Part shown: one piece after another, positions 1 through 64,000 of the stretch
Numbering within the stretch: position 1 is the stretch's first letter
Layout of the letters: the number at the start of each line of letters is the position of its first letter
Assembly (NCBI GenBank): GCA_946414805.1
Contig: CAMKPZ010000003.1
Span: 273,662 to 337,661, forward strand
DNA length: 64,000 nt
From: an uncultured Bacteroidales bacterium
GTDB lineage: Bacteria; Bacteroidota; Bacteroidia; Bacteroidales; Paludibacteraceae
Direction of reading: 5' to 3'
Notes under the pieces: model-generated
What the model saw: the letters and a program-made list of their open reading frames with translations, nothing else
What the model was told of the DNA's origin: nothing
Databases searched by the model: none
Translations under genes and position numbers: made by a program

Positions 1-1
1 G

Positions 2-1273
2 ATCGCATGGTTCGAGATGCTCAAATCCAAGTACGGCGAAGCGTATCCGCGGCGTACGGAGGTGCGTAATTTTGGCGCTATCAACGTGAAAGCCGTAGTC
101 GAGAATAACGAGAAACTCTATATCAACTGGGAGGATGGATTCGTAGGCACGGGTCTCAAGAAAGATGAGTTCCTCTTCAATTGCTCTGATATAGATGATA
201 TCATCGTCTTCCATAAGGACGGTAAATACAAGGTTATGAAGGTGGCGGAGAAACTCTTCGTCGGTACCGATATTCTCCATATCGCGGTCTTCCGCCGCGG
301 CGATGAACGCACTGTCTATAATGTCGTTTATCGCGATGGTAAGAAGGGTATCTATTACATGAAGCGCTTTAATGTCACCGGTGTTGCGAAGGACAAGGAA
401 TATGATCTCACCCAGGGCAAACCCGGCTCCAAGGTCGTCTATTTCACGGCGAACCCCAATGGAGAGGCGGAGGTGATCCGCGTGGCGCTCAAGCCTGCGC
501 TCCATCTCAAGAAACTTGAGGTGTGCAAGGATCTCTCCGAACTCGCAGTCAAGTCGCGTACCGCGAGAGGAAACGTGCTGACCAAATATGAGGTGAAATC
601 CATTACCCTCAAGCAGAAAGGCCATTCTACCCTCGGTGGACGCAAGGTGTGGTTCGACGCCGATGTGCTGCGCGTCAATTATGACGAGCACGGCATCTAT
701 CTGGGCGAGTTCTGGGATGAGGATCGTATCCTTGTTATCAATAATGACGGTACCTATTACACCACTTCTTTTGATCTCACTGCCCATTTTGAGGACAACA
801 TCCTCCGGATTGAGAAACTCGATCCGGAAAAGGTCTGGTCGCTCATCCAATGGAATGGTGAACTCAAGTATTATTATGGTAAGCGCTTCCGTCTGGATGA
901 CGCAAACGCAAAGGTCCAGTCGATCCTCGGGGAAGATAAGGACTCCTCGATCGCCGTTCTCTCCGATCGGGCGGAGGCTACCTTCCGCATCTCTTTTGCG
1001 GACGACAAACATGAACCGCTCGAAATCCTCATGGAGGACTTTATCGACGAGAAATCGCCGAAGGCGAAAGGTAAACGCGTGACCACGCTGGAGGTCGCTA
1101 AGATAGAAGATATCACGCCCGAACCGGTCATCGAAGAAACCGAGGAACCCGAAGAACCCGAAGAAGACATTCCGGCCTCTCCGGAACTTCCGGATTCTCC
1201 GGCCTCTATCGACGTAGAGGGCGTACCGATGACCTTCGAAAAACCCGCCGACACCCAGTTGGACCTCTTCTAA
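2..1273 (+). CDS. parC: DNA topoisomerase IV subunit A, C-terminal part (5' end outside window)
   Basis: The open frame continues upstream of the window, so this is the C-terminal ~424 residues of a type IIA topoisomerase A subunit. The part seen is the beta-pinwheel DNA-wrapping domain and tail; the catalytic tyrosine region is not in the window. Recognisable Bacteroidales ParC/GyrA-like stretches are GAINVKAVVENNEKLYINW, the region around KRFNVTGVAKDKEYDLT and ANPNGEAEVIRV. The last ~60 residues are a low-complexity Glu/Pro linker ending in QLDLF, as in the ParC-like Bacteroidetes proteins. ParC rather than GyrA is a judgement from these motifs. It is followed by maf on the same strand, across a heptamer array that begins just after the stop. 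Confidence 0.8.
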   Translation: MAWFEMLKSKYGEAYPRRTEVRNFGAINVKAVVENNEKLYINWEDGFVGTGLKKDEFLFNCSDIDDIIVFHKDGKYKVMKVAEKLFVGTDILHIAVFRRGDERTVYNVVYRDGKKGIYYMKRFNVTGVAKDKEYDLTQGKPGSKVVYFTANPNGEAEVIRVALKPALHLKKLEVCKDLSELAVKSRTARGNVLTKYEVKSITLKQKGHSTLGGRKVWFDADVLRVNYDEHGIYLGEFWDEDRILVINNDGTYYTTSFDLTAHFEDNILRIEKLDPEKVWSLIQWNGELKYYYGKRFRLDDANAKVQSILGEDKDSSIAVLSDRAEATFRISFADDKHEPLEILMEDFIDEKSPKAKGKRVTTLEVAKIEDITPEPVIEETEEPEEPEEDIPASPELPDSPASIDVEGVPMTFEKPADTQLDLF

Positions 1274-1274
1274 T

Positions 1275-1309
1275 AATTCTCAATTATCAACTCTCAATTC
1301 TCAATTATA
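1275..1309. repeat. Heptamer tandem array (AATTCTC family)
   Basis: Five 7-bp units (AATTCTC, AATTATC, AACTCTC, AATTCTC, AATTATA) fill the spacer between the topoisomerase stop and the first recognisable maf codons. The array continues into the frame of maf and appears to occupy the place of its start codon. Confidence 0.85.
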
Positions 1310-1870
1310 TTAGGTTCTCAGTCTCCGCGCCGCCGCGAGTTAATGGCGGGCTTGGGATTTTCGTTCACTTCGGTTTCCATTGATGCGGATGAGTCGTATC
1401 CCTCGGATCTGCAAGCCGGCGATATTCCTCATTATATATCGCGTGCGAAAGCGCGCGCGTATGCGCCTCTCTTGCAGGAGAACCAGCTCCTTGTCACTGC
1501 CGACACCATCGTCTGGGCGGATGGTAAGATGCTCGGTAAGCCTCATAACGTAGAAGAGGCCTTTGCCATGCTTCGTTCGCTCAGCGGCAAAACCCATCAG
1601 GTCTATACGGCGGTTACTTTCGCTCAAATCGCCAATCACCAATTAGACTTATCAACCCTCGTCGATAAAACCGATGTCACCTTTGCCGAACTGTCAGATG
1701 AGGAGATCCGGTATTACATTGATCACTACCGTCCGTTTGACAAAGCCGGTGCGTATGGGATCCAGGAGTGGATCGGATACGTGGCATGCACAAAGATAGA
1801 GGGCTCCTATTTTAATGTCATGGGCTTTCCCGTCCACCGAGTATATGAATACTTGAAAGCCTTGGGATAA
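1304..1870 (+). CDS. maf: Maf-like nucleoside triphosphate pyrophosphatase, probable non-ATG start
   Basis: Maf proteins hydrolyse non-canonical or modified nucleoside triphosphates in the cytoplasm. The conserved N-terminal signature is present as LGSQSPRRRELMAGLGF, followed by TADTIVW and LGKPHN, the LSGKTHQVYTAV core, and a C-terminal KAGAYGIQEW motif. The first ATG (1343) lies inside this signature and would delete LGSQSPRRREL, so translation should begin upstream. No ATG, GTG or TTG is in frame after the stop at 1274; the only candidates are ATT (1304), ATA (1307) or ATC (1286), all inside the heptamer array. The start used here is ATT 1304, which gives about 189 residues, normal for the family. 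A weak array also lies within the gene near 1624 (IANHQL). Confidence 0.85.
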   Translation: MILGSQSPRRRELMAGLGFSFTSVSIDADESYPSDLQAGDIPHYISRAKARAYAPLLQENQLLVTADTIVWADGKMLGKPHNVEEAFAMLRSLSGKTHQVYTAVTFAQIANHQLDLSTLVDKTDVTFAELSDEEIRYYIDHYRPFDKAGAYGIQEWIGYVACTKIEGSYFNVMGFPVHRVYEYLKALG

Positions 1871-1906
1871 ATACATAATTTATCCTCTCAACCTCCCGAA
1901 AATTGG

Positions 1907-1945
1907 ACATTTGCCGCTAAAAAAACGGCAAATGTTGTTTTTTTA
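1907..1945 (+). terminator. Intrinsic terminator after maf
   Basis: A perfect 10-bp stem (ACATTTGCCG and its complement, 1907-1916 with 1926-1935) around a loop of CTAAAAAAA is followed by a T-rich tract. Confidence 0.85.
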
Positions 1946-1954
1946 TAGAAAATA

Positions 1955-1986
1955 TTTGCGCAAATGAAAATAAAATGCTAACTTTG
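1955..1986 (+). promoter_or_regulatory. Bacteroidetes-type promoter for the membrane protein gene
   Basis: TTTGCG (TTTG at 1955-1958), a 20-nt spacer, then TAACTTTG at 1979-1986. This fits the -33 TTTG / -7 TAnnTTTG consensus of the Bacteroidetes primary sigma factor. Confidence 0.8.
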
Positions 1987-2037
1987 TCGCCGTGATTAAC
2001 AAACAATCTTTATTAACCTTTTAAAAAAATTACAATT

Positions 2038-2577
2038 ATGGACGCTAAACTTTTGAAACAAGAAGCTAAAGCTTTGAAGACTGCTGCTTTGTTTGCAGGT
2101 ATCTCCGGTGCTGTATTTGCATTTTTCAGCATCATCTCTTTCTCTCTCTTTGGTGGACTGAGCTGGTATCAGACGATCGCTGCTATGTTCCTGATCGTAG
2201 GTTACGCTTATGCTATGCAGACCTTCGCTCGTCTGGGTGAGGACAAACCGGCTAAGCAACTGAAACTCGCTGCTCTTCTCGGTTTCTGCGCTATGGTTTG
2301 CGCTAACATTCCGGTTGCAGGCAAATACATTGCCGGTATCGTAGCTATTGTAGCAGCTGTATTCTTCTTGCTTGCTGCTAAGGAGCTGAAGGCTGATGAG
2401 GCTCTCTCTGAGGAGGTTCGCGCTGCTTTCAAACTCATCTTTATCGGTGCTATCATCGAGATCGTGGCTGCTGTATTGGTTATGCTGCCCTTGATCAGCA
2501 TCGCTGGCCGTCTCTGCGAGATCGCTTTCTGGGTTCTCGTGATCGTTGCCGGTGTTAAGATTGCCAAGGCTGAGTAA
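2038..2577 (+). CDS. Small six-helix membrane protein, unknown function
   Basis: The 179-residue protein has a short charged N-terminus (MDAKLLKQEAKALKT) and then about six hydrophobic segments, starting around residues 16, 42, 77, 100, 130 and 157. No catalytic motif or named family was recognised. Ala, Ile and Val dominate and the loops are short, which suggests an inner-membrane protein of the small helical-bundle kind. It is a single transcription unit, with its own promoter at 1955-1986, about 50 nt of leader, and a strong terminator right after the stop. Codon use looks biased to a few codons (GCT, ATC, CTG), which often goes with high expression; that is inference only. The ATG is the first in frame after the promoter. 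Confidence 0.85.
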   Translation: MDAKLLKQEAKALKTAALFAGISGAVFAFFSIISFSLFGGLSWYQTIAAMFLIVGYAYAMQTFARLGEDKPAKQLKLAALLGFCAMVCANIPVAGKYIAGIVAIVAAVFFLLAAKELKADEALSEEVRAAFKLIFIGAIIEIVAAVLVMLPLISIAGRLCEIAFWVLVIVAGVKIAKAE

Positions 2578-2600
2578 TCATAGCGAATGAGCAATAAAAA

Positions 2601-2630
2601 ATAAAGAGCCTTTCCGGGCTCTTTATTTTT
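2601..2630 (+). terminator. Intrinsic terminator after the membrane protein gene
   Basis: Stem AAAGAGCC/GGCTCTTT (2603-2610 with 2617-2624) is followed by ATTTTT. It also faces the end of the convergent minus-strand operon. Confidence 0.85.
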
Positions 2631-2637
2631 GTATATC

Positions 2638-2658
2638 AATCACCAATTACCAATCCCC
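2638..2658. repeat. Heptamer array (AATCACC family), 3 units
   Basis: AATCACC, AATTACC and AATCCCC stand in tandem immediately downstream of the prenyltransferase stop, between the two convergent genes. Confidence 0.75.
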
Positions 2659-2663
2659 GGTTC

Positions 2664-3623
2664 TCACATTCCTCTCACTACGCAGAGGCTGTAGAGCATT
2701 CCGATGAACATTGTGAATTTGATCACCTGCTGGCAGGTTCTGTAGTCGCTCGGGATCTTTGCAGACCACAGCAGCCATAGCGCGCCGAGCAGCGGAGTGA
2801 CGATCCCTAAGGCAATATACCGCGTGCTGAGACTCGTCCAGCCGGTAGGGAAGGGGAGCACGTGATACCATAGATGGCCGATGATTGCGAGTGTGAGAAC
2901 GATCAGACCGGTCACAAAGACTTTGGTCCATTTCTCGCCCCATACCACGGGCATCGAGTGGCATTCCAACTCGCGGTCGCCCATCTGGTCCTGCAAATCT
3001 TTGATGATCTCGCGGATCCACGTGAGCAGAAAGGCGAAGAGCGCAAAACCGCCAAGCCATACATACAGATCGTGCTCCAGCGTGGTGTAGGGCAATATCT
3101 TGCCGAACCGTAACTGTAGGATCGCGGTATTGGCCATCGCTATCATCATCGGTACCAGACCCGAGAGAAGGGCGATCGTCAGATTGCCGATCAGGAAGAG
3201 GCGTTTGTAACTGCTGGAGTAGAACCACAACAGACCCGGTACCATCAGGAAAAGGATGCCGAGTGTCACGCTTCGCAGGAGTACCGCCGTCACGATGCCG
3301 CAAGCGATTCCTGCTCCGCTTAGACCTAAGCTCATCCGCATCGCTGCCGGTTTGCTCACAGTTCGCGTCACGACCACCTCGTCAGGACGGTTGATACGGT
3401 CGATCTTGACATCAAAATAGTCGTTGATCACATAGCCGCCGGCGGCAATCAGTATGATCGCAGCCCCGAGCAGAACTAACATCCCTCCGCTCAGTTGTTC
3501 GCCGAATGCAACGCGGTCCAGGATCGGTACGGCTACCCATTTCTCCATAAGCCATACTAACATGCCTAAAAACAGCAGATTGCTCCACCGTACCAGTTTT
3601 GCTATGTCTCTAATCTGTTCCAA
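2664..3623 (-). CDS. UbiA-family prenyltransferase
   Basis: An integral membrane prenyltransferase that would transfer an isoprenoid chain to an acceptor; menaquinone, haem or lipid pathways are all possible. The first Asp-rich motif is NDYFDVKIDRINRPD (about residues 87-101) and the second is DLQDQMGDRE (about 209-218), both typical of the UbiA superfamily. Seven to nine hydrophobic segments are visible. The substrate cannot be read from the sequence; Bacteroidales homologues are usually annotated as geranylgeranylglycerol-phosphate synthase-like. There is no ATG near the expected N-terminus: the frame begins with TTG at 3623 inside or next to an 8-bp repeat array, giving MEQIRDIAKLVRW, which matches the usual family start. 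It is the last gene of the pta-ackA-GH13 minus-strand run. Confidence 0.85.
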   Translation of the reverse strand: MEQIRDIAKLVRWSNLLFLGMLVWLMEKWVAVPILDRVAFGEQLSGGMLVLLGAAIILIAAGGYVINDYFDVKIDRINRPDEVVVTRTVSKPAAMRMSLGLSGAGIACGIVTAVLLRSVTLGILFLMVPGLLWFYSSSYKRLFLIGNLTIALLSGLVPMMIAMANTAILQLRFGKILPYTTLEHDLYVWLGGFALFAFLLTWIREIIKDLQDQMGDRELECHSMPVVWGEKWTKVFVTGLIVLTLAIIGHLWYHVLPFPTGWTSLSTRYIALGIVTPLLGALWLLWSAKIPSDYRTCQQVIKFTMFIGMLYSLCVVRGM

Positions 3624-3625
3624 TT

Positions 3626-3657
3626 TTCAAACCTTCAAACTTTCAAACCTTCAATAT
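3626..3657. repeat. Octamer array (TTCAAACY), 4 units
   Basis: TTCAAACC, TTCAAACT, TTCAAACC and TTCAATAT stand in tandem. The array spans the GH13 stop codon (TGA at 3645-3643 on the minus strand lies in it) and reaches the TTG start of the prenyltransferase. Confidence 0.85.
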
Positions 3658-5280
3658 CACACCTTTCCATGCCGGCAGTGTGATGTCCATCGCTCCGTCC
3701 GGCACAAAATCAATACGGTATTTGTTGCCTGCTAACAGATCAACGGCGTTCGCCGAGGCCTTGCCTTCCAGACCTAAATATACAAATGCATCGTTCGGGA
3801 AACGGACATGTATCTGCTCTTCACGGTCGTGGAAATTGACTACCACCAGTAGCGTTTCGCCTTTTGCATGGCGCAGGAATGCGAAATGCTGCACCTTGTT
3901 GAATCCTTCGCCTTGCGCGTAGGTAATGTCGTACATCTGTCCTTTCTGGATCGCTTTGTCCTCGCGTGCCAGAGTCAGCAGACGGCTGTAGAATCCGCGT
4001 AACTCGCGTTGCGCATCGTTCAGCTTCCCGCCGTCGAACTTACCCTTGTTCGCCCATGCCTGAATGCTCTTCACGCCCCAGTAATCGAAGATCGTTGTGC
4101 GTCCGTCGATGCCGCTGAAGCCTTCCATATCCATCCCGCGTTCGCCTAACTCCTGACCGGAATAGATCATCACAGGGCACTGGTTGAGCGTGGCGGCTAT
4201 GATCGTCGCCGGTTCCGCGCAACGGCCGCTGCCGCAGAAAAAGCCGCTGGCGATGCGTTGCTCGTCGTGGTTCTCCAGAAAATAGAGCATATGCTTCAGT
4301 CGCTCGTCGCCGTGTTGCATCCACTGGTGAGTAATCCCTTCTGCCGGCCAGCCCTTGCTCGTCACGCCGCGAAGATAGTCGTACATGCCTACTTTGTCAT
4401 ACAGGTAGTCAAATCCGGCTCTTAAATACGCGTCATACTGACCGGGGTTGTAGCATTCGCCGATGAAGAGGAATTTCTTATGTTCCTTTCTCACCGACGC
4501 AATCGCCCATGCGAAGAACTCCACCGGCACCATCTCCGCCATATCTACGCGCACGCCGTCAATGCCTTTGTCTGCCCAGAACAGCAGGATATCGCGCATC
4601 TTCACCCAGGTCGAAGGAATGGGATCGAACTGCTTCTCGCATCCGCCTTGGTAGAACACGCCGTAGTTCAACTTGACCGTCTCATACCAGTCGTTCTCGC
4701 CCGGATGGCTCGTGAAGCAGTCGTTGCCGGTCACTTTCGCCGGATACTCCTCGTAGCCCTGCAGGTCTTTGTCCATCGTGAAGCGTTCGCCTGGGAGGTA
4801 ATAGAAATTATTGAGTGGAGAGAACGCCCACTCGGGGTGGTCTCCTTCGCCCAGGTCTTCTACGCCTTGGGGCTTGCAAACGCTCTTGTATTCGCGGCTC
4901 ACATGGTTGGGCACGAAATCAATCAGTACCCCCAACCCTGCTTCATGCGTACGCTTCACCAGATCCTCGAACTCCTGCATCCGCTTCGCCTCGTTCTTCG
5001 CCAGATCGGGATCGACATCATAGTAATCGGTGATGGCGTAGGGCGAACCGGCCTTGCCTTTGGTGATCGCCGGATGGTTGTATTGGGCGGTGGCGTGACG
5101 GATCACACCGGTGTACCACACATGCGTAACGCCCAAGTCGCGAATCGACTCAAGCGCACGCACGTTGATATCTACAAACCTGCCGCAACCGTTCTCTTCC
5201 TTTGTGCCGTTGTGCTTCCGAGTCTCGTTGTAGTTCGCAAACCAGCGGGGGAAGAGTTGGTAAATAATCAGTTTACTCAT
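3643..5280 (-). CDS. Cytoplasmic GH13 alpha-amylase-family enzyme
   Basis: A 545-residue (beta/alpha)8 enzyme of family GH13 acting on alpha-glucans. The four conserved regions are present: DFVPNH (region I), GVRVDMAE with the nucleophile Asp, FIGECYN with the acid/base Glu, and ENHDEQR with the transition-state Asp. A C-terminal beta-domain follows. There is no signal peptide (MSKLIIYQLFPRWF), so it should work in the cytosol, for instance on stored or imported maltodextrin or glycogen. The ATG at 5280 was chosen because the longer frame starts at a TTG inside a heptamer array. It is co-directional with pta-ackA, and its last codons and stop lie in an octamer array. Confidence 0.9.
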   Translation of the reverse strand: MSKLIIYQLFPRWFANYNETRKHNGTKEENGCGRFVDINVRALESIRDLGVTHVWYTGVIRHATAQYNHPAITKGKAGSPYAITDYYDVDPDLAKNEAKRMQEFEDLVKRTHEAGLGVLIDFVPNHVSREYKSVCKPQGVEDLGEGDHPEWAFSPLNNFYYLPGERFTMDKDLQGYEEYPAKVTGNDCFTSHPGENDWYETVKLNYGVFYQGGCEKQFDPIPSTWVKMRDILLFWADKGIDGVRVDMAEMVPVEFFAWAIASVRKEHKKFLFIGECYNPGQYDAYLRAGFDYLYDKVGMYDYLRGVTSKGWPAEGITHQWMQHGDERLKHMLYFLENHDEQRIASGFFCGSGRCAEPATIIAATLNQCPVMIYSGQELGERGMDMEGFSGIDGRTTIFDYWGVKSIQAWANKGKFDGGKLNDAQRELRGFYSRLLTLAREDKAIQKGQMYDITYAQGEGFNKVQHFAFLRHAKGETLLVVVNFHDREEQIHVRFPNDAFVYLGLEGKASANAVDLLAGNKYRIDFVPDGAMDITLPAWKGVILKV

Positions 5281-5306
5281 TATGTGTGTGTTTTTCTCAA
5301 TAGTAG

Positions 5307-5376
5307 AATTCTCAATTCTCAACTCTCAATTCTCAATTCTCAATTCTCAATTCTCAACTCTCAATTCTCAATTAAA
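5307..5376. repeat. Heptamer array (AATTCTC), 10 units
   Basis: Ten contiguous 7-bp units (mostly AATTCTC, two AACTCTC, last AATTAAA) fill the ackA-GH13 spacer. The ackA stop (TAA, 5374-5372 minus strand) is provided by the last unit. Confidence 0.9.
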
Positions 5377-6562
5377 CAAGTGCTGCGGTGTCGCTTGCGA
5401 TCATCAGTTCCTCGTCGGTCGGGATCAGGCAAACGGTCACCTTCGAACCCTTCTTGGAGATGATGCGCTCTTCGCCGCGTACTTTGTTGGCTTCTTCGTC
5501 CAACTCGATGCCGAGGAAACTCAGGCCTTTCATGATCTCTGCGCGGATGTACGGATCGTTCTCTCCGATGCCGGCGGTGAAGACGAGTATGTCAATACCG
5601 TTCATGGCTGCGGCGTATGCACCGATGTATTTCTTCACGCGGTAGATGAACATCTTACGTGCCAGGTCGGCACGTTTGTTGCCCTCGTTGATGGCTGCTT
5701 CTATATCACGGCAGTCGCTGGACACGCCGCTCACGCCGAGCAGACCGGATTTCTTGTTCACCAGGTTGTTGAACTCTGCCGTGCTCAGGTGCTCTTTGTC
5801 CATGATGAAAGTCGCTGCGCCGAGATCCAGATCGCCGGCACGCGTACCCATCATTAGACCCTCTACCGGAGTCAGACCCATACTCGTGTCTACGCTCTTG
5901 CCGTCCATCACTGCCGTGCAGCTGCCGCCGCCGCCGATGTGAGCCGTCACGATCTTCTTGCCCTTCGGATCAACGCCGAGGAACTCGCACACACGGGCGC
6001 TGACATAGCGGTGACTCGTGCCGTGGAAGCCGTAGCGGCGGATCGCGTATTTCTCGTAAAGTTCATAAGGAAGCGCGTACATGTACGCATAGTCCGGCAT
6101 CGTCTGGTGGAAAGCGGTGTCGAATACTGCTACCTGCGGCACGTCCGGCAGAATTTTCTCGATCGCGTCTATACCCTTCAGGTTGGCGGGGTTGTGCAGC
6201 GGTGCCAGATCGATGCACTCGATAATCTGTTTCTTCACCTCCGGGGTGATCAGAACCGACTTGTTGAATTTCTCGCCGCCATGCACTACGCGGTGACCGA
6301 CGGCGTTGATCTCCTTGAGATCCTTGATGCAGCCGATCTGCGGATCCGTTAACTTCTCCAGAATGAGTTCGATACCCACGGTGTGTTCCGGCATCGGCTT
6401 CTCGAATTTCACTTTCTCGCCGTTCGGCAGTTTCACCTGCAGGAACGAATCCGGTAGACCGATCTTCTCGATTCCGCCTTGTGCCATCACTTCCTTGCTC
6501 TCCATCTCAAAGAGCTTGTATTTGATACTACTGCTTCCGCAGTTCAATACTAATATCTTCAT
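5372..6562 (-). CDS. ackA: Acetate kinase
   Basis: AckA makes ATP and acetate from acetyl phosphate, the last step of acetate fermentation. The 396-residue length is normal. The N-terminal phosphate-binding signature NCGSSSIKYKLFEM, the GFHGTSHRYVS motif, TAHIGGGGS and the second acetate kinase signature around MGLTPVEGLMMGTRAGDLD are all visible. The ATG gives the standard MKILVLNCGSSS start. It lies downstream of pta in the same direction, but a four-helix-bundle gene and two heptamer arrays now separate the pair. Confidence 0.97.
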   Translation of the reverse strand: MKILVLNCGSSSIKYKLFEMESKEVMAQGGIEKIGLPDSFLQVKLPNGEKVKFEKPMPEHTVGIELILEKLTDPQIGCIKDLKEINAVGHRVVHGGEKFNKSVLITPEVKKQIIECIDLAPLHNPANLKGIDAIEKILPDVPQVAVFDTAFHQTMPDYAYMYALPYELYEKYAIRRYGFHGTSHRYVSARVCEFLGVDPKGKKIVTAHIGGGGSCTAVMDGKSVDTSMGLTPVEGLMMGTRAGDLDLGAATFIMDKEHLSTAEFNNLVNKKSGLLGVSGVSSDCRDIEAAINEGNKRADLARKMFIYRVKKYIGAYAAAMNGIDILVFTAGIGENDPYIRAEIMKGLSFLGIELDEEANKVRGEERIISKKGSKVTVCLIPTDEELMIASDTAALV

Positions 6563-6580
6563 AATTTTAAATGATTAATA

Positions 6581-6629
6581 AATTCTCAATTCTCAATTCT
6601 CAATTCTCAATCCTCAATTCTCAATCCCC
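6581..6629. repeat. Heptamer array (AATTCTC), 7 units, 3' flank of the four-helix-bundle gene
   Basis: Seven contiguous units. The last four codons and the TGA stop of the four-helix-bundle gene (GIEN*) are encoded by the array itself. Confidence 0.9.
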
Positions 6630-6979
6630 TTCTTGCTGGTTCTAATGATAGAGGTTAATAGTTTTATGATTTCGTCGCAGTCGTTGTATATGGATTCATA
6701 ACTGCTCTCTTCAATAAAACTTCCTTCTTTCAATAAATCCAACCAATAGGCAGTTTCATCAGCTTCTTTTAATGCAATATTAAGTTTGCTGATAAAATCC
6801 AAGCGACTTTGAGCATTGCGAGACTCACGGCAATTAGCTCCTATGGATGTTCCTGAGCGAAGGATCTGTTTGGAAAGAACATATTCGTTTTTGTCAATTA
6901 GATATTTGTATAGATTTATTATGCGTATTGCAAATTTCATTGACTTTATCGCGATGATATTTTCCTCTCCTTTTGCCAT
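6614..6979 (-). CDS. Four-helix-bundle protein (23S rRNA intervening-sequence / Avd-like family)
   Basis: A 121-residue, all-helical protein with the family hallmarks: MKFAIRIINLYKYL, a Leu-Ser-Lys-Gln stretch followed by RSGTSIGANCRESRNAQS, then FISKLNIALKEADETAYWLDLL. The family includes ORFs found within 23S rRNA intervening sequences and Avd, the accessory protein of diversity-generating retroelements; no reverse transcriptase or rRNA is near it here. It sits alone between pta and ackA, with a heptamer array directly before its ATG (6979) and another that provides its stop. Its AT-rich codons differ from the GC-rich neighbours, and its interruption of an otherwise standard operon suggests insertion. 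Its function is unknown. Confidence 0.88.
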   Translation of the reverse strand: MAKGEENIIAIKSMKFAIRIINLYKYLIDKNEYVLSKQILRSGTSIGANCRESRNAQSRLDFISKLNIALKEADETAYWLDLLKEGSFIEESSYESIYNDCDEIIKLLTSIIRTSKKGIEN

Positions 6980-7039
6980 AATTCTCAATTCTCAATTCTC
7001 AATTAATTCTCAATTCTCAATTCTCAATTCTCAATTACC
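6980..7039. repeat. Heptamer array (AATTCTC), 5' flank of the four-helix-bundle gene
   Basis: Three units, a 4-bp AATT interruption, then four units and AATTACC. The array starts one base before the ATG of the four-helix-bundle gene and ends in the pta stop codon (TAA, 7037-7035). Confidence 0.9.
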
Positions 7040-8033
7040 TTATCGCCTGATTAGCCGTGATGACGACCATCTGCACGATATCCTGTACCTTGCATCCGCG
7101 GCTCAGGTCGTTCACCGGAGCGGCTATTCCTTGCAGGATCGGACCTACGGCGTCTGCGCCGCTGAAACGCTCTACCAGCTTGTAACCGATGTTACCTGCC
7201 TGCAGATCCGGGAACACGAGCACATTAGCCTTGCCGGCAACGGGACTGCCCGGCGCTTTGGTCTTCGCTACGCTCTCTACCAGCGCTGCATCGGCCTGCA
7301 ACTCGCCGTCGAGCTGCAACTCGGGTGCCATCTCTTTCGCCAGTTTGGTTGCCTCGGCTACTTTGTCCACAAGCTCGTGTTTGGCACTGCCTTTGGTTGA
7401 GAACGAGAGCATAGCTACTCTCGGTTCGATGCCGGCGATAGCGCGTGCCGTCTCGGCGGTCGAGATAGCGATCTCTGCCAACTGCTTGGCGTCCGGATTC
7501 GGGTTCACGGCGCAGTCTGCGAACAGCAGGAACCCGTTCTCACCCAACTGCTTGGCAGGGGTGAACATCAGGAACGCACCGCTCACAATCGAGCAACCCG
7601 GTTTGGTCTTCAGTATCTGGAAAGCGGGACGGATCGTGTCTGCCGTCGTGCCGCGTGCACCGGCTAACTCACCGTCGGCGTCGCCTGCTTTGATCATCAG
7701 ACAGCCCAGATACAGCGGATCTTGCGCTTTCTTCTTCGCCTCTTCTTCCGTCATACCTTTCGCTTTGCGGAGCTCGAAAAGGAGGTTCGCATACTCCGGC
7801 ATCTTCGGATCGCGGAGCGGATCTACGATCTTGGCGTCTTTGATGTACTCGTACCCTTTCTCGGCTGCCATACCCTGGATCTTCTCGGGGTCGCCAATCA
7901 AAATAAGCTGCGCAATCTTGTCTCTGAGCAAGATATTGGCAGCTTCCAGTGTACGGGGTTCGTCGCCTTCCGGCAACACAATGCGCTGCGGGTTCGCCTT
8001 CGCACGCGCAATCATCTGATTCAAAATGTCCAT
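7035..8033 (-). CDS. pta: Phosphate acetyltransferase
   Basis: Pta converts acetyl-CoA and phosphate to acetyl phosphate, the substrate of AckA. The 332-residue length is that of the single-domain (EutD-like) catalytic form. Visible signatures are RIVLPEGDEPRTLEAA at the N-terminus, LGCLMIKAGDADGELAGA, the CSIVSGAFLMF core and the C-terminal VFPDLQAGNIGYKLVERF and GPILQG motifs. It is the first gene of the minus-strand run pta, four-helix-bundle gene, ackA, GH13, UbiA. A promoter is predicted about 245 bp upstream, so the leader would carry both a 7-bp and an 11-bp array. Confidence 0.96.
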   Translation of the reverse strand: MDILNQMIARAKANPQRIVLPEGDEPRTLEAANILLRDKIAQLILIGDPEKIQGMAAEKGYEYIKDAKIVDPLRDPKMPEYANLLFELRKAKGMTEEEAKKKAQDPLYLGCLMIKAGDADGELAGARGTTADTIRPAFQILKTKPGCSIVSGAFLMFTPAKQLGENGFLLFADCAVNPNPDAKQLAEIAISTAETARAIAGIEPRVAMLSFSTKGSAKHELVDKVAEATKLAKEMAPELQLDGELQADAALVESVAKTKAPGSPVAGKANVLVFPDLQAGNIGYKLVERFSGADAVGPILQGIAAPVNDLSRGCKVQDIVQMVVITANQAIR

Positions 8034-8052
8034 AATACTATATTGTTTTAAA

Positions 8053-8122
8053 AATTCTCAATTCCCAATTCCCAATTCTCAATTCTCAATTCTCAATTCT
8101 CAATTCTCAATTCTCAATTCCC
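8053..8122. repeat. Heptamer array (AATTCTC/AATTCCC), 10 units
   Basis: Exactly ten 7-bp units (70 bp) lie just upstream of the pta start, in its predicted 5' leader. Confidence 0.9.
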
Positions 8123-8152
8123 CCCTCCCTCTTCTCTGTCTTTCTCGTTCAT

Positions 8153-8218
8153 TAAGGGGGTGATAAGGGGGTGATTAGCGGGTGATTAGGGGGTGATTAG
8201 TGGGTCGTTAGTAGGACG
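8153..8218. repeat. 11-bp tandem array (TTAGGGGGTGA type), 6 units
   Basis: Six contiguous 11-bp units: two of TAAGGGGGTGA, then TTAGCGGGTGA, TTAGGGGGTGA and two more degenerate units. It lies in the 387-bp gap between the divergent pta and ompA-like genes. The rest of this gap holds the 7-bp array, the conserved head at 8212-8235 and two divergent promoters. Confidence 0.9.
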
Positions 8219-8235
8219 ACACCCTGCCGAAAAGC
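8212..8235 (-). other. Conserved head of an 11-bp-array element (inverted copy near 63.75 kb)
   Basis: TAGGACGACACCCT followed directly by GCCGAAAAGC. Both words occur as reverse complements at 63770-63783 (one mismatch) and 63749-63758, again next to an 11-bp-period array in the same relative order. Confidence 0.6.
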
Positions 8236-8277
8236 ACCCGGAAGTTTCCGCAAACAACCCCTCTGCAAAATCTGCTG

Positions 8278-8308
8278 CAAATTTACAAAAAATATTCGAT
8301 ATGTGCAA
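8278..8308 (-). promoter_or_regulatory. Predicted promoter of the pta-ackA run
   Basis: On the minus strand TTG (8308-8306) in TTGCACATAT, a 20-nt spacer, then TAAATTTG (8285-8278). The spacing and the extended -33 word match the other promoters in the window. Confidence 0.6.
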
Positions 8309-8344
8309 TACCTGCTATAAAAAAAAGATTTTTTTGCTAAAATA

Positions 8345-8376
8345 TTTGCGTATGTGAAAAAAATGTTGTACCTTTG
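8345..8376 (+). promoter_or_regulatory. Promoter of the OmpA/LysM gene
   Basis: TTTGCGTATGTG with TTTG at 8345-8348, a 20-nt spacer, and TACCTTTG at 8369-8376. Confidence 0.85.
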
Positions 8377-8420
8377 CGCCCTGAATTGTGAATTTTGATA
8401 ACCAATAATCTCTTTTTCTC

Positions 8421-10202
8421 ATGAAAAAAGGTTTGCTTATAGGAATGCTTTTCTGCTTCTCTGCCGCGATGATGGCGCAGAGCGAGGGGGCTGTGCAGTC
8501 CCAGGATCCTGATTCTGTCAAGGGTGTTCACCCCTTCAAACTCGAGCAGAACGAGAAGGGTATCAAGCCCGAGATCGCGCATTGGTCTATCATCCCGCAT
8601 TTCGGCTTCAGCGCTTTCGACGGTGACTTCACCTCGGAGATGAAGCATTGCGTGGCGGTTCCGTCGGTCGGACTGGGAGTGGAGTACAACTTCACGCCGG
8701 TCTGGAGCATCGGAGTAGAGTATATGTATGATATGTACACCGTGACGGGCGCGCAGAACAACGCGGACACCCTTCTCACCGGACATATGCACAAGGCGGG
8801 AGCATACCTCTCTATGGATCTTATCAACCTTCTCTTCCCGCGTGCTACCAAGAAGGTCTTCTCGCTCATCCCCTATGTCGGCGGTGGTGCGGCGTTCTAT
8901 AAGCGCGCCAAATACTATCAGGATGACCGTTGGTTCGATGCGGAGCATGGTGTCTGGGTGAACCCCACTCACGGGAAAGGGCATACCGATACCTATATCA
9001 ACGCCGATGGCGTGGTCGGACCCGAGCACGACAAGAGTTACCGCGGAATCGGTTATGTGCAGGCTGGCGTTGCTTTGGATTTCAACCTCAACCGTACCCT
9101 CGCTTTAGGCTTGCGCGCGAACTATAGTTATTTCACGCGCGACTATGTCGATGGCCGTGGTTATCACAAACAGAGTGCTTCCTCCTATGCTTCCAAGAAT
9201 AACGATGGTATCTTCGATGTCACCGCATATCTGCGCTTCAAGTTGGAGGCTGTCTCCAAGTCCCACCCGCGTAACTTGCCGTCTTACGATGCTTTCGACA
9301 AAATGCTTGCGGCTGCCAATCCGCAGCAGGTGCTGCCGCATGACACCGTTATTATCCGTCATGACTCGGTCATCGTTCGCGAGGTTATTCGTGAGAAAGA
9401 GAAGAAACAACCGCGTATCTATAATGTTTACTTCGATAATGACAAGGATGTCCTCCGTCAGGACGCTATGACTACTATCCAGGAAGCCGCTATGGCGATG
9501 GAGGAGGATCCGACGCTCTATGCAGTCGTTGTCGGCTATTGCGACAACACCGGCTCGAAGGCGCATAACTATGACCTCGGCGACCGCCGCTCGAAGAACG
9601 TGAATAACGAACTCCTTGAGGAATACGGCATCCCGGCTGATCATATCTACAACGCTGGTGTCGGTAAGATCGCTGCGCGCAAGGCTGCACGCTCTTTCGG
9701 CCCGAACAGACGCGTATCCATCCACCTCGTGGACAAGGAGACTTTCGAACTCATGAAACTCCAGTTGCAGGATAAGAACGAAGATCGTAACATGGACGAG
9801 TCTCAACCGGTTCTGTACGACAAGGCAAACACCATCCGCGTTCCGAAACTGGTAACTCCTGAGCTGGAAGAGCAACAGGTGGAGACCGTTCCCCTCTCTG
9901 AGTCCTCGCGCAAAGAAGAGAACCTCTTGGAGCAGTACAAAAAACGTACAGGCGATACGGTTATGGTAGAGAAAGGAATGACGCTCTCCAAACTCGCTCG
10001 TAAATACTACAACAACTCGCAATGCTGGGTGTTCGTCTATATGGCTAATGCCGATAAGATGGCGAATCCGAACGACTTAAAGGAGGGAATGAAACTCATT
10101 GTTCCCGAACTGACAGCAGAAGAGTTGAAGATAACTCCCCCGGAGTGCTTGCGCCTCTATAGCATCACCGAGCACCGTAAACTGTCGGAGAACAAGAAAT
10201 AA
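8421..10202 (+). CDS. Outer-membrane OmpA-family protein with C-terminal LysM domain
   Basis: A 593-residue outer-membrane protein expected to link the outer membrane to peptidoglycan. It has a signal peptide (MKKGLLIGMLFCFSAAMMAQ) and an N-terminal beta-barrel-like region of about residues 40-280 with alternating aromatic strands. An OmpA C-terminal peptidoglycan-binding domain follows at about 330-435, with IYNVYFDNDKDVLRQDA, the GYCDNTGS turn and an NRRVSIHLV end. After a charged linker comes a LysM domain at about 510-560 (VEKGMTLSKLARKYYNNSQCW to LKEGMKLIVPEL). Two different peptidoglycan-binding modules in one protein are notable. It has its own promoter. The stop codon overlaps the first hairpin of the structured region before the tRNA. 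Confidence 0.9.
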   Translation: MKKGLLIGMLFCFSAAMMAQSEGAVQSQDPDSVKGVHPFKLEQNEKGIKPEIAHWSIIPHFGFSAFDGDFTSEMKHCVAVPSVGLGVEYNFTPVWSIGVEYMYDMYTVTGAQNNADTLLTGHMHKAGAYLSMDLINLLFPRATKKVFSLIPYVGGGAAFYKRAKYYQDDRWFDAEHGVWVNPTHGKGHTDTYINADGVVGPEHDKSYRGIGYVQAGVALDFNLNRTLALGLRANYSYFTRDYVDGRGYHKQSASSYASKNNDGIFDVTAYLRFKLEAVSKSHPRNLPSYDAFDKMLAAANPQQVLPHDTVIIRHDSVIVREVIREKEKKQPRIYNVYFDNDKDVLRQDAMTTIQEAAMAMEEDPTLYAVVVGYCDNTGSKAHNYDLGDRRSKNVNNELLEEYGIPADHIYNAGVGKIAARKAARSFGPNRRVSIHLVDKETFELMKLQLQDKNEDRNMDESQPVLYDKANTIRVPKLVTPELEEQQVETVPLSESSRKEENLLEQYKKRTGDTVMVEKGMTLSKLARKYYNNSQCWVFVYMANADKMANPNDLKEGMKLIVPELTAEELKITPPECLRLYSITEHRKLSENKK

Positions 10203-10334
10203 GGCACCCATGCCTTAAAATGGGGTCCCCGATGAACGCTAACGAAGTGCGTTCAGTGGGGAGAGCGGAGGCACAAGTTGCCCGTCCATTTAGCGAAGCG
10301 GTATGGACAATGCAATCTTGCTGCCGAACGCGAG
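10201..10334 (+). other. Hairpin-rich GC segment between the OmpA gene and the tRNA (unknown element or RNA)
   Basis: Several perfect hairpins follow one another: AAGGCA/TGCCTT (10201-10216, overlapping the stop and possibly a terminator), GAACGC/GCGTTC around CTAACGAAGT, GGCA/TGCC, and GTCCAT/ATGGAC around TTAGCGAAGCGGT. The 11-mer AGCGAAGCGGT also occurs twice inside the GH3 gene (42662, 42678). No named RNA family was recognised. It could be processed from a tRNA precursor or be a REP-like repeat. Confidence 0.5.
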
Positions 10335-10409
10335 GGTCCTATAGCTCAGTTGGTTAGTAGCACCTGACTCATAATCAGGGGGTCCTTGGTTCAAGCCCAA
10401 GTGGGACCA
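10335..10409 (+). tRNA. tRNA with anticodon CAT (elongator Met or lysidine-modified Ile2)
   Basis: The 7-bp acceptor stem is GGTCCTA with TGGGACC, the anticodon arm is CCTGA-CTCATAA-TCAGG and the T arm is CTTGG-TTCAAGC-CCAAG; the discriminator is A and CCA is not encoded. The anticodon stem resembles tRNA-Ile2(CAU) as much as tRNA-Met, so the identity is left open. The D arm is irregular: the usual GAGC 3' strand is read as GTAGC, with one extra T, which gives a bulge or a C-T mismatch. Confidence 0.85.
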
Positions 10410-10410
10410 C

Positions 10411-10443
10411 AAGAGGAGAATAGCTCATCGCTGTTCTCCTCTT
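10411..10443. terminator. Hairpin between the tRNA and the convergent regulator gene
   Basis: The 10-bp arms AAGAGGAGAA and TTCTCCTCTT (10411-10420, 10434-10443) are perfectly complementary. There is no T tract on either side of note, so it may work as a bidirectional or processing hairpin. Confidence 0.55.
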
Positions 10444-10477
10444 GCAATATATCTGTATACTGTAAGGGAAATCCCGC

Positions 10478-11998
10478 TTACCGGCTGCCGATCTGCTGAA
10501 CGCGTTGCTCGAACGTATCACGGTTGCCCAGAGCGCCGTTCTTGATCTTCACGCGGTAGTTACTGATGGTGTTCGGACTGTAGCACAGCAGCTCGGCTAT
10601 CTTGGCGGAACTGGTGATTCCGAGCAGAATGAGGGCGAAGATACGCATCTCGATCGTCAGACGCTCACCGGGCTTGGGCGTGATACGCGCTTCCGGTTTC
10701 AGCAACGCGTTGAACTCACTCACGAAATTGCCGTAGAGCGAAAGGAACGTGTCGTCGAACGAACGGTAGAAATTCTCCATCTCCCTGTCCATGAAGGCGG
10801 AGGCGTCTTTCTCGCCTGCCTTCCGGGCCATTGTCGTTAACCGGCGGATATAATCGCTATAGACCTCTAAATAGCGGCATATATATTGCTCTTTCGCTTT
10901 GTTGGCTGCCTTCAGCTGCGCATTGGTCGTCGATAACTCGCTGTTCAGCCGCGACAGCTTGCGGTTCTGATGAATCGTGAGCACGGAGGCGAAAAAAAGC
11001 ACGATGAGCGCTACCGCAAGGGCGGAGAGTGCGATAATCAGATGAACCGTCGAGCGGTGCAGCATGCGGTCGTATTCATTGTTGATCCTGTGTCCGAGGG
11101 CGTAGGTCTGCACGTAACGCGTAGGAGCATTGAAGAATGAAGCGTTCGTCAGCGTGTAGTCGCTGATCAGGTGGGCATGGCTGATATCCCCTTCTTCATA
11201 GCAGGTCCGCGCTACCAGCCATGACGAACCGTTGTCCGTGATCCCGCAACGCACATCGGTGATCGCCGAGCGAAGCAGCCATTCCAGCCGTTTCTCCGGG
11301 TCTCCGGCGGACTCATATAGCATCGCGTGGCCGTAAGCTAAGATAGCATACGGGTGTTCGTCCGGCTGCGTGCGGTTGATCAGATGCATGTTATATGCTA
11401 TAGCGCTGTTCCAGTCGCCGCGGTCTTGTGCCCGGTAGAGATGCAGCCATAGATGGCTCTCTTCGCGGTCAACGGTGTCTTGCTCCAGCGCTACTAATAG
11501 AGAGTCGTAATAGTTCTTTGCCAGCGCTTCCCACTCCTGTGTCCCGTAGGTCGGCAGAAGAGAGGTGGTCGCCGCTTCGTTATAGAGCAGCCAGGCGGTC
11601 TTGTAACCCTCCACGCTATGGATCGAAGGTGCATCCGGATGCTCTAACAGTGAGAAGGCGTTCGAGAAATGACCCGATGCGGAGAGCAACTGGATCATCC
11701 CTAAATAGGATTGCGTGCGTACCGGTTCCGCGGCATCGCGGAGAGGCGCGTAATAGACTTGCGCCGAATCGCTCTGGAAATGCTGGTATTCGCGCGCGAT
11801 GGTTAGTCTCAACTCGTCTGTCTGAGGATGGATCCGGCATAACGAATCGATCCTCGCCTGACGGCGGGCGATATATTTCCCGGACTGCGCGATCTCGCTC
11901 TCATAGACCGCCATCAGCGAATCAACCGTAGAGGAATGGGCGCTGAGCAGAGTGCAAGCGAGGAGCAGCGGCAGAAAGATGCTTAGTATCCGTTTCAT
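10478..11998 (-). CDS. DUF6377-type membrane-anchored transcriptional regulator
   Basis: A 506-residue protein with signal peptide MKRILSIFLPLLLACTLLSA, then a helical TPR-like extracytoplasmic region (about 30-310), one transmembrane helix (about 320-345, LIIALSALAVALIVLFFAS), a coiled coil, and a cytoplasmic C-terminal domain. That domain ends in a LuxR-like helix-turn-helix (SSAKIAELLCYSPNTISNYR). This order matches Bacteroidales DUF6377 regulators, in which a one-protein sensor binds DNA directly. The start at 11998 was chosen because it begins with a signal peptide and overlaps the aldo/keto reductase stop as ATGA, which implies translational coupling; the longer frame only adds an Arg-rich stretch. 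It lies next to the secreted-protein and glucan loci, so control of these is possible but not shown. Confidence 0.82.
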   Translation of the reverse strand: MKRILSIFLPLLLACTLLSAHSSTVDSLMAVYESEIAQSGKYIARRQARIDSLCRIHPQTDELRLTIAREYQHFQSDSAQVYYAPLRDAAEPVRTQSYLGMIQLLSASGHFSNAFSLLEHPDAPSIHSVEGYKTAWLLYNEAATTSLLPTYGTQEWEALAKNYYDSLLVALEQDTVDREESHLWLHLYRAQDRGDWNSAIAYNMHLINRTQPDEHPYAILAYGHAMLYESAGDPEKRLEWLLRSAITDVRCGITDNGSSWLVARTCYEEGDISHAHLISDYTLTNASFFNAPTRYVQTYALGHRINNEYDRMLHRSTVHLIIALSALAVALIVLFFASVLTIHQNRKLSRLNSELSTTNAQLKAANKAKEQYICRYLEVYSDYIRRLTTMARKAGEKDASAFMDREMENFYRSFDDTFLSLYGNFVSEFNALLKPEARITPKPGERLTIEMRIFALILLGITSSAKIAELLCYSPNTISNYRVKIKNGALGNRDTFEQRVQQIGSR

Positions 11999-12951
11999 AG
12001 CACAGCGTGTAAGTTCGATTCTAATTGTGCTACGCTGCTGGCGCCTGCGAGTACGGAGGTGACGCCTGCTTGCGCTAATATCCATGCCAACGCCTCTTGC
12101 GCGATCGTGCGCCCGTGAGTCTCTCCCTCCGCCTGCAACTCATGCAGGTACTGCAGCAGTTTGTCCGTTCGTGCCCACGGATGCAGGAAATGGTCTTTCG
12201 CCATCCGGCTGTCGGCGGGAATGCCCTCTAAATAACGGTCGGAAAGCAAACCCTGCGCCAGCGGCGAATAGGCGATAAACCCGATCCCCTGTTCGCGGCA
12301 GAAATCGAGGATCCCTTCCTCAATCGGTTTGCGGTGCAGCATGTTCAGCCGTCCTTGATAGATAAGGAGAGGCGCGTCATGCGCGCGCAGGTATTCCACC
12401 GCTTGCTTGAGCGGCTCTAACGGCCAGTTGGAGATTCCTAAATAGAGCGCCTTGCCGCTCCGCACGATATCTACCATCGCCTGCAGTGTCTCCTCAACCG
12501 GAGTGTCGGGATCGAAACGGTGCGAATAGAATAGATCCACGTAGTCCAGACGCATCCGCTTCAGCGATTGGTCAAGGGATGAGATCAGATATTTGCGGCT
12601 GCCGTGGTCGCCGTATGGACCCGGCCACATGTCGTATCCCGCTTTCGTGGAGATGAAGAGCTCGTCGCGGTAACTCCGGAAATCATCATCCATCAGCCGG
12701 CCGAAAGTCTCTTCCGCGCTGCCGTAGGGAGGACCGTAGTTGTTTGCTAAATCAAAATGGGTGATGCCGTGGTCGAAAGCATAATGGGTGATGGCGCGGC
12801 TGCGTTCGTACGGATCGACGCCGCCGAAATTATGCCAGAAACCCAGACTCACTTTGGGTAACATCACGCCGCTGCGTCCGCAACGTGCGTAGAGTTGCTC
12901 CGATTGATCATACCGCGTCTCGGAGGCGGTATAGAGACCTTTGATATCCAT
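11995..12951 (-). CDS. Aldo/keto reductase (YghZ/Gpr-like)
   Basis: A 318-residue NADPH-dependent aldo/keto reductase with the catalytic tetrad in place: Asp in FDLANNYG, Tyr in the same motif, Lys in STKAGYD and His in YSHRFD. The N-terminus (YARCGRSGVMLPKVSLGFWHNFG) and the GPPYGSAEETFGRLM segment resemble the YghZ/L-glyceraldehyde-3-phosphate reductase group. It is cytosolic. Its substrate is not determined by the sequence. It is the first gene of a two-gene unit with the DUF6377 regulator. Confidence 0.92.
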   Translation of the reverse strand: MDIKGLYTASETRYDQSEQLYARCGRSGVMLPKVSLGFWHNFGGVDPYERSRAITHYAFDHGITHFDLANNYGPPYGSAEETFGRLMDDDFRSYRDELFISTKAGYDMWPGPYGDHGSRKYLISSLDQSLKRMRLDYVDLFYSHRFDPDTPVEETLQAMVDIVRSGKALYLGISNWPLEPLKQAVEYLRAHDAPLLIYQGRLNMLHRKPIEEGILDFCREQGIGFIAYSPLAQGLLSDRYLEGIPADSRMAKDHFLHPWARTDKLLQYLHELQAEGETHGRTIAQEALAWILAQAGVTSVLAGASSVAQLESNLHAVL

Positions 12952-12967
12952 ACGCTGTGTTTTTTTT

Positions 12968-13010
12968 CGGTTAGCTGTACTTACTAACCGGCTGTATTTG
13001 CTAATCGGCT
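12968..13010 (-). promoter_or_regulatory. 17-bp direct repeats at the start of the aldo/keto reductase leader
   Basis: On the minus strand AGCCGATTAGCAAATAC (13010-12994) is followed without a gap by AGCCGGTTAGTAAGTAC (12993-12977), with three mismatches, and then AGCTAACCG, which can pair with CGGTTAG. The repeats lie right after the -7 box, where an operator or a leader hairpin would act. Confidence 0.5.
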
Positions 13011-13011
13011 A

Positions 13012-13043
13012 CAAAGGTACAACAAAAATTGCACATGCGCAAA
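13012..13043 (-). promoter_or_regulatory. Promoter of the aldo/keto reductase-regulator unit
   Basis: On the minus strand TTTGCGCATGTGC (TTTG at 13043-13040), a 20-nt spacer, and TACCTTTG (13019-13012). Confidence 0.85.
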
Positions 13044-13094
13044 TTTTTATACGTAAAAATGCAATATTGACATAGCAAAACAGGTATATTTATC

Positions 13095-13173
13095 GTACTT
13101 TTTTAGAGTCTTCGAAATACACAAATATCTGATAATCAGCAAATGCGATGATACATTTTGGTACTTTTTATGT
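13095..13173 (+). promoter_or_regulatory. Three-part regulatory array, copy A
   Basis: GTACTTTTTTAGAGT starts at 13095, CTGATAATCAG at 13129 and GTACTTTTTATGT at 13161. The same three words stand at the same distances (+34, +66) upstream of the gene at 20101. The array occupies most of the 303-bp divergent gap, together with the two promoters. Confidence 0.7.
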
Positions 13174-13181
13174 ATACGCAC

Positions 13182-13212
13182 TTGCGTATGTAAGAAAAAT
13201 GCACTATCTTTG
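13182..13212 (+). promoter_or_regulatory. Promoter of the first secreted-protein operon
   Basis: TTGCGTATGT (TTG 13182-13184), a 20-nt spacer, and TATCTTTG (13205-13212). Confidence 0.85.
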
Positions 13213-13254
13213 CACCGCATTTCAATCAAAAATATCTAATATCCATAAAACACC

Positions 13255-14127
13255 ATGAAGAAAATTTTCTCTTTTATTGCAATCATCTCTTTCAGTTTGA
13301 TGAGTTATGCTACGGATTGGAGTAGCATCGAGTGGTTGGCGGATGGAGCCGGCGATGGTGCGTATGCCAATAAGTACAAGGTGGAGAAGGCTTTCGGTCA
13401 GAATGTGATCAACATCCAGAAGCCCGGCTTTGCTGCCGCACCAGGTATCTACACCAATTTCCCGGCAGGCATCAGTTCCTGTTCGCTGGATGCCGCAGGC
13501 TATGTGATTGACGGAGCGGGAATGATCCTCTATCTCTCCGCCTTCACGGCGAAGGAGACGGCAGTCTCGGTGGAAGCCGGAGGCGTGACCTACGACTTCA
13601 AAGTCTTCTATGCCGATGGCACAGGAGACATCTCTGATGATCCGGGAGACGAACCCGGGGATGAACCGCAGCACGGCGACCTCACACCCGCTACATTCTA
13701 CGGCCGCGATGTAAAACCGGTTGCCGGATCAGATGTTACTTTCGACTGGTCTATCACCCGCAATGCCGATGCCACGCTCACCTTCGAGATCAGCTGGACG
13801 GGCGACATCCCGGGCGTAGTGCCCCAGGTCAGCATCGACGGCGTTTATACCACGCTCCCGATGCAGGGCACTCTGGCGCGCTTCACTACCAAAGAAACCT
13901 ATACCGACGGTTCCAAACCGGCGATCTTCTTCCTCATCGCTTATACCGGCAATGCAGCACGTATCGATGTGGATTATACGGTGGGCGCAAGCAACACCAA
14001 ACCCGGCGGTTCCGCCATTGACAACATCAATGCCCCTGCCAAAACCCGCAAGGTGATTGAGAACGGACAGATCCTTATCCTCAAGAACGGCATCCGTTAC
14101 AACGCCCTCGGCACCGAGATACGGTAA
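13255..14127 (+). CDS. Secreted two-module protein with C-terminal sorting-like motif
   Basis: A 290-residue protein with signal peptide MKKIFSFIAIISFSLMSYA. Module 1 (about 20-120; SIEWLADGAG, INIQKPGFAAAPGIYTNFPAG, GAGMILYLSAF) and module 2 (about 145-245; ISWTGDIPGVVPQVSIDG) both recur in the next gene in the opposite order. A short Asp/Glu/Pro linker separates them. The protein ends in a motif shared by six proteins here, with ENGQILILKNGIRYNALG near the end, which may direct surface export. No catalytic residues were recognised; glycan binding is a guess from the context. It is first in an operon with the 1763-residue protein (gap 29 nt). Confidence 0.85.
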   Translation: MKKIFSFIAIISFSLMSYATDWSSIEWLADGAGDGAYANKYKVEKAFGQNVINIQKPGFAAAPGIYTNFPAGISSCSLDAAGYVIDGAGMILYLSAFTAKETAVSVEAGGVTYDFKVFYADGTGDISDDPGDEPGDEPQHGDLTPATFYGRDVKPVAGSDVTFDWSITRNADATLTFEISWTGDIPGVVPQVSIDGVYTTLPMQGTLARFTTKETYTDGSKPAIFFLIAYTGNAARIDVDYTVGASNTKPGGSAIDNINAPAKTRKVIENGQILILKNGIRYNALGTEIR

Positions 14128-14156
14128 TAATGAAATAACTTTTAAATACTAATATT

Positions 14157-17100
14157 ATGAAAAAACTATCTTTATTATTCACGCTCCTGTGCGCAAGTGT
14201 GATGGGTTTTTCCCAAGAGTGGACAGGGCAAGTCACCGGTTCTGCCGCCAATGTGTGGTTAGACGGAATCGGTAGTGCAGATAACCGCACAACGGTTAAT
14301 TACACGATCAATTATCTATTGGAGTATGCCGATGGCACATTTACAATTACTATAGGCTATACCGAAGACAATTTCAACAAAACTGTTGGTTTAGTACCTC
14401 AAGTTTTTATTGATGATGCTTATAAGGGTAATTTTGGGGGAAGCCAATGGAGTTCATCTGAGTACTCTGAAGGAAATGAACTGAATGTTAAGTTCTTTTT
14501 TGCTTACAATGGCGGTTCAAGTTATTCGTCTGACTTCAATTACACAATTCCCGCTGGTGGCGGAGGAGGCGGAGGTGCCTTTGATCCTAGCGCTGTAAAT
14601 TGGGCAAGTTCAGAGAATACCGCTACATATCATAAAATAAATGACCAATTCCAAATTGCAGCAGAAAATGCCAGTAATATGCCGTCAGGTCCTCTCAATA
14701 TACAGAAACCAGCATGGGCGGCTTTTGAAGGTTTATATGTGGAGGTTCCAGCAGGCGTTTCGGCATGTGCATTTGATGATGTAGCAGTTACTGATGGAAC
14801 TGAATATGATGGAAATACAGGAGCTGGTATTGTGTTGAATCCATCTGCTCTAACAAATGAGATTACTAAAGTGACTGTTACTCATGGAAATGGAAATACT
14901 ATATTCTACGTACATAATGCAAATGCTGGAGCTGCTGCTTTTGATCCGGAGAATATAGAATGGGCAGATGTAGAGCCTGTTACTAATTCCGATGGACACT
15001 ATAAAATAACTGCAGAGAATGATGCTAACATGCCATCCAATATAGAAAAACAGCAAAATGTGGGATGGGCAGAGAATCATACAGGTATATATTTAACAGT
15101 ACCAGCAGGAATCAGTAAGGTTGAAATCAACGGCATAGGAACAGTAGGTGTTGATCATACATACTGCTGGATCAACGGTGCCGGAGTTCTGCTTTATCAA
15201 GAAGCATTTACAAGTGCCGTATCTGAAGTCGTTGTTACTTATGCAGGAGGCTCCAAAACATTCTATGTCTGGACCGACACGCCTAATGATACACCGATTA
15301 ATCCTTATCCGTCAGGAGGCAATTCATATTGCGGATATACAGACAACGACATGAAGGCCAAAAATGCTAATGTGTGTCTGACATGGGGAACGGCTGATAA
15401 CGGAGATGTCGTAATCAACATAACAGATGGTTTAAATGCATCCAATTCTTCATTCCGTGAAGGCGGATTTGAGAATGAGATTTCTTTTGATGACTCATGG
15501 AAAGTATATAGTGGCACTAACTATGGAACGATAGAGCCTGCATCTACGTACTTTGAAACGGGTACATTAAGTAACGGGGATAAAACCTTTACTTTAGCAC
15601 TTAAGGCAGGAAAAGTTGTGCCAAATAATGCAATTGTGGCATTTAAGGGACATGCCTTTTCTTGGAAAAATGATCAAGAAGCCGTTGCATATCATTTCAA
15701 TAAGTATTTCGCATATAACTATGGCACTAATTGCTCATATCTGGATGCTCCGGCTAATGTGGCTATTGATGAAACGAACCATATAACGTTTGATGCAGTA
15801 ACAAATGCTCAAACATATACCGCGTATGTTTACATTAATAATATTCTCAAACATCGTCAGACGGTAACAAGCGGAGCAGAACTTAATTTTACCCCTTACG
15901 TTACAGGAGTATACCAGGTAAAAGTGGTTGCTGATGCGGAAGGCTATCCGACATCTGATCCTTCCGACCCGGCAAATTGGAATATAACTGTAGATCCAAT
16001 AGTGGTAGGTAACTCTTCTTATTGTGAACAGGAAATGAGTAGCGGAAATACCCGTGCTAGATTTTCATGGGAAACCGATAATAGTGGTAATGTCATTATT
16101 ACAATTGCAGACGCATTAGGTGAAGATCCTTCTGCTACGAAATTTCGTATCAATGCCGTAAATATTAACAATATACATGTCGGTGCTGTTTCGATGGCTT
16201 CTGATTATTTTACTAGTTCATGGAGCGGTGTTGTACAAACATTAACACTCAAAAACACAAATATCAAGCCTGGTATAGGTGAACCGATTACGTATAATGC
16301 TATCGTTGAGTACGAAACATCAGCAGATAATAACGCCTATCCTACTTTGGAATTCAACTATGTCTATGGTTCGAAATGTACCGGTCAGAAGCATGTTACC
16401 GTTTCTGTAAATAATAACGAAATGGGTTCTGCTACCGTAGATGGTGTCGCTGCGAAAGATGTCGATGAAGGAACACCAGTTACTTGTGTAGCTGTACCAG
16501 CCTCCGGTTACGAATTCGTCAATTGGACAAAGGGTGGTGTAGAGGTTTCTACAGAATTAACCTATACTCCGACTATCAATACTGCAACTGATCTGGTTGC
16601 TAACTTTGATTATGCTCGTACAACTTATTGTCATCAAGCAGTTACTACCAATGGTGGCAAGAAATTATATCTAACTGTTGGTAAGGGAGCAACAGAAGGA
16701 ACCTATCAAATTAAGATTTATGGTTCGGATGAATTGACAATTACCGGAATCAATAATGCAAATACGGCTGTTAACTGCGTTAAATATCTAACCTATGATG
16801 GTAATGATGTTCCAATGACTATCGCTAATAAGGGGTGGAAATTTGAAGCTATAGGTTATGGCGTAATAACAAGTGCAGAGATTCAGCCGCAAACCAATCA
16901 TACATGGCGTGATATTTGGATGTGGCGTCCGGATTTATATATCGGAACATCTGCTGGAGAGCAAAATATCAATGATGTCCTTAAACAGCAAAATCATTTC
17001 AATTGGAACTCTACTTGCTCCGATGCTGAGGCTCCGGTATTTGGCAAGGCTGAGGCTGAGGTGCTGAGTGAGTCGTCTGTTCGTCTGAAGATTCAGGCTA

Positions 17101-19448
17101 CTGACAACTGGAAAGGACTCCTTACTTATACTATCGCGCGTGAGGCGGCAGAGCCGATTATCTCGAATCACGCAAGCGGTGAAGAATTCACACAGGATGT
17201 AGATGGCTTGACTGCCGGCACGCAATATACCTTCACGGTAACCGTTAGCGATGGTGTCAACAACGCGATCCAAAACATCGTAGTTACTCCTATCGCAGAC
17301 AACGTAAAACCGGAAATGGGTGAAGCTTCGCTGGCAAGCAAGACTTGGAACAGCGCAATCATCAATGTCGCCGCTACGGATAACAAGGGCGTAACCGCTT
17401 ATTATGTAGTAGAGAAGGAAGCAGAATATGTAGCTGCTGAAGGCAAGATCACTATTGAGGGTCTGACCGCTAATACGAACTACACACTGCATATCAAGGC
17501 AAAAGATGCAGCCGGAAATATCTCAGACAACCAAGCAGAGGTATCTTTCAAGACCGACGCACACTCGTTGGTACCGACTACTGCCGCTCCTGTTCCGGAA
17601 TGGCCCGAAAATCAAGTGAAGAGCATCTATAGTGATTCCTATACGTTCGCTCCGGCAAGTCTTAACAGCTACAATGAATATTGGTGGGATGCTCCGACTA
17701 TGACAGAAGAGGCAATTAGTGAGAATCATTATTTGCACTACGACCTCTATCGCAATGGTATGATCGGTGCGCAATTCGCAGAAACATCCATGTCTCTGAT
17801 GGAGAAGATTCACATTGATATTTGGGCTTCTGCTGCAGGAAGTATTAAGTTCCGTCCTATTACAAACGGCGGACCAAATACTCCTAAAACATTGAATCTC
17901 GCTGCGCAGCAATGGAATTCGTTTGATATTGATTTGTCCGAGTATGCAGGACATGATTGGTCTAAGGTATTCCAATTTGCAATCGAGGGCTATCAAGATG
18001 GTGGTCTCGTAGGCGAGCACATCAGTGTAGATAATATATTCTTCTATCGCACCACTCCTCCGCCAGCAGATGAAACTGCTCCGACGGATGTAATAGCCAA
18101 TAAGACTGAAGAGAATTTCGCATCTGTGAAGTTAAGCGCACAAGCAAATGACGATAGCGGTGTGGTTCATTTCAGAGTACAGAATGGCTCAGATGTATTG
18201 GTAGCGGATGTTGAGGCAGTGTCCGGTGCTGAAGTAGCAATTACTATTAACAATCTGACTCCAAATACGGACTACACGTTCAGTGTAGTGGCGTTTGATG
18301 AGGCTGGACATGAGGCAGAGCCGGTTAATGTGGCAGTCAAGACGAAAGCCCTTCCGTCTGCTGCTCCGCAACCTACTCATGTCGCAGAGGCTGTTCTGTC
18401 TGTCTATAGCAATGCTTACGATCCCGCTGTAGCAGCAACCTTTAATAGAGCCAACTGGGGTAGTGCTCCTGTTGAGTTGGAGTCGGATTATATCCTTTAC
18501 TCAATGAGCTCCAATGTGATTGTATGGGGAAATAACGATGGAAATGCAGGTCATGGCAATATCGACGGTCTGAGTGGCTATACGCACGATGCGACTCCGG
18601 GTCTGGATGTGTCCGGTATGACCTACATCCACTTCGATGTATGGTGTGATGTAGCAGACCAACTGAACACGGTTAATATCAACGATGTTGCTGTGGCTAT
18701 CCCGACAACCCGTACTATTGCCGGTGAATGGGTGTCGTTTGATGTAGATATTACCGGCGTAGCATTGGCAGACCGGCAAAATGTCCGCTGGTTGAAGTTC
18801 CATCCGTTCACTAACTGCTTCGCAGCTATCGACAATGTCTATTTCTGGAAAGAGCCGGAGATCACTCGTAATGACTCTTGGATGGCACCGGGAGAGTTAG
18901 GTACTATCTGTATCCCGCAAGGTGCTGTCGCTACAGGTGGTGATATCTATGAGTTAGTAGGAAAGAATGAAGAGGGCAAGATTGTTTTTGCTACTGTTGC
19001 AAACAATACAATGACCCCGGGTAAGCCTTACTTGTTTGAAGCAAAAAGTAACGCGATGTACTTCTACTACACGAGTGAAGATCCTGCGACGGAGCCGGAT
19101 AATAACGGCCCTATGAAGGGTACATTCAACGGCGATATCTTGACGGATCTTAGCAATGTATATTATTTCAATGGTCATGCACTATGGGGGTGCGGAAATT
19201 TGACTACACTTACTGTTCCTGCAAACCGTGCATGGGTTGTTATAGATAACAATATGCCGGTAGTACCTACTTCTAATCCCGCGCCGGGCAGACGCTACAT
19301 GACTATGAATGTAAACAGACAAGACGCACCCACGGATATTGATCAACTCAATTCTCCGGATACATTACGCAAGGTTATAGTCGATGGTACGATGTATATT
19401 CTCCGCGGAGAAAAATACTATGACGCAACCGGTAGATTGGTAAAATAA
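14157..19448 (+). CDS. Giant modular secreted protein with FN3 and InlB-type repeats
   Basis: A 1763-residue protein with signal peptide MKKLSLLFTLLCASVMGFSQ. In order: one copy of module 2 and two copies of module 1 of the previous protein (about 20-410), two or three beta-modules starting with SYC or TYC (about 415-960; NSYCGYTD, NSSYCEQEM, TTYCHQAV), an InlB-type repeat among these (about 745-820; GYEFVNWTKGG), FN3-like domains (about 965-1145 and 1305-1395), and two jelly-roll-like domains that resemble those of the 851-residue protein. The C-terminal sorting-like motif DGTMYILRGEKYYDATGRLV ends it. The first half is clearly more AT-rich than the flanks. It probably binds glycans or other ligands at the cell surface. 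Confidence 0.85.
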   Translation: MKKLSLLFTLLCASVMGFSQEWTGQVTGSAANVWLDGIGSADNRTTVNYTINYLLEYADGTFTITIGYTEDNFNKTVGLVPQVFIDDAYKGNFGGSQWSSSEYSEGNELNVKFFFAYNGGSSYSSDFNYTIPAGGGGGGGAFDPSAVNWASSENTATYHKINDQFQIAAENASNMPSGPLNIQKPAWAAFEGLYVEVPAGVSACAFDDVAVTDGTEYDGNTGAGIVLNPSALTNEITKVTVTHGNGNTIFYVHNANAGAAAFDPENIEWADVEPVTNSDGHYKITAENDANMPSNIEKQQNVGWAENHTGIYLTVPAGISKVEINGIGTVGVDHTYCWINGAGVLLYQEAFTSAVSEVVVTYAGGSKTFYVWTDTPNDTPINPYPSGGNSYCGYTDNDMKAKNANVCLTWGTADNGDVVINITDGLNASNSSFREGGFENEISFDDSWKVYSGTNYGTIEPASTYFETGTLSNGDKTFTLALKAGKVVPNNAIVAFKGHAFSWKNDQEAVAYHFNKYFAYNYGTNCSYLDAPANVAIDETNHITFDAVTNAQTYTAYVYINNILKHRQTVTSGAELNFTPYVTGVYQVKVVADAEGYPTSDPSDPANWNITVDPIVVGNSSYCEQEMSSGNTRARFSWETDNSGNVIITIADALGEDPSATKFRINAVNINNIHVGAVSMASDYFTSSWSGVVQTLTLKNTNIKPGIGEPITYNAIVEYETSADNNAYPTLEFNYVYGSKCTGQKHVTVSVNNNEMGSATVDGVAAKDVDEGTPVTCVAVPASGYEFVNWTKGGVEVSTELTYTPTINTATDLVANFDYARTTYCHQAVTTNGGKKLYLTVGKGATEGTYQIKIYGSDELTITGINNANTAVNCVKYLTYDGNDVPMTIANKGWKFEAIGYGVITSAEIQPQTNHTWRDIWMWRPDLYIGTSAGEQNINDVLKQQNHFNWNSTCSDAEAPVFGKAEAEVLSESSVRLKIQATDNWKGLLTYTIAREAAEPIISNHASGEEFTQDVDGLTAGTQYTFTVTVSDGVNNAIQNIVVTPIADNVKPEMGEASLASKTWNSAIINVAATDNKGVTAYYVVEKEAEYVAAEGKITIEGLTANTNYTLHIKAKDAAGNISDNQAEVSFKTDAHSLVPTTAAPVPEWPENQVKSIYSDSYTFAPASLNSYNEYWWDAPTMTEEAISENHYLHYDLYRNGMIGAQFAETSMSLMEKIHIDIWASAAGSIKFRPITNGGPNTPKTLNLAAQQWNSFDIDLSEYAGHDWSKVFQFAIEGYQDGGLVGEHISVDNIFFYRTTPPPADETAPTDVIANKTEENFASVKLSAQANDDSGVVHFRVQNGSDVLVADVEAVSGAEVAITINNLTPNTDYTFSVVAFDEAGHEAEPVNVAVKTKALPSAAPQPTHVAEAVLSVYSNAYDPAVAATFNRANWGSAPVELESDYILYSMSSNVIVWGNNDGNAGHGNIDGLSGYTHDATPGLDVSGMTYIHFDVWCDVADQLNTVNINDVAVAIPTTRTIAGEWVSFDVDITGVALADRQNVRWLKFHPFTNCFAAIDNVYFWKEPEITRNDSWMAPGELGTICIPQGAVATGGDIYELVGKNEEGKIVFATVANNTMTPGKPYLFEAKSNAMYFYYTSEDPATEPDNNGPMKGTFNGDILTDLSNVYYFNGHALWGCGNLTTLTVPANRAWVVIDNNMPVVPTSNPAPGRRYMTMNVNRQDAPTDIDQLNSPDTLRKVIVDGTMYILRGEKYYDATGRLVK

Positions 19449-19476
19449 AGTGTTTAATGATTTAATGTTTGAGATT

Positions 19477-19620
19477 ATGAAAAAGAAAGTATATAGCCAA
19501 CCGAAGACCGATGTCGCAGAGATGTATGGCACTAACTTGATGTTGAACGTATCTATTAATCAGAATGGTACAGGTGAGGTTCATGCCCCGGAAAGGCGTG
19601 GGACATCTATTCCCTACTGA
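19477..19620 (+). CDS. Small protein of 47 residues, MKKKxY family, downstream of a giant secreted protein
   Basis: It starts 28 nt after the giant gene and reads MKKKVYSQPKTDVAEMYG, TNLMLNVSINQNGTGEV, then HAPERRGTSIPY. The start MKK(K/Q)xYxxP, a Met-rich middle, a Gly/Ser part and a Pro-Arg end recur in the two other small genes of the window (52570, 63525), each placed the same way. It has no signal peptide or membrane helix. The function is unknown; peptides of this look are common near secreted proteins in Bacteroidales. Confidence 0.7.
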   Translation: MKKKVYSQPKTDVAEMYGTNLMLNVSINQNGTGEVHAPERRGTSIPY

Positions 19621-19641
19621 TCTGATCCTTCCGTAAATTCA

Positions 19642-19673
19642 CCAGAAGCCTTTCCCCCGGGAGAGGCTTCTGG
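19642..19673 (+). terminator. Terminator hairpin after the first secreted-protein operon
   Basis: The 10-bp arms CCAGAAGCCT/AGGCTTCTGG have a further TCCC/GGGA pairing inside. There is no T tract, so the termination mode is uncertain. Confidence 0.6.
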
Positions 19674-19738
19674 GTGTACATGGAGAGGCGTTCCCTTCTG
19701 TTCCCGTTCCATTCCCGATTATGTATCGTTCCAAGTAG

Positions 19739-19862
19739 CAGACCTTGCCCAGACCTTGCGCCGAGGTTATACTGAGGAATTTAGCACGATTTTTAAGATT
19801 TGTTCTGACCACGGCTTAACCACGACTTGCCCTCGACTTGCCCTCGACTTAACCACGACTCG
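19739..19862. repeat. 11-bp-period tandem repeats upstream of the glucan locus
   Basis: Two 11-bp units (CAGACCTTGCC, CAGACCTTGCG) stand at 19739-19760, and five contiguous 11-bp units of ACCACGACTTG/CCCTCGACTTG type at 19808-19862. The 480-bp gap 19621-20100 also holds the terminator hairpin, the regulatory array copy B and a promoter; no gene was seen in it. Confidence 0.85.
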
Positions 19863-19894
19863 CACCATGCACTGAAATGACAGATACTTAATAC

Positions 19895-19972
19895 GTACTT
19901 TTTTGAGTATCGGAAAAAGCTTAATATGCTGAGAATCAGAACAGGCACGCGTACTAAAACGTACTTTTATGT
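19895..19972 (+). promoter_or_regulatory. Three-part regulatory array, copy B
   Basis: GTACTTTTTTGAGT starts at 19895, CTGAGAATCAG at 19929 and GTACTTTTATGT at 19961, matching copy A at 13095 in word and spacing. The last site is 32 bp before the -33 TTG here and 21 bp in copy A, an 11-bp difference. Confidence 0.7.
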
Positions 19973-19992
19973 TGCTAAACATAGGGAAACTC

Positions 19993-20023
19993 TTGCGCAT
20001 GTGCTGAAAAAGCAGTAACTTTG
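19993..20023 (+). promoter_or_regulatory. Promoter of the glucan-utilisation operon
   Basis: TTGCGCATGTGC (TTG 19993-19995), a 20-nt spacer, and TAACTTTG (20016-20023). No other promoter of this type was noticed up to 44435, so one long transcript is plausible. Confidence 0.85.
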
Positions 20024-20100
20024 CACTCGGTTTAACAAAGTTAACCCGAAAATCAAATACACCACATATTATTAACTAATTAACCATAAAAACTATTATC

Positions 20101-22656
20101 ATGAGAAAACTTTTCTTCTTAGTCGCTTTATTAAGCGCAAGTATCATGAGTTTTGCAGCCAATGAGGTGAACTTCGCCTTGGCAACTGAAGGTTCTTCCG
20201 CTACTGCCAGCAGCGGCGATGCATCTTTAGCTATCGACGGCAACAACGGCAGCCGTTGGGAGAGTGAGAAAACCGATAACGAGTGGTTCCTGCTCGATTT
20301 GGGTCAGAGCCGCACCTTCAATTACATCAAGATCCTTTGGGAAGGCGCTTTCGCAAAGCAGTTCCAGTTGCTGGCTTCCGCTGACGGCGAGACTTTCACC
20401 GATTTCTATACCGAGAGCAATCTGGAGGCAGCCGGATGGCAGAGCCTGTATTTCGAGACAGCCGTAACCGCCCGGTATATCAAATACCAGGGCATCGAGC
20501 GTGCTACCCAATGGGGTCAGAGTTTCTTTGAGTTCCAGGTGTTCTATCTGGCAGAGGCTCCGAAGACCTACACGCAGATCACGGGTCTGACGATTGTCGC
20601 CAGTTCGGGAGGAGAGAACGATGTAAACCGCGTGCTGGATGGCAATGCCGGCACCGAATGGCAAGGTCGTCCGGCCGGAATCACCGGTGGCGACGAGACC
20701 GCACGTACCTTCGACGCATGGTTCGTAGCGGATCTCGGCGGATTGTACAGCATTGACAAAGTAGATGTTCATTTCGAGGGCGCTTGCGCGCAGGATTACC
20801 ATATTGATTTCTCTACGGACAACACGACTTGGGCGACGGCCTACAACTATGTGGGTACCGCAGGCACGAACGGCCGTACGGACGAGATCACGGAGCTGGA
20901 CAACAACGCCAAAGTGCGTTACGTACGCTTCTGGAGCACCAAAGCCGCAACCGAATGGGGTATGAAGATCTTCGAGTTCCGCGTCTATGGCGAGGAGTAT
21001 GTGGCTTCCGGCGATACGGAGAAACCGGTGATGACAAGCGCATCGCTGGTAAGCAAGACCCATAACAGTGCAGTGATCGCTGTGGCCGCTACCGACAATG
21101 ACGAAGTGGTCAAATACCGCGTGGCGGATGCTGCGCAGAGCTTCGATGCCAAGTTCGCTCCGGCAGAGGGTAAGATCACGGTAACCGGCCTGACTCCGAG
21201 CACCGCTTATACCTTCTCGGTTTATGCCGTGGATGCAGCAGGTAACGAATCCGAGTCAGCTCTGTCCGTATCCGTTACGACGGACGCGTATGCTTCCGCT
21301 CCTGCCGCAGCCGCTCCGGCTCCTACATGGCCTGCAGCACAGGTGAAAGCAATCTACAGCCCGACCTACGAGGCGGATTGCAATTTCCAAGACTGGGGTT
21401 CGGGTACCGCATACACGCAAGAAGAGTACGGTAAGAAATACAGCGTTCCGGCTTCGGGCTATTTCGGAACGGACGGGTTCTCTATCAACGCAATGACAAT
21501 GGAGGTTCTGCACTATGATATATGGGTAGCCGACAATGCGACTCTCCGTATCGTGCCCATCTGCCGCAACGCAGCCGATGACGGCAATGAGCCGGAGTAC
21601 GGCGTAACTGTCAATCTGACCGGCCAGCAATGGAACAGCATAGACCTGGCTCTCAACGCAGGCGAGTTTGCGAAGGTGACCAACTGGAGTAATGTATATC
21701 AGGTGAAGATCGACAATGCCGCTAACCTGACCTTCTGGGTAGGCAACGCTTATTTCTACCGTGAAACCGCTCTGGAGGACAACGAGGCTCCGACGAATGT
21801 ACAAGGCAGAGTAGCAAGCGCAGGCTATTTCAGCGTGACGCTGGCGCTGAGCGCCGATGACAACATGGGCGTAGTGAACTTCTCCGTGAAGAACGGCGAA
21901 GTGGAAGTTGCGAAGGGTGCAGGCGCAGCCGGTGCAACCGTCAATGTGGTAGTAGCGGACTTGCTGCCGAACACCGAGTATAACTTCACCGTCATTGCCG
22001 GTGACGAGAAAGGCAATGCCGCAGAGGCTATCACCGTAGCCGCCAAGACAGCTGTTGCTCCGGCTGCCGCTCCCGTTCCTGATTTTACCAACAAAGAGAC
22101 GGTAACCGTCTTCTGCGACGCACTGGAGAATAATCCCGGCATCGGTATCGGCGGTTGGGGACAGAGCACCGTGGTAACAAACGGCCAGTTGGCGGAAGGC
22201 GACAATGTACAATACTTCACCAATATGAACTACCTCGGTTGGGAACTCACTCCGGCAGTGGATGCAACCGGCATGGAGTACCTGCATGTTGATCTCTATA
22301 CCACTACGCTGAGCTCCGTCAAGATCACTCCGATCAGTCCGGGACACGAGGGCGCCTATGCGGTCGAACTGACCTCCGGCGAATGGAACTCGGTAGAGAT
22401 ACCTCTGAGCGCTTATGAAACGAATGGCATCGAGTGGAACAATATCTTCCAGATGAAGTTCTTCGACGCGGCTCCGGCAGGCGGTGACCTCTTTGTGGAC
22501 AATGTCTATTTCTACAAGGCAACCGGTAGCAGCGGCGAAGGCGTGGAGAATGTACAAGGCGACAAGGTACAATGTACCAAGGTCATGGAGAACGGAGTTC
22601 TCTATTTGAAGTACGAAGGACGGATGTACAATGTGCAAGGCGTGCGCGTAAAATAA
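20101..22656 (+). CDS. Secreted discoidin (F5/8 type C)/FN3 surface protein of the glucan locus
   Basis: An 851-residue protein with signal peptide MRKLFFLVALLSASIMSFA. Two F5/8 type C (CBM32-like) domains come first (about 22-150 and 155-300), with the typical NGSRWESEKTDNEWFLLDLG and AWFVADLGGLYSIDKVDVHF cores. They are followed by alternating FN3 domains (about 305-400, 560-650) and jelly-roll-like modules (about 410-555, 660-810) that match modules of the 1763-residue protein. The C-terminal motif VLYLKYEGRMYNVQGVRV suggests surface export. It lies 18 nt before susC and is likely a glycan-binding or scaffold protein of the locus. Confidence 0.85.
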   Translation: MRKLFFLVALLSASIMSFAANEVNFALATEGSSATASSGDASLAIDGNNGSRWESEKTDNEWFLLDLGQSRTFNYIKILWEGAFAKQFQLLASADGETFTDFYTESNLEAAGWQSLYFETAVTARYIKYQGIERATQWGQSFFEFQVFYLAEAPKTYTQITGLTIVASSGGENDVNRVLDGNAGTEWQGRPAGITGGDETARTFDAWFVADLGGLYSIDKVDVHFEGACAQDYHIDFSTDNTTWATAYNYVGTAGTNGRTDEITELDNNAKVRYVRFWSTKAATEWGMKIFEFRVYGEEYVASGDTEKPVMTSASLVSKTHNSAVIAVAATDNDEVVKYRVADAAQSFDAKFAPAEGKITVTGLTPSTAYTFSVYAVDAAGNESESALSVSVTTDAYASAPAAAAPAPTWPAAQVKAIYSPTYEADCNFQDWGSGTAYTQEEYGKKYSVPASGYFGTDGFSINAMTMEVLHYDIWVADNATLRIVPICRNAADDGNEPEYGVTVNLTGQQWNSIDLALNAGEFAKVTNWSNVYQVKIDNAANLTFWVGNAYFYRETALEDNEAPTNVQGRVASAGYFSVTLALSADDNMGVVNFSVKNGEVEVAKGAGAAGATVNVVVADLLPNTEYNFTVIAGDEKGNAAEAITVAAKTAVAPAAAPVPDFTNKETVTVFCDALENNPGIGIGGWGQSTVVTNGQLAEGDNVQYFTNMNYLGWELTPAVDATGMEYLHVDLYTTTLSSVKITPISPGHEGAYAVELTSGEWNSVEIPLSAYETNGIEWNNIFQMKFFDAAPAGGDLFVDNVYFYKATGSSGEGVENVQGDKVQCTKVMENGVLYLKYEGRMYNVQGVRVK

Positions 22657-22674
22657 AGTAAACCAACACCTATC

Positions 22675-25600
22675 ATGAAACAAAGAATCTTTACAATCGC
22701 TATGCTGGCATGGATGTCTCTTGCGGCTTTTGCGCAGGCGCTCACCGTAACCGGCGTAGTGGTGGCTCAGGACGAGCCGGATCCGGTCATTGGCGCTAAT
22801 GTGATGGTGAAGGGTTCGACGAACGGTACTATCACCGATTTCGACGGCAATTTCTCCATCCAAGCCAAAGCGGGGGATATTCTCCAAGTGTCTTTCATGG
22901 GTTATAAGACCCAGGAAGTGAAGGTGTCCGGCGCAGGACCGCTGCGTGTCACACTCGTGCCCGACAACGTACAGCTCCAGGAGGTAGTCGCTATCGGTTA
23001 CGGAACGATGAAGAAATCCGACCTCACGGGTTCGGTGGCGTCCGTGAGCGCTGACCAGTTGCTGAAAGCTCCGGTGTCTGGCCTGGACCAGGCGCTGCAA
23101 GGCCGCGCTGCCGGCGTGACGGTCACTTCCGGTTCCGGTCAGCCGGGAGAAGGCGCCACGATCCGTATCCGCGGTATCGGTTCCGCACTCGGAGGCAATG
23201 ACCCCTTGTATGTGGTGGACGGAGTGATCACCGGCGATATCAAATGGCTCTCGCCTACCGACATCAAATCAATGGAGATCCTCAAGGACGCATCTGCCGC
23301 CGCTATCTACGGTAGCCGCGGCGCCAACGGCGTCATCCTGATCACTACCAAGTCCGGCGGCAAGGGAAAAGCCAATGTGACTTTCGATGCCTATTGGGGA
23401 TTTCAGAACCGTTGGAAGAAACTGGATCTGATGGGAGCCAAAGAGATGGCGGAAACCAAACTGCGTATCGGCACGATGCGTGACGGCGCAGCAGAGATCG
23501 GCTTCTACAAGCAGAACGGCTTCAACGAATGGATGAGCGTTTACAATTTAGGAACCTCCAAATATTTCCCGGTTCCCATGACGGTGGCTAATCCTGACGG
23601 ACTGGATTATTCGGCTATCAATACGGATTGGCAGGACGAAGTGTTCCGTCCCAATGCATTTATGCATAACTATAACCTGTCAGTGGATGGCGGAGGCGAA
23701 AAAGGCCATTATGCTTTCTCTGCCTCGTATTTCGGCCAGGAAGGAACAATCATCGGCAGTGATTACCAGCGTTTCACCCTTCGTCTGAATTCTGATGTGC
23801 AGCTGTTCAAATGGCTGACGGTCGGCGAACACTTGTCTTTTGTGCATAGTAGCGGACGCAACGCTATGAACAATAGTTCCAGTCCGGGTGCTTCCGTTAT
23901 CTCGGCGGCACTGGCGATGGCTCCATGGGATCCGACGCATTATCCCGAGGGCTCTGTGAATGCACAGGGGGAAGACATAAGCGGCCGTACGGCAGCGTCG
24001 TCCAACTTCAAGAACGTGACCAATCCTTTCTCGATGGTGAACGAGAGTTATCCTTTGGATAAAACCAACCGTTGGGTAGGCGATATCTATATGGAGATCA
24101 AGCCGGTGGAGGGCTTGACCATCCGTCCCTCTATCTCCATGGATACCTATCTCACGAATCATCGTCTCTTCAAAAACCAATATGAGTATTCCACGTTCGA
24201 CAAGATGAACAAGAACTTTCTGGAGCGCTCCATGACGAACTATACCTCCTTGCTGGAAGAGGTGACGGTCACCTATGCCCGTGAGATCGGAAAGCATAAT
24301 TTCTCGGTGATGTTAGGTCAGACTTGGCAGGAGATCAACTCGAACGGATTGAGCGGATCGGGTGCTTCTATCCTGAATCCGATACCGGAAAACTGGTATC
24401 TGGGGAACACGACGGAGGATAATACGAATCCTACCGGCGAGAGCGTATGGCGCCGGCGCCGTCTGTCTTTCCTCGGGCGTGCGTTCTATAACTACGACAA
24501 CCGCTATATGGCAACGGTTAACTTCCGTGCGGATGCTTCTTCGTCCTTCACCCGCCAGCCATGGGGCTTCTTCCCTTCGTTCTCGCTGGCATGGCGTTTG
24601 AGCGAAGAGCCGTTCATGCGTGATCTGGATCTGGATTGGCTGGATAATATCAAGATCCGCGCCGGCTATGGTCGTGTAGGTAGTGAGGGCGGTATGTCCA
24701 GCGGCGGATTCGTACAGAGCATTTTCTCTTCTCCGAATGTGTTCGTCGGCTATCCTTTCGGCCTTTATCCGCAAACGGTTCAGCAAGGTGCTGCTGTCCT
24801 GACCTTTGTCAATCCTGTAGGTGGATGGGAGACCAACGAACAATGGGATGCCGGAATCGACTTCGGTTTCTGGAACGGCAAGTTGACCGGAACGATCGAC
24901 TATTTCCGCCGTACCACGCTGGATGCCTTGCTCTATGTGACCACTCCGGCACACGTAGGAAACCTCTATTCGCCGGTGAACAATGTAGGTAACATCCTCA
25001 ATGAGGGTGTCGAGGTGACGCTGGGGCATGACAACCGCGTTAACCGGAATTTCACCTACAATATCAGTTTGAACTTCAGTTATATTCATAACGAGTTAAC
25101 GGCTCTTAACGGAGGTTCCCCTCTTTGGGGCGACCGGACGAAGACGGATCTTGGACTTCCTCTTAATTCCTATTGGGGGTACACCTATGAGGGCGTATAC
25201 CAGAGCGACGAAGAGGTGCTGGAGCAGTTCTATATGTATGCAGACAATGACGAAGCCAACCTCCATGCAGGCGATGCCCGTTATACCGATTGGGACAAGG
25301 ACGGCAAGTTGACGGAGAAAGATATGCATTATATCGGCAATAATTTCCCGAAACTGACCGCCGGACTGAGCTTCGGCGCCGAGTTCTACGGCGTAGATGT
25401 GCAGTTGTTCTTCCAGGGAGTTTTCGGCAACAAGATCTATAATGCGCTTCGCCTCCGCACGGAAGGGGCGGGTACCGAATGTGCGCTGTCCACATCAATG
25501 CGTGACGCGTGGGTGGGATATACCCCTGCTGTCCGCAACCAGTTGCTTGCGAAAGGTATTGACTACGCAGATCTGGAGAACCGCGAGGGAACGATCCCGA

Positions 25601-25875
25601 ATCCGGTAGGATCAACGCTTAACAGGGAGAACTCCACGCGATTCCTGGAGGACGGAACATATGTCCGTCTCAAGAACCTCCAGATCGGTTATACCTTCCC
25701 CCTCAAGTGGACTCAGACCTTCCGTTGCAACCGCTTGCGTTTGTATTTTACCGCCAGCAACCTCTTTACCATCACCGGATATTCGGGGTACGATCCTGAA
25801 GTGGGTAGCGGAGTGGATTACGGTAACTATCCGCAGAGCCGGACCTTTACATTCGGTTTGAATGCCACATTCTAA
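22675..25875 (+). CDS. SusC-like TonB-dependent outer-membrane transporter
   Basis: A 1066-residue SusC/RagA-type transporter that would import oligosaccharides across the outer membrane with TonB energy. It has a signal peptide, an N-terminal carboxypeptidase-like domain (VTGVVVAQDEPDPVIGANVMV, GTITDFDGNFSI), a plug domain with LQEVVAIGYGTMKKSDLTGSV and the SusC signature around AAIYGSRGANGVILITTKSG, then a long beta-barrel ending in an aromatic residue (FGLNATF). It is paired with susD, 18 nt downstream, as is usual. Confidence 0.97.
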   Translation: MKQRIFTIAMLAWMSLAAFAQALTVTGVVVAQDEPDPVIGANVMVKGSTNGTITDFDGNFSIQAKAGDILQVSFMGYKTQEVKVSGAGPLRVTLVPDNVQLQEVVAIGYGTMKKSDLTGSVASVSADQLLKAPVSGLDQALQGRAAGVTVTSGSGQPGEGATIRIRGIGSALGGNDPLYVVDGVITGDIKWLSPTDIKSMEILKDASAAAIYGSRGANGVILITTKSGGKGKANVTFDAYWGFQNRWKKLDLMGAKEMAETKLRIGTMRDGAAEIGFYKQNGFNEWMSVYNLGTSKYFPVPMTVANPDGLDYSAINTDWQDEVFRPNAFMHNYNLSVDGGGEKGHYAFSASYFGQEGTIIGSDYQRFTLRLNSDVQLFKWLTVGEHLSFVHSSGRNAMNNSSSPGASVISAALAMAPWDPTHYPEGSVNAQGEDISGRTAASSNFKNVTNPFSMVNESYPLDKTNRWVGDIYMEIKPVEGLTIRPSISMDTYLTNHRLFKNQYEYSTFDKMNKNFLERSMTNYTSLLEEVTVTYAREIGKHNFSVMLGQTWQEINSNGLSGSGASILNPIPENWYLGNTTEDNTNPTGESVWRRRRLSFLGRAFYNYDNRYMATVNFRADASSSFTRQPWGFFPSFSLAWRLSEEPFMRDLDLDWLDNIKIRAGYGRVGSEGGMSSGGFVQSIFSSPNVFVGYPFGLYPQTVQQGAAVLTFVNPVGGWETNEQWDAGIDFGFWNGKLTGTIDYFRRTTLDALLYVTTPAHVGNLYSPVNNVGNILNEGVEVTLGHDNRVNRNFTYNISLNFSYIHNELTALNGGSPLWGDRTKTDLGLPLNSYWGYTYEGVYQSDEEVLEQFYMYADNDEANLHAGDARYTDWDKDGKLTEKDMHYIGNNFPKLTAGLSFGAEFYGVDVQLFFQGVFGNKIYNALRLRTEGAGTECALSTSMRDAWVGYTPAVRNQLLAKGIDYADLENREGTIPNPVGSTLNRENSTRFLEDGTYVRLKNLQIGYTFPLKWTQTFRCNRLRLYFTASNLFTITGYSGYDPEVGSGVDYGNYPQSRTFTFGLNATF

Positions 25876-25893
25876 TAGAAAGGAGAACGAATT

Positions 25894-27465
25894 ATGAAAA
25901 ATATAGTTAAAAAAATAGCCCTTTGTACTTTGTACATTGTCCCTTTGTTCCTTTTCGTGGGTTGCAAGGATTGGTTGACGGCTCCGGAGCCCGGGCAGGT
26001 GAAACTGGAAGATTTCTTCACCTCAAAGGCTGCAGCCCGGCAATGCGTGAACGGATGCTATACACCGCTGATGTGGGAGTTCAAACGCACTTACTCCTGC
26101 GAGTGGTTTATTGGCGATGTGGTGAGCGATGATGCGCTTAAAGGCGGTCAGAACACTACTGATATGGGGGCTGCATATGATATGGAAAACTGGAAAACGA
26201 CACCGCGTAATGAACTGCTCCACGATTTCTATCAATCGAACTATATAGGCATCAGCCGCTGCAATCTGGCGTTGACCTATATCCCTGCAATGAAACCCGA
26301 TACGGCTTTCTCCGTCAAAGAGCGCGAAGAGATGTTAGGCGAGGCGCATTTCCTGCGCGCATACTATTATTTCCGTCTGCTGCGTGTGTTCGACGGCACT
26401 CCCCTTGTGACAACCGTATTGGACAGCAATGACAAGTGGTTGCAACCACGTGCCACCACTTCGGCTGTTTTTGACCGGATCATCAGCGATCTGAAGGAAG
26501 CACAACGTTTGTTGCCTACCGCCAGCCAGTGGGATGCCGACAATAAAGGACGAGCTACCAAAGGTGCTGCTGAGGCTATGTTACTCAAGACTTATCTCTA
26601 TATGGCGTCGCCATATTGGAATGCCAAGATCTCGGGAGACGCAGCCGGATATGCCAAAGAGGCGAAGGCATGGGGCGATTCGATCATCGCATCCGGCGAA
26701 TACAGCCTCTGCCCGAACTATGCGGATAACTTCACTGTGGAGGGAGAGAACGGACAGGAGTCTGTCTTTGAAATCCAGTATAAAGAAGTGGCATGGGGAG
26801 ATTATGGCGAAGGCTTTGGCTATACAGCCGGCAACTTTACGCAGCGTCTGGTTCGCTCCCGTTCGGCTACGATGACTGACGGTGATGCAGGATGGGGATT
26901 CAACCACCCGACGCAGAATCTCTATGATGAGTTTGAGGCGGGCGATCCGCGCCGTGATGTGGCGATCCTCAATCCCGATCCGGCGAAAATGGACAACCCT
27001 ACCGAAGAGATATATCTGGGTAGCCCGTACCTGAATAACAAATACGGATGGTACGGCAACAAGATCGCTCATGACAGCCGCGGTCCGCTTAATAACAAGC
27101 AGATCCGTTATGCCGATGTGCTGCTGATGTATGCGGAGGCTTGTCTGCTAACCGGTGATGCGGGAACGGCTAAGACTTATATTGATCAAGTGCGCTCCCG
27201 TGTAGGGTTACCGGGCGTGCCGGCTGCCGATGAGACTGCTCTTCGTCATGAGCGCCGGTGCGAATTGGCTATGGAGGGGCACCGTTGGTTCGATCTCGTC
27301 CGCTGGGGCGGTACCAAAGCACATATGGATGCTTATGCCGCTACCGAGACCGAAGAAGCACGCTCCCATATGGGTACTTTCCGCGAAGGAGTGCATGAGA
27401 TATTCCCCATTCCGGTTGAGGAGATCGAACTCAATCCCATGGAGCAGAACCCCGGATATAATTGA
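25894..27465 (+). CDS. SusD-like surface glycan-binding lipoprotein
   Basis: A 523-residue RagB/SusD lipoprotein that caps SusC and binds its glycan. Lipobox Cys at about residue 25 (LFVGCKDW). Helical TPR core with FLRAYYYFRLLRVFDGTPLV and a C-terminal RYADVLLMYAEACLLTGD, RHERRCELAMEGHRWFDLVRW and NPMEQNPGYN, all typical of the family. The signal-peptide core is encoded by a 7-bp array (CTTTGTA, CTTTGTA, CATTGTC, CCTTTGT; 25921-25948), giving LCTLYIVPLFLF. Confidence 0.96.
   Translation: MKNIVKKIALCTLYIVPLFLFVGCKDWLTAPEPGQVKLEDFFTSKAAARQCVNGCYTPLMWEFKRTYSCEWFIGDVVSDDALKGGQNTTDMGAAYDMENWKTTPRNELLHDFYQSNYIGISRCNLALTYIPAMKPDTAFSVKEREEMLGEAHFLRAYYYFRLLRVFDGTPLVTTVLDSNDKWLQPRATTSAVFDRIISDLKEAQRLLPTASQWDADNKGRATKGAAEAMLLKTYLYMASPYWNAKISGDAAGYAKEAKAWGDSIIASGEYSLCPNYADNFTVEGENGQESVFEIQYKEVAWGDYGEGFGYTAGNFTQRLVRSRSATMTDGDAGWGFNHPTQNLYDEFEAGDPRRDVAILNPDPAKMDNPTEEIYLGSPYLNNKYGWYGNKIAHDSRGPLNNKQIRYADVLLMYAEACLLTGDAGTAKTYIDQVRSRVGLPGVPAADETALRHERRCELAMEGHRWFDLVRWGGTKAHMDAYAATETEEARSHMGTFREGVHEIFPIPVEEIELNPMEQNPGYN
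25921..25948 (+). repeat. Heptamer array forming the SusD signal peptide
   Basis: Four 7-bp units of CTTTGTA type lie in frame. The perfect repeat would encode L-C-T-L-Y-F-V; the gene reads LCTLYIV. Confidence 0.7.
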
Positions 27466-27527
27466 TAACAAAACTAGTTCAACTAGGATAAATAATCTTT
27501 TTAATTAACTTTTAAACAACAAACATT

Positions 27528-28493
27528 ATGAAGACAAACAAAATTTTTGCCGTAGCGCTGGCAGCGCTGACTTTGGTTGGTTTCAATGCATGCAAACCGG
27601 GTCAATCGGAGGTTGAGGTTGAGAGCGTAACTCTGGACCAGAAGACTCTCCAGATCGAAGTAGGTGCTTCTGCTACCTTAGTAGCAACCGTAGCACCGGA
27701 AGGCGCAGCTACCGTTGCATGGAGCAGCGAGGATGCCGCTGTCGCTTCCGTGAACGACAAAGGTGTAGTGACCGGTGTGGCGGAAGGTCAGACCATCATT
27801 ACCGCTACAGCTGGTAAGAAGAGCGCACGTTGCATCGTGAAGGTAGGCAAGGCTGCAGAGGACAATCCGTTTGCAGATCTGCTGACCGGCAAGAACTACT
27901 ATGTTCTGAACCTCGGTGAGACCGCTTATGAGGCTATCAAAGCGAATGTAAAAGAGGATCTGCGTATCAATGGTGAGTATGTAGGCGAGTCTATTCCGGA
28001 TGAGACTACTTGTGTCCTTGAGATCTGGGGAAATACGTTTGGCGGAGGTGCCGGTGGCGGTCTGAACTGCTTCGGCCATTCGGGCGAAGGCAACGGTTAC
28101 ATCAGTCTTGTTTCCCAGACTGGTGAAGGTTGGGGACTCGGTTGCGGCGGTCTGCGTATTACCCATCGTACATTGGATCTGAGCGCAATCACCGGAGACT
28201 ATGTACTGGCTATCGTTTACAAGACGCCGGCAAACAACGCAACTACCACTGCTAAGTTCACTCTCTATAGCACCAGTGCAGCAGGTCCGGAGGTTGCAAA
28301 AGAGGTATCCGGCAACACCAACGGTGAGTGGAAACTGCTGGAGTACAAGATGTCTGATCTCTTCGCAGCAGGCTTGGATTGGAGCACTCCTTGGGATGCA
28401 AGCGTAAAAGAGGCTATGTACACGATCGGTCTGTTGATCAACGGTATCGGCAACGGACTGGATGTAGATGCTATCCTTATCTACGAGAAATAA
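27528..28493 (+). CDS. Surface glycan-binding lipoprotein with BIG2 domain
   Basis: A 321-residue lipoprotein (MKTNKIFAVALAALTLVGFNAC, Cys about 22). A bacterial Ig-like BIG2 domain (about 33-106; VTLDQKTLQIEVGASATLVA, AVASVNDKGVVTGVAEGQT) is followed by a Gly-rich beta-sandwich of about 200 residues (GNTFGGGAGGGLNCFGHSGEG, WKLLEYKMSDLFAAGLDW) with no catalytic motif seen. Position directly after susCD fits a surface glycan-binding protein (SGBP-B/SusE-like). A similar BIG2 unit appears in the GH16 enzyme that follows. Confidence 0.8.
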   Translation: MKTNKIFAVALAALTLVGFNACKPGQSEVEVESVTLDQKTLQIEVGASATLVATVAPEGAATVAWSSEDAAVASVNDKGVVTGVAEGQTIITATAGKKSARCIVKVGKAAEDNPFADLLTGKNYYVLNLGETAYEAIKANVKEDLRINGEYVGESIPDETTCVLEIWGNTFGGGAGGGLNCFGHSGEGNGYISLVSQTGEGWGLGCGGLRITHRTLDLSAITGDYVLAIVYKTPANNATTTAKFTLYSTSAAGPEVAKEVSGNTNGEWKLLEYKMSDLFAAGLDWSTPWDASVKEAMYTIGLLINGIGNGLDVDAILIYEK

Positions 28494-28516
28494 TCCGCAT
28501 CTGTCTTATTCTGCAG

Positions 28517-28538
28517 GCAGGGGTTTGATCGCCCCTGC
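28517..28538 (+). terminator. Intercistronic hairpin before the first GH16 gene
   Basis: GCAGGGG/CCCCTGC stem with a TTTGATCG loop and no T tract. It may set expression of downstream enzymes relative to susCD, or protect the upstream mRNA. Confidence 0.5.
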
Positions 28539-28555
28539 TTCGCTCAAAACAAATC

Positions 28556-29842
28556 ATGAAAACAATGAAGAATTTAATGGTATGGGTGATTGCCGCATTG
28601 GCATTGACTGCGTGCAACACCTCGGAGGTGAACCGCATCTCGCTCTCCTCTAACTCGCTGCAGATGAAGGTCGGGGACATGGAAATCATCGATGTCAATC
28701 CGAGTGATGTGAGCATAACATGGACCTCGTCTGATCCCAATGTGGCAACCGTAAAAGACGGAGTGGTTACCGCTGTCGGAGTGGGATATTCGTCTATCCG
28801 CGCCACAGCGGGAAAAGACTACGCCGAGTGTCAGGTGTATGTGATCGGTGCGAAAGGCGAGACACTGTCTATTACGCCCTCCATCGTGTCGCTCAAGAAA
28901 GGTGAGACCCACCAATATGTATTCACCTCCACATATGATGTGCCGCTGACGTGGACCTCTTCTAATCCGGATGTGGCTACTGTCTCTGAGACAGGTCTGG
29001 TAACAGCCCTTGGCGCCGGTAACACGTTCATCACACTCAGCAACGGATTGGAGGAAGTGACCTCGCGCGTGGCGGTAGAGCATACATGGGGCGAATACCA
29101 ACTGGTATGGTCTGACGAGTTTGACGGCACAAGCCTGAATACCGATGTGTGGAATATAGAGGTGAACGGCAATGGAGGTGGTAATCAGGAGAAACAGTAC
29201 TATACCGACCGTCCTGAGAACCTGCGTGTAGAGGACGGCAATCTGGTGATCGAGGCGCGTAAGGAGGAGTATAACAATAGAGAATACACCTCTGCCCGTA
29301 TTAATTCCCGTAACAAAAAATACTTCAAGTACGGCAAGATAGAAGCGCGTATCATGTTTCCTAAAGGAGGCGGTACATGGCCTGCATTCTGGATGATGGG
29401 GAATGATTATCCGAGAAGTAACTGGCCCAAATGCGGCGAGATTGATATCATCGAACATGTGGGCAATCAGCCGCGCATGGCGTCGTTTGCCGTTCATACG
29501 CCCAATAAGAACGGATCGCGTGGCAATAATTGGTCTGTTCGCTCCTATATGGACGGATTGGAGGAGAACTATCATGTGTATGGCATTGAGTGGCTCGAAG
29601 ATGATTTCAATGGCATGGACCGTATCTATTTCACGATCGACGGTGAGCAGTTGGCGATGACTCAGGAGGAAGCCGAGCACGTGGATGATAATTACTACTG
29701 GCCGTTCAACAAGGATCACTTTATCATTCTCAATCTCGCTATCGGAGGCTCGATGGGGGGTAATGTGGATGATGCGATATTCGCTGCACCGGTGCTGATG
29801 AAAGTGGATTGGGTACGTGTTTATCAAAGAGAGGAACTGTAA
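28556..29842 (+). CDS. GH16 endo-beta-1,3-glucanase lipoprotein with BIG2 domains
   Basis: A 428-residue lipoprotein (LTAC, Cys about 20). Two BIG2-like domains (about 25-95 and 98-175; DPNVATVKDGVVTAVG, NPDVATVSETGLVTALGAG) precede a GH16 catalytic domain (about 180-427) that begins YQLVWSDEFDGTSLN. The catalytic motif GEIDIIEHVG holds nucleophile and acid/base Glu, spaced as in the laminarinase group. The C-terminus DWVRVYQ is typical. It should cut beta-1,3 or mixed-linkage glucan at the cell surface. The gap to the next gene is 2 nt. Confidence 0.93.
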   Translation: MKTMKNLMVWVIAALALTACNTSEVNRISLSSNSLQMKVGDMEIIDVNPSDVSITWTSSDPNVATVKDGVVTAVGVGYSSIRATAGKDYAECQVYVIGAKGETLSITPSIVSLKKGETHQYVFTSTYDVPLTWTSSNPDVATVSETGLVTALGAGNTFITLSNGLEEVTSRVAVEHTWGEYQLVWSDEFDGTSLNTDVWNIEVNGNGGGNQEKQYYTDRPENLRVEDGNLVIEARKEEYNNREYTSARINSRNKKYFKYGKIEARIMFPKGGGTWPAFWMMGNDYPRSNWPKCGEIDIIEHVGNQPRMASFAVHTPNKNGSRGNNWSVRSYMDGLEENYHVYGIEWLEDDFNGMDRIYFTIDGEQLAMTQEEAEHVDDNYYWPFNKDHFIILNLAIGGSMGGNVDDAIFAAPVLMKVDWVRVYQREEL

Positions 29843-29844
29843 CT

Positions 29845-31098
29845 ATGCTGGATAAGGGGCAACTCGTGGTTCTTTTAGTTATCGTGTCTTTTTTCTGCGC
29901 TTGCACGCCTTCCAACACGCCGGATCAAGGCAATGTCGCAAGCACGATGGCTAAGTCCGCCAAACGCGGTGTGGCGTTCAATTTTGCAGTGGCGGATGAT
30001 CTGCCTTTGCTCAGCGACGCTATCTCTTGGAATTACAACTGGGGAAACGACCAGAACCCCACTGCCGCTTCATGGATGGATATGGAGGGCATTGATTTCT
30101 GTCCGATGTGCTGGAGCGGCAATTATAATGCCGACCGTATCCGTGCTTATGTGGCGGCTCATCCGAAAACAAAATACCTGCTGGCGTTCAACGAACCGAA
30201 TCTGAAAGATCAGGCACGTATGACTCCGGCGGAAGCTGCGGCGCTCTGGCCGCCCGTTGTGGCTTTGGCTAAGGAACTGCATCTCAAACTCGTTTCTCCG
30301 GCGATGAACTACGGCACCTTGGCTGGCTACAGCGACCCCGTCAAATGGTTGGATGAGTTCTTCGCCCAACCCGGTGTGTCGGTTGACGACATCGATGCTA
30401 TCTCCATCCATTGCTATATGGCGAACCCGCAAGCCTTGCGCAACTATGTGGCGATGTTCTACAAATACGGCAAACCTATTTGGCTTACTGAGTTCTGCGC
30501 ATGGGAGGAATATGCCATCCATTCGGAGGAGGATCAGATGACCTATATGTGTAGCGCACTCAATTATCTGGAACAGGATGATAAGGTGGAGCGTTACGCG
30601 TGGTTTATTCCGCGTTATAAACCGGGATTCCCCTATATGCCGCTTCTTACCTATTATGCCCCCTATGAACTGACCCCTGCGGGAAAAGTATATTGCGGAT
30701 TCTCTTCTTTTGACCGGTCTGTATGGTTCAGAGCCGGGAAACCGGTACAAGCTTCCAACTATATAAAGGTCTCTGACTATGCGGTTCAGGTGCGCCCTTC
30801 TTCTGACGGGGACGGACTGATGTTATCCCGCTTGGCAGCGGAGCAGTCTGCGGATTATCAGGTGTACGTATCTGCGGATGTGCAGACGCTTGAACTTCGC
30901 TACGCCGCTTTGGGAGATGCCGGTGTGGCAATATGGATCGATGATGAACCGTTAACGATCGCCTCCCTTGCTGCAACAGGGGCGATGGACAAATGGACTA
31001 CCGCAACGATACCGGTTGCCGTCAAAGCCGGCTACCATACCCTGCGGATAGAACTGCAGGAAGGCGTAACCAATATCAACTGGTTTAAACTCAGATGA
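29845..31098 (+). CDS. GH128-like endo-beta-1,3-glucanase lipoprotein
   Basis: A 417-residue lipoprotein (FFCAC, Cys about 19). The catalytic core (about 35-290) has the Asl1/GH128 pattern KRGVAFNF, WNYNWGN, acid/base Glu in LLAFNEPNL, and nucleophile Glu in IWLTEFCAWE. A C-terminal CBM6/35-like beta-sandwich (about 300-417) follows, with DYQVYVSADVQTLELRY and AGYHTLRIELQEGVTNINWF. GH128 enzymes known so far act on beta-1,3-glucan. The ATG at 29845 gives a proper signal peptide; a longer frame would overlap the GH16 gene. Its stop overlaps the next start (ATGA). Confidence 0.87.
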   Translation: MLDKGQLVVLLVIVSFFCACTPSNTPDQGNVASTMAKSAKRGVAFNFAVADDLPLLSDAISWNYNWGNDQNPTAASWMDMEGIDFCPMCWSGNYNADRIRAYVAAHPKTKYLLAFNEPNLKDQARMTPAEAAALWPPVVALAKELHLKLVSPAMNYGTLAGYSDPVKWLDEFFAQPGVSVDDIDAISIHCYMANPQALRNYVAMFYKYGKPIWLTEFCAWEEYAIHSEEDQMTYMCSALNYLEQDDKVERYAWFIPRYKPGFPYMPLLTYYAPYELTPAGKVYCGFSSFDRSVWFRAGKPVQASNYIKVSDYAVQVRPSSDGDGLMLSRLAAEQSADYQVYVSADVQTLELRYAALGDAGVAIWIDDEPLTIASLAATGAMDKWTTATIPVAVKAGYHTLRIELQEGVTNINWFKLR

Positions 31099-32084
31099 AT
31101 ATGAATAAATTCTCCATTCTCACTTCTCCATTCTCCATTCTCTTCGTCTGCTTGTTGCTCATGTCCTGCTCCAAGCCGGAGTGGCAGCTCGTCTGGTCCG
31201 ATGAGTTTGACGGCGGGACGCTGAATACCGCTTATTGGAATGTGGAGGACAACGCCCGCGGAGGCGGTAATGCGGAGCTCCAGTACTATGCTCCGAAGAA
31301 TATCACGATAGAGAAGCACCCCGTTTCCGGCGAGAACTGTCTGGTGCTCAATGCTATCCGCGAGGACTACGGCAACAGACCTTGCACTTCGGCACGCCTT
31401 AACACCCAGGACAAAGTGACGGTGCAGTACGGAAAGGTGGAAGCGCGTATCGCTTTTCCGCATACCGCCGACGGACTCTGGCCCGCCTTCTGGATGCTGG
31501 GCAACAACCTTGCGCACGATCTGGGGAATAACGACGATGTGGACACGCGTGCTGCGCAGTTGGCGGAGCAGGGACTGGTCGTCTGGCCCAAATGCGGCGA
31601 GATAGATATCTGCGAGATGGGCCACCATACGGGGATTGAGAACGGCACCCAGGACCGCTTCTTCAACGGTGCTTGCCATTGGGGCGAGAGTTTCAACAAC
31701 GGTGCGTACCCCAATGTGGGCGGCTTCTGTACTGCCGAATATCCGGTGCAGGGTGATTTCCACCTCTTCACTCTGGAATGGACTGAGGACTCGATAGCAA
31801 TGTATCTGGATAAGGACCGCTATCCCGGGGCGGCGCCTTATTTCCAACTCTCCCTGCGTGGCAAGGAACTTAACCAACCGGGGCATTATTTCAACCATCC
31901 CTTCTATCTGGTGCTCAATCTCTCGGTGGGCGGTTTCTTCCCCGGTATGCCTGCCTCGGAGAAATATCCGGAGCTCATCACGGCGGACGACCCTTCCTTC
32001 CTCCGCGTGACCGCTCTTCCGGAGGATGGCACGCCGGTCAAGATGTATGTGGATTATATTCGTGTTTATAAGAAGAAATTATGA
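31095..32084 (+). CDS. Second GH16 beta-glucanase lipoprotein, signal peptide from a heptamer array
   Basis: A 329-residue lipoprotein with lipobox LLMSC (Cys about 25). The GH16 domain starts WQLVWSDEFDGGTLN, has catalytic GEIDICEMG and ends in VDYIRVYKKKL; a long insertion between the N-terminal strands and the catalytic strand (GNNLAHDLGNNDDVD) sets it apart from the first GH16. The hydrophobic core FSILTSPFSILF is encoded by a 7-bp array (ATTCTCC units, 31109-31142). An alternative ATG lies at 31101. It overlaps its neighbours by 4 nt on both sides. Confidence 0.93.
   Translation: MNMNKFSILTSPFSILFVCLLLMSCSKPEWQLVWSDEFDGGTLNTAYWNVEDNARGGGNAELQYYAPKNITIEKHPVSGENCLVLNAIREDYGNRPCTSARLNTQDKVTVQYGKVEARIAFPHTADGLWPAFWMLGNNLAHDLGNNDDVDTRAAQLAEQGLVVWPKCGEIDICEMGHHTGIENGTQDRFFNGACHWGESFNNGAYPNVGGFCTAEYPVQGDFHLFTLEWTEDSIAMYLDKDRYPGAAPYFQLSLRGKELNQPGHYFNHPFYLVLNLSVGGFFPGMPASEKYPELITADDPSFLRVTALPEDGTPVKMYVDYIRVYKKKL
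31109..31142 (+). repeat. Heptamer array forming the second GH16 signal peptide
   Basis: ATTCTCC, ATTCTCA, CTTCTCC, ATTCTCC and ATTCTC stand in tandem in frame. The perfect repeat would encode F-S-I-L-H-S-P. Confidence 0.85.
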
Positions 32085-33526
32085 TGAAACTGTCTGTTAA
32101 AGAAAAATTAGGCTACAGCTTGGGTGACACCGCCTCCCATTTCGTATGGGACATGGTGAATTTCTGGTTGATCTTCTATTACACCGATGTGTTGGGGATC
32201 AGTCCGGCGTGGTCCACTACGATCGCTATCCTCGGTACGGTGATGGATGCCGTCATGGATCCGATAGTGGGCGTATGGGCGGACCGTACCAATACGCGGT
32301 GGGGGAAGTTCCGGCCCTTCCTGCTCTTCGGATGTGTGCCGTTTGCGCTCTTCGCCTTCCTGGCTTTCTATGGCCCGGCGCTGCAGGGCAATGCGCTGAT
32401 CACCTATATCCTGCCGATGTTCATCGGACTGCGGATCATCTATGCGATCGTCAATATCCCCTATTCGTCGCTGGGGGCCGTCATGACGGATGACTCGATC
32501 GAACGTGCCGGACTCAACTCCTACCGGTTTGTGGCGGCGAATATAGGCCAGCTGATCGTTTCGGGTCTGGCACTGTATATCGTTTATTATCTGGGCGCGC
32601 AGGCTACGGGGATGGATTATTCGGTCATGTCGGATGACGCTTTGCGTAAGGAGTTCATGGAGCAGACGCTTGCCAACGCCTCCGTCGTGAAATCGTCTTA
32701 TATCATCGGCTTCCGCTATCTGGTGGCGATCTTCGGATGCATCGGCGTGGTGCTCTTCCTGATCACGTTCTTCACGACGAAGGAACGCGTCGCTCCGCCT
32801 AAACGCCAGGATATGCATCTCGGACGCGATATCAAGTATCTCTTCATGAATCGTCCGTGGGTAGTGCTGACCCTCGTGGGAATCGTCTCCTTCATCATGT
32901 TCGCCATCCAGAATATCTCGGCTACCTATTATTTCAAGTATTTTCTGGACGCAGAGTCCAAGAGCCAGATCTTCAATATCCTCGGTACGGCGGCGCTGAT
33001 CGTCGCGATACCGCTGACCAAACCGCTGGTGAAGCGGTTCGGAGCGAAGCAGCTCTATATAGCCTGCTCGTTGCTGTCGGGACTCTTCTTCTGCCTCCTC
33101 TTCTTCGCGGGGCGGAACTTCGTGCTCATCAATATCTTCAACTGCCTGGGTAAGATCTCCTATGCGCCGGCGATCTCGCTGCTGTGGACGATGCTGGCGG
33201 ATGCTGCCGATTACGGCGAGTGGAAATTCCGCCGCCGCACTACCGGACTGTGCCTCTCCGCCGCGGTCTTCGCCCAGAAGATCGGATGGTCTGTCGGAGC
33301 CGCTCTCTTCGGAGCGGTCATGTCCGCGGTGGGATACAATGTGGAGACGATGACGATGACGCAGATCCAGAATAATCCCGCGATCATGGATAGCATCCAT
33401 TGGCTCTTCGGGATCGTGCCGGGACTGCTGTATGCCTCCTGCGCAATCTTCCTCGCTTTCTATAATCTGGACAAGGCCGCGATGGCGCAGATGAAAGCCG
33501 GACTGGAACAGAGCCGGAAAGAATAA
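32081..33526 (+). CDS. GPH-family (MFS) sugar:cation symporter
   Basis: A 481-residue inner-membrane transporter with about 12 helices. Family signatures are KEKLGYSLGDTASHFVWDMV at the N-terminus, MDAVMDPIVGVWADRTNTRWGKFRPFLL after helix 2, and WTMLADAADYGEWKFRRRTTG in the second half, as in the melibiose/glycoside-pentoside-hexuronide symporters. It probably brings beta-gluco-oligosaccharides into the cytosol for the phosphorylase encoded next. The start is ATG 32081 or the adjacent ATG 32084; both overlap the GH16 stop. Confidence 0.93.
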   Translation: MMKLSVKEKLGYSLGDTASHFVWDMVNFWLIFYYTDVLGISPAWSTTIAILGTVMDAVMDPIVGVWADRTNTRWGKFRPFLLFGCVPFALFAFLAFYGPALQGNALITYILPMFIGLRIIYAIVNIPYSSLGAVMTDDSIERAGLNSYRFVAANIGQLIVSGLALYIVYYLGAQATGMDYSVMSDDALRKEFMEQTLANASVVKSSYIIGFRYLVAIFGCIGVVLFLITFFTTKERVAPPKRQDMHLGRDIKYLFMNRPWVVLTLVGIVSFIMFAIQNISATYYFKYFLDAESKSQIFNILGTAALIVAIPLTKPLVKRFGAKQLYIACSLLSGLFFCLLFFAGRNFVLINIFNCLGKISYAPAISLLWTMLADAADYGEWKFRRRTTGLCLSAAVFAQKIGWSVGAALFGAVMSAVGYNVETMTMTQIQNNPAIMDSIHWLFGIVPGLLYASCAIFLAFYNLDKAAMAQMKAGLEQSRKE

Positions 33527-33556
33527 ATGTGCAAATGAATAAATGCGAAAATGAAT
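33525..33556 (+). repeat. Octamer array (AAATGNNN), 4 units
   Basis: AAATGTGC, AAATGAAT, AAATGCGA and AAATGAAT stand in tandem between the symporter stop and the phosphorylase. It offers several possible starts (ATG 33535, 33559). The same 8-bp family is inside the GH30 gene. Confidence 0.8.
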
Positions 33557-36500
33557 TTATGGTAACGGGTCAATTTATTACGATCAATGGGGAGCGGTTC
33601 TATGAGATCGCTAACTACGATGAGATGCAGCCTTTCTTCATCTCGCTTGCGTCGGACACCGATCTGTGGATGTATCTCGCTTCCACAGGCGGCCTGACTG
33701 CCGGAAGACGCAGCCCGGATGAGGCGCTCTTCCCGTATTACACGGATGATAAGATCACGGAGAACTATGAGACGACGGGACCTAAAACGGTCTTCCGGAT
33801 CAAGGGCGAACCCTTTCAGGTGAACGGAGATCTCCTTTGGATTCCTTTCTCCGACCGCCGGCAGGATGTCTTCGTCATCTCGCGCAAGATCGCCAAATCG
33901 ACGGTCGGCAACAGGATCGTCTTCTGCGAGGAGAACCATACCCTCAAACTGCGCTTCTCTTACCTCTGGGCGCCGGCGGGTGAGCATGGCTGGGTGCGCC
34001 GCGCTACGATCGAGAATCTCGGTAATCGGGATACCGGACTGGAGATGGTGGACGGTCTGCTGAATGTGCTGCCGGCTGGAGTGGAGCGGAAGACCCAGAA
34101 TGAGTTCTCCACCCTCGTGGACGGCTATAAGAAGACCGAACTGGTGGGTAACCTGGCGCTCTTCCGCATGGAGGCGATTCTCGTGGACCGTGCGGAACCG
34201 AGCGAGAGCCTGCGCTGCAATACCGTCTATGCCCTCGGACTGCCCTCCGGCACGGAGTACTCCGTCTCAGAACAGACCCTCCGGGATTTTCGGGCTAACC
34301 GTATACCCTTGCAATACCCTTGCTATACCCTTGGCGAGTCGAAAGGGGTACGGGGTGCCTTTCTGGCGCATACCCGTTTCACATTGCCTGCACGCGCTTC
34401 GCACACATGGTATAACGTGGCAGATGTGTCGGCGGATGCGGTGCAGGTGCGTCATCTGATGCGTTTTATCGCGCGTCCCGATGCCATCGGTACGGTCGAG
34501 CAGGCGATGCAGCATTCGACCGACACCCTGCGCGCGATAGTGGCGAAGAACGACGGCGTCCAGCATACCGCGGACGAGCATAATGATGCGCGTCATTTCG
34601 CCAATGTACTCTTCAATACCATGCGCGGAGGCTATTATCTGGAGTATCCGCCTAAGAAGATGCAAAGGGACGATGTACCATGTACCAATGATACTGAGCG
34701 GCATGAGATGGAGTACCTGCCGCTCACTTTCGGACGCAGACACGGAGACCCCTCGCGCCCGTGGAACCTCTTCGATATCCGCGTGCAGGATGAGCACGGC
34801 AATCCCGTAGTGGCGTATCAGGGCAACTGGCGGGATATATTCCAGAACTGGGAAGCCCTCTCCGTCTCCTATCCGCTCTATATCAACCATATCATTGCGA
34901 AGTTCCTCAATGCTACCACGGTGGATGGCTATAACCCCTATCGTATCACCGACAAGGGAATCGACTGGGAGGTGATCGAGCCTGAGAACCCATGGTCGAA
35001 CATCGGCTATTGGGGGGATCACCAGATCATCTATCTGCTCAAACTGCTGGAGCTGAGTCATGCGCACGACCCGCGGGCGTTGCACGCCTTGCTCAACAGA
35101 CGTATCTTCGCCTTCGCCAATGTGCCATACCGCCTGAAATCCTATCGCGAGATAGTGGCGGATCCGAAGAACTCGATATGGTTCGACGATGCGCTGCATC
35201 AGCGGATCATGGCGAAGGTGGCGGACGAAGGTGCGGACGCCAAGCTGGTCCACGATGCCGCAGGTCAGGTGATGCATACCACCATGGCGGACAAACTGCT
35301 GATCACGCTCTTGGCGAAATTAAGCAATTTCATACCGGAGGCGGGTATATGGATGAATACGCTGAGGCCCGAATGGAATGATGCCAATAATGCCCTTGTG
35401 GGCTATGGCACATCGATGGTGACCCTCTGTTACATGCGCCGCTATGTGGCTTTCCTGCTCCGGTTCATAGACACGGATATCACCCTCGCTACGGAGACGC
35501 TGGATTGGCTGCGCGCTATCCGGCCCGCTTATATAAACGGTAACCGCAGGCAGTTTACGGACATCGTCGGCTTGGCGGCTGAACACTATCGTACACGGGC
35601 GTACGCAGGCTTGAGCGGAGAGACGGAACTGCTGCCGCTCGGTGAACTGCAGGATTTCCTGTCCGCTACGCTGCGTAAGATAGACGAATCGATCCGTGCG
35701 AACCGCCGTGAGGACGGCTTGTACGAAGCCTATAACCTCATCCGTTTCACGGAGAGCGATATCGAGATATCGCATCTCTATGAGATGCTGGAGGGGCAGG
35801 TGGCGGTGCTGTCGTCCGGACTGCTGGACGCGGACGAAGCGGCGGACCTGCTGGATGCAATGCGCGCATCGGCGCTCTATCGCGAGGACCAGCGCTCTTA
35901 TATGCTCTATCCGAACCGGCGCAGGGCTTCCTTCCTCGAACTGAACAATATTCCCGACAGCCCGTGGCTGCGCGCCAACGGGGAGAAATATCTGCAGGCT
36001 GGCTATCTCACCCGGGACGAGGACGGAGGATATCATTTCAACGCGGCGTACCGCAATGCCGCCGGACTGCCTGCCGAACTGGCGGATGTATACGAGTCCG
36101 TCTTCCATCATCATGCCTTCACCGGTCGCTCCGGCACGTTCTATAAATACGAAGGGCTGGGGTGTATCTATTGGCATATGGTGTCCAAACTGCTGCTTGC
36201 GGTAGGCGAGACAATACAGTCTTACAGCGAAGCGCTCCTGCAGCATGGCGGTCTTGCAGCAACGCGGTCCTGTAGCGACGCGGTCCTGAAGCGCCTGATG
36301 CACCATTACGCCGCGATCCGCGAGGGACTGGGCAGTCATAAGCAACCGGCGGAATACGGTTCCTTCCCCTTCGATCCCTATTCGCATACCCCTTCGATGG
36401 CTGGCGTGCAGCAACCCGGCATGACCGGGCAGGTCAAAGAGGATATCCTCAATCGCTTCTTCGAACTCGGAGTCTCCGTGCAGGACGGCAGGATCACATT

Positions 36501-36720
36501 CGCCCCGCTGATGCTCACGGACAGCGACTTCAAAGACGGCGAACTTCGCTTCACCTATTGCGGTACGGAGATCATCTATCGTAAGGCAGACTCAGTCTGC
36601 CGGTCCGAAGGACAGTCTGTACTCTGTCAGGCGAAGCCGGTCTGTGTCCTCTCCAAAGAACAATCTTCCCATATCTTCGCCCGCGACGGCGAAATAAAAC
36701 AACTGATTATAGAGTTATGA
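33535..36720 (+). CDS. Large inverting glucan phosphorylase-like enzyme (GH149/GH161-like)
   Basis: A protein of about 1060 residues without a signal peptide, related to the GH94/GH149/GH161 inverting phosphorylases: N-terminal beta-sandwich (GQFITINGERFYEIANYDEM, LRFSYLWAPAGEHGWVRRAT) and an (alpha/alpha)6 core with YQGNWRDIFQNWEALSVSYP, DGYNPYRI and SNIGYWGDHQIIYLLKLLEL. Beta-1,3-glucan phosphorylases of this type release glucose-1-phosphate from oligosaccharides in the cytosol, which fits the symporter beside it. The assignment to GH149 or GH161 is by eye. The start may be ATG 33535 or 33559 because an array precedes it. Three repeat blocks lie inside the frame (34302, 36241, 36595). The stop overlaps the GH30 start. 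Confidence 0.7.
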   Translation: MNKCENEFMVTGQFITINGERFYEIANYDEMQPFFISLASDTDLWMYLASTGGLTAGRRSPDEALFPYYTDDKITENYETTGPKTVFRIKGEPFQVNGDLLWIPFSDRRQDVFVISRKIAKSTVGNRIVFCEENHTLKLRFSYLWAPAGEHGWVRRATIENLGNRDTGLEMVDGLLNVLPAGVERKTQNEFSTLVDGYKKTELVGNLALFRMEAILVDRAEPSESLRCNTVYALGLPSGTEYSVSEQTLRDFRANRIPLQYPCYTLGESKGVRGAFLAHTRFTLPARASHTWYNVADVSADAVQVRHLMRFIARPDAIGTVEQAMQHSTDTLRAIVAKNDGVQHTADEHNDARHFANVLFNTMRGGYYLEYPPKKMQRDDVPCTNDTERHEMEYLPLTFGRRHGDPSRPWNLFDIRVQDEHGNPVVAYQGNWRDIFQNWEALSVSYPLYINHIIAKFLNATTVDGYNPYRITDKGIDWEVIEPENPWSNIGYWGDHQIIYLLKLLELSHAHDPRALHALLNRRIFAFANVPYRLKSYREIVADPKNSIWFDDALHQRIMAKVADEGADAKLVHDAAGQVMHTTMADKLLITLLAKLSNFIPEAGIWMNTLRPEWNDANNALVGYGTSMVTLCYMRRYVAFLLRFIDTDITLATETLDWLRAIRPAYINGNRRQFTDIVGLAAEHYRTRAYAGLSGETELLPLGELQDFLSATLRKIDESIRANRREDGLYEAYNLIRFTESDIEISHLYEMLEGQVAVLSSGLLDADEAADLLDAMRASALYREDQRSYMLYPNRRRASFLELNNIPDSPWLRANGEKYLQAGYLTRDEDGGYHFNAAYRNAAGLPAELADVYESVFHHHAFTGRSGTFYKYEGLGCIYWHMVSKLLLAVGETIQSYSEALLQHGGLAATRSCSDAVLKRLMHHYAAIREGLGSHKQPAEYGSFPFDPYSHTPSMAGVQQPGMTGQVKEDILNRFFELGVSVQDGRITFAPLMLTDSDFKDGELRFTYCGTEIIYRKADSVCRSEGQSVLCQAKPVCVLSKEQSSHIFARDGEIKQLIIEL
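34302..34334 (+). repeat. In-frame 11-bp tandem repeat, 3 units, inside the phosphorylase gene
   Basis: TATACCCTTGC, AATACCCTTGC and TATACCCTTGG are contiguous; 33 bp keeps the frame and encodes IPLQYPCYTLG. Confidence 0.85.
36241..36288 (+). repeat. In-frame 16-bp tandem repeat, 3 units, inside the phosphorylase gene
   Basis: CAGCATGGCGGTCTTG, CAGCAACGCGGTCCTG and TAGCGACGCGGTCCTG are contiguous (48 bp, 16 codons). They resemble the CAGCGAAGCGGTCTGT unit of the GH3 gene. Confidence 0.8.
36595..36645 (+). repeat. GNA-hairpin repeat near the phosphorylase C-terminus
   Basis: GTCCGAAGGAC, TCTGTACTCTGTCAG and GCGAAGCCGGTCTGT are read as SVCRSEGQSVLCQAKPVCV. The same words occur in the GH3 blocks at 42637 and 43320. 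Confidence 0.7.
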
Positions 36721-38363
36721 GAAAGATATTCATTATTCATTGTTCATTATTCATTATGATTCTATTGGCGTCCTGTACGCCGCAAATACAATCATCCCAT
36801 GTATGGCTGACTAGCGAATCTGGCGACAAATGCGCCGAGGCGCCTGCCGTAGTGTTCCGCAAAGGCCGCGCTGCTGATGCGGTGGTGGTTGATCCTGCTG
36901 CTACCCGCCAGACCATAGACGGCTTCGGAGGTTCGCTTACGGAGAGCTCGGCGTTCGTGCTGGCATGCCTTTCGCCCGAAAAGCGGCAGGCGGTGATCGC
37001 GGAACTGTACGGCGAGGAGGGGGCGAACTTCTCCATGTCACGTACCCAGATCGGCGCATCCGATTTCTCGGTGGAAGGCAGATACTCGCTGGCTGAACTG
37101 GACGGAGATACGGCGTTGCTCTCCTTCTCGCTGGATCGGGATAAGGAGGGCTTTGCGAAGACGCAGTATCCTCAGATCCGCGATGAACACTATGATCTCT
37201 ATCATCTCATGAAAGAGGTATGGGCGCTCAAGCAGGCTCAGGCGGATAAGACCTATCGCATTGTGGCGAACACATGGACGGCACCGGCGTGGATGAAGGA
37301 GAATAAGAAATACTACGAGCGTGAGAATGGCTTCCATCGAGGAGGCGCCTTGCTGCCGGAGTATTATGCTGCCTATGCTGACTATCTGGTGAAATACGTA
37401 GAAGCGTGGAAAGCCGAAGGAGTGGATATATGGGCGGTCACGCCGGTCAATGAACCGATGGGAAACGACGGCGGATGGGAGAGTATGGATTTCCCGCCGC
37501 AGGTCGAAGCGGAGTTTATTGGAAAATACCTTGGCCCGCGACTAAATGAGAAAATAGGTAAATGCGAAAATGCGAAAATAGTAAATATCCTTGGTTTTGA
37601 CCAGAATATCTTTGAGATGGGACCTTATACGGCGGCTGTCTATGGTGACTCGCTTGCTGACGCATACACCACCGGTATGGCGGTGCATTGGTACGGCTCT
37701 ACGGTGGATTGCTTCCCTGAGGTGCTGGATTCCATCCATGCTCTCTATCCCGATAAGACGATCCTCCATACCGAGGGATGTATTGACAATCTGGGATGCG
37801 AACCCTGGGACGGGGTGACCGATCCGGTGGGGTTCAAAGAGTCCGGATGGTTTGATAACGATGCTTTCTGGTGGACTTCGTCCGCTACCGACTGGGCGTA
37901 TTCCACGCGCTGGGCAGGCGATACCCATCCCGCCTACGCACCCGTGCATCGCTACGCGCGGTATATTATAGAAGGTATGAACCATTGGCTGACCGGTTTC
38001 ATCGATTGGAATATCGTTCTGGACTCCATCGGAGGACCGAACCATGTCAATAACTTCGCCGGAGCACCGGTGATGGTCGATTATCAGAACGATAAGATCT
38101 ATTATACCCCCTATTACTATGTCCTCAAGCAGTTCAGCCGCTCCATGCGGCCGGGCGATAAGGTGCTTGCGGTTACCGGTTCTCCATTCCCGGCTCTCCA
38201 TTCCCGGCTCTTCCTCTGTGCTACGCAAAACAAGGAAGGACAAATCGCCGTCAATATTCTCAATACCGGCGAGGCTGTCACTTTCCCCTTGCAAGTCGGA
38301 GAATACGTGGCGCAGGTAGCCATGCCTGCGAATAGTGTAGAAACGATTATAGTAAAATTATGA
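36717..38363 (+). CDS. GH30 beta-glucanase lipoprotein (beta-1,6-glucanase candidate)
   Basis: A 548-residue lipoprotein (ILLASC, Cys about 20). The GH30 (beta/alpha)8 domain shows TIDGFGGSLTESSAFVL, SRTQIGASDFS, acid/base Glu in TPVNEPMG and nucleophile Glu in LHTEGCID, then the flanking beta-domain with IDWNIVLDSIGGPNH. In a beta-1,3-glucan locus the GH30_3 activity (endo-beta-1,6-glucanase) is likely, to remove side chains; glucosylceramidase-type activity is the alternative. The signal-peptide core (FIIHCSLFIMI) comes from a 7-bp array. An 8-bp array (37543-37582) and a short TTCTCCATTCCCGG-type repeat near 38178 lie within the frame. Confidence 0.9.
   Translation: MRKIFIIHCSLFIMILLASCTPQIQSSHVWLTSESGDKCAEAPAVVFRKGRAADAVVVDPAATRQTIDGFGGSLTESSAFVLACLSPEKRQAVIAELYGEEGANFSMSRTQIGASDFSVEGRYSLAELDGDTALLSFSLDRDKEGFAKTQYPQIRDEHYDLYHLMKEVWALKQAQADKTYRIVANTWTAPAWMKENKKYYERENGFHRGGALLPEYYAAYADYLVKYVEAWKAEGVDIWAVTPVNEPMGNDGGWESMDFPPQVEAEFIGKYLGPRLNEKIGKCENAKIVNILGFDQNIFEMGPYTAAVYGDSLADAYTTGMAVHWYGSTVDCFPEVLDSIHALYPDKTILHTEGCIDNLGCEPWDGVTDPVGFKESGWFDNDAFWWTSSATDWAYSTRWAGDTHPAYAPVHRYARYIIEGMNHWLTGFIDWNIVLDSIGGPNHVNNFAGAPVMVDYQNDKIYYTPYYYVLKQFSRSMRPGDKVLAVTGSPFPALHSRLFLCATQNKEGQIAVNILNTGEAVTFPLQVGEYVAQVAMPANSVETIIVKL
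36728..36755 (+). repeat. Heptamer array forming the GH30 signal peptide
   Basis: ATTCATT, ATTCATT, GTTCATT and ATTCATT stand in tandem in frame; a perfect repeat would encode F-I-I-H-Y-S-L. Confidence 0.85.
37543..37582 (+). repeat. In-frame octamer array inside the GH30 catalytic domain
   Basis: TAAATGAG, AAAATAGG, TAAATGCG, AAAATGCG and AAAATAGT: five 8-bp units, encoding LNEKIGKCENAKIV just before the ILGFDQN strand, where the family normally has a short loop. Confidence 0.8.
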
Positions 38364-41300
38364 AAAAGATATTTGGTCTTTCTCCTTTGAGCGCAGCGGT
38401 CTTTCTGCTTTCTACTTTTACCCTCGCTGTCTCCACCCTGTCTGCGCAGACTCCGGTGCCGATGGGCGCAGGTTCGTATGCTTCGTTCACCCCCCTGGCG
38501 GAGAGCCGGTCCTCTCTGCATGACGGCTGTCAGGCGTACCAGACCGAGCATCGCCCTGTCTATCTGCCGGACTCGCTCCTGGCGCGTCTGGCGCCCGCGG
38601 ACGGATCGCAGGAAGGGACTCTGACGTTGCCTTCGAATGACTGGTGGACCTATGCCTTGGTCAATACTTGGACCGGCAAACTGTGGTTCTATCCCGGCTG
38701 GGCGGAAGCCAAAGACGGCGAACTGCAGATAGGTTTTCCTTCTTATTGGGAACCTACGGGATGTGAGGTCAAATGGGATACACCCCTCTCCGTCTCTTTC
38801 ACCCGTACCGAAACCGGCAGGAAAGCGGTCTTTACAGAAGCGTTGGTGGATAACTGGTCGGATTTCATGATGTCTTTCATCATGCAGGATGGTGATCTGT
38901 GGGTGCGTGTCACCTGTATGCAGGGCTCACCGCTCGTTTGGATAGAGACCTCCGGCATCACGGCGCACGTGACGAACCCCGATAATGCCCGTTATGCCGT
39001 CTTCTCCGATCCGCAGGTGACGACCGTGGCGTTGCTCACCGACGGACTGGATGCTGCGCGGGCAGAGGCTTACGCACGGCGTATCCCGCGCCGTACAAGA
39101 CTGGACTATCAGGTCGATATGACCCGGTCGGTACTCACCACCACCTTCCGCATCTATACCAATGATCAGATGGCAAATGACCAAATTGTAAATGACCAAA
39201 TTGTAAATGTATTGATGGCTTTCCTGCCGCATCATTATTACAGCAGCGAGGGCATGAATGACCCGACGGCAAATGCACAAATGCTGAATGCCGTTTATCT
39301 CTCGCCCCGCGGTCAGATGCGGCTGGCGGAGGGCAATGATTTCGCCTTCGTCTATCCGGTCAGTGGTTTCTTGCCTTTTTTCCCGGCTCCGCGGGAGTGG
39401 AAAGAGGGCTTCTCGCGCGATCGTATGTTGGCTCTGGAGTCCGATTATGCGGCGCGTGGCACGTTCGGCGCGGATACTTACTGGGGCGGAAAAGGACTGA
39501 CCCAGATGATGCATTATATGACTTTCGCGCTCCAGATGGGCGATACCGCTACCTTCCTCACGGCGAAAAAACGGCTCCGTGCTACGCTGGAGGACTGGTA
39601 CACTTATACCCCGGGGGAGCAGAACAGGTATTTCGCCCGCTTCCCGAGATGGGGAGCGATGATCGGTTTCGATACTTCCTATGATTCCGATACCTTCAAT
39701 GATCATCATTTCCATTACGGCTATTTCATCTACGCCTCGGCGGTACTCTGTATGCTGGATCCGGATTTCAAAACCAAGTACGGACCGATGGCGCGGGAGG
39801 TGGCGCTCGACTATGCCTGCTGGTTGAGGGATAGCAACCGCTACCCGCTTTTCCGTACCTTCAATCCCTATTGCGGCCATTCGTTCGCCGGAGGTATGGG
39901 TAACGGCGGTAACGGCAACGGTCAGGAGTCGTCCTCCGAGGCGATGCAGTCCTGGGGCGGAATATGGCTCTTGGGCGAAGCGCTGGGAGATCAGGAGATG
40001 CGCGATGCCGGTATCTTCGGCTATACCGTGGAGGCGAAAGCAACCGCGGAGTATTGGTTCGACCGCAATAGACGCAATATCGATTATACCAAATATACCC
40101 ATCCCTATTGCTGTAATCTCACGATGCAGGGAGTAGGGTGGTGGACTTGGTTCAGCGGCGACCCCGTCTGGATGCACTCTATCCAGTGGTTGCCCACCTC
40201 GCCGGTACTCACTAATTATTTCTCGCAGGATCTGGCTTTCACGCGGTGGGATTATACGGAGATGTATTCGCATAAGGAGGTCGGCAACTACGAGGCTTCT
40301 GCCGGAGGCTTGGGCGACGAGTCGGGGCTGGGCAATGTCTGTCTGTCCTATCTGGCGCTCTTCGATGCCGATTCGGCGGCGAGAGTATGGGACAGGATGG
40401 ATGCTATGGGGAAAGCACTGGCGAAGAACCCCGATACGGGAGGTATCACCTATTGGCTGGCGCATTCCCATCGCTCGTTGGGCGAGAAGCGCTTTGACAT
40501 CCATGCCGCTCATCCGATGGCATGCGCCTATACGGATACGCTGACCGGTGTCACCACCTATGCCGCCTATAATGCTTCGTCCGCACCGGTAGCGGTGCAT
40601 TTCTTCGGGGCGAAGGATACTACGGTCTCTGTGCCGGCGAATAGTCTCTTGGTGACTACCGACGACGGTTTTCCCGCTTCGGTCTGTACCGCGATAGCGG
40701 AGGAGGAAGAGACCGTCGAACCCGATCCGCTGGCGTGGGATCTGCCGTACCCGAACCTGGCGCTGCATAAACCTGTCACCGTCTCCTCCGAGGAGAACGC
40801 CGGATGTCTGGCGAAGTATCTCACGGACGGTAAGACAGACACCCGTTGGGGATCGGCTCATCGCGATAATGAATGGGCAATGGTGGATCTGGGCGAGACC
40901 TGTTATATCGATCATCTCGTCCTCCGCTGGGAAGCGGCGTATGCCTCTGCCTACGAACTCGCCTTCAGTGACGATGCCCTTACTTGGCATACCGCCCTCC
41001 TCTCCTCTTCCGGCGGGGTGGAAACGCTGTCTCCCTCTCTTGTGGGGAGGGCAGGGGAGAGGTGGACCTCCCGGGCCCGCTATATCCGTATCACGGGAGT
41101 GGAACGCGCCACTGCGTACGGCACCTCGCTCTACGAACTCGAGGCGTACGGCCGTCCTCTCGCCGGAGATCCTTCCGCACTCTTCGTGATAGCTCTTTCG
41201 GCTACCGATACCGTCCTTTGTCAGGGGCAGACGACCACGCTTACGACAACCGCATATAACTATTCCGGCGAAGTGATCTCCTCCCGTAGCGAGACGCTCA

Positions 41301-42145
41301 CCTATCCCGATTATGGTATCTATACCGTCACCCGCACCGTGGAGGACTGTTCCGCCTCGCTGACGATCGTTGTGCTGGAGACGGAGCAGGCTGCCTCTCT
41401 CGAGGTCTCGCCTCAAGAAGTAACTCTGCCGCTGGGCGAGACACAACTCTTCGATATCCGTATCGTGAACCAGTTCGGCGGGAAGGTGGACGGCTGTTCG
41501 GCTTCCTTCCGCGCTACCCGGGTGGGGGACACGACGGTTGTCTTCGATTGTTATGAGGCGCAGGCTTCTGCGCTCGTGCATGTGAAGGATTACGGAGAAG
41601 TGAACCTGGCGCTCGGCAAACCCGCTACGGCGTCCGGAGCCGAAGGGGACGGCACCTCTGCCGGCAAAGCCGTGGACGGCAATATGGAGACCCGCTGGTC
41701 CAGCCGCTTCATGGATAATGAATGGCTGGCGGTCGATCTGGAGGACTGCTATCGCCTGACTACGGTCAAGCTCTATTGGGAGAACGCCTATGCCACCTCT
41801 TTTGATATCGAGGCAAGCGATGATGGCGAGGACTATCATCTGATCAAGTCCGTCACGAATGCCAAGGGAGGCGTGCAGACAATCGATATCAGGGTGAATG
41901 ACGAACCGGTGGCGGCGCGTTTTGTCCGTATTCTCTGCAAGACCCGTAACACCGGCTACGGTTCTTCCCTCTGGGAGATGGAGGTCTTCGGCGAATCGCG
42001 ATGCACAGGACCCGGGACGGCAATCACCAATAACCAATCACCGGTAACCAATCACAAATATATCAAGGATGGGCAATTATTTATCTCGCACGGCGGTGTT
42101 GTGTACACTGTTGGCGGTCTTGTTTTCATGCACGACAACCGATAA
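38360..42145 (+). CDS. GH81 endo-beta-1,3-glucanase with two F5/8C domains and sorting-like C-terminus
   Basis: A 1261-residue secreted enzyme (signal peptide ending about VSTLSAQ). GH81 hallmarks are GFDTSYDSDTFNDHHFHYGYF, FNPYCGHSFAGG and the catalytic-Glu segment GNGQESSSEAMQSWGG, then MHSIQWLPTSP. Behind the catalytic part (to about residue 790) come an F5/8 type C domain (about 800-930), an Ig-like linker (about 935-1070), a second F5/8C domain (about 1075-1210) and a C-terminal motif (KYIKDGQLFISHGGVVYTV). GH81 enzymes cut beta-1,3-glucan endolytically. Repeats lie in frame at 39161 and 42021. The start overlaps the GH30 stop (ATGA); the last 77 nt also encode the GH3 signal peptide in another frame. 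Confidence 0.93.
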   Translation: MKKIFGLSPLSAAVFLLSTFTLAVSTLSAQTPVPMGAGSYASFTPLAESRSSLHDGCQAYQTEHRPVYLPDSLLARLAPADGSQEGTLTLPSNDWWTYALVNTWTGKLWFYPGWAEAKDGELQIGFPSYWEPTGCEVKWDTPLSVSFTRTETGRKAVFTEALVDNWSDFMMSFIMQDGDLWVRVTCMQGSPLVWIETSGITAHVTNPDNARYAVFSDPQVTTVALLTDGLDAARAEAYARRIPRRTRLDYQVDMTRSVLTTTFRIYTNDQMANDQIVNDQIVNVLMAFLPHHYYSSEGMNDPTANAQMLNAVYLSPRGQMRLAEGNDFAFVYPVSGFLPFFPAPREWKEGFSRDRMLALESDYAARGTFGADTYWGGKGLTQMMHYMTFALQMGDTATFLTAKKRLRATLEDWYTYTPGEQNRYFARFPRWGAMIGFDTSYDSDTFNDHHFHYGYFIYASAVLCMLDPDFKTKYGPMAREVALDYACWLRDSNRYPLFRTFNPYCGHSFAGGMGNGGNGNGQESSSEAMQSWGGIWLLGEALGDQEMRDAGIFGYTVEAKATAEYWFDRNRRNIDYTKYTHPYCCNLTMQGVGWWTWFSGDPVWMHSIQWLPTSPVLTNYFSQDLAFTRWDYTEMYSHKEVGNYEASAGGLGDESGLGNVCLSYLALFDADSAARVWDRMDAMGKALAKNPDTGGITYWLAHSHRSLGEKRFDIHAAHPMACAYTDTLTGVTTYAAYNASSAPVAVHFFGAKDTTVSVPANSLLVTTDDGFPASVCTAIAEEEETVEPDPLAWDLPYPNLALHKPVTVSSEENAGCLAKYLTDGKTDTRWGSAHRDNEWAMVDLGETCYIDHLVLRWEAAYASAYELAFSDDALTWHTALLSSSGGVETLSPSLVGRAGERWTSRARYIRITGVERATAYGTSLYELEAYGRPLAGDPSALFVIALSATDTVLCQGQTTTLTTTAYNYSGEVISSRSETLTYPDYGIYTVTRTVEDCSASLTIVVLETEQAASLEVSPQEVTLPLGETQLFDIRIVNQFGGKVDGCSASFRATRVGDTTVVFDCYEAQASALVHVKDYGEVNLALGKPATASGAEGDGTSAGKAVDGNMETRWSSRFMDNEWLAVDLEDCYRLTTVKLYWENAYATSFDIEASDDGEDYHLIKSVTNAKGGVQTIDIRVNDEPVAARFVRILCKTRNTGYGSSLWEMEVFGESRCTGPGTAITNNQSPVTNHKYIKDGQLFISHGGVVYTVGGLVFMHDNR
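39161..39209 (+). repeat. In-frame 15-bp repeat in the GH81 gene
   Basis: AAATGACCAAATTGT occurs twice in tandem (39175-39204), preceded by a degenerate copy, and reads NDQMANDQIVNDQIVN. Related AAATG words recur at about 39260 (NDPTANAQMLN). Confidence 0.8.
42021..42055 (+). repeat. In-frame heptamer array before the GH81 C-terminal motif
   Basis: CAATCAC, CAATAAC, CAATCAC, CGGTAAC and CAATCAC, five 7-bp units, read as AITNNQSPVTNH. They form the linker between the last F5/8C domain and the sorting-like motif. Confidence 0.85.
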
Positions 42146-44435
42146 GACGGAAGAAGACCGGTTTATTGACGATCTGCTCTCCCGCATGACGCTGGAGGAG
42201 AAGATCGGCCAGATGAACCAACTCGATCCTTCGTGGAACGGAGAGGAGAAAGAGGCGCTGATCCGTGAGGGGAAAGTGGGTTCGGTCTTCAATATCGTTT
42301 CTGCCAAGGAGATCAACCGCCTGCAGCGCATGGCGGTGGAGGAGACCCGTCTGGGTATTCCTCTGGTGGCGGCGCGCGATGTGATCCATGGATACAGGAC
42401 GATCTATCCCATCCCGCTGGGGCAATCCGCTACCTGGAACCCCGGCCTCGTGGAGCAGGCGGCGCAACTGACAGCGCAGGAAGCTGCCTCGGACGGCATC
42501 CGCTGGGCGTTCTCGCCGATGGTGGATGTGGCGCATGACCCGCGATGGGGACGGGTCGCGGAGGGATACGGAGAAGACACCTATCTCGCCTCCGTCATGG
42601 CTGCCGCCACTGTCCGTGGCTACCAACACGAAATATCTGTCAGTCCGAAGGACGGTCTATCAGCGAAGCGGTCTGTCAGCGAAGCGGTCTGTCAGTCCGC
42701 AGGACGGTCTGCCGGTCTGACGAGACCGGCTATGGCTGCCTGCGTCAAGCATTTCGCCGGCTATTCGGCTTCCGAAGGAGGACGCGATTATAACACCACT
42801 TGGATCCCCGAGACCCAGCTCCGTGATATCTACCTGCCGCCCTTCAAAGCGGCGCTGGACGCCGGAGCGATGAGCGTGATGTGCTCTTTCAATGACCTCA
42901 ACGGCTTGCCTTCCTCGGCGAACCGTCATCTGAATGTGGATATCCTCCGCCATGAGTGGGGTTCCGATGCCTTGCTTGTCAGCGACTGGGGATCCGGCTC
43001 GGATCTCGTGCCGCATGGACTCTGTGCCGATAAGAAAGAAGCGGCGCTCCGTTGCATCAACGCCCGCATGGAGATGGACATGCAGGGCAATATCTACCAT
43101 GACTATCTGGCGCAGCTCGTAAATGAACAAATGGTAGATGAACGGATGATAGATGCCTGTGTCCGCTCGGTCCTCCGTCTCAAATACCGGCTGGGACTCT
43201 TTGAGAACCCCTATGTGCCGGAGGACGAAAGGAAAGTCTATACCCCGCAGGAGTTGGAAGTGGTGACCCGCATGGCGGAAGAGTCCGCTATCCTCCTCAA
43301 GAACAACGGCATCCTGCCCCTGTCTGTCAGTCCGCAGGACGGTCTGTCGGCGAAACGGTCTGTCTTAATCACCGGCCCCATGGCGCATCAGCCTAAGGAA
43401 CAGCTCGGTACGTGGATCTTCGACGGTGACACCTCCCTCTCCGTCACACCCCTGGAGGCTTTTGAGCAATTCTCAACGCTCAATTCTCAATGCTCGGTTA
43501 CCTTCGTTCCCGGTCTTGCATACAGCCGTGACCGGAACAAAGCCGGTATAGCGCAAGCGGTGGCGGCGGCGAAGAAAGCGGATGTGATCCTGTATTTCTG
43601 CGGCGAGGAAGCGATCCTCTCGGGTGAAGCACGGTGCCGTGCCAGTCTCGATCTGCCGGGGGCGCAGGCGGAACTGATGGATGCGCTGGCGGCTACAGGC
43701 AAACCCGTTGTCATGATCGTCATGGCGGGGCGTCCGCTTACGATCGGCAGACAGGTGGAGCAGGCTGCCGCCGTGCTCTATGCTTTCCACGGCGGAACGA
43801 TGGCGGGCGAAGCGCTGCGGCGGCTGGTCATGGGCGAAGCTGTCCCGTCCGGCAAGACGACAATGACCTTCCCCAAGATGGTAGGCCAGATCCCGCTCTA
43901 TTATAATCGCCATAACACAGGCCGGCCCTCTTACGACCCGCCTATGCTCATCGACTCGATCCCTATCGGCTGTCCCCAGTTCTCGATCGGTCAGTCCTCC
44001 TATTGGCTGGAGACGCCTACCGAGCCCCTCTTCCCCTTCGGCTATGGACTCAGTTATACTACCTTCGGGTACGGCGCACCGGATATCCGGATGGTGAATG
44101 ACCAAAAGGGAAATGAAATCACCGTTTCCTGTACCATCACGAACACCGGCTCCTATGATGCCTATGAGACGGCGCAACTCTATACCCGTCAGCTCTCGGG
44201 CGAACTGGTGCGGCCTATAAAGGAACTGAAGGGCTTTGAGAAAGTCTTCATCCCTGCGGGCGGAAGCCGGACGGTGACCTTCACGATCACTCCCGACCAA
44301 CTCGGTTACTGGCATGAGCAGAAGAACGATCGCGAGAGCCGTGTCTGGTTTGCTACGGACAAGGTTGATTTCGAGGCATGGATAGCCCCCGACTCGCGAT
44401 GCGGCACCCCTCCCGTCCGCTTCTCCCTCCGCTAA
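42069..44435 (+). CDS. GH3 beta-glucosidase lipoprotein carrying in-frame repeat insertions
   Basis: A 788-residue GH3 exo-enzyme for releasing glucose from beta-glucan oligosaccharides. Lipobox LLAVLFSC (Cys about 21). The (beta/alpha)8 domain has nucleophile Asp in LLVSDWGS; the second domain has the acid/base Glu region EEAILSGEARCRASLDLPG, and an FN3-like domain (TVSCTITNTGSYDAYETAQLY) ends it. Three insertions of repeat origin are in frame: about 30 residues after AATVRGYQ (42637-42718), SVSPQDGLSAKRSV after NNGILPL (43320-43364), and FSTLNSQCS before VTFVPGL (43467-43494). The ATG at 42069 gives the signal peptide but lies 77 nt inside the GH81 gene. Confidence 0.92.
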   Translation: MGNYLSRTAVLCTLLAVLFSCTTTDKTEEDRFIDDLLSRMTLEEKIGQMNQLDPSWNGEEKEALIREGKVGSVFNIVSAKEINRLQRMAVEETRLGIPLVAARDVIHGYRTIYPIPLGQSATWNPGLVEQAAQLTAQEAASDGIRWAFSPMVDVAHDPRWGRVAEGYGEDTYLASVMAAATVRGYQHEISVSPKDGLSAKRSVSEAVCQSAGRSAGLTRPAMAACVKHFAGYSASEGGRDYNTTWIPETQLRDIYLPPFKAALDAGAMSVMCSFNDLNGLPSSANRHLNVDILRHEWGSDALLVSDWGSGSDLVPHGLCADKKEAALRCINARMEMDMQGNIYHDYLAQLVNEQMVDERMIDACVRSVLRLKYRLGLFENPYVPEDERKVYTPQELEVVTRMAEESAILLKNNGILPLSVSPQDGLSAKRSVLITGPMAHQPKEQLGTWIFDGDTSLSVTPLEAFEQFSTLNSQCSVTFVPGLAYSRDRNKAGIAQAVAAAKKADVILYFCGEEAILSGEARCRASLDLPGAQAELMDALAATGKPVVMIVMAGRPLTIGRQVEQAAAVLYAFHGGTMAGEALRRLVMGEAVPSGKTTMTFPKMVGQIPLYYNRHNTGRPSYDPPMLIDSIPIGCPQFSIGQSSYWLETPTEPLFPFGYGLSYTTFGYGAPDIRMVNDQKGNEITVSCTITNTGSYDAYETAQLYTRQLSGELVRPIKELKGFEKVFIPAGGSRTVTFTITPDQLGYWHEQKNDRESRVWFATDKVDFEAWIAPDSRCGTPPVRFSLR
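42637..42718 (+). repeat. In-frame GNA-hairpin repeat block 1 in the GH3 gene
   Basis: The block holds GTCCGAAGGAC, two tandem CAGCGAAGCGGTCTGT units and GTCCGCAGGAC, joined by GGTCTGTCAG words. It reads SPKDGLSAKRSVSEAVCQSA and on, between GYQ and MAACVKHFAGY, which are close together in GH3 relatives. Confidence 0.85.
43320..43364 (+). repeat. In-frame GNA-hairpin repeat block 2 in the GH3 gene
   Basis: GTCAGTCCGCAGGACGGTC followed by TGTCGGCGAAACGGTCTGTC, read as SVSPQDGLSAKRSV. It shares its words with block 1, about 680 bp upstream. Confidence 0.85.
43467..43494 (+). repeat. In-frame heptamer array in the GH3 gene
   Basis: CAATTCT, CAACGCT, CAATTCT and CAATGCT, exactly four 7-bp units, read as FSTLNSQCS. 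It is the same family as the intergenic AATTCTC arrays. Confidence 0.9.
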
Positions 44436-44440
44436 ACACC

Positions 44441-44482
44441 CCAATCACCAATTACCAATTACCAATCATCAATTACCAATTT
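44441..44482. repeat. Heptamer array (CCAATTA), 6 units, after the GH3 gene
   Basis: CCAATCA, CCAATTA, CCAATTA, CCAATCA, TCAATTA and CCAATTT are contiguous, 6 nt after the stop of the last gene of the glucan locus. No separate terminator was seen here. Confidence 0.9.
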
Positions 44483-44508
44483 TTCATATGCAAAAAATGA
44501 TGGTATTC

Positions 44509-44539
44509 TTGCGTATGTCAAAAAAAAGCAGTACCTTTG
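44509..44539 (+). promoter_or_regulatory. Promoter of the hipBA operon
   Basis: TTGCGTATGTC (TTG 44509-44511), a 20-nt spacer, and TACCTTTG (44532-44539). Confidence 0.85.
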
Positions 44540-44550
44540 CACCCGGAAAT

Positions 44551-44614
44551 CGAATAATATCATATCTGTTATGCGGATAATTCGATATTAACGAATAGTA
44601 TAATATCTGTAATG
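44551..44614 (+). promoter_or_regulatory. Putative HipB operators: two 23-bp direct repeats
   Basis: 44551-44573 and 44592-44614 match at 20 of 23 positions (core ATATCTGT near the end), with starts 41 bp apart, about four helical turns. An inverted pair ATCGAAT/ATTCGAT (44549, 44580) overlaps them. They lie between the promoter and the ATG, where autoregulation by the antitoxin would act. Confidence 0.6.
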
Positions 44615-44615
44615 T

Positions 44616-44921
44616 ATGTATGAATTTGGTCAACCTACAGCCGACGAAATGATGGCTCAGTTGGCGCAACGGCTCAAAAGCCGGCGTCTGGAGAAAGGGC
44701 TTTCCAGGGAGGCGTTGGCGGAAATGTCCGGTGTGCCGGCTCCTACCATCACGCGGTTTGAGCAGCATCATGCCATATCCATGCGTCAGTACCTCGATCT
44801 GTCGATCGCTTTGGGTTATTCCGCGCAGGTGCAGGAACTGATGCGGGAGCCGGTCTATAAGACGATGGATGAACTGGAGTCTATTCATCGTAATCAGCAT
44901 CGTAAACGCGGAAGGAGATGA
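44616..44921 (+). CDS. hipB: HipB-like XRE-family antitoxin
   Basis: A 101-residue helix-turn-helix protein. The HTH runs over about residues 17-70 (LKSRRLEKGLSREALAEMSGVPAPTITRFEQ), the Cro/C1 pattern. Its stop overlaps the start of the HipA gene (ATGA), as in type II toxin-antitoxin pairs of the HipBA class, where HipB binds HipA and represses its own operon. The ATG at 44616 is preferred because the one at 44612 meets a stop after three codons. The basic tail NQHRKRGRR is notable. Confidence 0.9.
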   Translation: MYEFGQPTADEMMAQLAQRLKSRRLEKGLSREALAEMSGVPAPTITRFEQHHAISMRQYLDLSIALGYSAQVQELMREPVYKTMDELESIHRNQHRKRGRR

Positions 44922-46018
44922 GTATAGAGCAAATAGATAAACTATGGGTGAAATACCATGGAGAGGTGGTAGGATCTCTCATGATGACGCCGGATAACGA
45001 GACGGCGGTGTTTCAGTATGACGAGCAATGGATAGCGAACGGGTTCTCTGTCTCACCGTTGGAACTCCCTCTGCGGCGTGATATGTTTATCGCTCCTCGG
45101 GCTCCTTTCTATGGGAATTTCGGTATCTTCGAAGATAGCCTGCCGGACGGCTACGGCAGGTATCTGCTCAACCGGCTTCTGCGCAATGAGGGAATAGATG
45201 ATTTCGCGTTTTCTCCTTTGCAGCGTCTGGCGATTGTAGGCTCTTCCGGCATGGGGGCGTTATGTTACGAACCGGCGCAGAAAATCACGGAAGGCGGAGT
45301 GTTGCCGGAACTGGACGAACTCCAGCAGTTAGCGCTGGATGTACTCTCTGAGAAGCAGACGGATGGTGCCGGTGTGCTGTATTTCAACAGCGGTAACTCC
45401 GGCGGTTGCCGCCCGAAATGTCTGCTGCGGAAGGATGGCAAGGAGTGGCTGGTTAAATTCCGCCACACATACGATCCAAAAGATATAGGCGAACAGGAAT
45501 ACCGCTATATGAGCCTTGCCGCGCAATGCGGCATCACGGTCCCTGAATGTCGGTTGATAGAAGGCAAATACTTTGCTTCCCGGCGGTTCGACCGTACAGA
45601 AGAAGGAGTGCGGTTGCATGTGGCTACGGCTGCGGCGCTTCTGTCCGAATCGATCACACCGCCGCGTATGGATTATAAGACACTGTTGAGTCTTACCGGT
45701 TGGCTGACACAATCGCCTGCGGAAGTGGAACAGATGTTCAGACGAATGGTTTTTAATGTGCTGATTCAGAACAAAGACGATCATGCTAAAAATTTCTCTT
45801 TTATCTTTCAGAACGGGAATTGGCATGTGGCTCCGGCATATGATCTGCTGCCTTTTGAGGAGGGCTATCACGGTCAGCATGCTACATCGGTAATGGGTAA
45901 AGGTAATCCGACGGAAGGAGACCTTTTGGCAGCCGGACAATCTATCCGTATCTCCGCCCTCCGCGGTCAAAAGATAATAGACGAGATCAAGGAGCAGTTA
46001 AAAGCACTGACCCTGTAG
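44918..46018 (+). CDS. hipA: HipA-like serine/threonine kinase toxin
   Basis: A 366-residue kinase with the HipA layout: N-terminal domain with the EDSLPDGYGRYLLNRLLR motif, a Gly-rich SSGMGALCYEP, the regulatory loop segment FNSGNSGGCRPKCLL, the catalytic NKDDHAKNFSF (catalytic Asp, Asn) and the Mg-binding PAYDLLP. Known HipA kinases phosphorylate glutamyl-tRNA synthetase and cause growth arrest; the target here is unknown. The length is somewhat short compared with the ~440-residue E. coli protein. It overlaps hipB by 4 nt. Confidence 0.92.
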   Translation: MSIEQIDKLWVKYHGEVVGSLMMTPDNETAVFQYDEQWIANGFSVSPLELPLRRDMFIAPRAPFYGNFGIFEDSLPDGYGRYLLNRLLRNEGIDDFAFSPLQRLAIVGSSGMGALCYEPAQKITEGGVLPELDELQQLALDVLSEKQTDGAGVLYFNSGNSGGCRPKCLLRKDGKEWLVKFRHTYDPKDIGEQEYRYMSLAAQCGITVPECRLIEGKYFASRRFDRTEEGVRLHVATAAALLSESITPPRMDYKTLLSLTGWLTQSPAEVEQMFRRMVFNVLIQNKDDHAKNFSFIFQNGNWHVAPAYDLLPFEEGYHGQHATSVMGKGNPTEGDLLAAGQSIRISALRGQKIIDEIKEQLKALTL

Positions 46019-46088
46019 CCCTTATATCCTAAAATGCTATATTTAATTAGCAAAAAGTAAGTTTTTGTTGATTTTTATTCGAAAATTC

Positions 46089-46119
46089 TTGTATATATCA
46101 GAATTTTGTTGTAATTTTG
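46089..46119 (+). promoter_or_regulatory. Promoter of surface cassette 1
   Basis: TTG (46089-46091), a 20-nt spacer, TAATTTTG (46112-46119). The -33 word lacks the GCG extension seen elsewhere. Confidence 0.7.
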
Positions 46120-46193
46120 CGCCGCTTTTGTATGCGGTGCTTTGTTTGCATAGGCATATAAAAGCGCGTTGATGCGAATGGTACACGCGAATA

Positions 46194-46219
46194 CACCTCG
46201 ATTAAAGAGGTGATCTTTT
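46194..46219 (+). terminator. Terminator-like hairpin in the leader of cassette 1 (possible attenuator)
   Basis: CACCTC/GAGGTG stem (46194-46199, 46207-46212) and then ATCTTTT, ending 9 nt before the ATG at 46228. Cassette 2 has a hairpin of different sequence at the same place. Confidence 0.55.
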
Positions 46220-46227
46220 AATGTTGT

Positions 46228-47421
46228 ATGAAATACGTGATAAAGAAGATATATGCCATATTATTTTGTCTGTGTTTGTCTGTTGCGGTTTCCGCTCAGA
46301 CGGACTCTTTATCCGTAGCCGAACGCAATGCCCTGCAAGGCTTCAATGACACTATAGACCGCCTCGCAGATGATTTTGTGGAAGCGTATCTCGTAGTGGC
46401 TGATCCGGGAAAGCAATTATACTCTGTTTTGGGGCATTGCGCCCTACATCTTAAATGTGATGCTTTTGGACTGGATTATATTTTTAGTTACGAAGGGGAG
46501 GATGCTTCGCAAAAAGTATTGTCTTTCTTGGCTGGACATCTTAAAATGGGATTATATTCCATTCCCGTTGAGACCTATTGTCAGTTCAATAAGGAAGATG
46601 GTAGAGGTGTCTATCAGTACAAACTAAATCTTTCTCCAGAAACAAAACAAGAATTGTGGCGTGTTTTAGACGAAGAGCAGGCACGTGGAGTAGAATTGGA
46701 TTATGACTACTACCATAGAGGTTGTGCAAATAGTTGCGTCAAGTTTGTTAATAAAGCTCTGCGGGGGAAAAAAATAGAGTATGCTCCATGGGAACGTGAG
46801 CGGGTAACAGGAAGAGAATTGGTGCGAGAACATACCAAAGATGCTTTGTGGGTGCGATTTGTTACCTGCTTTATTTCAGGTAATGAAGTGGACGAACCCT
46901 TGTACGGAGAAAAGCAACTGTTAATACCGATGGATTTGGTAAAGGCATGGCAAAAAGCAAAGGTTGATGGTCACCCACTTCTGAGTTCGGAACAAGAGGT
47001 GTTGGTGGAAGGTAAACCGCAAACAAGCAATGGTTGGTTTACTCCGCTCGTGTTCGCGCTCTTGGTTTTACTGATATCTATTGCTAATCTATGGTGGAAC
47101 AAACCGTATTGGGATTGGATAATGGTGGGAACACAAACGGCTGTCGGTCTGGCGATGACTTATCTTTTGTTTGTCTCCGATTTGTGCTGCACGGATTGGA
47201 ACTGGCTGTATATCGCCTTTAATCCGTTACCGGCGATTGGCTGGAGATGGAGACGCTATTGGACTATGCCATATATCGGAATCTTGCTGATATGGTGTGT
47301 GGCGATGATATATATGCTCCTTACAGATCAAGTTTTAGTTGATTGGCCGCATATTATTTTAGCATTATCATTCAGCATTGTTTTGCTGAAACAATATATT
47401 TTGTTAACGAGAAAACATTAA
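46228..47421 (+). CDS. DUF4105/Lnb-like membrane protein, cassette 1
   Basis: A 397-residue protein with signal peptide (to about residue 24, VAVSAQ), an extracytoplasmic domain of about 250 residues and five hydrophobic segments at the C-terminus (from WFTPLVFALLVLLISIANLWW). The domain has a conserved His in SVLGHCALHL, the GLDYIFSYE strand and a Cys in RGCANSCVKFV, the His/Cys pattern of the DUF4105 (Lnb N-terminal-like) papain-fold group. Some relatives modify lipoproteins or peptidoglycan; the activity here is not known. It lies 12 nt before a giant secreted protein. A paralogue at 54675 shares an almost identical first ~47 codons. Confidence 0.8.
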   Translation: MKYVIKKIYAILFCLCLSVAVSAQTDSLSVAERNALQGFNDTIDRLADDFVEAYLVVADPGKQLYSVLGHCALHLKCDAFGLDYIFSYEGEDASQKVLSFLAGHLKMGLYSIPVETYCQFNKEDGRGVYQYKLNLSPETKQELWRVLDEEQARGVELDYDYYHRGCANSCVKFVNKALRGKKIEYAPWERERVTGRELVREHTKDALWVRFVTCFISGNEVDEPLYGEKQLLIPMDLVKAWQKAKVDGHPLLSSEQEVLVEGKPQTSNGWFTPLVFALLVLLISIANLWWNKPYWDWIMVGTQTAVGLAMTYLLFVSDLCCTDWNWLYIAFNPLPAIGWRWRRYWTMPYIGILLIWCVAMIYMLLTDQVLVDWPHIILALSFSIVLLKQYILLTRKH

Positions 47422-47433
47422 AAACAAAAAGAT

Positions 47434-50400
47434 ATGAGTAATTTAATTAAAATGAAAAAGTATTTTTATGCTTTGAGCTTATTAGTCTGTATGCTCGGAG
47501 TGAGTCAGTTCACGTGGGCGGGAGATAATTATTATGCTACGCTTAGCGCAAGAACAGGAAACTCTATGGCAGTAGGAAAAGTGTATGTTACAGGAGACGA
47601 CGCCGGTGCATCACGTGTCTCTACGGACACTGGAAGTTCTAGTGATGAAAACGGCTCAGTAGAAATGACAGCAACAGCTACTGTTCAAGATGAGAGATAT
47701 GCGTTTTATAAATGGGAGTTTTTATCTGCTTCCGCTACATCTAAAACCAGTTCTTCTGCATACACAAAGGCTGATATAGAGAACAATGAAAATGTTTCAA
47801 ATAGCACCATTACTTTGTCACTATGTACACCTGCTGACAGTAAAAATAATGCTGACAAGGCTAGTAAATTAACTATTCGCGCTATATTTTATCGCCCTAA
47901 TGGAACAAATGTGGATAAACTTACATTTTTAGAGACAGAGCATGGTAAATACTCTGTTTCTTCTGTGGTAAAAAATGGAATAACGCAAACAGAATATAGT
48001 TACGCTGATATTCGTGACACTAAAAAAGAGGTGGAAAATATAGTTGCCGGTATGCCGATAGATTGTAAGGCTGTACCGGATGACGGCTACATTTTTTATA
48101 GTTACTATACACTGGATGCATACGGGAACAAAGCTTATGTAGGAGATCTTTTAGTTCCAGATCAAGTCATTCTTATAGAAGATGATGTCGTAAAACTTGG
48201 AGCAGAATTCACCGATAATGCATTCCGTATCGGGGATACATTTGTAAAAACTTTAGCAGATGCTTTGCAAGTAGTTCGGACATCTGCAGATAAGACCATC
48301 CAAGTGGTTCGCAGCCATACTGTAGAAGCTGGTTATTATACAATCCCGAACGATGTTACCCTCCTTTTGCCAATGGATGTAGATCAGACAGAACCTGTCG
48401 GAATGGAAGTTGAACGTTTGTCAGTAGGTACGAATCCTACCGGTGAGTATAAAAAACTTACATTAGGCAATGGCGTAAAACTAGATGTATTTGGCACCAT
48501 TGAGTGCAGTGCCAAACAAATAGCGGCGAACCCGAATAATACAGGAAAAGGAGGAAACCCGGGAGGAGGGGAATATGGACACCTCAGTTTGAGTCAAGGA
48601 AGTTCTATTATCCTCAACAGCGGAGCAGAAATGCGCGCATGGGGATACGTGACAGGCGAAGGAGAAATTGATGTTCGCCGTGGCGCTGTTGTGCGCGAGA
48701 TGTTCCAAATGTACGATTGGAAAGGAGGCACATGCACTAGCACTATGACGGGATCCACATACAAAGCCAATTATAAGATATTCCCTATTAGCGCCTATTT
48801 TATTCAAAACGTGGAGGTTAAAACTACTTATCGACCGGGCTCCAAACTATTAGGATTAACAAGCATTTTTGTCCCGAGTGCCGAAATGCTAGCGAACGCG
48901 GATAACATCGGTATTATTGGTGTAGAATATAGCGATGGAACAAAAGATGATGCACTATTCTTGATGAATGACACAGAAGATAGTGAAGATACTTATGTTT
49001 GTAAGTACTATGATGTAGAATCGGATAGACAAGTATATGAAATTAATAACTCTGCGAGGATTGGCAATTTGCATTTTGATGTCTATGGCTATCAGTTATT
49101 TTCTGAAGATTATGTGTTGCCTCTAACTAGCAATATGAAGATACGCCTTAAAAGTGGCAAAATGAATATAACCCAAGATACTGAGCTTTTACCAGGAATG
49201 ATTCTTGAGGTATATAAAAAGTCCACAGCAGTAATTGATGCAGGTAAAACCTTGTACTTATATGATGCTGACGATTGGGGAAAATATATCACATCCAAGA
49301 AATATGCCCATCGGATAGCTTACCGTCCTGGTGTAATACCTACTGAGGCTACTCGTAGTATCAGTACCGCAGCTGCACTTGGAGATGCTCAAATTAATGT
49401 ACGTGGTACATTTGAGGTGCAAGGCAGTGTTTACACGACTTCTGGAGGAGCAAATATATTTTCCTCAAACGAAGATGCCGGTACCTTTATAATCAAAACC
49501 GATGTTCCTTCCAATGAAACAACAAAGACACTACATCAACTTGTTGGAACAGAAACAAGTGCATATGTGGCTAAAAACGACAAGGGACGGCAATCACAAA
49601 CTTGTTATCCTGCCATATTGCGTAATACAGATGCATTGCATCCAACCACTACTACAGCGGGTACTCTTGCAGGCAAGTCATATTGCTATATGAACGACAA
49701 ATGGACAATGCTAACAGTAGATCCGGATAGTAGTGCATTTGTTTATGACAATTACGATACCTATTACGCTAAGCCGGGAGAGTACGTAGCCATCAACTGC
49801 ACTTTGGCTGACAAAGAGTTTGTTAAAGAAGAAAATGGCCGAAAAATCTATAATTATAAAGGCAATGATGACCATACATATAGCGATGCAGCTGGTACTG
49901 GACGGTTCTTTATTCTCGTAGAAAACCAATGGTGGGAAGTAGAAAACGTTGAGAACCTTTACCATTGTATTCATCCGCAGAATGACACTTATTATTTTTG
50001 GGAAGAAGGTAACGAATGTTGGGAAGAGAAGCGCTTTATGATTAAGTGGCTCGATTGGGATGGCTCTGCCATCAAAGATGAGAATGACGAAGATGTATTC
50101 TATATGCTACCTTATGGAGCAACGCCTAAGTTCCTCGGCACAAACCCGACACGTTCGGCCGATGTTGACTTTACATACAACTTTACAGGATGGTCTCCTG
50201 CATTTTCTTCAGTCAAGGGAGACCAAACCTACACAGCTATCTACCGTAAAGATACTGTCAAGTATGAGATAACATTTAAATATCAAGAAGGCATTAAACA
50301 AGGCTCCATTATCTCACGCCAGTTCTTGCCGAGAGATTCGATGCCTATTGTTCCAACGCTTTATCCGATAGCAGGATATGAATCCTATTCTTGGAGTCCA

Positions 50401-52557
50401 TCGGTAGGTGTTGTAACCGGCAATCAAATTTATGAAGCCCAATGGGTGGAAACAGCGCCTACAACGTTCAGTGTCAAATTTAATAATTATGACGGTAATG
50501 TATTAAAGAAATCAGATGGAGTCTCTGATGCAGTATATATCGTAGATGCAGATGCGTCGCCAGTTTATGACGGTGAAACGCCGGTTAAGACGGGTACGAA
50601 TGAATATACCTATACGTTTACAGGTTGGAAAGGTCCCAAAGGATTCACTCCGAAAGAAAATGCATTACCTAGTGCAGATGCTGATGCAACCTATACGGCA
50701 CAATTCAATGCAGTAGAAAAGACGTTTGCTATTCGATTCTTTAATGAAGGAACTACGAATACAACCAAGAGCGATGAGAATGCGCGAAGCATACAGAATC
50801 TGACCTATGGCGCAACGCCTACACCTCCTGCAGTGTCGAAGTCTGCTACAGGACATACCTATATTCCAGAATGGGTGGATATGAGTTCGTTGACATTTGA
50901 TGGGGACGGCAATATCACTACATACGAAGAAGATTGGGTGAAGTCGGTTAGTACGGTAACAAAAGCAGCAGATTATGTGGTAGTATATCGTGACGAAATT
51001 AACCGATATACTGTCTCGGCTTCTTCAAGTATTGCTGCCGGTTGTGTCATCTCCGGTGCCGGTACGTATGATTATGGCACAGAAGTGGAATTGACCGTAA
51101 CACCGAATCCGGGTTATCGTTTCCTCCGTTGGAATGATAATAACACAGATAATCCGCGTCGCTTCACTTTGGAGAGTAATGTAAGTCTTACTGCCGTTGT
51201 TGAGCAATACATTTCGGATGTGGTAATGAACGAGAACGACCAAGTTACATACAGCAAGCCGAATACGCCGATCCATAACCTGTATATCAGTTCGGATGGA
51301 ACTAACTCCAGTTATTTAAATGGTGCGGAAAACTTGGTGCTTTCCGATGTAGATGCAGTCCAAGGTCAAGCATACTTCGATTTGACGCTTAATACTTGGT
51401 CGCGTCACTGGAATGCCTTTACAGTACCGTTTGAGGTGGATTTGAAGAACACTTCTATCGTGGAGGTAAAAACAAAGAGCGGAGTAGCGACAAATCGCAC
51501 TTTGAAATACGGACGCGATTACGATATAGTGTATTATAAGGAAAGCGTGCGCGCGACAAGCGGCCCAAGTTATAATTGTTGGGATTACGTAGATTCGAAG
51601 AATAAAGTGCTGACTCCTGGTGAGGCTTACCTGATTGCATTCACTTCTCATATAGGTACGATCCGTTTCACCGGAGAGCAAGACGGAGAGCACCATATTA
51701 AATTAGGTACAGGTGTGGAGGTTAGCTATACTACCCCTGCTGATTCCAAAGATGGCGGTTGGAATGGTATTGGTAACCCGAGAACGTATCATGCATTGTT
51801 GGATGCCGGAGTGACGGAATGTCAGATACATAATGGCGATACCATCGGTTCGGATAGTTACATGCCTTACGTTATGAGTGATAAGAAGTTCGTGGTTGGT
51901 AAAGCGGCATTTGTAAAAGTAGAAGCACCTCAATCTGTTGTCGTCGAGCGCGCAACTAATCAGAGTGCAATCACTCCGAAAGCGGCCCCGAGACATGCAA
52001 AAACTATCACTACAGGCGGTGACCGCTACACGGTAGAGATTATGCCGGAAAACGGAAAAATTGCTGACCGCCTGTTCCTCTTGGTTGATGAGGATAAGCC
52101 CGATGAGTACACGGATGGCAAGGATCTGCCTAAAGCAGGTGTCGGTTCGGCACGTGCACAAATGTGGGTAAATCGTTACAATGCAAAGCTGTGTAAAAAT
52201 ACTCTCGCTCCGATTGATAATCAGGCGGATTATCCGCTCGGCATATATGCTCCCAAAGCAGGAGAATATACAATCTATATTGCAGCCCAACCGGAAGGAG
52301 AGCAAGCCATGTACTTAACATTAGATGGCTCTGCAATCTGGAATTTGAGTGAAGGTGCCTATACTATCAGTTTAGAGCGAGGGACAACCTATCATTATGG
52401 TCTACGCATTAGTGCTAAATCCCCGCAAGTGGCAACAGGAGTAGATGAGGCTGTTGTTGACGCTCATGGTAAAATAAAAAAGGTATTGATTAATGATCGA
52501 GTATATATCATCCGTGAAAACACTGTATATAGCGTAGACGGACAACTTGTTAAATAA
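47434..52557 (+). CDS. Giant secreted protein with Listeria-Bacteroides (Flg_new) repeats, cassette 1
   Basis: A 1707-residue protein. The start MSNLIKMKKYFYALSLL has a second ATG six codons on; the signal peptide ends near FTWAG. Residues to about 640 are beta-rich, with a segment shared with the cassette 2 protein (HLSLSQGSSIILNSGAEMRAWG, then VVREMFQM). Flg_new/InlB-type repeats follow at about 940-1250 (FKYQEGIKQGSI, YTFTGWKGPKGF, GYRFLRWNDNN). A conserved end of about 430 residues comes next, with AYFDLTLNTWSRHWNAFTVPF. The sorting-like motif VLINDRVYIIRENTVYSV closes it. It is likely a surface adhesin or structural protein; no enzyme motif was seen. Confidence 0.85.
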   Translation: MSNLIKMKKYFYALSLLVCMLGVSQFTWAGDNYYATLSARTGNSMAVGKVYVTGDDAGASRVSTDTGSSSDENGSVEMTATATVQDERYAFYKWEFLSASATSKTSSSAYTKADIENNENVSNSTITLSLCTPADSKNNADKASKLTIRAIFYRPNGTNVDKLTFLETEHGKYSVSSVVKNGITQTEYSYADIRDTKKEVENIVAGMPIDCKAVPDDGYIFYSYYTLDAYGNKAYVGDLLVPDQVILIEDDVVKLGAEFTDNAFRIGDTFVKTLADALQVVRTSADKTIQVVRSHTVEAGYYTIPNDVTLLLPMDVDQTEPVGMEVERLSVGTNPTGEYKKLTLGNGVKLDVFGTIECSAKQIAANPNNTGKGGNPGGGEYGHLSLSQGSSIILNSGAEMRAWGYVTGEGEIDVRRGAVVREMFQMYDWKGGTCTSTMTGSTYKANYKIFPISAYFIQNVEVKTTYRPGSKLLGLTSIFVPSAEMLANADNIGIIGVEYSDGTKDDALFLMNDTEDSEDTYVCKYYDVESDRQVYEINNSARIGNLHFDVYGYQLFSEDYVLPLTSNMKIRLKSGKMNITQDTELLPGMILEVYKKSTAVIDAGKTLYLYDADDWGKYITSKKYAHRIAYRPGVIPTEATRSISTAAALGDAQINVRGTFEVQGSVYTTSGGANIFSSNEDAGTFIIKTDVPSNETTKTLHQLVGTETSAYVAKNDKGRQSQTCYPAILRNTDALHPTTTTAGTLAGKSYCYMNDKWTMLTVDPDSSAFVYDNYDTYYAKPGEYVAINCTLADKEFVKEENGRKIYNYKGNDDHTYSDAAGTGRFFILVENQWWEVENVENLYHCIHPQNDTYYFWEEGNECWEEKRFMIKWLDWDGSAIKDENDEDVFYMLPYGATPKFLGTNPTRSADVDFTYNFTGWSPAFSSVKGDQTYTAIYRKDTVKYEITFKYQEGIKQGSIISRQFLPRDSMPIVPTLYPIAGYESYSWSPSVGVVTGNQIYEAQWVETAPTTFSVKFNNYDGNVLKKSDGVSDAVYIVDADASPVYDGETPVKTGTNEYTYTFTGWKGPKGFTPKENALPSADADATYTAQFNAVEKTFAIRFFNEGTTNTTKSDENARSIQNLTYGATPTPPAVSKSATGHTYIPEWVDMSSLTFDGDGNITTYEEDWVKSVSTVTKAADYVVVYRDEINRYTVSASSSIAAGCVISGAGTYDYGTEVELTVTPNPGYRFLRWNDNNTDNPRRFTLESNVSLTAVVEQYISDVVMNENDQVTYSKPNTPIHNLYISSDGTNSSYLNGAENLVLSDVDAVQGQAYFDLTLNTWSRHWNAFTVPFEVDLKNTSIVEVKTKSGVATNRTLKYGRDYDIVYYKESVRATSGPSYNCWDYVDSKNKVLTPGEAYLIAFTSHIGTIRFTGEQDGEHHIKLGTGVEVSYTTPADSKDGGWNGIGNPRTYHALLDAGVTECQIHNGDTIGSDSYMPYVMSDKKFVVGKAAFVKVEAPQSVVVERATNQSAITPKAAPRHAKTITTGGDRYTVEIMPENGKIADRLFLLVDEDKPDEYTDGKDLPKAGVGSARAQMWVNRYNAKLCKNTLAPIDNQADYPLGIYAPKAGEYTIYIAAQPEGEQAMYLTLDGSAIWNLSEGAYTISLERGTTYHYGLRISAKSPQVATGVDEAVVDAHGKIKKVLINDRVYIIRENTVYSVDGQLVK

Positions 52558-52569
52558 GGAGAATGAATT

Positions 52570-52710
52570 ATGAAAAAGAAAATATATATTGCTCCTCAGT
52601 CGGAGGAAATGTTATTAAGTGCCCAACTATTAGATGGTGAACATGCCTTTAGTTTGGTTGCTAGTGGTCCCGGTAATCCTGCTCCCGCCAAGCGTGAAGA
52701 ACCGTTCTGA
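52570..52710 (+). CDS. Small protein of 46 residues, MKKKxY family, cassette 1
   Basis: It starts 12 nt after the giant gene: MKKKIYIAPQSEEMLLSAQ, then LLDGEHAFSLVASG, then PGNPAPAKREEPF. It matches the small genes at 19477 and 63525 in start, Met/Leu middle and Pro-Ala-Arg end. No signal peptide. Its function is unknown; the repeated position suggests a role with the giant protein. Confidence 0.75.
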   Translation: MKKKIYIAPQSEEMLLSAQLLDGEHAFSLVASGPGNPAPAKREEPF

Positions 52711-52749
52711 CGAAACACGGCGCAAAGCCGTTCTAAATCAGCCTTGATT

Positions 52750-52779
52750 GAGACCCTGCATGAAACGATGCAGGGTCTC
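52750..52779 (+). terminator. Terminator hairpin of cassette 1 (repeated family)
   Basis: 12-bp arms GAGACCCTGCAT/ATGCAGGGTCTC around GAAACG. The same hairpin, with the preceding TTGATT, closes cassette 2 at 63894. Confidence 0.8.
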
Positions 52780-52818
52780 GATTGTCTCTTGTGCAGGCAC
52801 AGATGATTTTTTTCGGTT

Positions 52819-52864
52819 AAAATCTTGCAGGATTCAAAAATTTGTAGTACTTTTGCAGCGGATT
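52819..52864 (+). repeat. 46-bp direct repeat, left copy (contains the ATPase promoter)
   Basis: It matches 54268-54313 at 45 of 46 positions. The pair flanks the ATPase gene. Confidence 0.9.
52825..52855 (+). promoter_or_regulatory. Promoter of the DUF4143 ATPase gene
   Basis: TTGCAGGATTC (TTG 52825-52827), a 20-nt spacer, TACTTTTG (52848-52855), all inside the left direct repeat. Confidence 0.75.
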
Positions 52865-52943
52865 TCCTGAAGAGAAGGAAACTTTTGCAAAAATTCTTCC
52901 TTTCTTTTAGGAAAGATATGATACATAATAAGCCCCAGATGGT

Positions 52944-54296
52944 ATGAAAAAGGAATTATTCAAGTCTTTGATTGCATTGACGCAAGGAGAACTTCCCTTT
53001 GAGCGCATGGAACGAGAAATCGTATTGCCGGAACAACCGGATAGTATAATAACCGTCCCGGGCGTGCGCAGGGCAGGAAAGTCTTCGTTACTCATGCTGG
53101 CAGTTAACAGGCTGCTGGATGCGGGAGTGAAAAAAGAACAGATACTATGGATTAATTTTGATGATGAACGCTTGGCGGACATAAAGACAGAGGAACTGGA
53201 TGAAGTGTTAGCTGCCTACAGGGAGATGTTTCCTGATATACCTCTGAAAAATGTATATATGTTTTTCGATGAGATACAAAATGTCTCAGGATGGGATTTG
53301 TTTGTTCTTCGCGTGTTCAAATCATACTGTCCTCATGTGTATGTGACAGGAAGCAATGCCAAACTGCTATCTGCCGAGATTTCCACCGCCTTACGCGGAT
53401 GGACTCTTGATTATGAAATGCTTCCATTGAGTTTCAGAGAGTATTGCCGCTTCCGAAAAGTGAATATCTACAGCCCTTTGGAGACAGACGAGGCTAAGCG
53501 CAACATCGCAATAGACGAATATATACATAACGGTGGTTTCCCGAATGTTGTGCTGACAGAGGATCGTTCCGTACGCTTGAAACGGCTGCAAGGATATTTC
53601 AATACGATGCTGTTCCGGGACTTGGTGGAAAGGCACAAGATAAAAAGCACCGAGGCACTGCGTTATTTCCTCAAACGTATCATGACCAACCTTACCAAAC
53701 CGACCTCGGTCAATACGATATACAATGACATGCGTTCCATGGGACTGAGTATCAGCAAGGACGACTTATACGACTGGGCGGATTGGGCTGTAGAAGCATA
53801 TATGTTTGTGCGGTTCCCGAAGTATACGGCTTCGTTGGTAAAAGAGAACCAGTCTTTGCGCAAATACTATGTCATCGACAATGGGCTGAGGCAGGCTGTG
53901 TTGATGCCTCATTCTTCCGATGACGGCAAATTGTTGGAAAATACTGTCGCATTGGAGCTGTTCCGCCGTCGCGGGGCAAGTAAAAAACTTTTTTACTGGC
54001 AGGGAAAACACGAGTGTGATTTTGTGGTTCAAAACGAAGAGACCGTTGAGCAACTTGTTCAAGTATCTTGGGCTTTGGATGATGAAACGACGCGTCGGCG
54101 TGAGCTGGACGGATTGAAAGAAGCCGCCCAGGCTACCCATTGTTCCCGTCTGACAATTGTCACAAGAGAACATAACGAAATCATACAAGACGGGGCATAT
54201 ACCATCAAGGCAATCAGTATTAAAGATTGGCTTTCCCATAATGCAGAATTTCATGCAAATAAGGAAGAAAATCTTGCAGGATTCAAAAAATTGTAG
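52944..54296 (+). CDS. AAA_14/DUF4143 ATPase
   Basis: A 450-residue cytosolic protein. Walker A GVRRAGKSSLL (about 40-50), Walker B YMFFDEIQN (about 109-117), VTGSNAKLLS sensor strand, and a C-terminal DUF4143 half with a nuclease-like core (ENTVALELFRRRG, YWQGKHECDFVV). Such ATPases are common in Bacteroidetes and archaea; their function is largely unknown. The last codons NLAGFKKL and the TAG stop are encoded by the right copy of the 46-bp repeat. It lies alone between the two surface cassettes. Confidence 0.9.
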   Translation: MKKELFKSLIALTQGELPFERMEREIVLPEQPDSIITVPGVRRAGKSSLLMLAVNRLLDAGVKKEQILWINFDDERLADIKTEELDEVLAAYREMFPDIPLKNVYMFFDEIQNVSGWDLFVLRVFKSYCPHVYVTGSNAKLLSAEISTALRGWTLDYEMLPLSFREYCRFRKVNIYSPLETDEAKRNIAIDEYIHNGGFPNVVLTEDRSVRLKRLQGYFNTMLFRDLVERHKIKSTEALRYFLKRIMTNLTKPTSVNTIYNDMRSMGLSISKDDLYDWADWAVEAYMFVRFPKYTASLVKENQSLRKYYVIDNGLRQAVLMPHSSDDGKLLENTVALELFRRRGASKKLFYWQGKHECDFVVQNEETVEQLVQVSWALDDETTRRRELDGLKEAAQATHCSRLTIVTREHNEIIQDGAYTIKAISIKDWLSHNAEFHANKEENLAGFKKL

Positions 54297-54313
54297 TACT
54301 TTTGCAGCGGATT
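54268..54313 (+). repeat. 46-bp direct repeat, right copy (overlaps the ATPase 3' end)
   Basis: 45/46 identity to 52819-52864. It provides the final ten codons of the ATPase gene and also a second copy of its promoter words. Confidence 0.9.
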
Positions 54314-54535
54314 ACGATTGAAATATCAATCAATATCTGCTTAAAACCGGTTTAATGTAGTAAAAAGCATTCGTTATGATAGATTATTTTATGACCAATG
54401 AGGCACTATTGCAGTGATCCAAAAACAAATGGAGATAGTAAGGACTGAATTATAAAATCTCAAATCTCGTTCGTGGAGCGTAAATAGGCGATTCTTCGCG
54501 AATGTTTGCAATTAAGTCGGATATTATAGATTATA
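54314..54535. other. AT-rich gap without a recognisable gene
   Basis: In the 378 bp between the ATPase and the DUF4105 gene only tiny frames occur (for instance 13 codons starting near 54376). The second 46-bp repeat copy carries promoter words that face this stretch, but nothing that looks like a gene follows. The cassette 2 promoter comes after it. Confidence 0.5.
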
Positions 54536-54567
54536 TTTGCGTATATCCCTAAAAAGCAGTACTTTTG
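54536..54567 (+). promoter_or_regulatory. Promoter of surface cassette 2
   Basis: TTTGCGTATATC (TTTG 54536-54539), a 20-nt spacer, TACTTTTG (54560-54567). Confidence 0.85.
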
Positions 54568-54631
54568 TGCCCGTTTAACCACTAAAGGTACAAAATCCAC
54601 ATGCAAATTATGACAAATCTTACTCAATGTA

Positions 54632-54654
54632 AGAGCCGGGAGCGGCTCTCTTTT
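54632..54654 (+). terminator. Terminator-like hairpin in the leader of cassette 2 (possible attenuator)
   Basis: AGAGCC/GGCTCT stem (54632-54637, 54644-54649) with loop GGGAGC, then CTTTT, ending about 20 nt before the ATG at 54675. Confidence 0.6.
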
Positions 54655-54674
54655 CTGCGTGTGGTATAGAATAC

Positions 54675-55871
54675 ATGATAAAGAAGATATATGTCATACT
54701 CTTCAGTTTGTGTTTGTCTGTTGCGGTTTCCGCTCAGACGGACTCTTTGTCCGTAGCCGAACGCAATGCCCTGCAAGGCTTCAACGACACTATCGACCGC
54801 CTCGCAGATGATTTTGTGACGGTGGGGCTGATAATTTCTGAACCTGGAGAAATTCTATATAGTGTTCTCGGCCATGCCTGTCTTCATATGCAATGTCCGA
54901 CATTCGGATTGGATTATATATTCACTTACGAAAGTGAGGGAGTGAGGGGGAAAGTTCTCCGTTTCTTGATGAATAATCTGAATATGGGAATGATGAGTTT
55001 GTCCACGAACGACTATCTGCAACCATTTTATGAGGTAGGAAGGGGTGTGAAGGAATATCGCCTCAACTTACCTCCCGAGGTGAAATCGGAATTGTGGAGG
55101 ATGTGCGATGAGCGGGTAGGACAGGGAATGTATTTGGAGTATGATCCGGTAAAACGCGGCTGTGCTATTTCGGTTGTACATAGTGTAGAAGATGCTATCC
55201 GGTCTGCGAACGAAATGACAGGAAATAATTATCAAATTGTTTATCCCGAATGGGGAAATAAAAGCAATAGAACCATCCGAGAAATCTTCTATGATAATGC
55301 AACTAAAGGATGGGGATTGTTTTGGTGTATGACAATGGTTAGCGGACGTTATGTTGATAATCCAGATATTCCGGAGGAGGAGAAATTGATAGCACCATTC
55401 GAATTGGTAGAGCGTTGGCAGGTTGCTACGATAAACGGACTACCGATTATTTCAGAAGAACCCATCGAGTTAGCTCCATCGCAGAAACAATATAAGGGTG
55501 AGTGGTTCTCTCCGCTTGTGTTTGCGCTACTACTATTTGTGTTATCAATTATCGGAATGTTTATAAAGAATAGTTATTTGGATTATGCGTTTTTAAGTTT
55601 ATATACGATATTCTCGTTGCTTATTACGTACATGCTCGTTTTTCCGTCGATGCCAAATACAGATTGGAACTGGTTGATTATTCCGTTCAATATCTTGCCG
55701 GCAATTTGTTGGAAATGGAGAAAGACATGGGCATTGCCTTATGTGATAGTGATTGCTTTATGGTGTATATGTATGCTTTGTGCTCCTCATCGATTGGTAG
55801 AGAACGCACATATTATTTTAGCAATCTCTTTCGGCATCATTTTGCTGAAACAAAAATACATGAATCGATAA
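54675..55871 (+). CDS. DUF4105/Lnb-like membrane protein, cassette 2
   Basis: A 398-residue paralogue of the protein at 46228, with the same layout: signal peptide (VAVSAQ), His in SVLGHACLHM, GLDYIFTYE, Cys in RGCAISVVHS, and five C-terminal hydrophobic segments. The second Cys of the cassette 1 motif is replaced here, so the Cys in RGC is the better catalytic candidate. The first ~47 codons are almost identical to cassette 1, whereas the rest has diverged. The gap to the giant gene is 19 nt. Confidence 0.8.
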   Translation: MIKKIYVILFSLCLSVAVSAQTDSLSVAERNALQGFNDTIDRLADDFVTVGLIISEPGEILYSVLGHACLHMQCPTFGLDYIFTYESEGVRGKVLRFLMNNLNMGMMSLSTNDYLQPFYEVGRGVKEYRLNLPPEVKSELWRMCDERVGQGMYLEYDPVKRGCAISVVHSVEDAIRSANEMTGNNYQIVYPEWGNKSNRTIREIFYDNATKGWGLFWCMTMVSGRYVDNPDIPEEEKLIAPFELVERWQVATINGLPIISEEPIELAPSQKQYKGEWFSPLVFALLLFVLSIIGMFIKNSYLDYAFLSLYTIFSLLITYMLVFPSMPNTDWNWLIIPFNILPAICWKWRKTWALPYVIVIALWCICMLCAPHRLVENAHIILAISFGIILLKQKYMNR

Positions 55872-55890
55872 TTTTAAAGTACAAAAAGAT

Positions 55891-58800
55891 ATGAGAAATT
55901 TATTTAAAATGAAAAAACTTCTTTATTCTCTGAGCATTTTAGTGTGTTTGCTCGGAGGAAGTGTTAATGCTTGGGCGGATTTGGATGTAAATTTGAATAC
56001 ATCCGGTACGGGTACACACTACATAAGCGCAACAACTGCAGATCCGGCAGCAGGCTTAGTCTATATGAGTAGGACTAATGAGGTTAATGTTCCAGATAGC
56101 AAGTTTAAAAATTACCAACCTGGTGGTAGCCTTAGTGGTAAAGATAATACAAATTGCTATATTAGTAATGGTAGCAATGGATGTACCCCTACCAATATGT
56201 TTTTCTGGGCAAGACCATCTCGAGGGTATGAATTCAACGGCTCATGGGGAACGCGAGGCACTGATTATGCAGCTAAACCTTCCAGTAAGGGTATTGTGCT
56301 GAGCCAAGGTAAACCTACTGCTTGTGATGATACTCAATCTATTAATGAGGGCCCATTTGATGGTACAGATATTATTCAGACAACTGCTGGAGGACAAACA
56401 GATACTCATATGCGCCCTAAAGCAGGATTTAAAAAGATTGATCCATTTTGGATAACCTATGCGATTCCAGCGGGAGGTACTTATCAAGTGCATTATTCTT
56501 ACACAAAGTCTTATGATACGGGGGAACCGGAACCTGGTGATATTACTGTTTGGAAGTTCCATGAGGAAACTGAGGATTATGAGATTTCTCCATCATCGGA
56601 AGAAAATCAAATAGTAGAATCTTATGCCGCAGACGAGATTACTCTGACGGTTCCGTCAACAGCTACCAATTTCATCGGTTGGTATGAAGGAGAGACGCGT
56701 TTGTCTACTGATAAAACATACACCAATTTTAAAGCAGACCACAATGCTACTATCCGTGCAGAGTTCAAGATTGCGGAATTAGGTGAACCAACAGGCGACT
56801 TGACTCCTCGTGTTACTTCCATCCCTGCGGCTCAAACCAATTATAGTATCACTATCCCTGTGACAGCAGTAGGAGATTGGGCGGCAAGTGATTTTACCAT
56901 TACTTTTACGGAAAAGACGATACCTGTGCAGAATAATATTGTAAAAGGAACGGCAACCTATTCTTCTAATATGCTAATCATACCTTTTACATACAATCCT
57001 ACAGAATATACAAATACAGAGGTGGAAGTGACGGTAGCTCCTCTATATAGTGAATCCATTACTTTCTCTATTTTGGCTGAAGCAGAAGAAGAGGTAGATT
57101 ATGAAGCTTGTATAGAAGAAGATGGCAACCGCACCTATACGGGTACATTGGCTGCTATGATGGAACAGGCAAATAGTATGTCTAATGCCCCCACAGTCAA
57201 ACTGATGAATCCGATTACTATCACTACACCTCTTTCCTTTACCAAATCCATGACTTTTGATGTAAATGGTAAAGAGCTAACAGCGAATAGTGCTTCCGCC
57301 TTTTCTATTGATGTCGCGGATATTAATGTGCGGATTATTGATGGCAGTTTCAGACAAGTCGGCAAAATCTATACATCCTATTCTTCAACCACCCCTGTTA
57401 GTGTGGTTAACTTTACGCAGGCTGCCAAACTTACGATGCAGGGCGGTACGCTATCTTCGGCTAATACCGGTGCAGGTGCTGCTTACGGCGTGGATGTACA
57501 ACAGGGTAGTGTCCTATACATGACAGGAGGAAACATAACGGTTACTGCCAACTCGGGCAATGCGCAAGGCGTACACGTGGCAACCGCAAGCGATTATGCC
57601 ACACTTAACGGTGGTTATATTACCGTTTCTGCACCGACTAATGCCTACGGTTTATGGTCGGCTGGTCAGAGCAATGTGGAGAACGCAACTTTAGATGTTA
57701 AGACTACCTCAGGAACGAGTGGTTACGGATTCTATGTTAATGGCGGGGTAACTACGTTGACAGAGGTAACTACTTCTGTATCTGTTAAAACGGCAGGCGC
57801 AGGCGGTGGTTTCGTAAAGGCTGGTCGCCTGAATGTCAACGGCGGTAGTATTGCAGTTACGGCAGAGAACTCGGATGTATATGGTGTGTATATAGCAAGT
57901 GGGGCATCAGCTGTATTACAGCAGAATGCAGTTATTACAACACAAGCTACCGGTGTAAGTGGCACGAAGGTATTTGGTATCAATAACCTCGGTACGGTGA
58001 GTCTGTCGAATATCACGGTTACGGCTACTTCGCCTACTACGGCAGCAACCGCAGTTAATTCTGCTACAAGCGCACTTACAACGACCATTAATGGCGGTAC
58101 GTATCGCGCCACCGCAGAAGGCGGAACGGCATATAGTCTGCATCATCAGTACGGTTCGCTGAATGTAGATGGCGGTACGTTCCGTGCCATCGGTAGTGGA
58201 AACAATGTCTATGGTGCATGCGCCGTAGCAGATGCCACCATTGCGAATGCCACCATAACCGGTGAGACTCGCGGAACGGGAAACACAGCATATGGTTTTT
58301 TCGGTGGGGTGGCAAACAAAAACATCACGCTGACCGATTGCTCCATTACCGGTCAGTCGAATACCAGCAAAGCATACGCTATCTATAGCCGTTCCAATGT
58401 AACGGCTACGGGCTGTACGCTGAATGCAACAACGTTAGGCGAAAACTATGCGTGCGGATTCTATGCGGAAAACGGCACGAACAACAGTGTGAATACCAAT
58501 GCCACCGTGTCGTCTTATACTACCCATGCATACGGAGTTTATCATGCCGCAGGCAGTATGTCGGTTAACGGCGGTACATATAATGTAGAAGCCAAGCAGA
58601 CAACAGCTTCTACCGCACAGAATTCAGAACTATGTGGTCTTTATAATGCTGCCGCTCAAACAACGAATGTGAATGGTGCATCATTTATTGTTACTGCGAC
58701 AAACGCAGCGTATTCGCAAAATGTATATGGTGCGCAAATCAATGGTGCACTCAATACTACAGATGCTACATATAGTGCAGAAGCTAAACTCAGTGTGTAT

Positions 58801-61800
58801 GGCATATGGGGAAATACGGCATCTACGTTGAATTTGGCTAATAATATGATTAGTTCTACAACTACGAATGGGAAGAATAGTTACGGAGTTTATGCTAAAA
58901 AGAATTTTACAATCAACGGAGATATAATTAATGCTGTAGGTACTACTACAGATGTATATGCAATGTTCTTTGATGCTTCAACATCTATCGGTGATGTGTT
59001 AGCGGGTAAATTCTCTGCGCAAACGAATGTAAGTAATGGCTATGGTGCTTTGAATGCTGCCGGTACTGTTGGAAAGGTGCGATTAAAAGGCGGCATCTAT
59101 AAAACAACCATCAATTTGCCGAAATATATTCATACGGGATATCAGGTATTCCATTTGGAAGAAACACATTCGGATTATGCAGACGGCTATCGCTATGTGA
59201 TTGCTACTCAAAATCCGAGTCCGTATGTATGCCGTATTGTTGGCGGAGCGTATTATGCTACTTTAGAGGAAGCCCTTCAATATACACAAGATCATAGTGG
59301 TACTTTTACAATTGTAATGACGCAGAACTACACATTGCCTGCGGGGGACTATGTGTTGCCGGCAAACGCCACATTAATAGTTCCTCGTAAATTCGGACAA
59401 ACGACTATTACGGACAATGGGAATCCTGCTGTCGCAGACAAGATTACCACTGTCGGTTTGAATGAGAATTTCTTGTGCTTGACAATGGCATCTGATGCGC
59501 ATCTCAATGTGGATGGAAAAATAGGAGTAAGTGGCGAAATGTTTTGTACTGAGAGTGGAGGCGTTTCCAATCAGAGTCCTTATGGATGTATCCATATGGA
59601 GTCTGGGAGTCATATTCAGCTCAATAGCGGAGCGTATCTCTATGCATGGGGAATGATTACCGGATCAGGCAGTATTACGGTGAAAAGCAATGCTGAAGTA
59701 CGCGAGATGTTCCAGATAAAGAATATGCCCTCTGCGAGCAACTTGCGGTATTATATCAAGCAGACTAACTCCAGCAATACCACTCGATTCATGCCTTTTA
59801 ATCAGTATAGCATTCAAAATATAGAGGTGCCGACCACCTATTACTATAATTCGAGACTGATGGCGGATATGCGTTGTTATTACGCGGGGGCTAAAGCCTG
59901 GTATGGTGATGATAATATCAAACTAGTTGGAACTTCGGGCGCATTATTTGAAGTTACATCAGAGGATGAATCTTCGTGGGTTCGCAAATCCTATAATACA
60001 ACTACAAAGCAACAAGTTTGGGAAGTCAATAGTTCCGCTCAGTTAGGTTCGCTATCCATTACTATGAAACTCCCTATTGTAAACCAAACAATAACAGTTA
60101 ATTCTGCTGACTATATTCTGCCTATTACTAACACTATGAAGATTCATGTGTTGGATGGAGACTTCGCAATTACGAATGATACGGAGTTAATGCCCGGCTC
60201 GTCGGTAGAGATAAACAAAACAGCTTCTTTGACTGTGAATGCAGGAAAGAAACTATATGTATTCGACCAGCATCAATGGAGTTCAAATACTTCTTACGCA
60301 GATGCAGCCATCAATGTACATGGTAACATCAATGTGCAGGGTGCATTATACACCACCCAGTCTATTGAGGATGGACCCACTAATGCGAATAAAACATACG
60401 GCGCAAATATATATTCCAACAATGCAGATGCGGGTACTATCTTCTTTGCGAATGATGCACCTTCTACTACCGAAATAGACCTCATTACTGGTATTGAAAA
60501 CAGCGCAATAAAGACAAAAACCGTAACCATGGATCCGGCACAGTTGAAGAATGGAAACGGAAGTTATACCGCTACAAGTGGTACGGATGCCGATCACTCT
60601 TTTGCATACATGGATAATACTTGGACACCAACTTATTCGGACGAGTGCTTTGAGCATATTGGTGATGATGCATATGCAAAACCATCGGATTATGTTAAAC
60701 TAAAGAAACAACGTGATGCGATGGGCGAATACGATGATCTATATATCAAGGAAGATCATACATATGAGTCTGCAGACGGATCACGCATATTTATCCATCT
60801 GCCGGGCACGGAGGGTGAATGCCAATGGTGGGAAGTAGAGGCCACAGATAATCCTACAGTTTTTGAATGTAAAAAAGAGGGATACGAAGGTTTCTATTAT
60901 TACGATGAAATATGGACTCTCAAAACTGTAACAGTGACTTTCTATTCCAAAGAAGAGGGAGAAGGGGATGACATACTTCATACCATCGTTACGGACTTCA
61001 ACGGAAGACCGGATCCGTCTGTTATTGCGAACAACCCCTCAAAAACAACTACTGCCGAATATACCTATCAGTTCTATGGATGGAAGAGCAGTGAATCGGG
61101 TACTACCTACAAGTGGACAGATCTATTAGAGGTGGCTACTGCCGATATGAACTATCGTCCAGTCTTTACGAAAACGAAGCGGCATTATACCGTTACCTTC
61201 AAGGATGCCAAGAATGGTGCCAACGTACCGGTGGAAGTGGAATACGGAGCTTCGCCGGAGTACGCTGCTGTCAAGGCTTCGACGGCGCAGTATGACTATG
61301 AGTTCACGGGATGGAAAGCAACGGATGGTACAGTCTATGCTCCGGGTGAGTCATTGCCGATAGTAGAAGGTGCAGGGGTGTCCTACACCGCCCAATGGAG
61401 TAATATAGACCGTTATTATGACATCACTTGGAAGGATGGCGACCGCGTGATTGAGGTAGACGAACATCAGAAATACGGCACACCGACAAGTTACGATGAC
61501 ATCCTGCCGACCCGCGCAACCGATGCCTCGAATGAATATACGTTCAGCGGTTGGCTCAGCAGCCTTGACGGCAACACCTATGCGAACGGTTCCACCCCTT
61601 CCGTAGGCGGCGAGACAACATACACGGCGCAGTTTGATGCTACGGCGCGGTACGTAGTGAAGTTTATTAACTATGACGGATCAGAACTCTCTTCCGCTCC
61701 TGTTACGGAAGGTAAGAAGCCGGTATGCGCCGTCGTTCCGCGTCGTGACAGGGATGCTGTGTACTATTATGTCTGGACGGGTTGGAAGAGCAGTGCTGGT

Positions 61801-63510
61801 ACATTCTATAGCAAAGATACCGATCTCCCCGCTGTCACCGGCAAAGAGACCTACACGGCGCAATTTATCGCAGAGGACAGAATGTACACCGTCACTTTCA
61901 CCAATATTGACAATAACGGAGGTACAGCGGAAGAGGTATTCGGACACAGTGCCGTGCCGACCTACAATGTTTCCGACCGGGAGGATGACGACTATAAGTA
62001 TTTCTTTGCCGGGTGGAAAGGTGAAGATGAAACCATTTATGCGTTGGGCGTTGCTCTACCAGAAGTTACAGCAGATGCCACTTATACGGCGTTGTTTAAT
62101 CAAATAGCCAAGAGGATGGAGGTGAATGCTCTGAACGATATGCCGGACAACACCACCTACACGGTAGAAGAAGTACATGTGCATGCAAACGGAACACTGA
62201 CTATTCCCGAATCGTCCTCTATCAGCGCTACCGACTTGATTCTGGATGCCACGGTATATAAGCCGGGTATTGACGGAGCAGCGGAGCCTGCCTCCGGCGA
62301 AATCATCGGAGCGGAGAACCTGAATATCTCCGGCAATGTATATTTCGACCTCACTCTTAATACCGAGGCTCGAATATGGCACGCGTTCGGTGTTCCGTTC
62401 GAGGTGGCTGATCTGGATGCAGTCAAGCTGATAGGAGACGGTCGTGAGATGAGTTTGGGAAGAGACTATGAGATAATCTACTATAATGGGGCTACACGTG
62501 CTTCGCAGGGTGCAGGATCGCATTGCTGGGAGTATCTAAAACACTATGACGAGCCGGGACAACCTGTAGAGAATCTGATCCCCGGTAAGGGCTATATGAT
62601 TGCATTTGCAAGCCATGTAGGCACGGTTCGTTTCACCAAAGCCGCCGGTGCTCCTATCGTTTATTCTGCTTCAGTACGCACCAATCTGTACAATAGTTCT
62701 ATTGATGGAAGCAATGATTGGAACGCGATTGCCACTCCCGCACTCTTCCATGCCGCACTCAATGTAGGAGTCGAATACTGTCAGGTACACGTGCCCTATG
62801 AAATAGGAAGCGATACCTATCAGTCCAAGCCGATGGCAGAGGTGAATTTCAGAACAGGAATGGCGGTGTATGTGCAGGCTGTTGCAAACAGAGCTGTGGT
62901 AGTAACACCCTTTGGATCCGGAGCTACTCCGGCACCGAGACGCAATGCTGCCAGCAGGGAGTTCGTTCCTGCCAAATACGAAGTAACTATCTCTACCGAG
63001 GGACGCACCGTACCGATGGACAACCTCTTTATCGGCACAACGGAGGAGAAGGAGGACGGTTATGTCACTAACAGCGATCTTGTCAAGGCCGGCACAACGA
63101 CCAAGGTTGCACAGATGTGGGTCAATCGCTATGGCATGAAACTATGCGTCAATACAATGCCTATGGAGGAAGAGGCGGTCGCTTATCCGCTTACCGTCTA
63201 TGCGCCGCAGACTGGCGAATATATCATTGCCGCAAGAGCACGTACTGATGCAGGCATGGCGCTTTATCTGACGAAGGACGGAGCGGCGATCTGGAACCTG
63301 AGCGAGAGCGCGTACACGCTTACGTTAGACAAAGGAACGCATGCGCAGTACGGTGTGCGGTTGAGCGCCAAGGCTCCGCAGATCACCACGGGCATTGACG
63401 AAGCGGTCGTAGATGCGCAGGGTGAGACCCGCAAAGTGCTGATCAATGACAAGGTATATATCATCCGTGGCGAGAAGGTTTACAGCGTGGATGGTCAGTT
63501 GGTAAAATAA
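55891..63510 (+). CDS. Giant secreted beta-helix protein with Flg_new repeats, cassette 2
   Basis: A 2539-residue protein, the largest in the window. The signal peptide follows MRNLFKMKKLLYSLSILVCLLGG. Residues of about 430-1080 form a parallel beta-helix-like solenoid with recurring NGG(T/S)(Y/F/I) turns and (Y/V)GVY or YG words. A segment shared with the cassette 1 protein follows (about 1200-1260; HIQLNSGAYLYAWG, EVREMFQI), then five or six Flg_new repeats (about 1670-2075; YEFTGWKATDGTVYAPG, TYTAQF). A conserved C-terminal region (VYFDLTLNTEARIWHAFGVPF) and the motif VLINDKVYIIRGEKVYSV end it. The 3' part is more GC-rich than the middle. It is probably an adhesin-like surface protein. Confidence 0.85.
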   Translation: MRNLFKMKKLLYSLSILVCLLGGSVNAWADLDVNLNTSGTGTHYISATTADPAAGLVYMSRTNEVNVPDSKFKNYQPGGSLSGKDNTNCYISNGSNGCTPTNMFFWARPSRGYEFNGSWGTRGTDYAAKPSSKGIVLSQGKPTACDDTQSINEGPFDGTDIIQTTAGGQTDTHMRPKAGFKKIDPFWITYAIPAGGTYQVHYSYTKSYDTGEPEPGDITVWKFHEETEDYEISPSSEENQIVESYAADEITLTVPSTATNFIGWYEGETRLSTDKTYTNFKADHNATIRAEFKIAELGEPTGDLTPRVTSIPAAQTNYSITIPVTAVGDWAASDFTITFTEKTIPVQNNIVKGTATYSSNMLIIPFTYNPTEYTNTEVEVTVAPLYSESITFSILAEAEEEVDYEACIEEDGNRTYTGTLAAMMEQANSMSNAPTVKLMNPITITTPLSFTKSMTFDVNGKELTANSASAFSIDVADINVRIIDGSFRQVGKIYTSYSSTTPVSVVNFTQAAKLTMQGGTLSSANTGAGAAYGVDVQQGSVLYMTGGNITVTANSGNAQGVHVATASDYATLNGGYITVSAPTNAYGLWSAGQSNVENATLDVKTTSGTSGYGFYVNGGVTTLTEVTTSVSVKTAGAGGGFVKAGRLNVNGGSIAVTAENSDVYGVYIASGASAVLQQNAVITTQATGVSGTKVFGINNLGTVSLSNITVTATSPTTAATAVNSATSALTTTINGGTYRATAEGGTAYSLHHQYGSLNVDGGTFRAIGSGNNVYGACAVADATIANATITGETRGTGNTAYGFFGGVANKNITLTDCSITGQSNTSKAYAIYSRSNVTATGCTLNATTLGENYACGFYAENGTNNSVNTNATVSSYTTHAYGVYHAAGSMSVNGGTYNVEAKQTTASTAQNSELCGLYNAAAQTTNVNGASFIVTATNAAYSQNVYGAQINGALNTTDATYSAEAKLSVYGIWGNTASTLNLANNMISSTTTNGKNSYGVYAKKNFTINGDIINAVGTTTDVYAMFFDASTSIGDVLAGKFSAQTNVSNGYGALNAAGTVGKVRLKGGIYKTTINLPKYIHTGYQVFHLEETHSDYADGYRYVIATQNPSPYVCRIVGGAYYATLEEALQYTQDHSGTFTIVMTQNYTLPAGDYVLPANATLIVPRKFGQTTITDNGNPAVADKITTVGLNENFLCLTMASDAHLNVDGKIGVSGEMFCTESGGVSNQSPYGCIHMESGSHIQLNSGAYLYAWGMITGSGSITVKSNAEVREMFQIKNMPSASNLRYYIKQTNSSNTTRFMPFNQYSIQNIEVPTTYYYNSRLMADMRCYYAGAKAWYGDDNIKLVGTSGALFEVTSEDESSWVRKSYNTTTKQQVWEVNSSAQLGSLSITMKLPIVNQTITVNSADYILPITNTMKIHVLDGDFAITNDTELMPGSSVEINKTASLTVNAGKKLYVFDQHQWSSNTSYADAAINVHGNINVQGALYTTQSIEDGPTNANKTYGANIYSNNADAGTIFFANDAPSTTEIDLITGIENSAIKTKTVTMDPAQLKNGNGSYTATSGTDADHSFAYMDNTWTPTYSDECFEHIGDDAYAKPSDYVKLKKQRDAMGEYDDLYIKEDHTYESADGSRIFIHLPGTEGECQWWEVEATDNPTVFECKKEGYEGFYYYDEIWTLKTVTVTFYSKEEGEGDDILHTIVTDFNGRPDPSVIANNPSKTTTAEYTYQFYGWKSSESGTTYKWTDLLEVATADMNYRPVFTKTKRHYTVTFKDAKNGANVPVEVEYGASPEYAAVKASTAQYDYEFTGWKATDGTVYAPGESLPIVEGAGVSYTAQWSNIDRYYDITWKDGDRVIEVDEHQKYGTPTSYDDILPTRATDASNEYTFSGWLSSLDGNTYANGSTPSVGGETTYTAQFDATARYVVKFINYDGSELSSAPVTEGKKPVCAVVPRRDRDAVYYYVWTGWKSSAGTFYSKDTDLPAVTGKETYTAQFIAEDRMYTVTFTNIDNNGGTAEEVFGHSAVPTYNVSDREDDDYKYFFAGWKGEDETIYALGVALPEVTADATYTALFNQIAKRMEVNALNDMPDNTTYTVEEVHVHANGTLTIPESSSISATDLILDATVYKPGIDGAAEPASGEIIGAENLNISGNVYFDLTLNTEARIWHAFGVPFEVADLDAVKLIGDGREMSLGRDYEIIYYNGATRASQGAGSHCWEYLKHYDEPGQPVENLIPGKGYMIAFASHVGTVRFTKAAGAPIVYSASVRTNLYNSSIDGSNDWNAIATPALFHAALNVGVEYCQVHVPYEIGSDTYQSKPMAEVNFRTGMAVYVQAVANRAVVVTPFGSGATPAPRRNAASREFVPAKYEVTISTEGRTVPMDNLFIGTTEEKEDGYVTNSDLVKAGTTTKVAQMWVNRYGMKLCVNTMPMEEEAVAYPLTVYAPQTGEYIIAARARTDAGMALYLTKDGAAIWNLSESAYTLTLDKGTHAQYGVRLSAKAPQITTGIDEAVVDAQGETRKVLINDKVYIIRGEKVYSVDGQLVK

Positions 63511-63524
63511 AACACAATACGATT

Positions 63525-63671
63525 ATGAAGAAGCAATATATAATACCCTCCACGGAGGCGATGGATCTCCGAGCAATGAAGGCAACGATGGAAAGTCCGC
63601 TTTTCGGTCCTGCGAGTATGCCGAGTGATACTTTTAAAGGTACTGCTCCCACACCGAGAGAGGCGTTCTGA
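63525..63671 (+). CDS. Small protein of 48 residues, MKKxY family, cassette 2
   Basis: It starts 14 nt after the giant gene: MKKQYIIPSTEAMDLRAMK, then ATMESPLFGPASMPSDT, then FKGTAPTPREAF. The start and the P-x-P-R-E end are the same as in the 46-residue peptide of cassette 1. Its function is unknown. Confidence 0.75.
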   Translation: MKKQYIIPSTEAMDLRAMKATMESPLFGPASMPSDTFKGTAPTPREAF

Positions 63672-63748
63672 CGGAGTACGGGAGGCACGTACTAAAGTAA
63701 GCTTGATTGAGACCCTGCATGTGACAGTTGGGAAAAGGTATCCGATCG

Positions 63749-63783
63749 GCTTTTCGGCATATCGTGGGTAGGGCGTCGTCCTA
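63749..63783 (+). other. Conserved head of the 11-bp-array element (inverted relative to 8.2 kb)
   Basis: GCTTTTCGGC (63749-63758) and AGGGCGTCGTCCTA (63770-63783) are the reverse complements of the words at 8226-8235 and 8212-8225 (one mismatch). Confidence 0.6.
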
Positions 63784-63785
63784 TT

Positions 63786-63873
63786 GAGCACCCGATGAGC
63801 ATCCGATGAGCACCCGATCAGCATCCGATGGGAGCACGAGGCGGACACGAGGCGAACACGACTCGAACACGAC
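63786..63873. repeat. 11-bp tandem array, 8 units
   Basis: Eight contiguous 11-bp units (88 bp): four of GAGCAYCCGAT type, then GGGAGCACGAG, GCGGACACGAG, GCGAACACGAC and TCGAACACGAC. The 329-bp region after the last gene holds otherwise only the terminator and its half copy. Confidence 0.9.
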
Positions 63874-63893
63874 TCGTTCCGCATACTTTGATT

Positions 63894-63927
63894 GAGACCC
63901 TGCATGAAACGATGCAGGGTTTCTTTT
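63894..63927 (+). terminator. Terminator of cassette 2
   Basis: GAGACCCTGCAT/ATGCAGGGTTTC with loop GAAACG, followed by TTTTCC; the same hairpin as at 52750. Confidence 0.8.
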
Positions 63928-64000
63928 CCGTGTCAACAGGGTCTCTTTGATGCTATCGAAAAAGTAGACACTTAGGTGGAAAAAATATCGTATACTTGTA

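Follow-up and report, generated by a model that had tools for sequence, protein, structure and literature searches.

Tandem arrays of 7- and 8-bp units are dispersed through both the spacers and the genes of a rumen-type Bacteroidales genome, different unit families occupy one and the same site in close relatives, the reading frame is mostly kept, and arrays share imperfect stretches in excess of a simple null. From these patterns we infer copying as the cause, together with edge matching, homogenisation and an enzyme route: with a probability of roughly one half, the arrays are copied between sites as short patches and then expand and homogenise, while selection keeps in-frame copies at tolerant places. 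To judge from the sequences, such repeats seem to have supplied new stretches of protein time and again.

Heptamer repeats of bacteria have mostly been treated as spacer DNA or as slippage products. In the present group, parts of conserved proteins, enzymes of translation and of the cell wall included, are replaced by them in frame, and the unit differs by sister species. Such a DNA-level route could renew loops and signal peptides, and it offers many natural comparisons with which to measure protein tolerance. One caution is that a peptide coded by such repeats in this group should not automatically be read as a conserved motif or as a feature of a domain.

Arrays of the window and of its genome

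The window, i.e. the whole stretch of 64,000 nucleotides that was analysed, belongs to a metagenome-assembled genome (MAG) of 2.23 Mb (G000), for which the Paludibacteraceae are the nearest named relatives. A sample of 464 kb was composed of the window and 20 stretches of 20 kb at roughly even spacing on contigs C1, C2, C3, C4 and C5, and arrays were called with TRF at a score of at least 40. The sample contained 45 period-7 and 10 period-8 arrays and, at this threshold, no array of period 2-6, and three dinucleotide shuffles of it gave no array of period 7 or 8. The arrays thus lie far above chance and are spread genome-wide, rather than being absent from the rest of the genome. Predicted genes contain 26 of the 55 arrays; 85% of the sample is coding, so that arrays are depleted there yet common. 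One set of families occurs in spacers and genes alike, as the sequence-only reading had proposed.

The unit families of the genome include AATTCTC, AATTCAC, AAAGTCG, ACGGCTG and others, and the arrays span about 25-90 bp in the samples. Three consecutive copies of AATTCTC have 52 overlapping matches in the 2.23-Mb genome, and the reversed pattern has none. Many spacer arrays adjoin gene starts or stops. Five copies of AATTCTC have a folding energy of 0 kcal/mol and form no hairpin, and terminal inverted repeats were not visible by eye in the arrays inspected.

Table 1. Arrays and associated genes of the window
Feature	Position	Strand	Setting
AATTCTC x4.6	1275..1306	+	spacer between genes 17-1273 (+) and 1343-1870 (+)
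CAATCAC/CAATTAC short run	2638..2660	+	spacer; under TRF threshold
8-bp TTCAAACC x3.6	3626..3654	+	between UbiA-like gene (2664-3563, -) and alpha-amylase gene
AATTCTC x9.6	5307..5373	+	spacer, alpha-amylase gene / acetate kinase gene (both -)
AATTCTC x6.4	6581..6625	+	spacer upstream of acetate kinase gene (5372-6562, -)
AATTCTC x8.6, phase break	6980..7036	+	beside end of phosphate acetyltransferase gene (7035-8033, -)
AATTCTC x9.7	8053..8120	+	spacer upstream of phosphate acetyltransferase gene
SusD-family lipoprotein gene	25894..27465	+	
CTTTGTA run, degenerate	25921..25949	+	codes SusD signal-peptide core MKNIVKKIALCTLYIVPLFLFVGC (hand translation)
ATTCTCC x4.9	31109..31142	+	codes signal-peptide core of GH16 protein, MNMNKFSILTSPFSILFVCLLL
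AAATGNNN run	33521..33556	+	covers the stop codon of the MFS transporter gene (32081-33526) and the start of gene 33535-36720
GH30 lipoprotein gene	36717..38363	+	gene compared with relatives
TTCATTA x4.4	36727..36757	+	codes GH30 signal-peptide core MRKIFIIHCSLFIMILLASC
8-bp AAATGNNN run	37544..37579	+	codes LNEKIGKCENAKIVNI in GH30 helix-strand loop
CAATCAC/CAATAAC x5.6	42021..42060	+	codes C-terminal tail of GH81 protein
CAATTCT/CAACGCT run	43467..43495	+	inside GH3, EQFSTLNSQCSVT
CCAATTA x5.9	44441..44481	+	spacer directly after GH3

Fifteen array positions had been named from the letters of the window (Table 1). TRF reports 13 of them (1275, 3626, 5307, 6581, 6980, 8053, 33521, 44441, 31109, 36727, 37544, 42021 and 43467), that at 33521 as a 16-mer and that at 43467 as a 14-mer; the arrays at 2638 and 25921 are shorter and are visible in the raw sequence. 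The array near 33525 was taken for a spacer array and instead overlaps two neighbouring genes, the first at its end and the second at its start, and the array at 42021 does lie in a gene, namely within the last 42 codons of the GH81 gene, directly before the GH3 start. Hand translation reproduced the proposed peptide cycles FSILNSQ, FIIHYSL and TNYQLPI. The families are indeed stop-free (44 of 45 observed units), but this has little meaning alone because it is common for any heptamer: on a given strand 69% of all heptamers lack a stop, and 87% lack one on at least one of the two strands (77% at 35% GC).

AATTCTC was rejected as a marker of the order, being found in only 16 of 295 genomes, the own genome included. 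CTCTTAA repeats occur in 8 of the 295, so that reversed AATTCTC is not a neutral control across those genomes. Three copies of AATTCTC have 51 matches in G301 and none in G300; AAATCTC was considered as the genome-wide counterpart in G300 and dropped, as its triple copy has only 7 matches there and 3 in G301. Strong differences between genomes are limited to some families, i.e. AATTCTC, AGTCGAA and CAATYAC.

Coding arrays and their replacement in relatives

Arrays lie in frame in unrelated genes, including those of glycosidases, PrmC, MurE, GltX, a SpoU-type methylase and others, and they supply both linkers and signal peptides, as had been suggested. In the orthologues, the rest of the protein is kept and the array site carries other families or none, so that the copies examined differ in presence between homologues rather than sitting at the same place in all of them. 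The LNEKIGKCENAKIVNI loop array of GH30 is found in 3 of 37 aligned homologues (the window, L049 and L050). Among the GH30 homologues the mature protein is kept, but the core of the signal peptide varies: TTCATTA, AATTATC or ACGATTT repeats encode it in some, and no repeat does in others. Arrays in the mature part occupy loop positions in 10 of 12 cases, against a loop background of 43%. A clean replacement is given by L066, which has DY-SPITNNQSP-IIYF where L099 has DY-AND-IIYF, i.e. 27 bp for 9; the GH30 consensus has ND at this place. In the GH3 loop of the array at 43467, L050 carries CAATTCT x7.7.

Of 26 genomes, 15 have a periodic interdomain linker in PrmC; several families are represented, and the common length is kept in 11 of these 15; the same periodicity was met in 80 of 2600 control windows elsewhere in the PrmC genes of those genomes. 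Matching bases were noted by eye at the edges of the PrmC arrays, and the linker is identical in G296, G304 and G306.

A strict lag-7 test was applied to the first 105 nt of genes, to codons 100-135 and to the upstream region. In that order, it was passed by 3/291, 2/291 and 9/281 in the own sample, by 0/164, 0/164 and 1/159 in stretches of G245, G041 and G151, and by 7/99, 0/99 and 9/64 in GH30-bearing loci, which were chosen via an array-bearing gene. N-terminal enrichment was therefore dropped as a genome-wide rule, and signal peptides can be regarded as one tolerated place, with no proven preference.

Of thirteen aligned pairs, only the four with more than 86% identity were examined for segments. 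Pairwise comparison of close genomes, in five pairs, gave 79 divergent segments flanked by conserved anchors; 24 of these have an array (lag 5-16) on one side or both, and 9 on both. By segment side, 33 of 135 were flagged as arrays (25 at lag 7 or 8), compared to 9 of 675 random segments. The length difference is a multiple of 3 in 20 of the 24 array rows, which are not independent and, a trio having been compared pairwise, represent about 15 places. Differences between species, the level at which the genomes were compared, thus mostly keep the frame. At one loop, three genomes about 90% identical carry one family each: CCCGTAA, AGTCGAA and TCAGCAT, respectively.

Proposed copying between sites and the alternatives

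In the proposed process, a piece of an existing array would replace a few tens of bases at another site. The patch would probably be joined by a few matching edge bases, either by a switch of template or because a short single-stranded segment anneals there; short-patch double illegitimate recombination and template-switch filler DNA are candidate enzyme routes among existing models. Once established, the array may change length by whole units and its units may grow alike. Most outcomes would be tolerated in spacers, and in genes selection would retain in-frame outcomes in a signal-peptide core, a surface loop, an interdomain linker or a tail.

An array was counted when it has an internally imperfect exact 19-mer in common with another sampled array, and 100 nulls were drawn in which substitutions are dealt at random and common sub-variants of the unit are ignored. 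Such 19-mers were found in 16 of 45 arrays of G000 (null mean 2.3, maximum 9), 15 of 53 of G301 (3.9, 9) and 6 of 24 of G300 (0.3, 2). With 21-mers the counts were 9/45 (null mean 2.3, maximum 7), 9/53 (2.95, 9) and 4/24 (0.2, 4), respectively; this excess is smaller, so that at least one null reaches the observed value in two of the three genomes (G301 and G300). These counts supersede a looser one (G000 26/56, G301 33/59, G300 6/26), which included edges and flanks and had no null. In addition, two G301 sites with unrelated flanks have 44 bp in common, and the G300 orthologue of one of them holds a different, shorter array. The shared imperfect stretches fit a donor without proving one.

Local slippage only, in which a 7-bp word is repeatedly duplicated in place and families recur through composition and descent, is unlikely to account for the arrays. 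A 21-bp change of unit number between G301 and G300 at PrmC is what slippage would give, and over-representation of heptamers in many bacteria has been ascribed to polymerase slippage with a footprint of about 7 bases in the available portions of two reports (PMC4679880, PMC4692102). However, alleles without a 7- or 8-bp array hold the unit no more than chance: it is present in full in 1 of 12 rows, the mean best match is 5.58 against 5.34 for random segments, and 6 of 12 rows come within one base of the unit, as random segments often do; not all of these alleles are ancestral, and some carry other repeats. This makes slippage improbable as the sole origin. Expansion without ending translation, which had been put forward from the sequence, is only part of the story: patches seem to be replaced rather than just expanded. 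Unrelated families at one site in close relatives also argue against slippage, as does the reuse of units in G000, where 8.7 sites per Mb were counted and permuted units gave 0.91; the reuse is less clear in G300 (3.4 vs 1.7) and reversed in G297 (0 vs 0.56). Arrays with a same-unit partner in the small sample number 0 of 9 in G297, 3 of 13 in G302, 3 of 11 in G307 and 6 of 23 in G300. A genome-specific vocabulary was rejected as a general rule, with 8.7 sites per Mb in the own genome and 8.2 in other genomes. Because the vocabulary is nearly as common in those, a point in favour of slippage, descent and slippage explain a part of the recurrence. General loss of mismatch repair was discarded, as a search of 12 genomes recovered MutS_I in 10, among them the own genome; G303 and G304 gave no MutS_I, and that of G306 is partial.

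A doubtful alternative is that a small mobile element or a dedicated enzyme carries the arrays along or produces them. A 42-bp core found in relatives could be an element of this kind, or else a sequence that lands preferentially in arrays. All 24 copies of this core, in 7 of 26 genomes, sit between AANNNNC-type units (8 bp once); C is the last base of the left unit, AA opens the right one, and both units of a copy are the same or alike and differ between copies. This duplication-like setting is seen only at the core, a feature distinct from the arrays. On the other side, some of the 24 copies represent a single place shared by sister genomes, others show no more than one clear unit on a side, the core was not found in G000, where arrays are common, and the PrmC array of G302 lacks it. 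Viral carriage of the core was rejected, its 21-mer having no exact match in IMG/VR. It may tentatively be proposed, at clearly lower confidence than copying between sites, that in these Bacteroidales an active process goes on copying 7-bp arrays of one common vocabulary into the genome, within genes as well, and time and again overwrites signal peptides, loops and interdomain linkers with repeat-coded peptides, in glycosidases as in housekeeping enzymes; the 42-bp core and the array borders around it would be a part or a parasite of this machinery.

It is very improbable that the arrays are regulatory or phase-variation repeats, with spacer arrays acting as binding sites or switches and coding arrays toggling genes by frameshift. 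The many spacer arrays next to starts or stops could be read in this way, and the accessible part of one report suggests a regulatory role for the TAACTGA heptamers that lie upstream of starts in Beggiatoaceae (PMC4679880). However, families differ between close relatives, which leaves no conserved site; array segments in close genomes mostly differ by multiples of 3 bp (20 of 24 rows; +21 at PrmC); and arrays lie in housekeeping enzymes, MurE, GltX and PrmC among them. An artefact of assembly or binning can hardly be entertained, for although the Bacteroidales records with GH30 homologues are by title MAGs or uncultured isolates, the same arrays recur across studies as judged by title (the GH30 loop in L049 and L050, the PrmC linker in the three genomes named above), reading frames are kept, and arrays should fit within one read.

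Relation to known repeat systems

Short-patch double illegitimate recombination (SPDIR) and template-switch filler DNA consist of short replacement patches that are copied from elsewhere in the genome and joined by microhomology, and they resemble the process proposed here in the use of such patches. To our knowledge, neither has been reported to favour tandem heptamers, and we know of no experiment in this bacterial group. STRRs (short tandemly repeated repetitive sequences), the heptamer repeats of cyanobacteria, occur in the RNase P RNA gene and in the tRNA-Leu intron. The arrays described here share the features of that class, namely tandem 7-bp units, dispersal and several families in one genome. 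As far as the excerpts of the reports go, the STRRs and the heptamers of Calothrix, Nostoc, Xanthomonas and Beggiatoaceae (TAACTGA) are likewise dispersed 7-bp units, uneven between close relatives (PMC4679880, PMC4692102). The Xanthomonas and Beggiatoa excerpts stress spacers, whereas predicted genes hold 26 of the 55 arrays described here, with alternation of families at fixed loops of the proteins. A search of titles and opening lines of abstracts, mostly of openly accessible literature, returned no report of such alternation.

Rickettsia palindromic elements (RPEs) are small repeats inserted in frame in unrelated genes and, in the part of a review that could be consulted, are judged compatible with fold and function (PMC10969869). 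The in-frame copies in unrelated genes found here are RPE-like. However, RPEs are palindromic and about 150 bp long, whereas the present arrays are tandem runs of 7 or 8 bp, of which the tested AATTCTC has no hairpin; unlike RPEs, they take the place of existing sequence, often with no change in length, and a single site carries now one family, now another.

According to the text available, an earlier survey met heptamers more often than any other long unit in most of its genomes (PMC4679880, PMC4692102). A 2025 survey, in the portion available, gives a high density of STRs in Bacteroidota, both genome-wide and in coding sequence, with units of 6-9 bp enriched in some prokaryotic phyla; unlike the present analysis, that portion contains no site-level comparison, loops or signal peptides (PMC12699852). 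TAACTGA contains stops and is said in the available part of the Beggiatoaceae report to end reading frames (PMC4679880). A link to the TAACTGA repeats of Beggiatoa and cyanobacteria was rejected, as a 20-nt run of TAACTGA was found in 0 of 17 genomes; a short TAACTGA run occurs in one segment of G299.

Array content of the window and the genome

The source genome (G000; 2.23 Mb, 24 contigs) was sampled over 464 kb, comprising the window (G000:C3:273662-337661) and 20 stretches of 20 kb roughly evenly spaced on contigs C1, C2, C3, C4, and C5. TRF detected 45, 10, 22, and 32 short tandem arrays of periods 7, 8, 9, and 11, respectively, and none of periods 2-6. The sequence-only reading had named 15 array places in the window; 13 of these reach a TRF score of at least 40, and the remaining two are shorter but visible. 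The arrays of the sample stand clear of shuffled sequence: in three dinucleotide shuffles, periods 7, 8, and 9 did not occur at all, and period 11 averaged 2.0 arrays. With a simple gene caller, by which 85% of the sample is coding, 26 of the 55 period 7/8 arrays were placed inside predicted genes and 29 in spacers. The genes concerned include those for GH32, MurE, glutamyl-tRNA synthetase, a SIS/glutamine amidotransferase protein, DAHP synthase/chorismate mutase, an M24 peptidase, and an O-methyltransferase, and a SpoU-type methylase gene carries three arrays.

The 7-residue cycles that had been translated from several units are correct. In the sample, 44 of 45 units are stop-free, but this is the common case among heptamers: a stop is absent from a given strand of 69% of all possible heptamers, and from at least one strand of 87% (77% at 35% GC). 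Moreover, this is not an independent property, because about half of the arrays lie in genes, where stops are selected against.

The middle of the window is a polysaccharide locus with SusC-like TonB receptor, SusD, GH16, GH30, GH81, and GH3 genes. The closest named relatives of its GH30 protein, at most 86% identical, come from Bacteroidales- and Paludibacteraceae-labelled rumen and gut MAGs. The window also encodes large proteins, two of which (2539 and 1061 aa) have no Pfam match, the third (1707 aa) matching only Flg_new_2 (InlB-like repeat); the gene preceding GH30 carries repeat loops in relatives.

Features and repeat units (L-handles, loci; G-handles, genomes)
Feature	Place	Unit
Acetate kinase and phosphate acetyltransferase genes	window 5372-8033	
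Large proteins	window 55891-63510, 47434-52557, 33535-36720	
Frequent 9- and 11-bp arrays, examples	window 8155-8211, 19808-19860, 63785-63876	
GH30 signal peptide	window, L049, L050, L051, L052	TTCATTA
GH30 signal peptide	L055	AATTATC
GH30 signal peptide	L069	ACGATTT
GH30 signal peptide	L099	CACTTTT-like
16-bp family	window 42653-42695; signal peptides of L056, L057, L066; L113:10198	CGGTCTGTCAGCGAAG type
PrmC linker	G302	AATTCTC
PrmC linker	G311	AAATATC
PrmC linker	G312, G309	CCAATTA
PrmC linker	G318	AAAGGTT
PrmC linker	G315, G245, G320, G296, G304, G306	8- or 15-bp AAATG forms
Palindromic repeats	L054 near 2519, 4575, 7176; PrmC C-terminal loop of G295, G296, G297, G304, G306	CCCTTCCCTTCAGGGAGGGG..GGGGTAGG type
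42-bp core	L134:5445-5486, L150:13435-13476; other copies in L188-L211	6 x 7 bp

Arrays at signal peptides, loops, and linkers

GH30 signal peptides were compared in 36 sequences (the window and 35 relatives) by a strict lag-7 test, which detected a heptamer run in eight, of several unit families, while the lipobox and the mature part remain alignable across the compared sequences. By eye, the signal peptides of L056, L057, L066, and L074 are of a different repetitive type, and most of the remaining ones resemble ordinary signal peptides. The cores of the window SusD (25921) and GH16 (31109) signal peptides are likewise repeat-coded. The sequence-only reading had cast the arrays as a potential source of signal peptides; speaking against a general N-terminal rule, the same test flags the N-terminus in only 3/291 genes of the G000 sample vs an interior stretch in 2/291, and no N-terminus (0/164) in stretches of G245, G041, and G151. 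The 16-bp family seems to consist of heptamer-like repeats broken up by a short GC-rich piece, e.g. CGCTGCGCT.

In the mature GH30 part of the 36 sequences, lag-7/8 runs occur at three places only, near window-protein residues 285, 457, and 483-495. According to the AlphaFold model (mean pLDDT 86.5), 10 of 12 runs lie at loop positions, compared with 43% loop in the mature protein. There are no runs at lags 5, 10, 11, and 13; the 13 runs at lag 14 and 11 at lag 16 are taken to be multiples of 7 and 8. Between helix 261-280 and strand 290-297, the 8-bp array at 37544 takes the place of the loop and makes it longer. Of the 37 aligned sequences, only the window, L049, and L050 have this array, and the remaining 34 are five residues shorter at that position.

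The conserved methyltransferase PrmC (TIGR03534) was examined in 26 genomes; 4 of 30 loci lacked a usable reading frame, and G316, the genome behind L069, was excluded as a duplicate because it shares identical coordinates with the same-genus G245, seemingly one record. At a criterion of at least 11/12 at lag 7, 8, 14, or 15, the interdomain linker is periodic in 15/26 genomes vs 80/2600 windows elsewhere in the same genes; that of G000 (10/12) falls below this, as does that of G300. Measured between the two chosen motifs, the linker is 15 residues long in 11 of the 15 periodic and 6 of the 11 other genomes. Other PrmC loops are alike, with CTTTCAA in G300 and G301 and CTTTCAC throughout in G302 ahead of the NPPY motif. 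By eye, array edges often run on from local bases (ATAAATG, ATCAATTCTC).

Exchange of families between close genomes

Five close-genome comparisons (the trio L054/L058/L059 pairwise, L066/L099, and L051/L052) covered 88,459 aligned columns, 90% of them identical, with 79 divergent segments flanked by conserved anchors. An array (lag 5-16) is present on at least one side in 24 rows, which represent about 15 separate places because the trio was compared pairwise; it was flagged in 33/135 segment sides vs 9/675 random segments of the same lengths. The members of the trio differ at a loop of the large protein encoded upstream of GH30, where the units are CCCGTAA, AGTCGAA, and TCAGCAT; a GH3 loop has a palindromic repeat in one member, CTTTCAA in another, and an 8-mer in the third. 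L066 has 27 bp of TCACCAA in place of 9 bp in L099, where the reading YxND is the GH30 consensus. Alleles opposite a 7/8-bp array and themselves without one contain the full unit in 1/12 rows and the unit within one base in 6/12, the best match averaging 5.58 bases vs 5.34 in random segments. The two sides differ in length by a multiple of 3 in 20/24 array rows and 50/55 other rows. The GC-rich palindromic repeats lie in frame in loops and one signal peptide, at places with heptamer arrays in relatives.

Dispersal of units and a possible origin

Overlapping matches to three tandem AATTCTC units number 52 in G000, 51 in G301, 32 in G303, 28 in G302, and 1 in G306. The remaining 11 of the 16 genomes have none; among them is G300, whose aligned blocks are ~92% identical to G301. 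Between G300 and G301, length differs at 9/18 orthologous array places: the prmC site has five GAGAATT in G301 vs two GAGATTT in G300, and a second site four CAATTCT vs one CAAATCT, each a 21 bp difference. The recurrence of units in G000 amounts to 8.7 sites per Mb vs 0.91 for permuted units, and in other genomes to 8.2, so that the vocabulary is largely common to genomes. CTCTTAA, the control with reversed base order, also forms repeats in other genomes of the taxonomic order, namely G100 (22 matches), G101 (19), and G144 (42); other lineages therefore have other vocabularies.

Sharing was scored as an internally imperfect exact 19-mer or 21-mer common to another array of the sample, against 100 nulls. 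For 19-mers, it involves 16/45 arrays in G000 (null mean 2.3, largest 9), 15/53 in G301 (3.9, 9), and 6/24 in G300 (0.3, 2); for 21-mers the signal is weaker, with 9, 9, and 4 arrays (null means 2.3, 2.95, and 0.2; largest 7, 9, and 4). Two G301 sites with unrelated flanks have 44 bp in common, and one shared stretch links an in-gene array (L013:14342) with a spacer array (L017:18651).

What is to be explained is that unrelated families are exchanged at one site, with frame mostly and length often kept, the unit missing from the other allele, and imperfect stretches shared. All of this would be covered if a short patch were copied from an existing array into another site, where units would then be gained, lost, and homogenised; microhomology-based short-patch recombination is an existing model. 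A mobile or enzymatic source of the arrays is possible. Slippage alone does not account for unrelated families replacing one another at a site.

Heptamer repeats are described in bacteria (PMC4679880, PMC4692102) and in-frame repeats in Rickettsia (PMC10969869), and a 2025 survey (PMC12699852) describes the coding sequence of Bacteroidota as dense in STRs. In the literature searched, no report was found of a fixed loop, linker, or signal peptide alternating between heptamer families, which apparently is the new element.

A dispersed 42-bp core was found in 24 copies in 7/26 genomes, and not in G000, by a search allowing up to 2 mismatches. AANNNNC-type units (once 8 bp) border all 24 copies at one phase, with C before and AA after the core; some of these copies correspond to a single place in sister genomes, and some have no more than one clear unit on a side. 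The flanking units are alike left and right of one copy and different from copy to copy. In G300 and G301, the core is an in-frame part of prmC.
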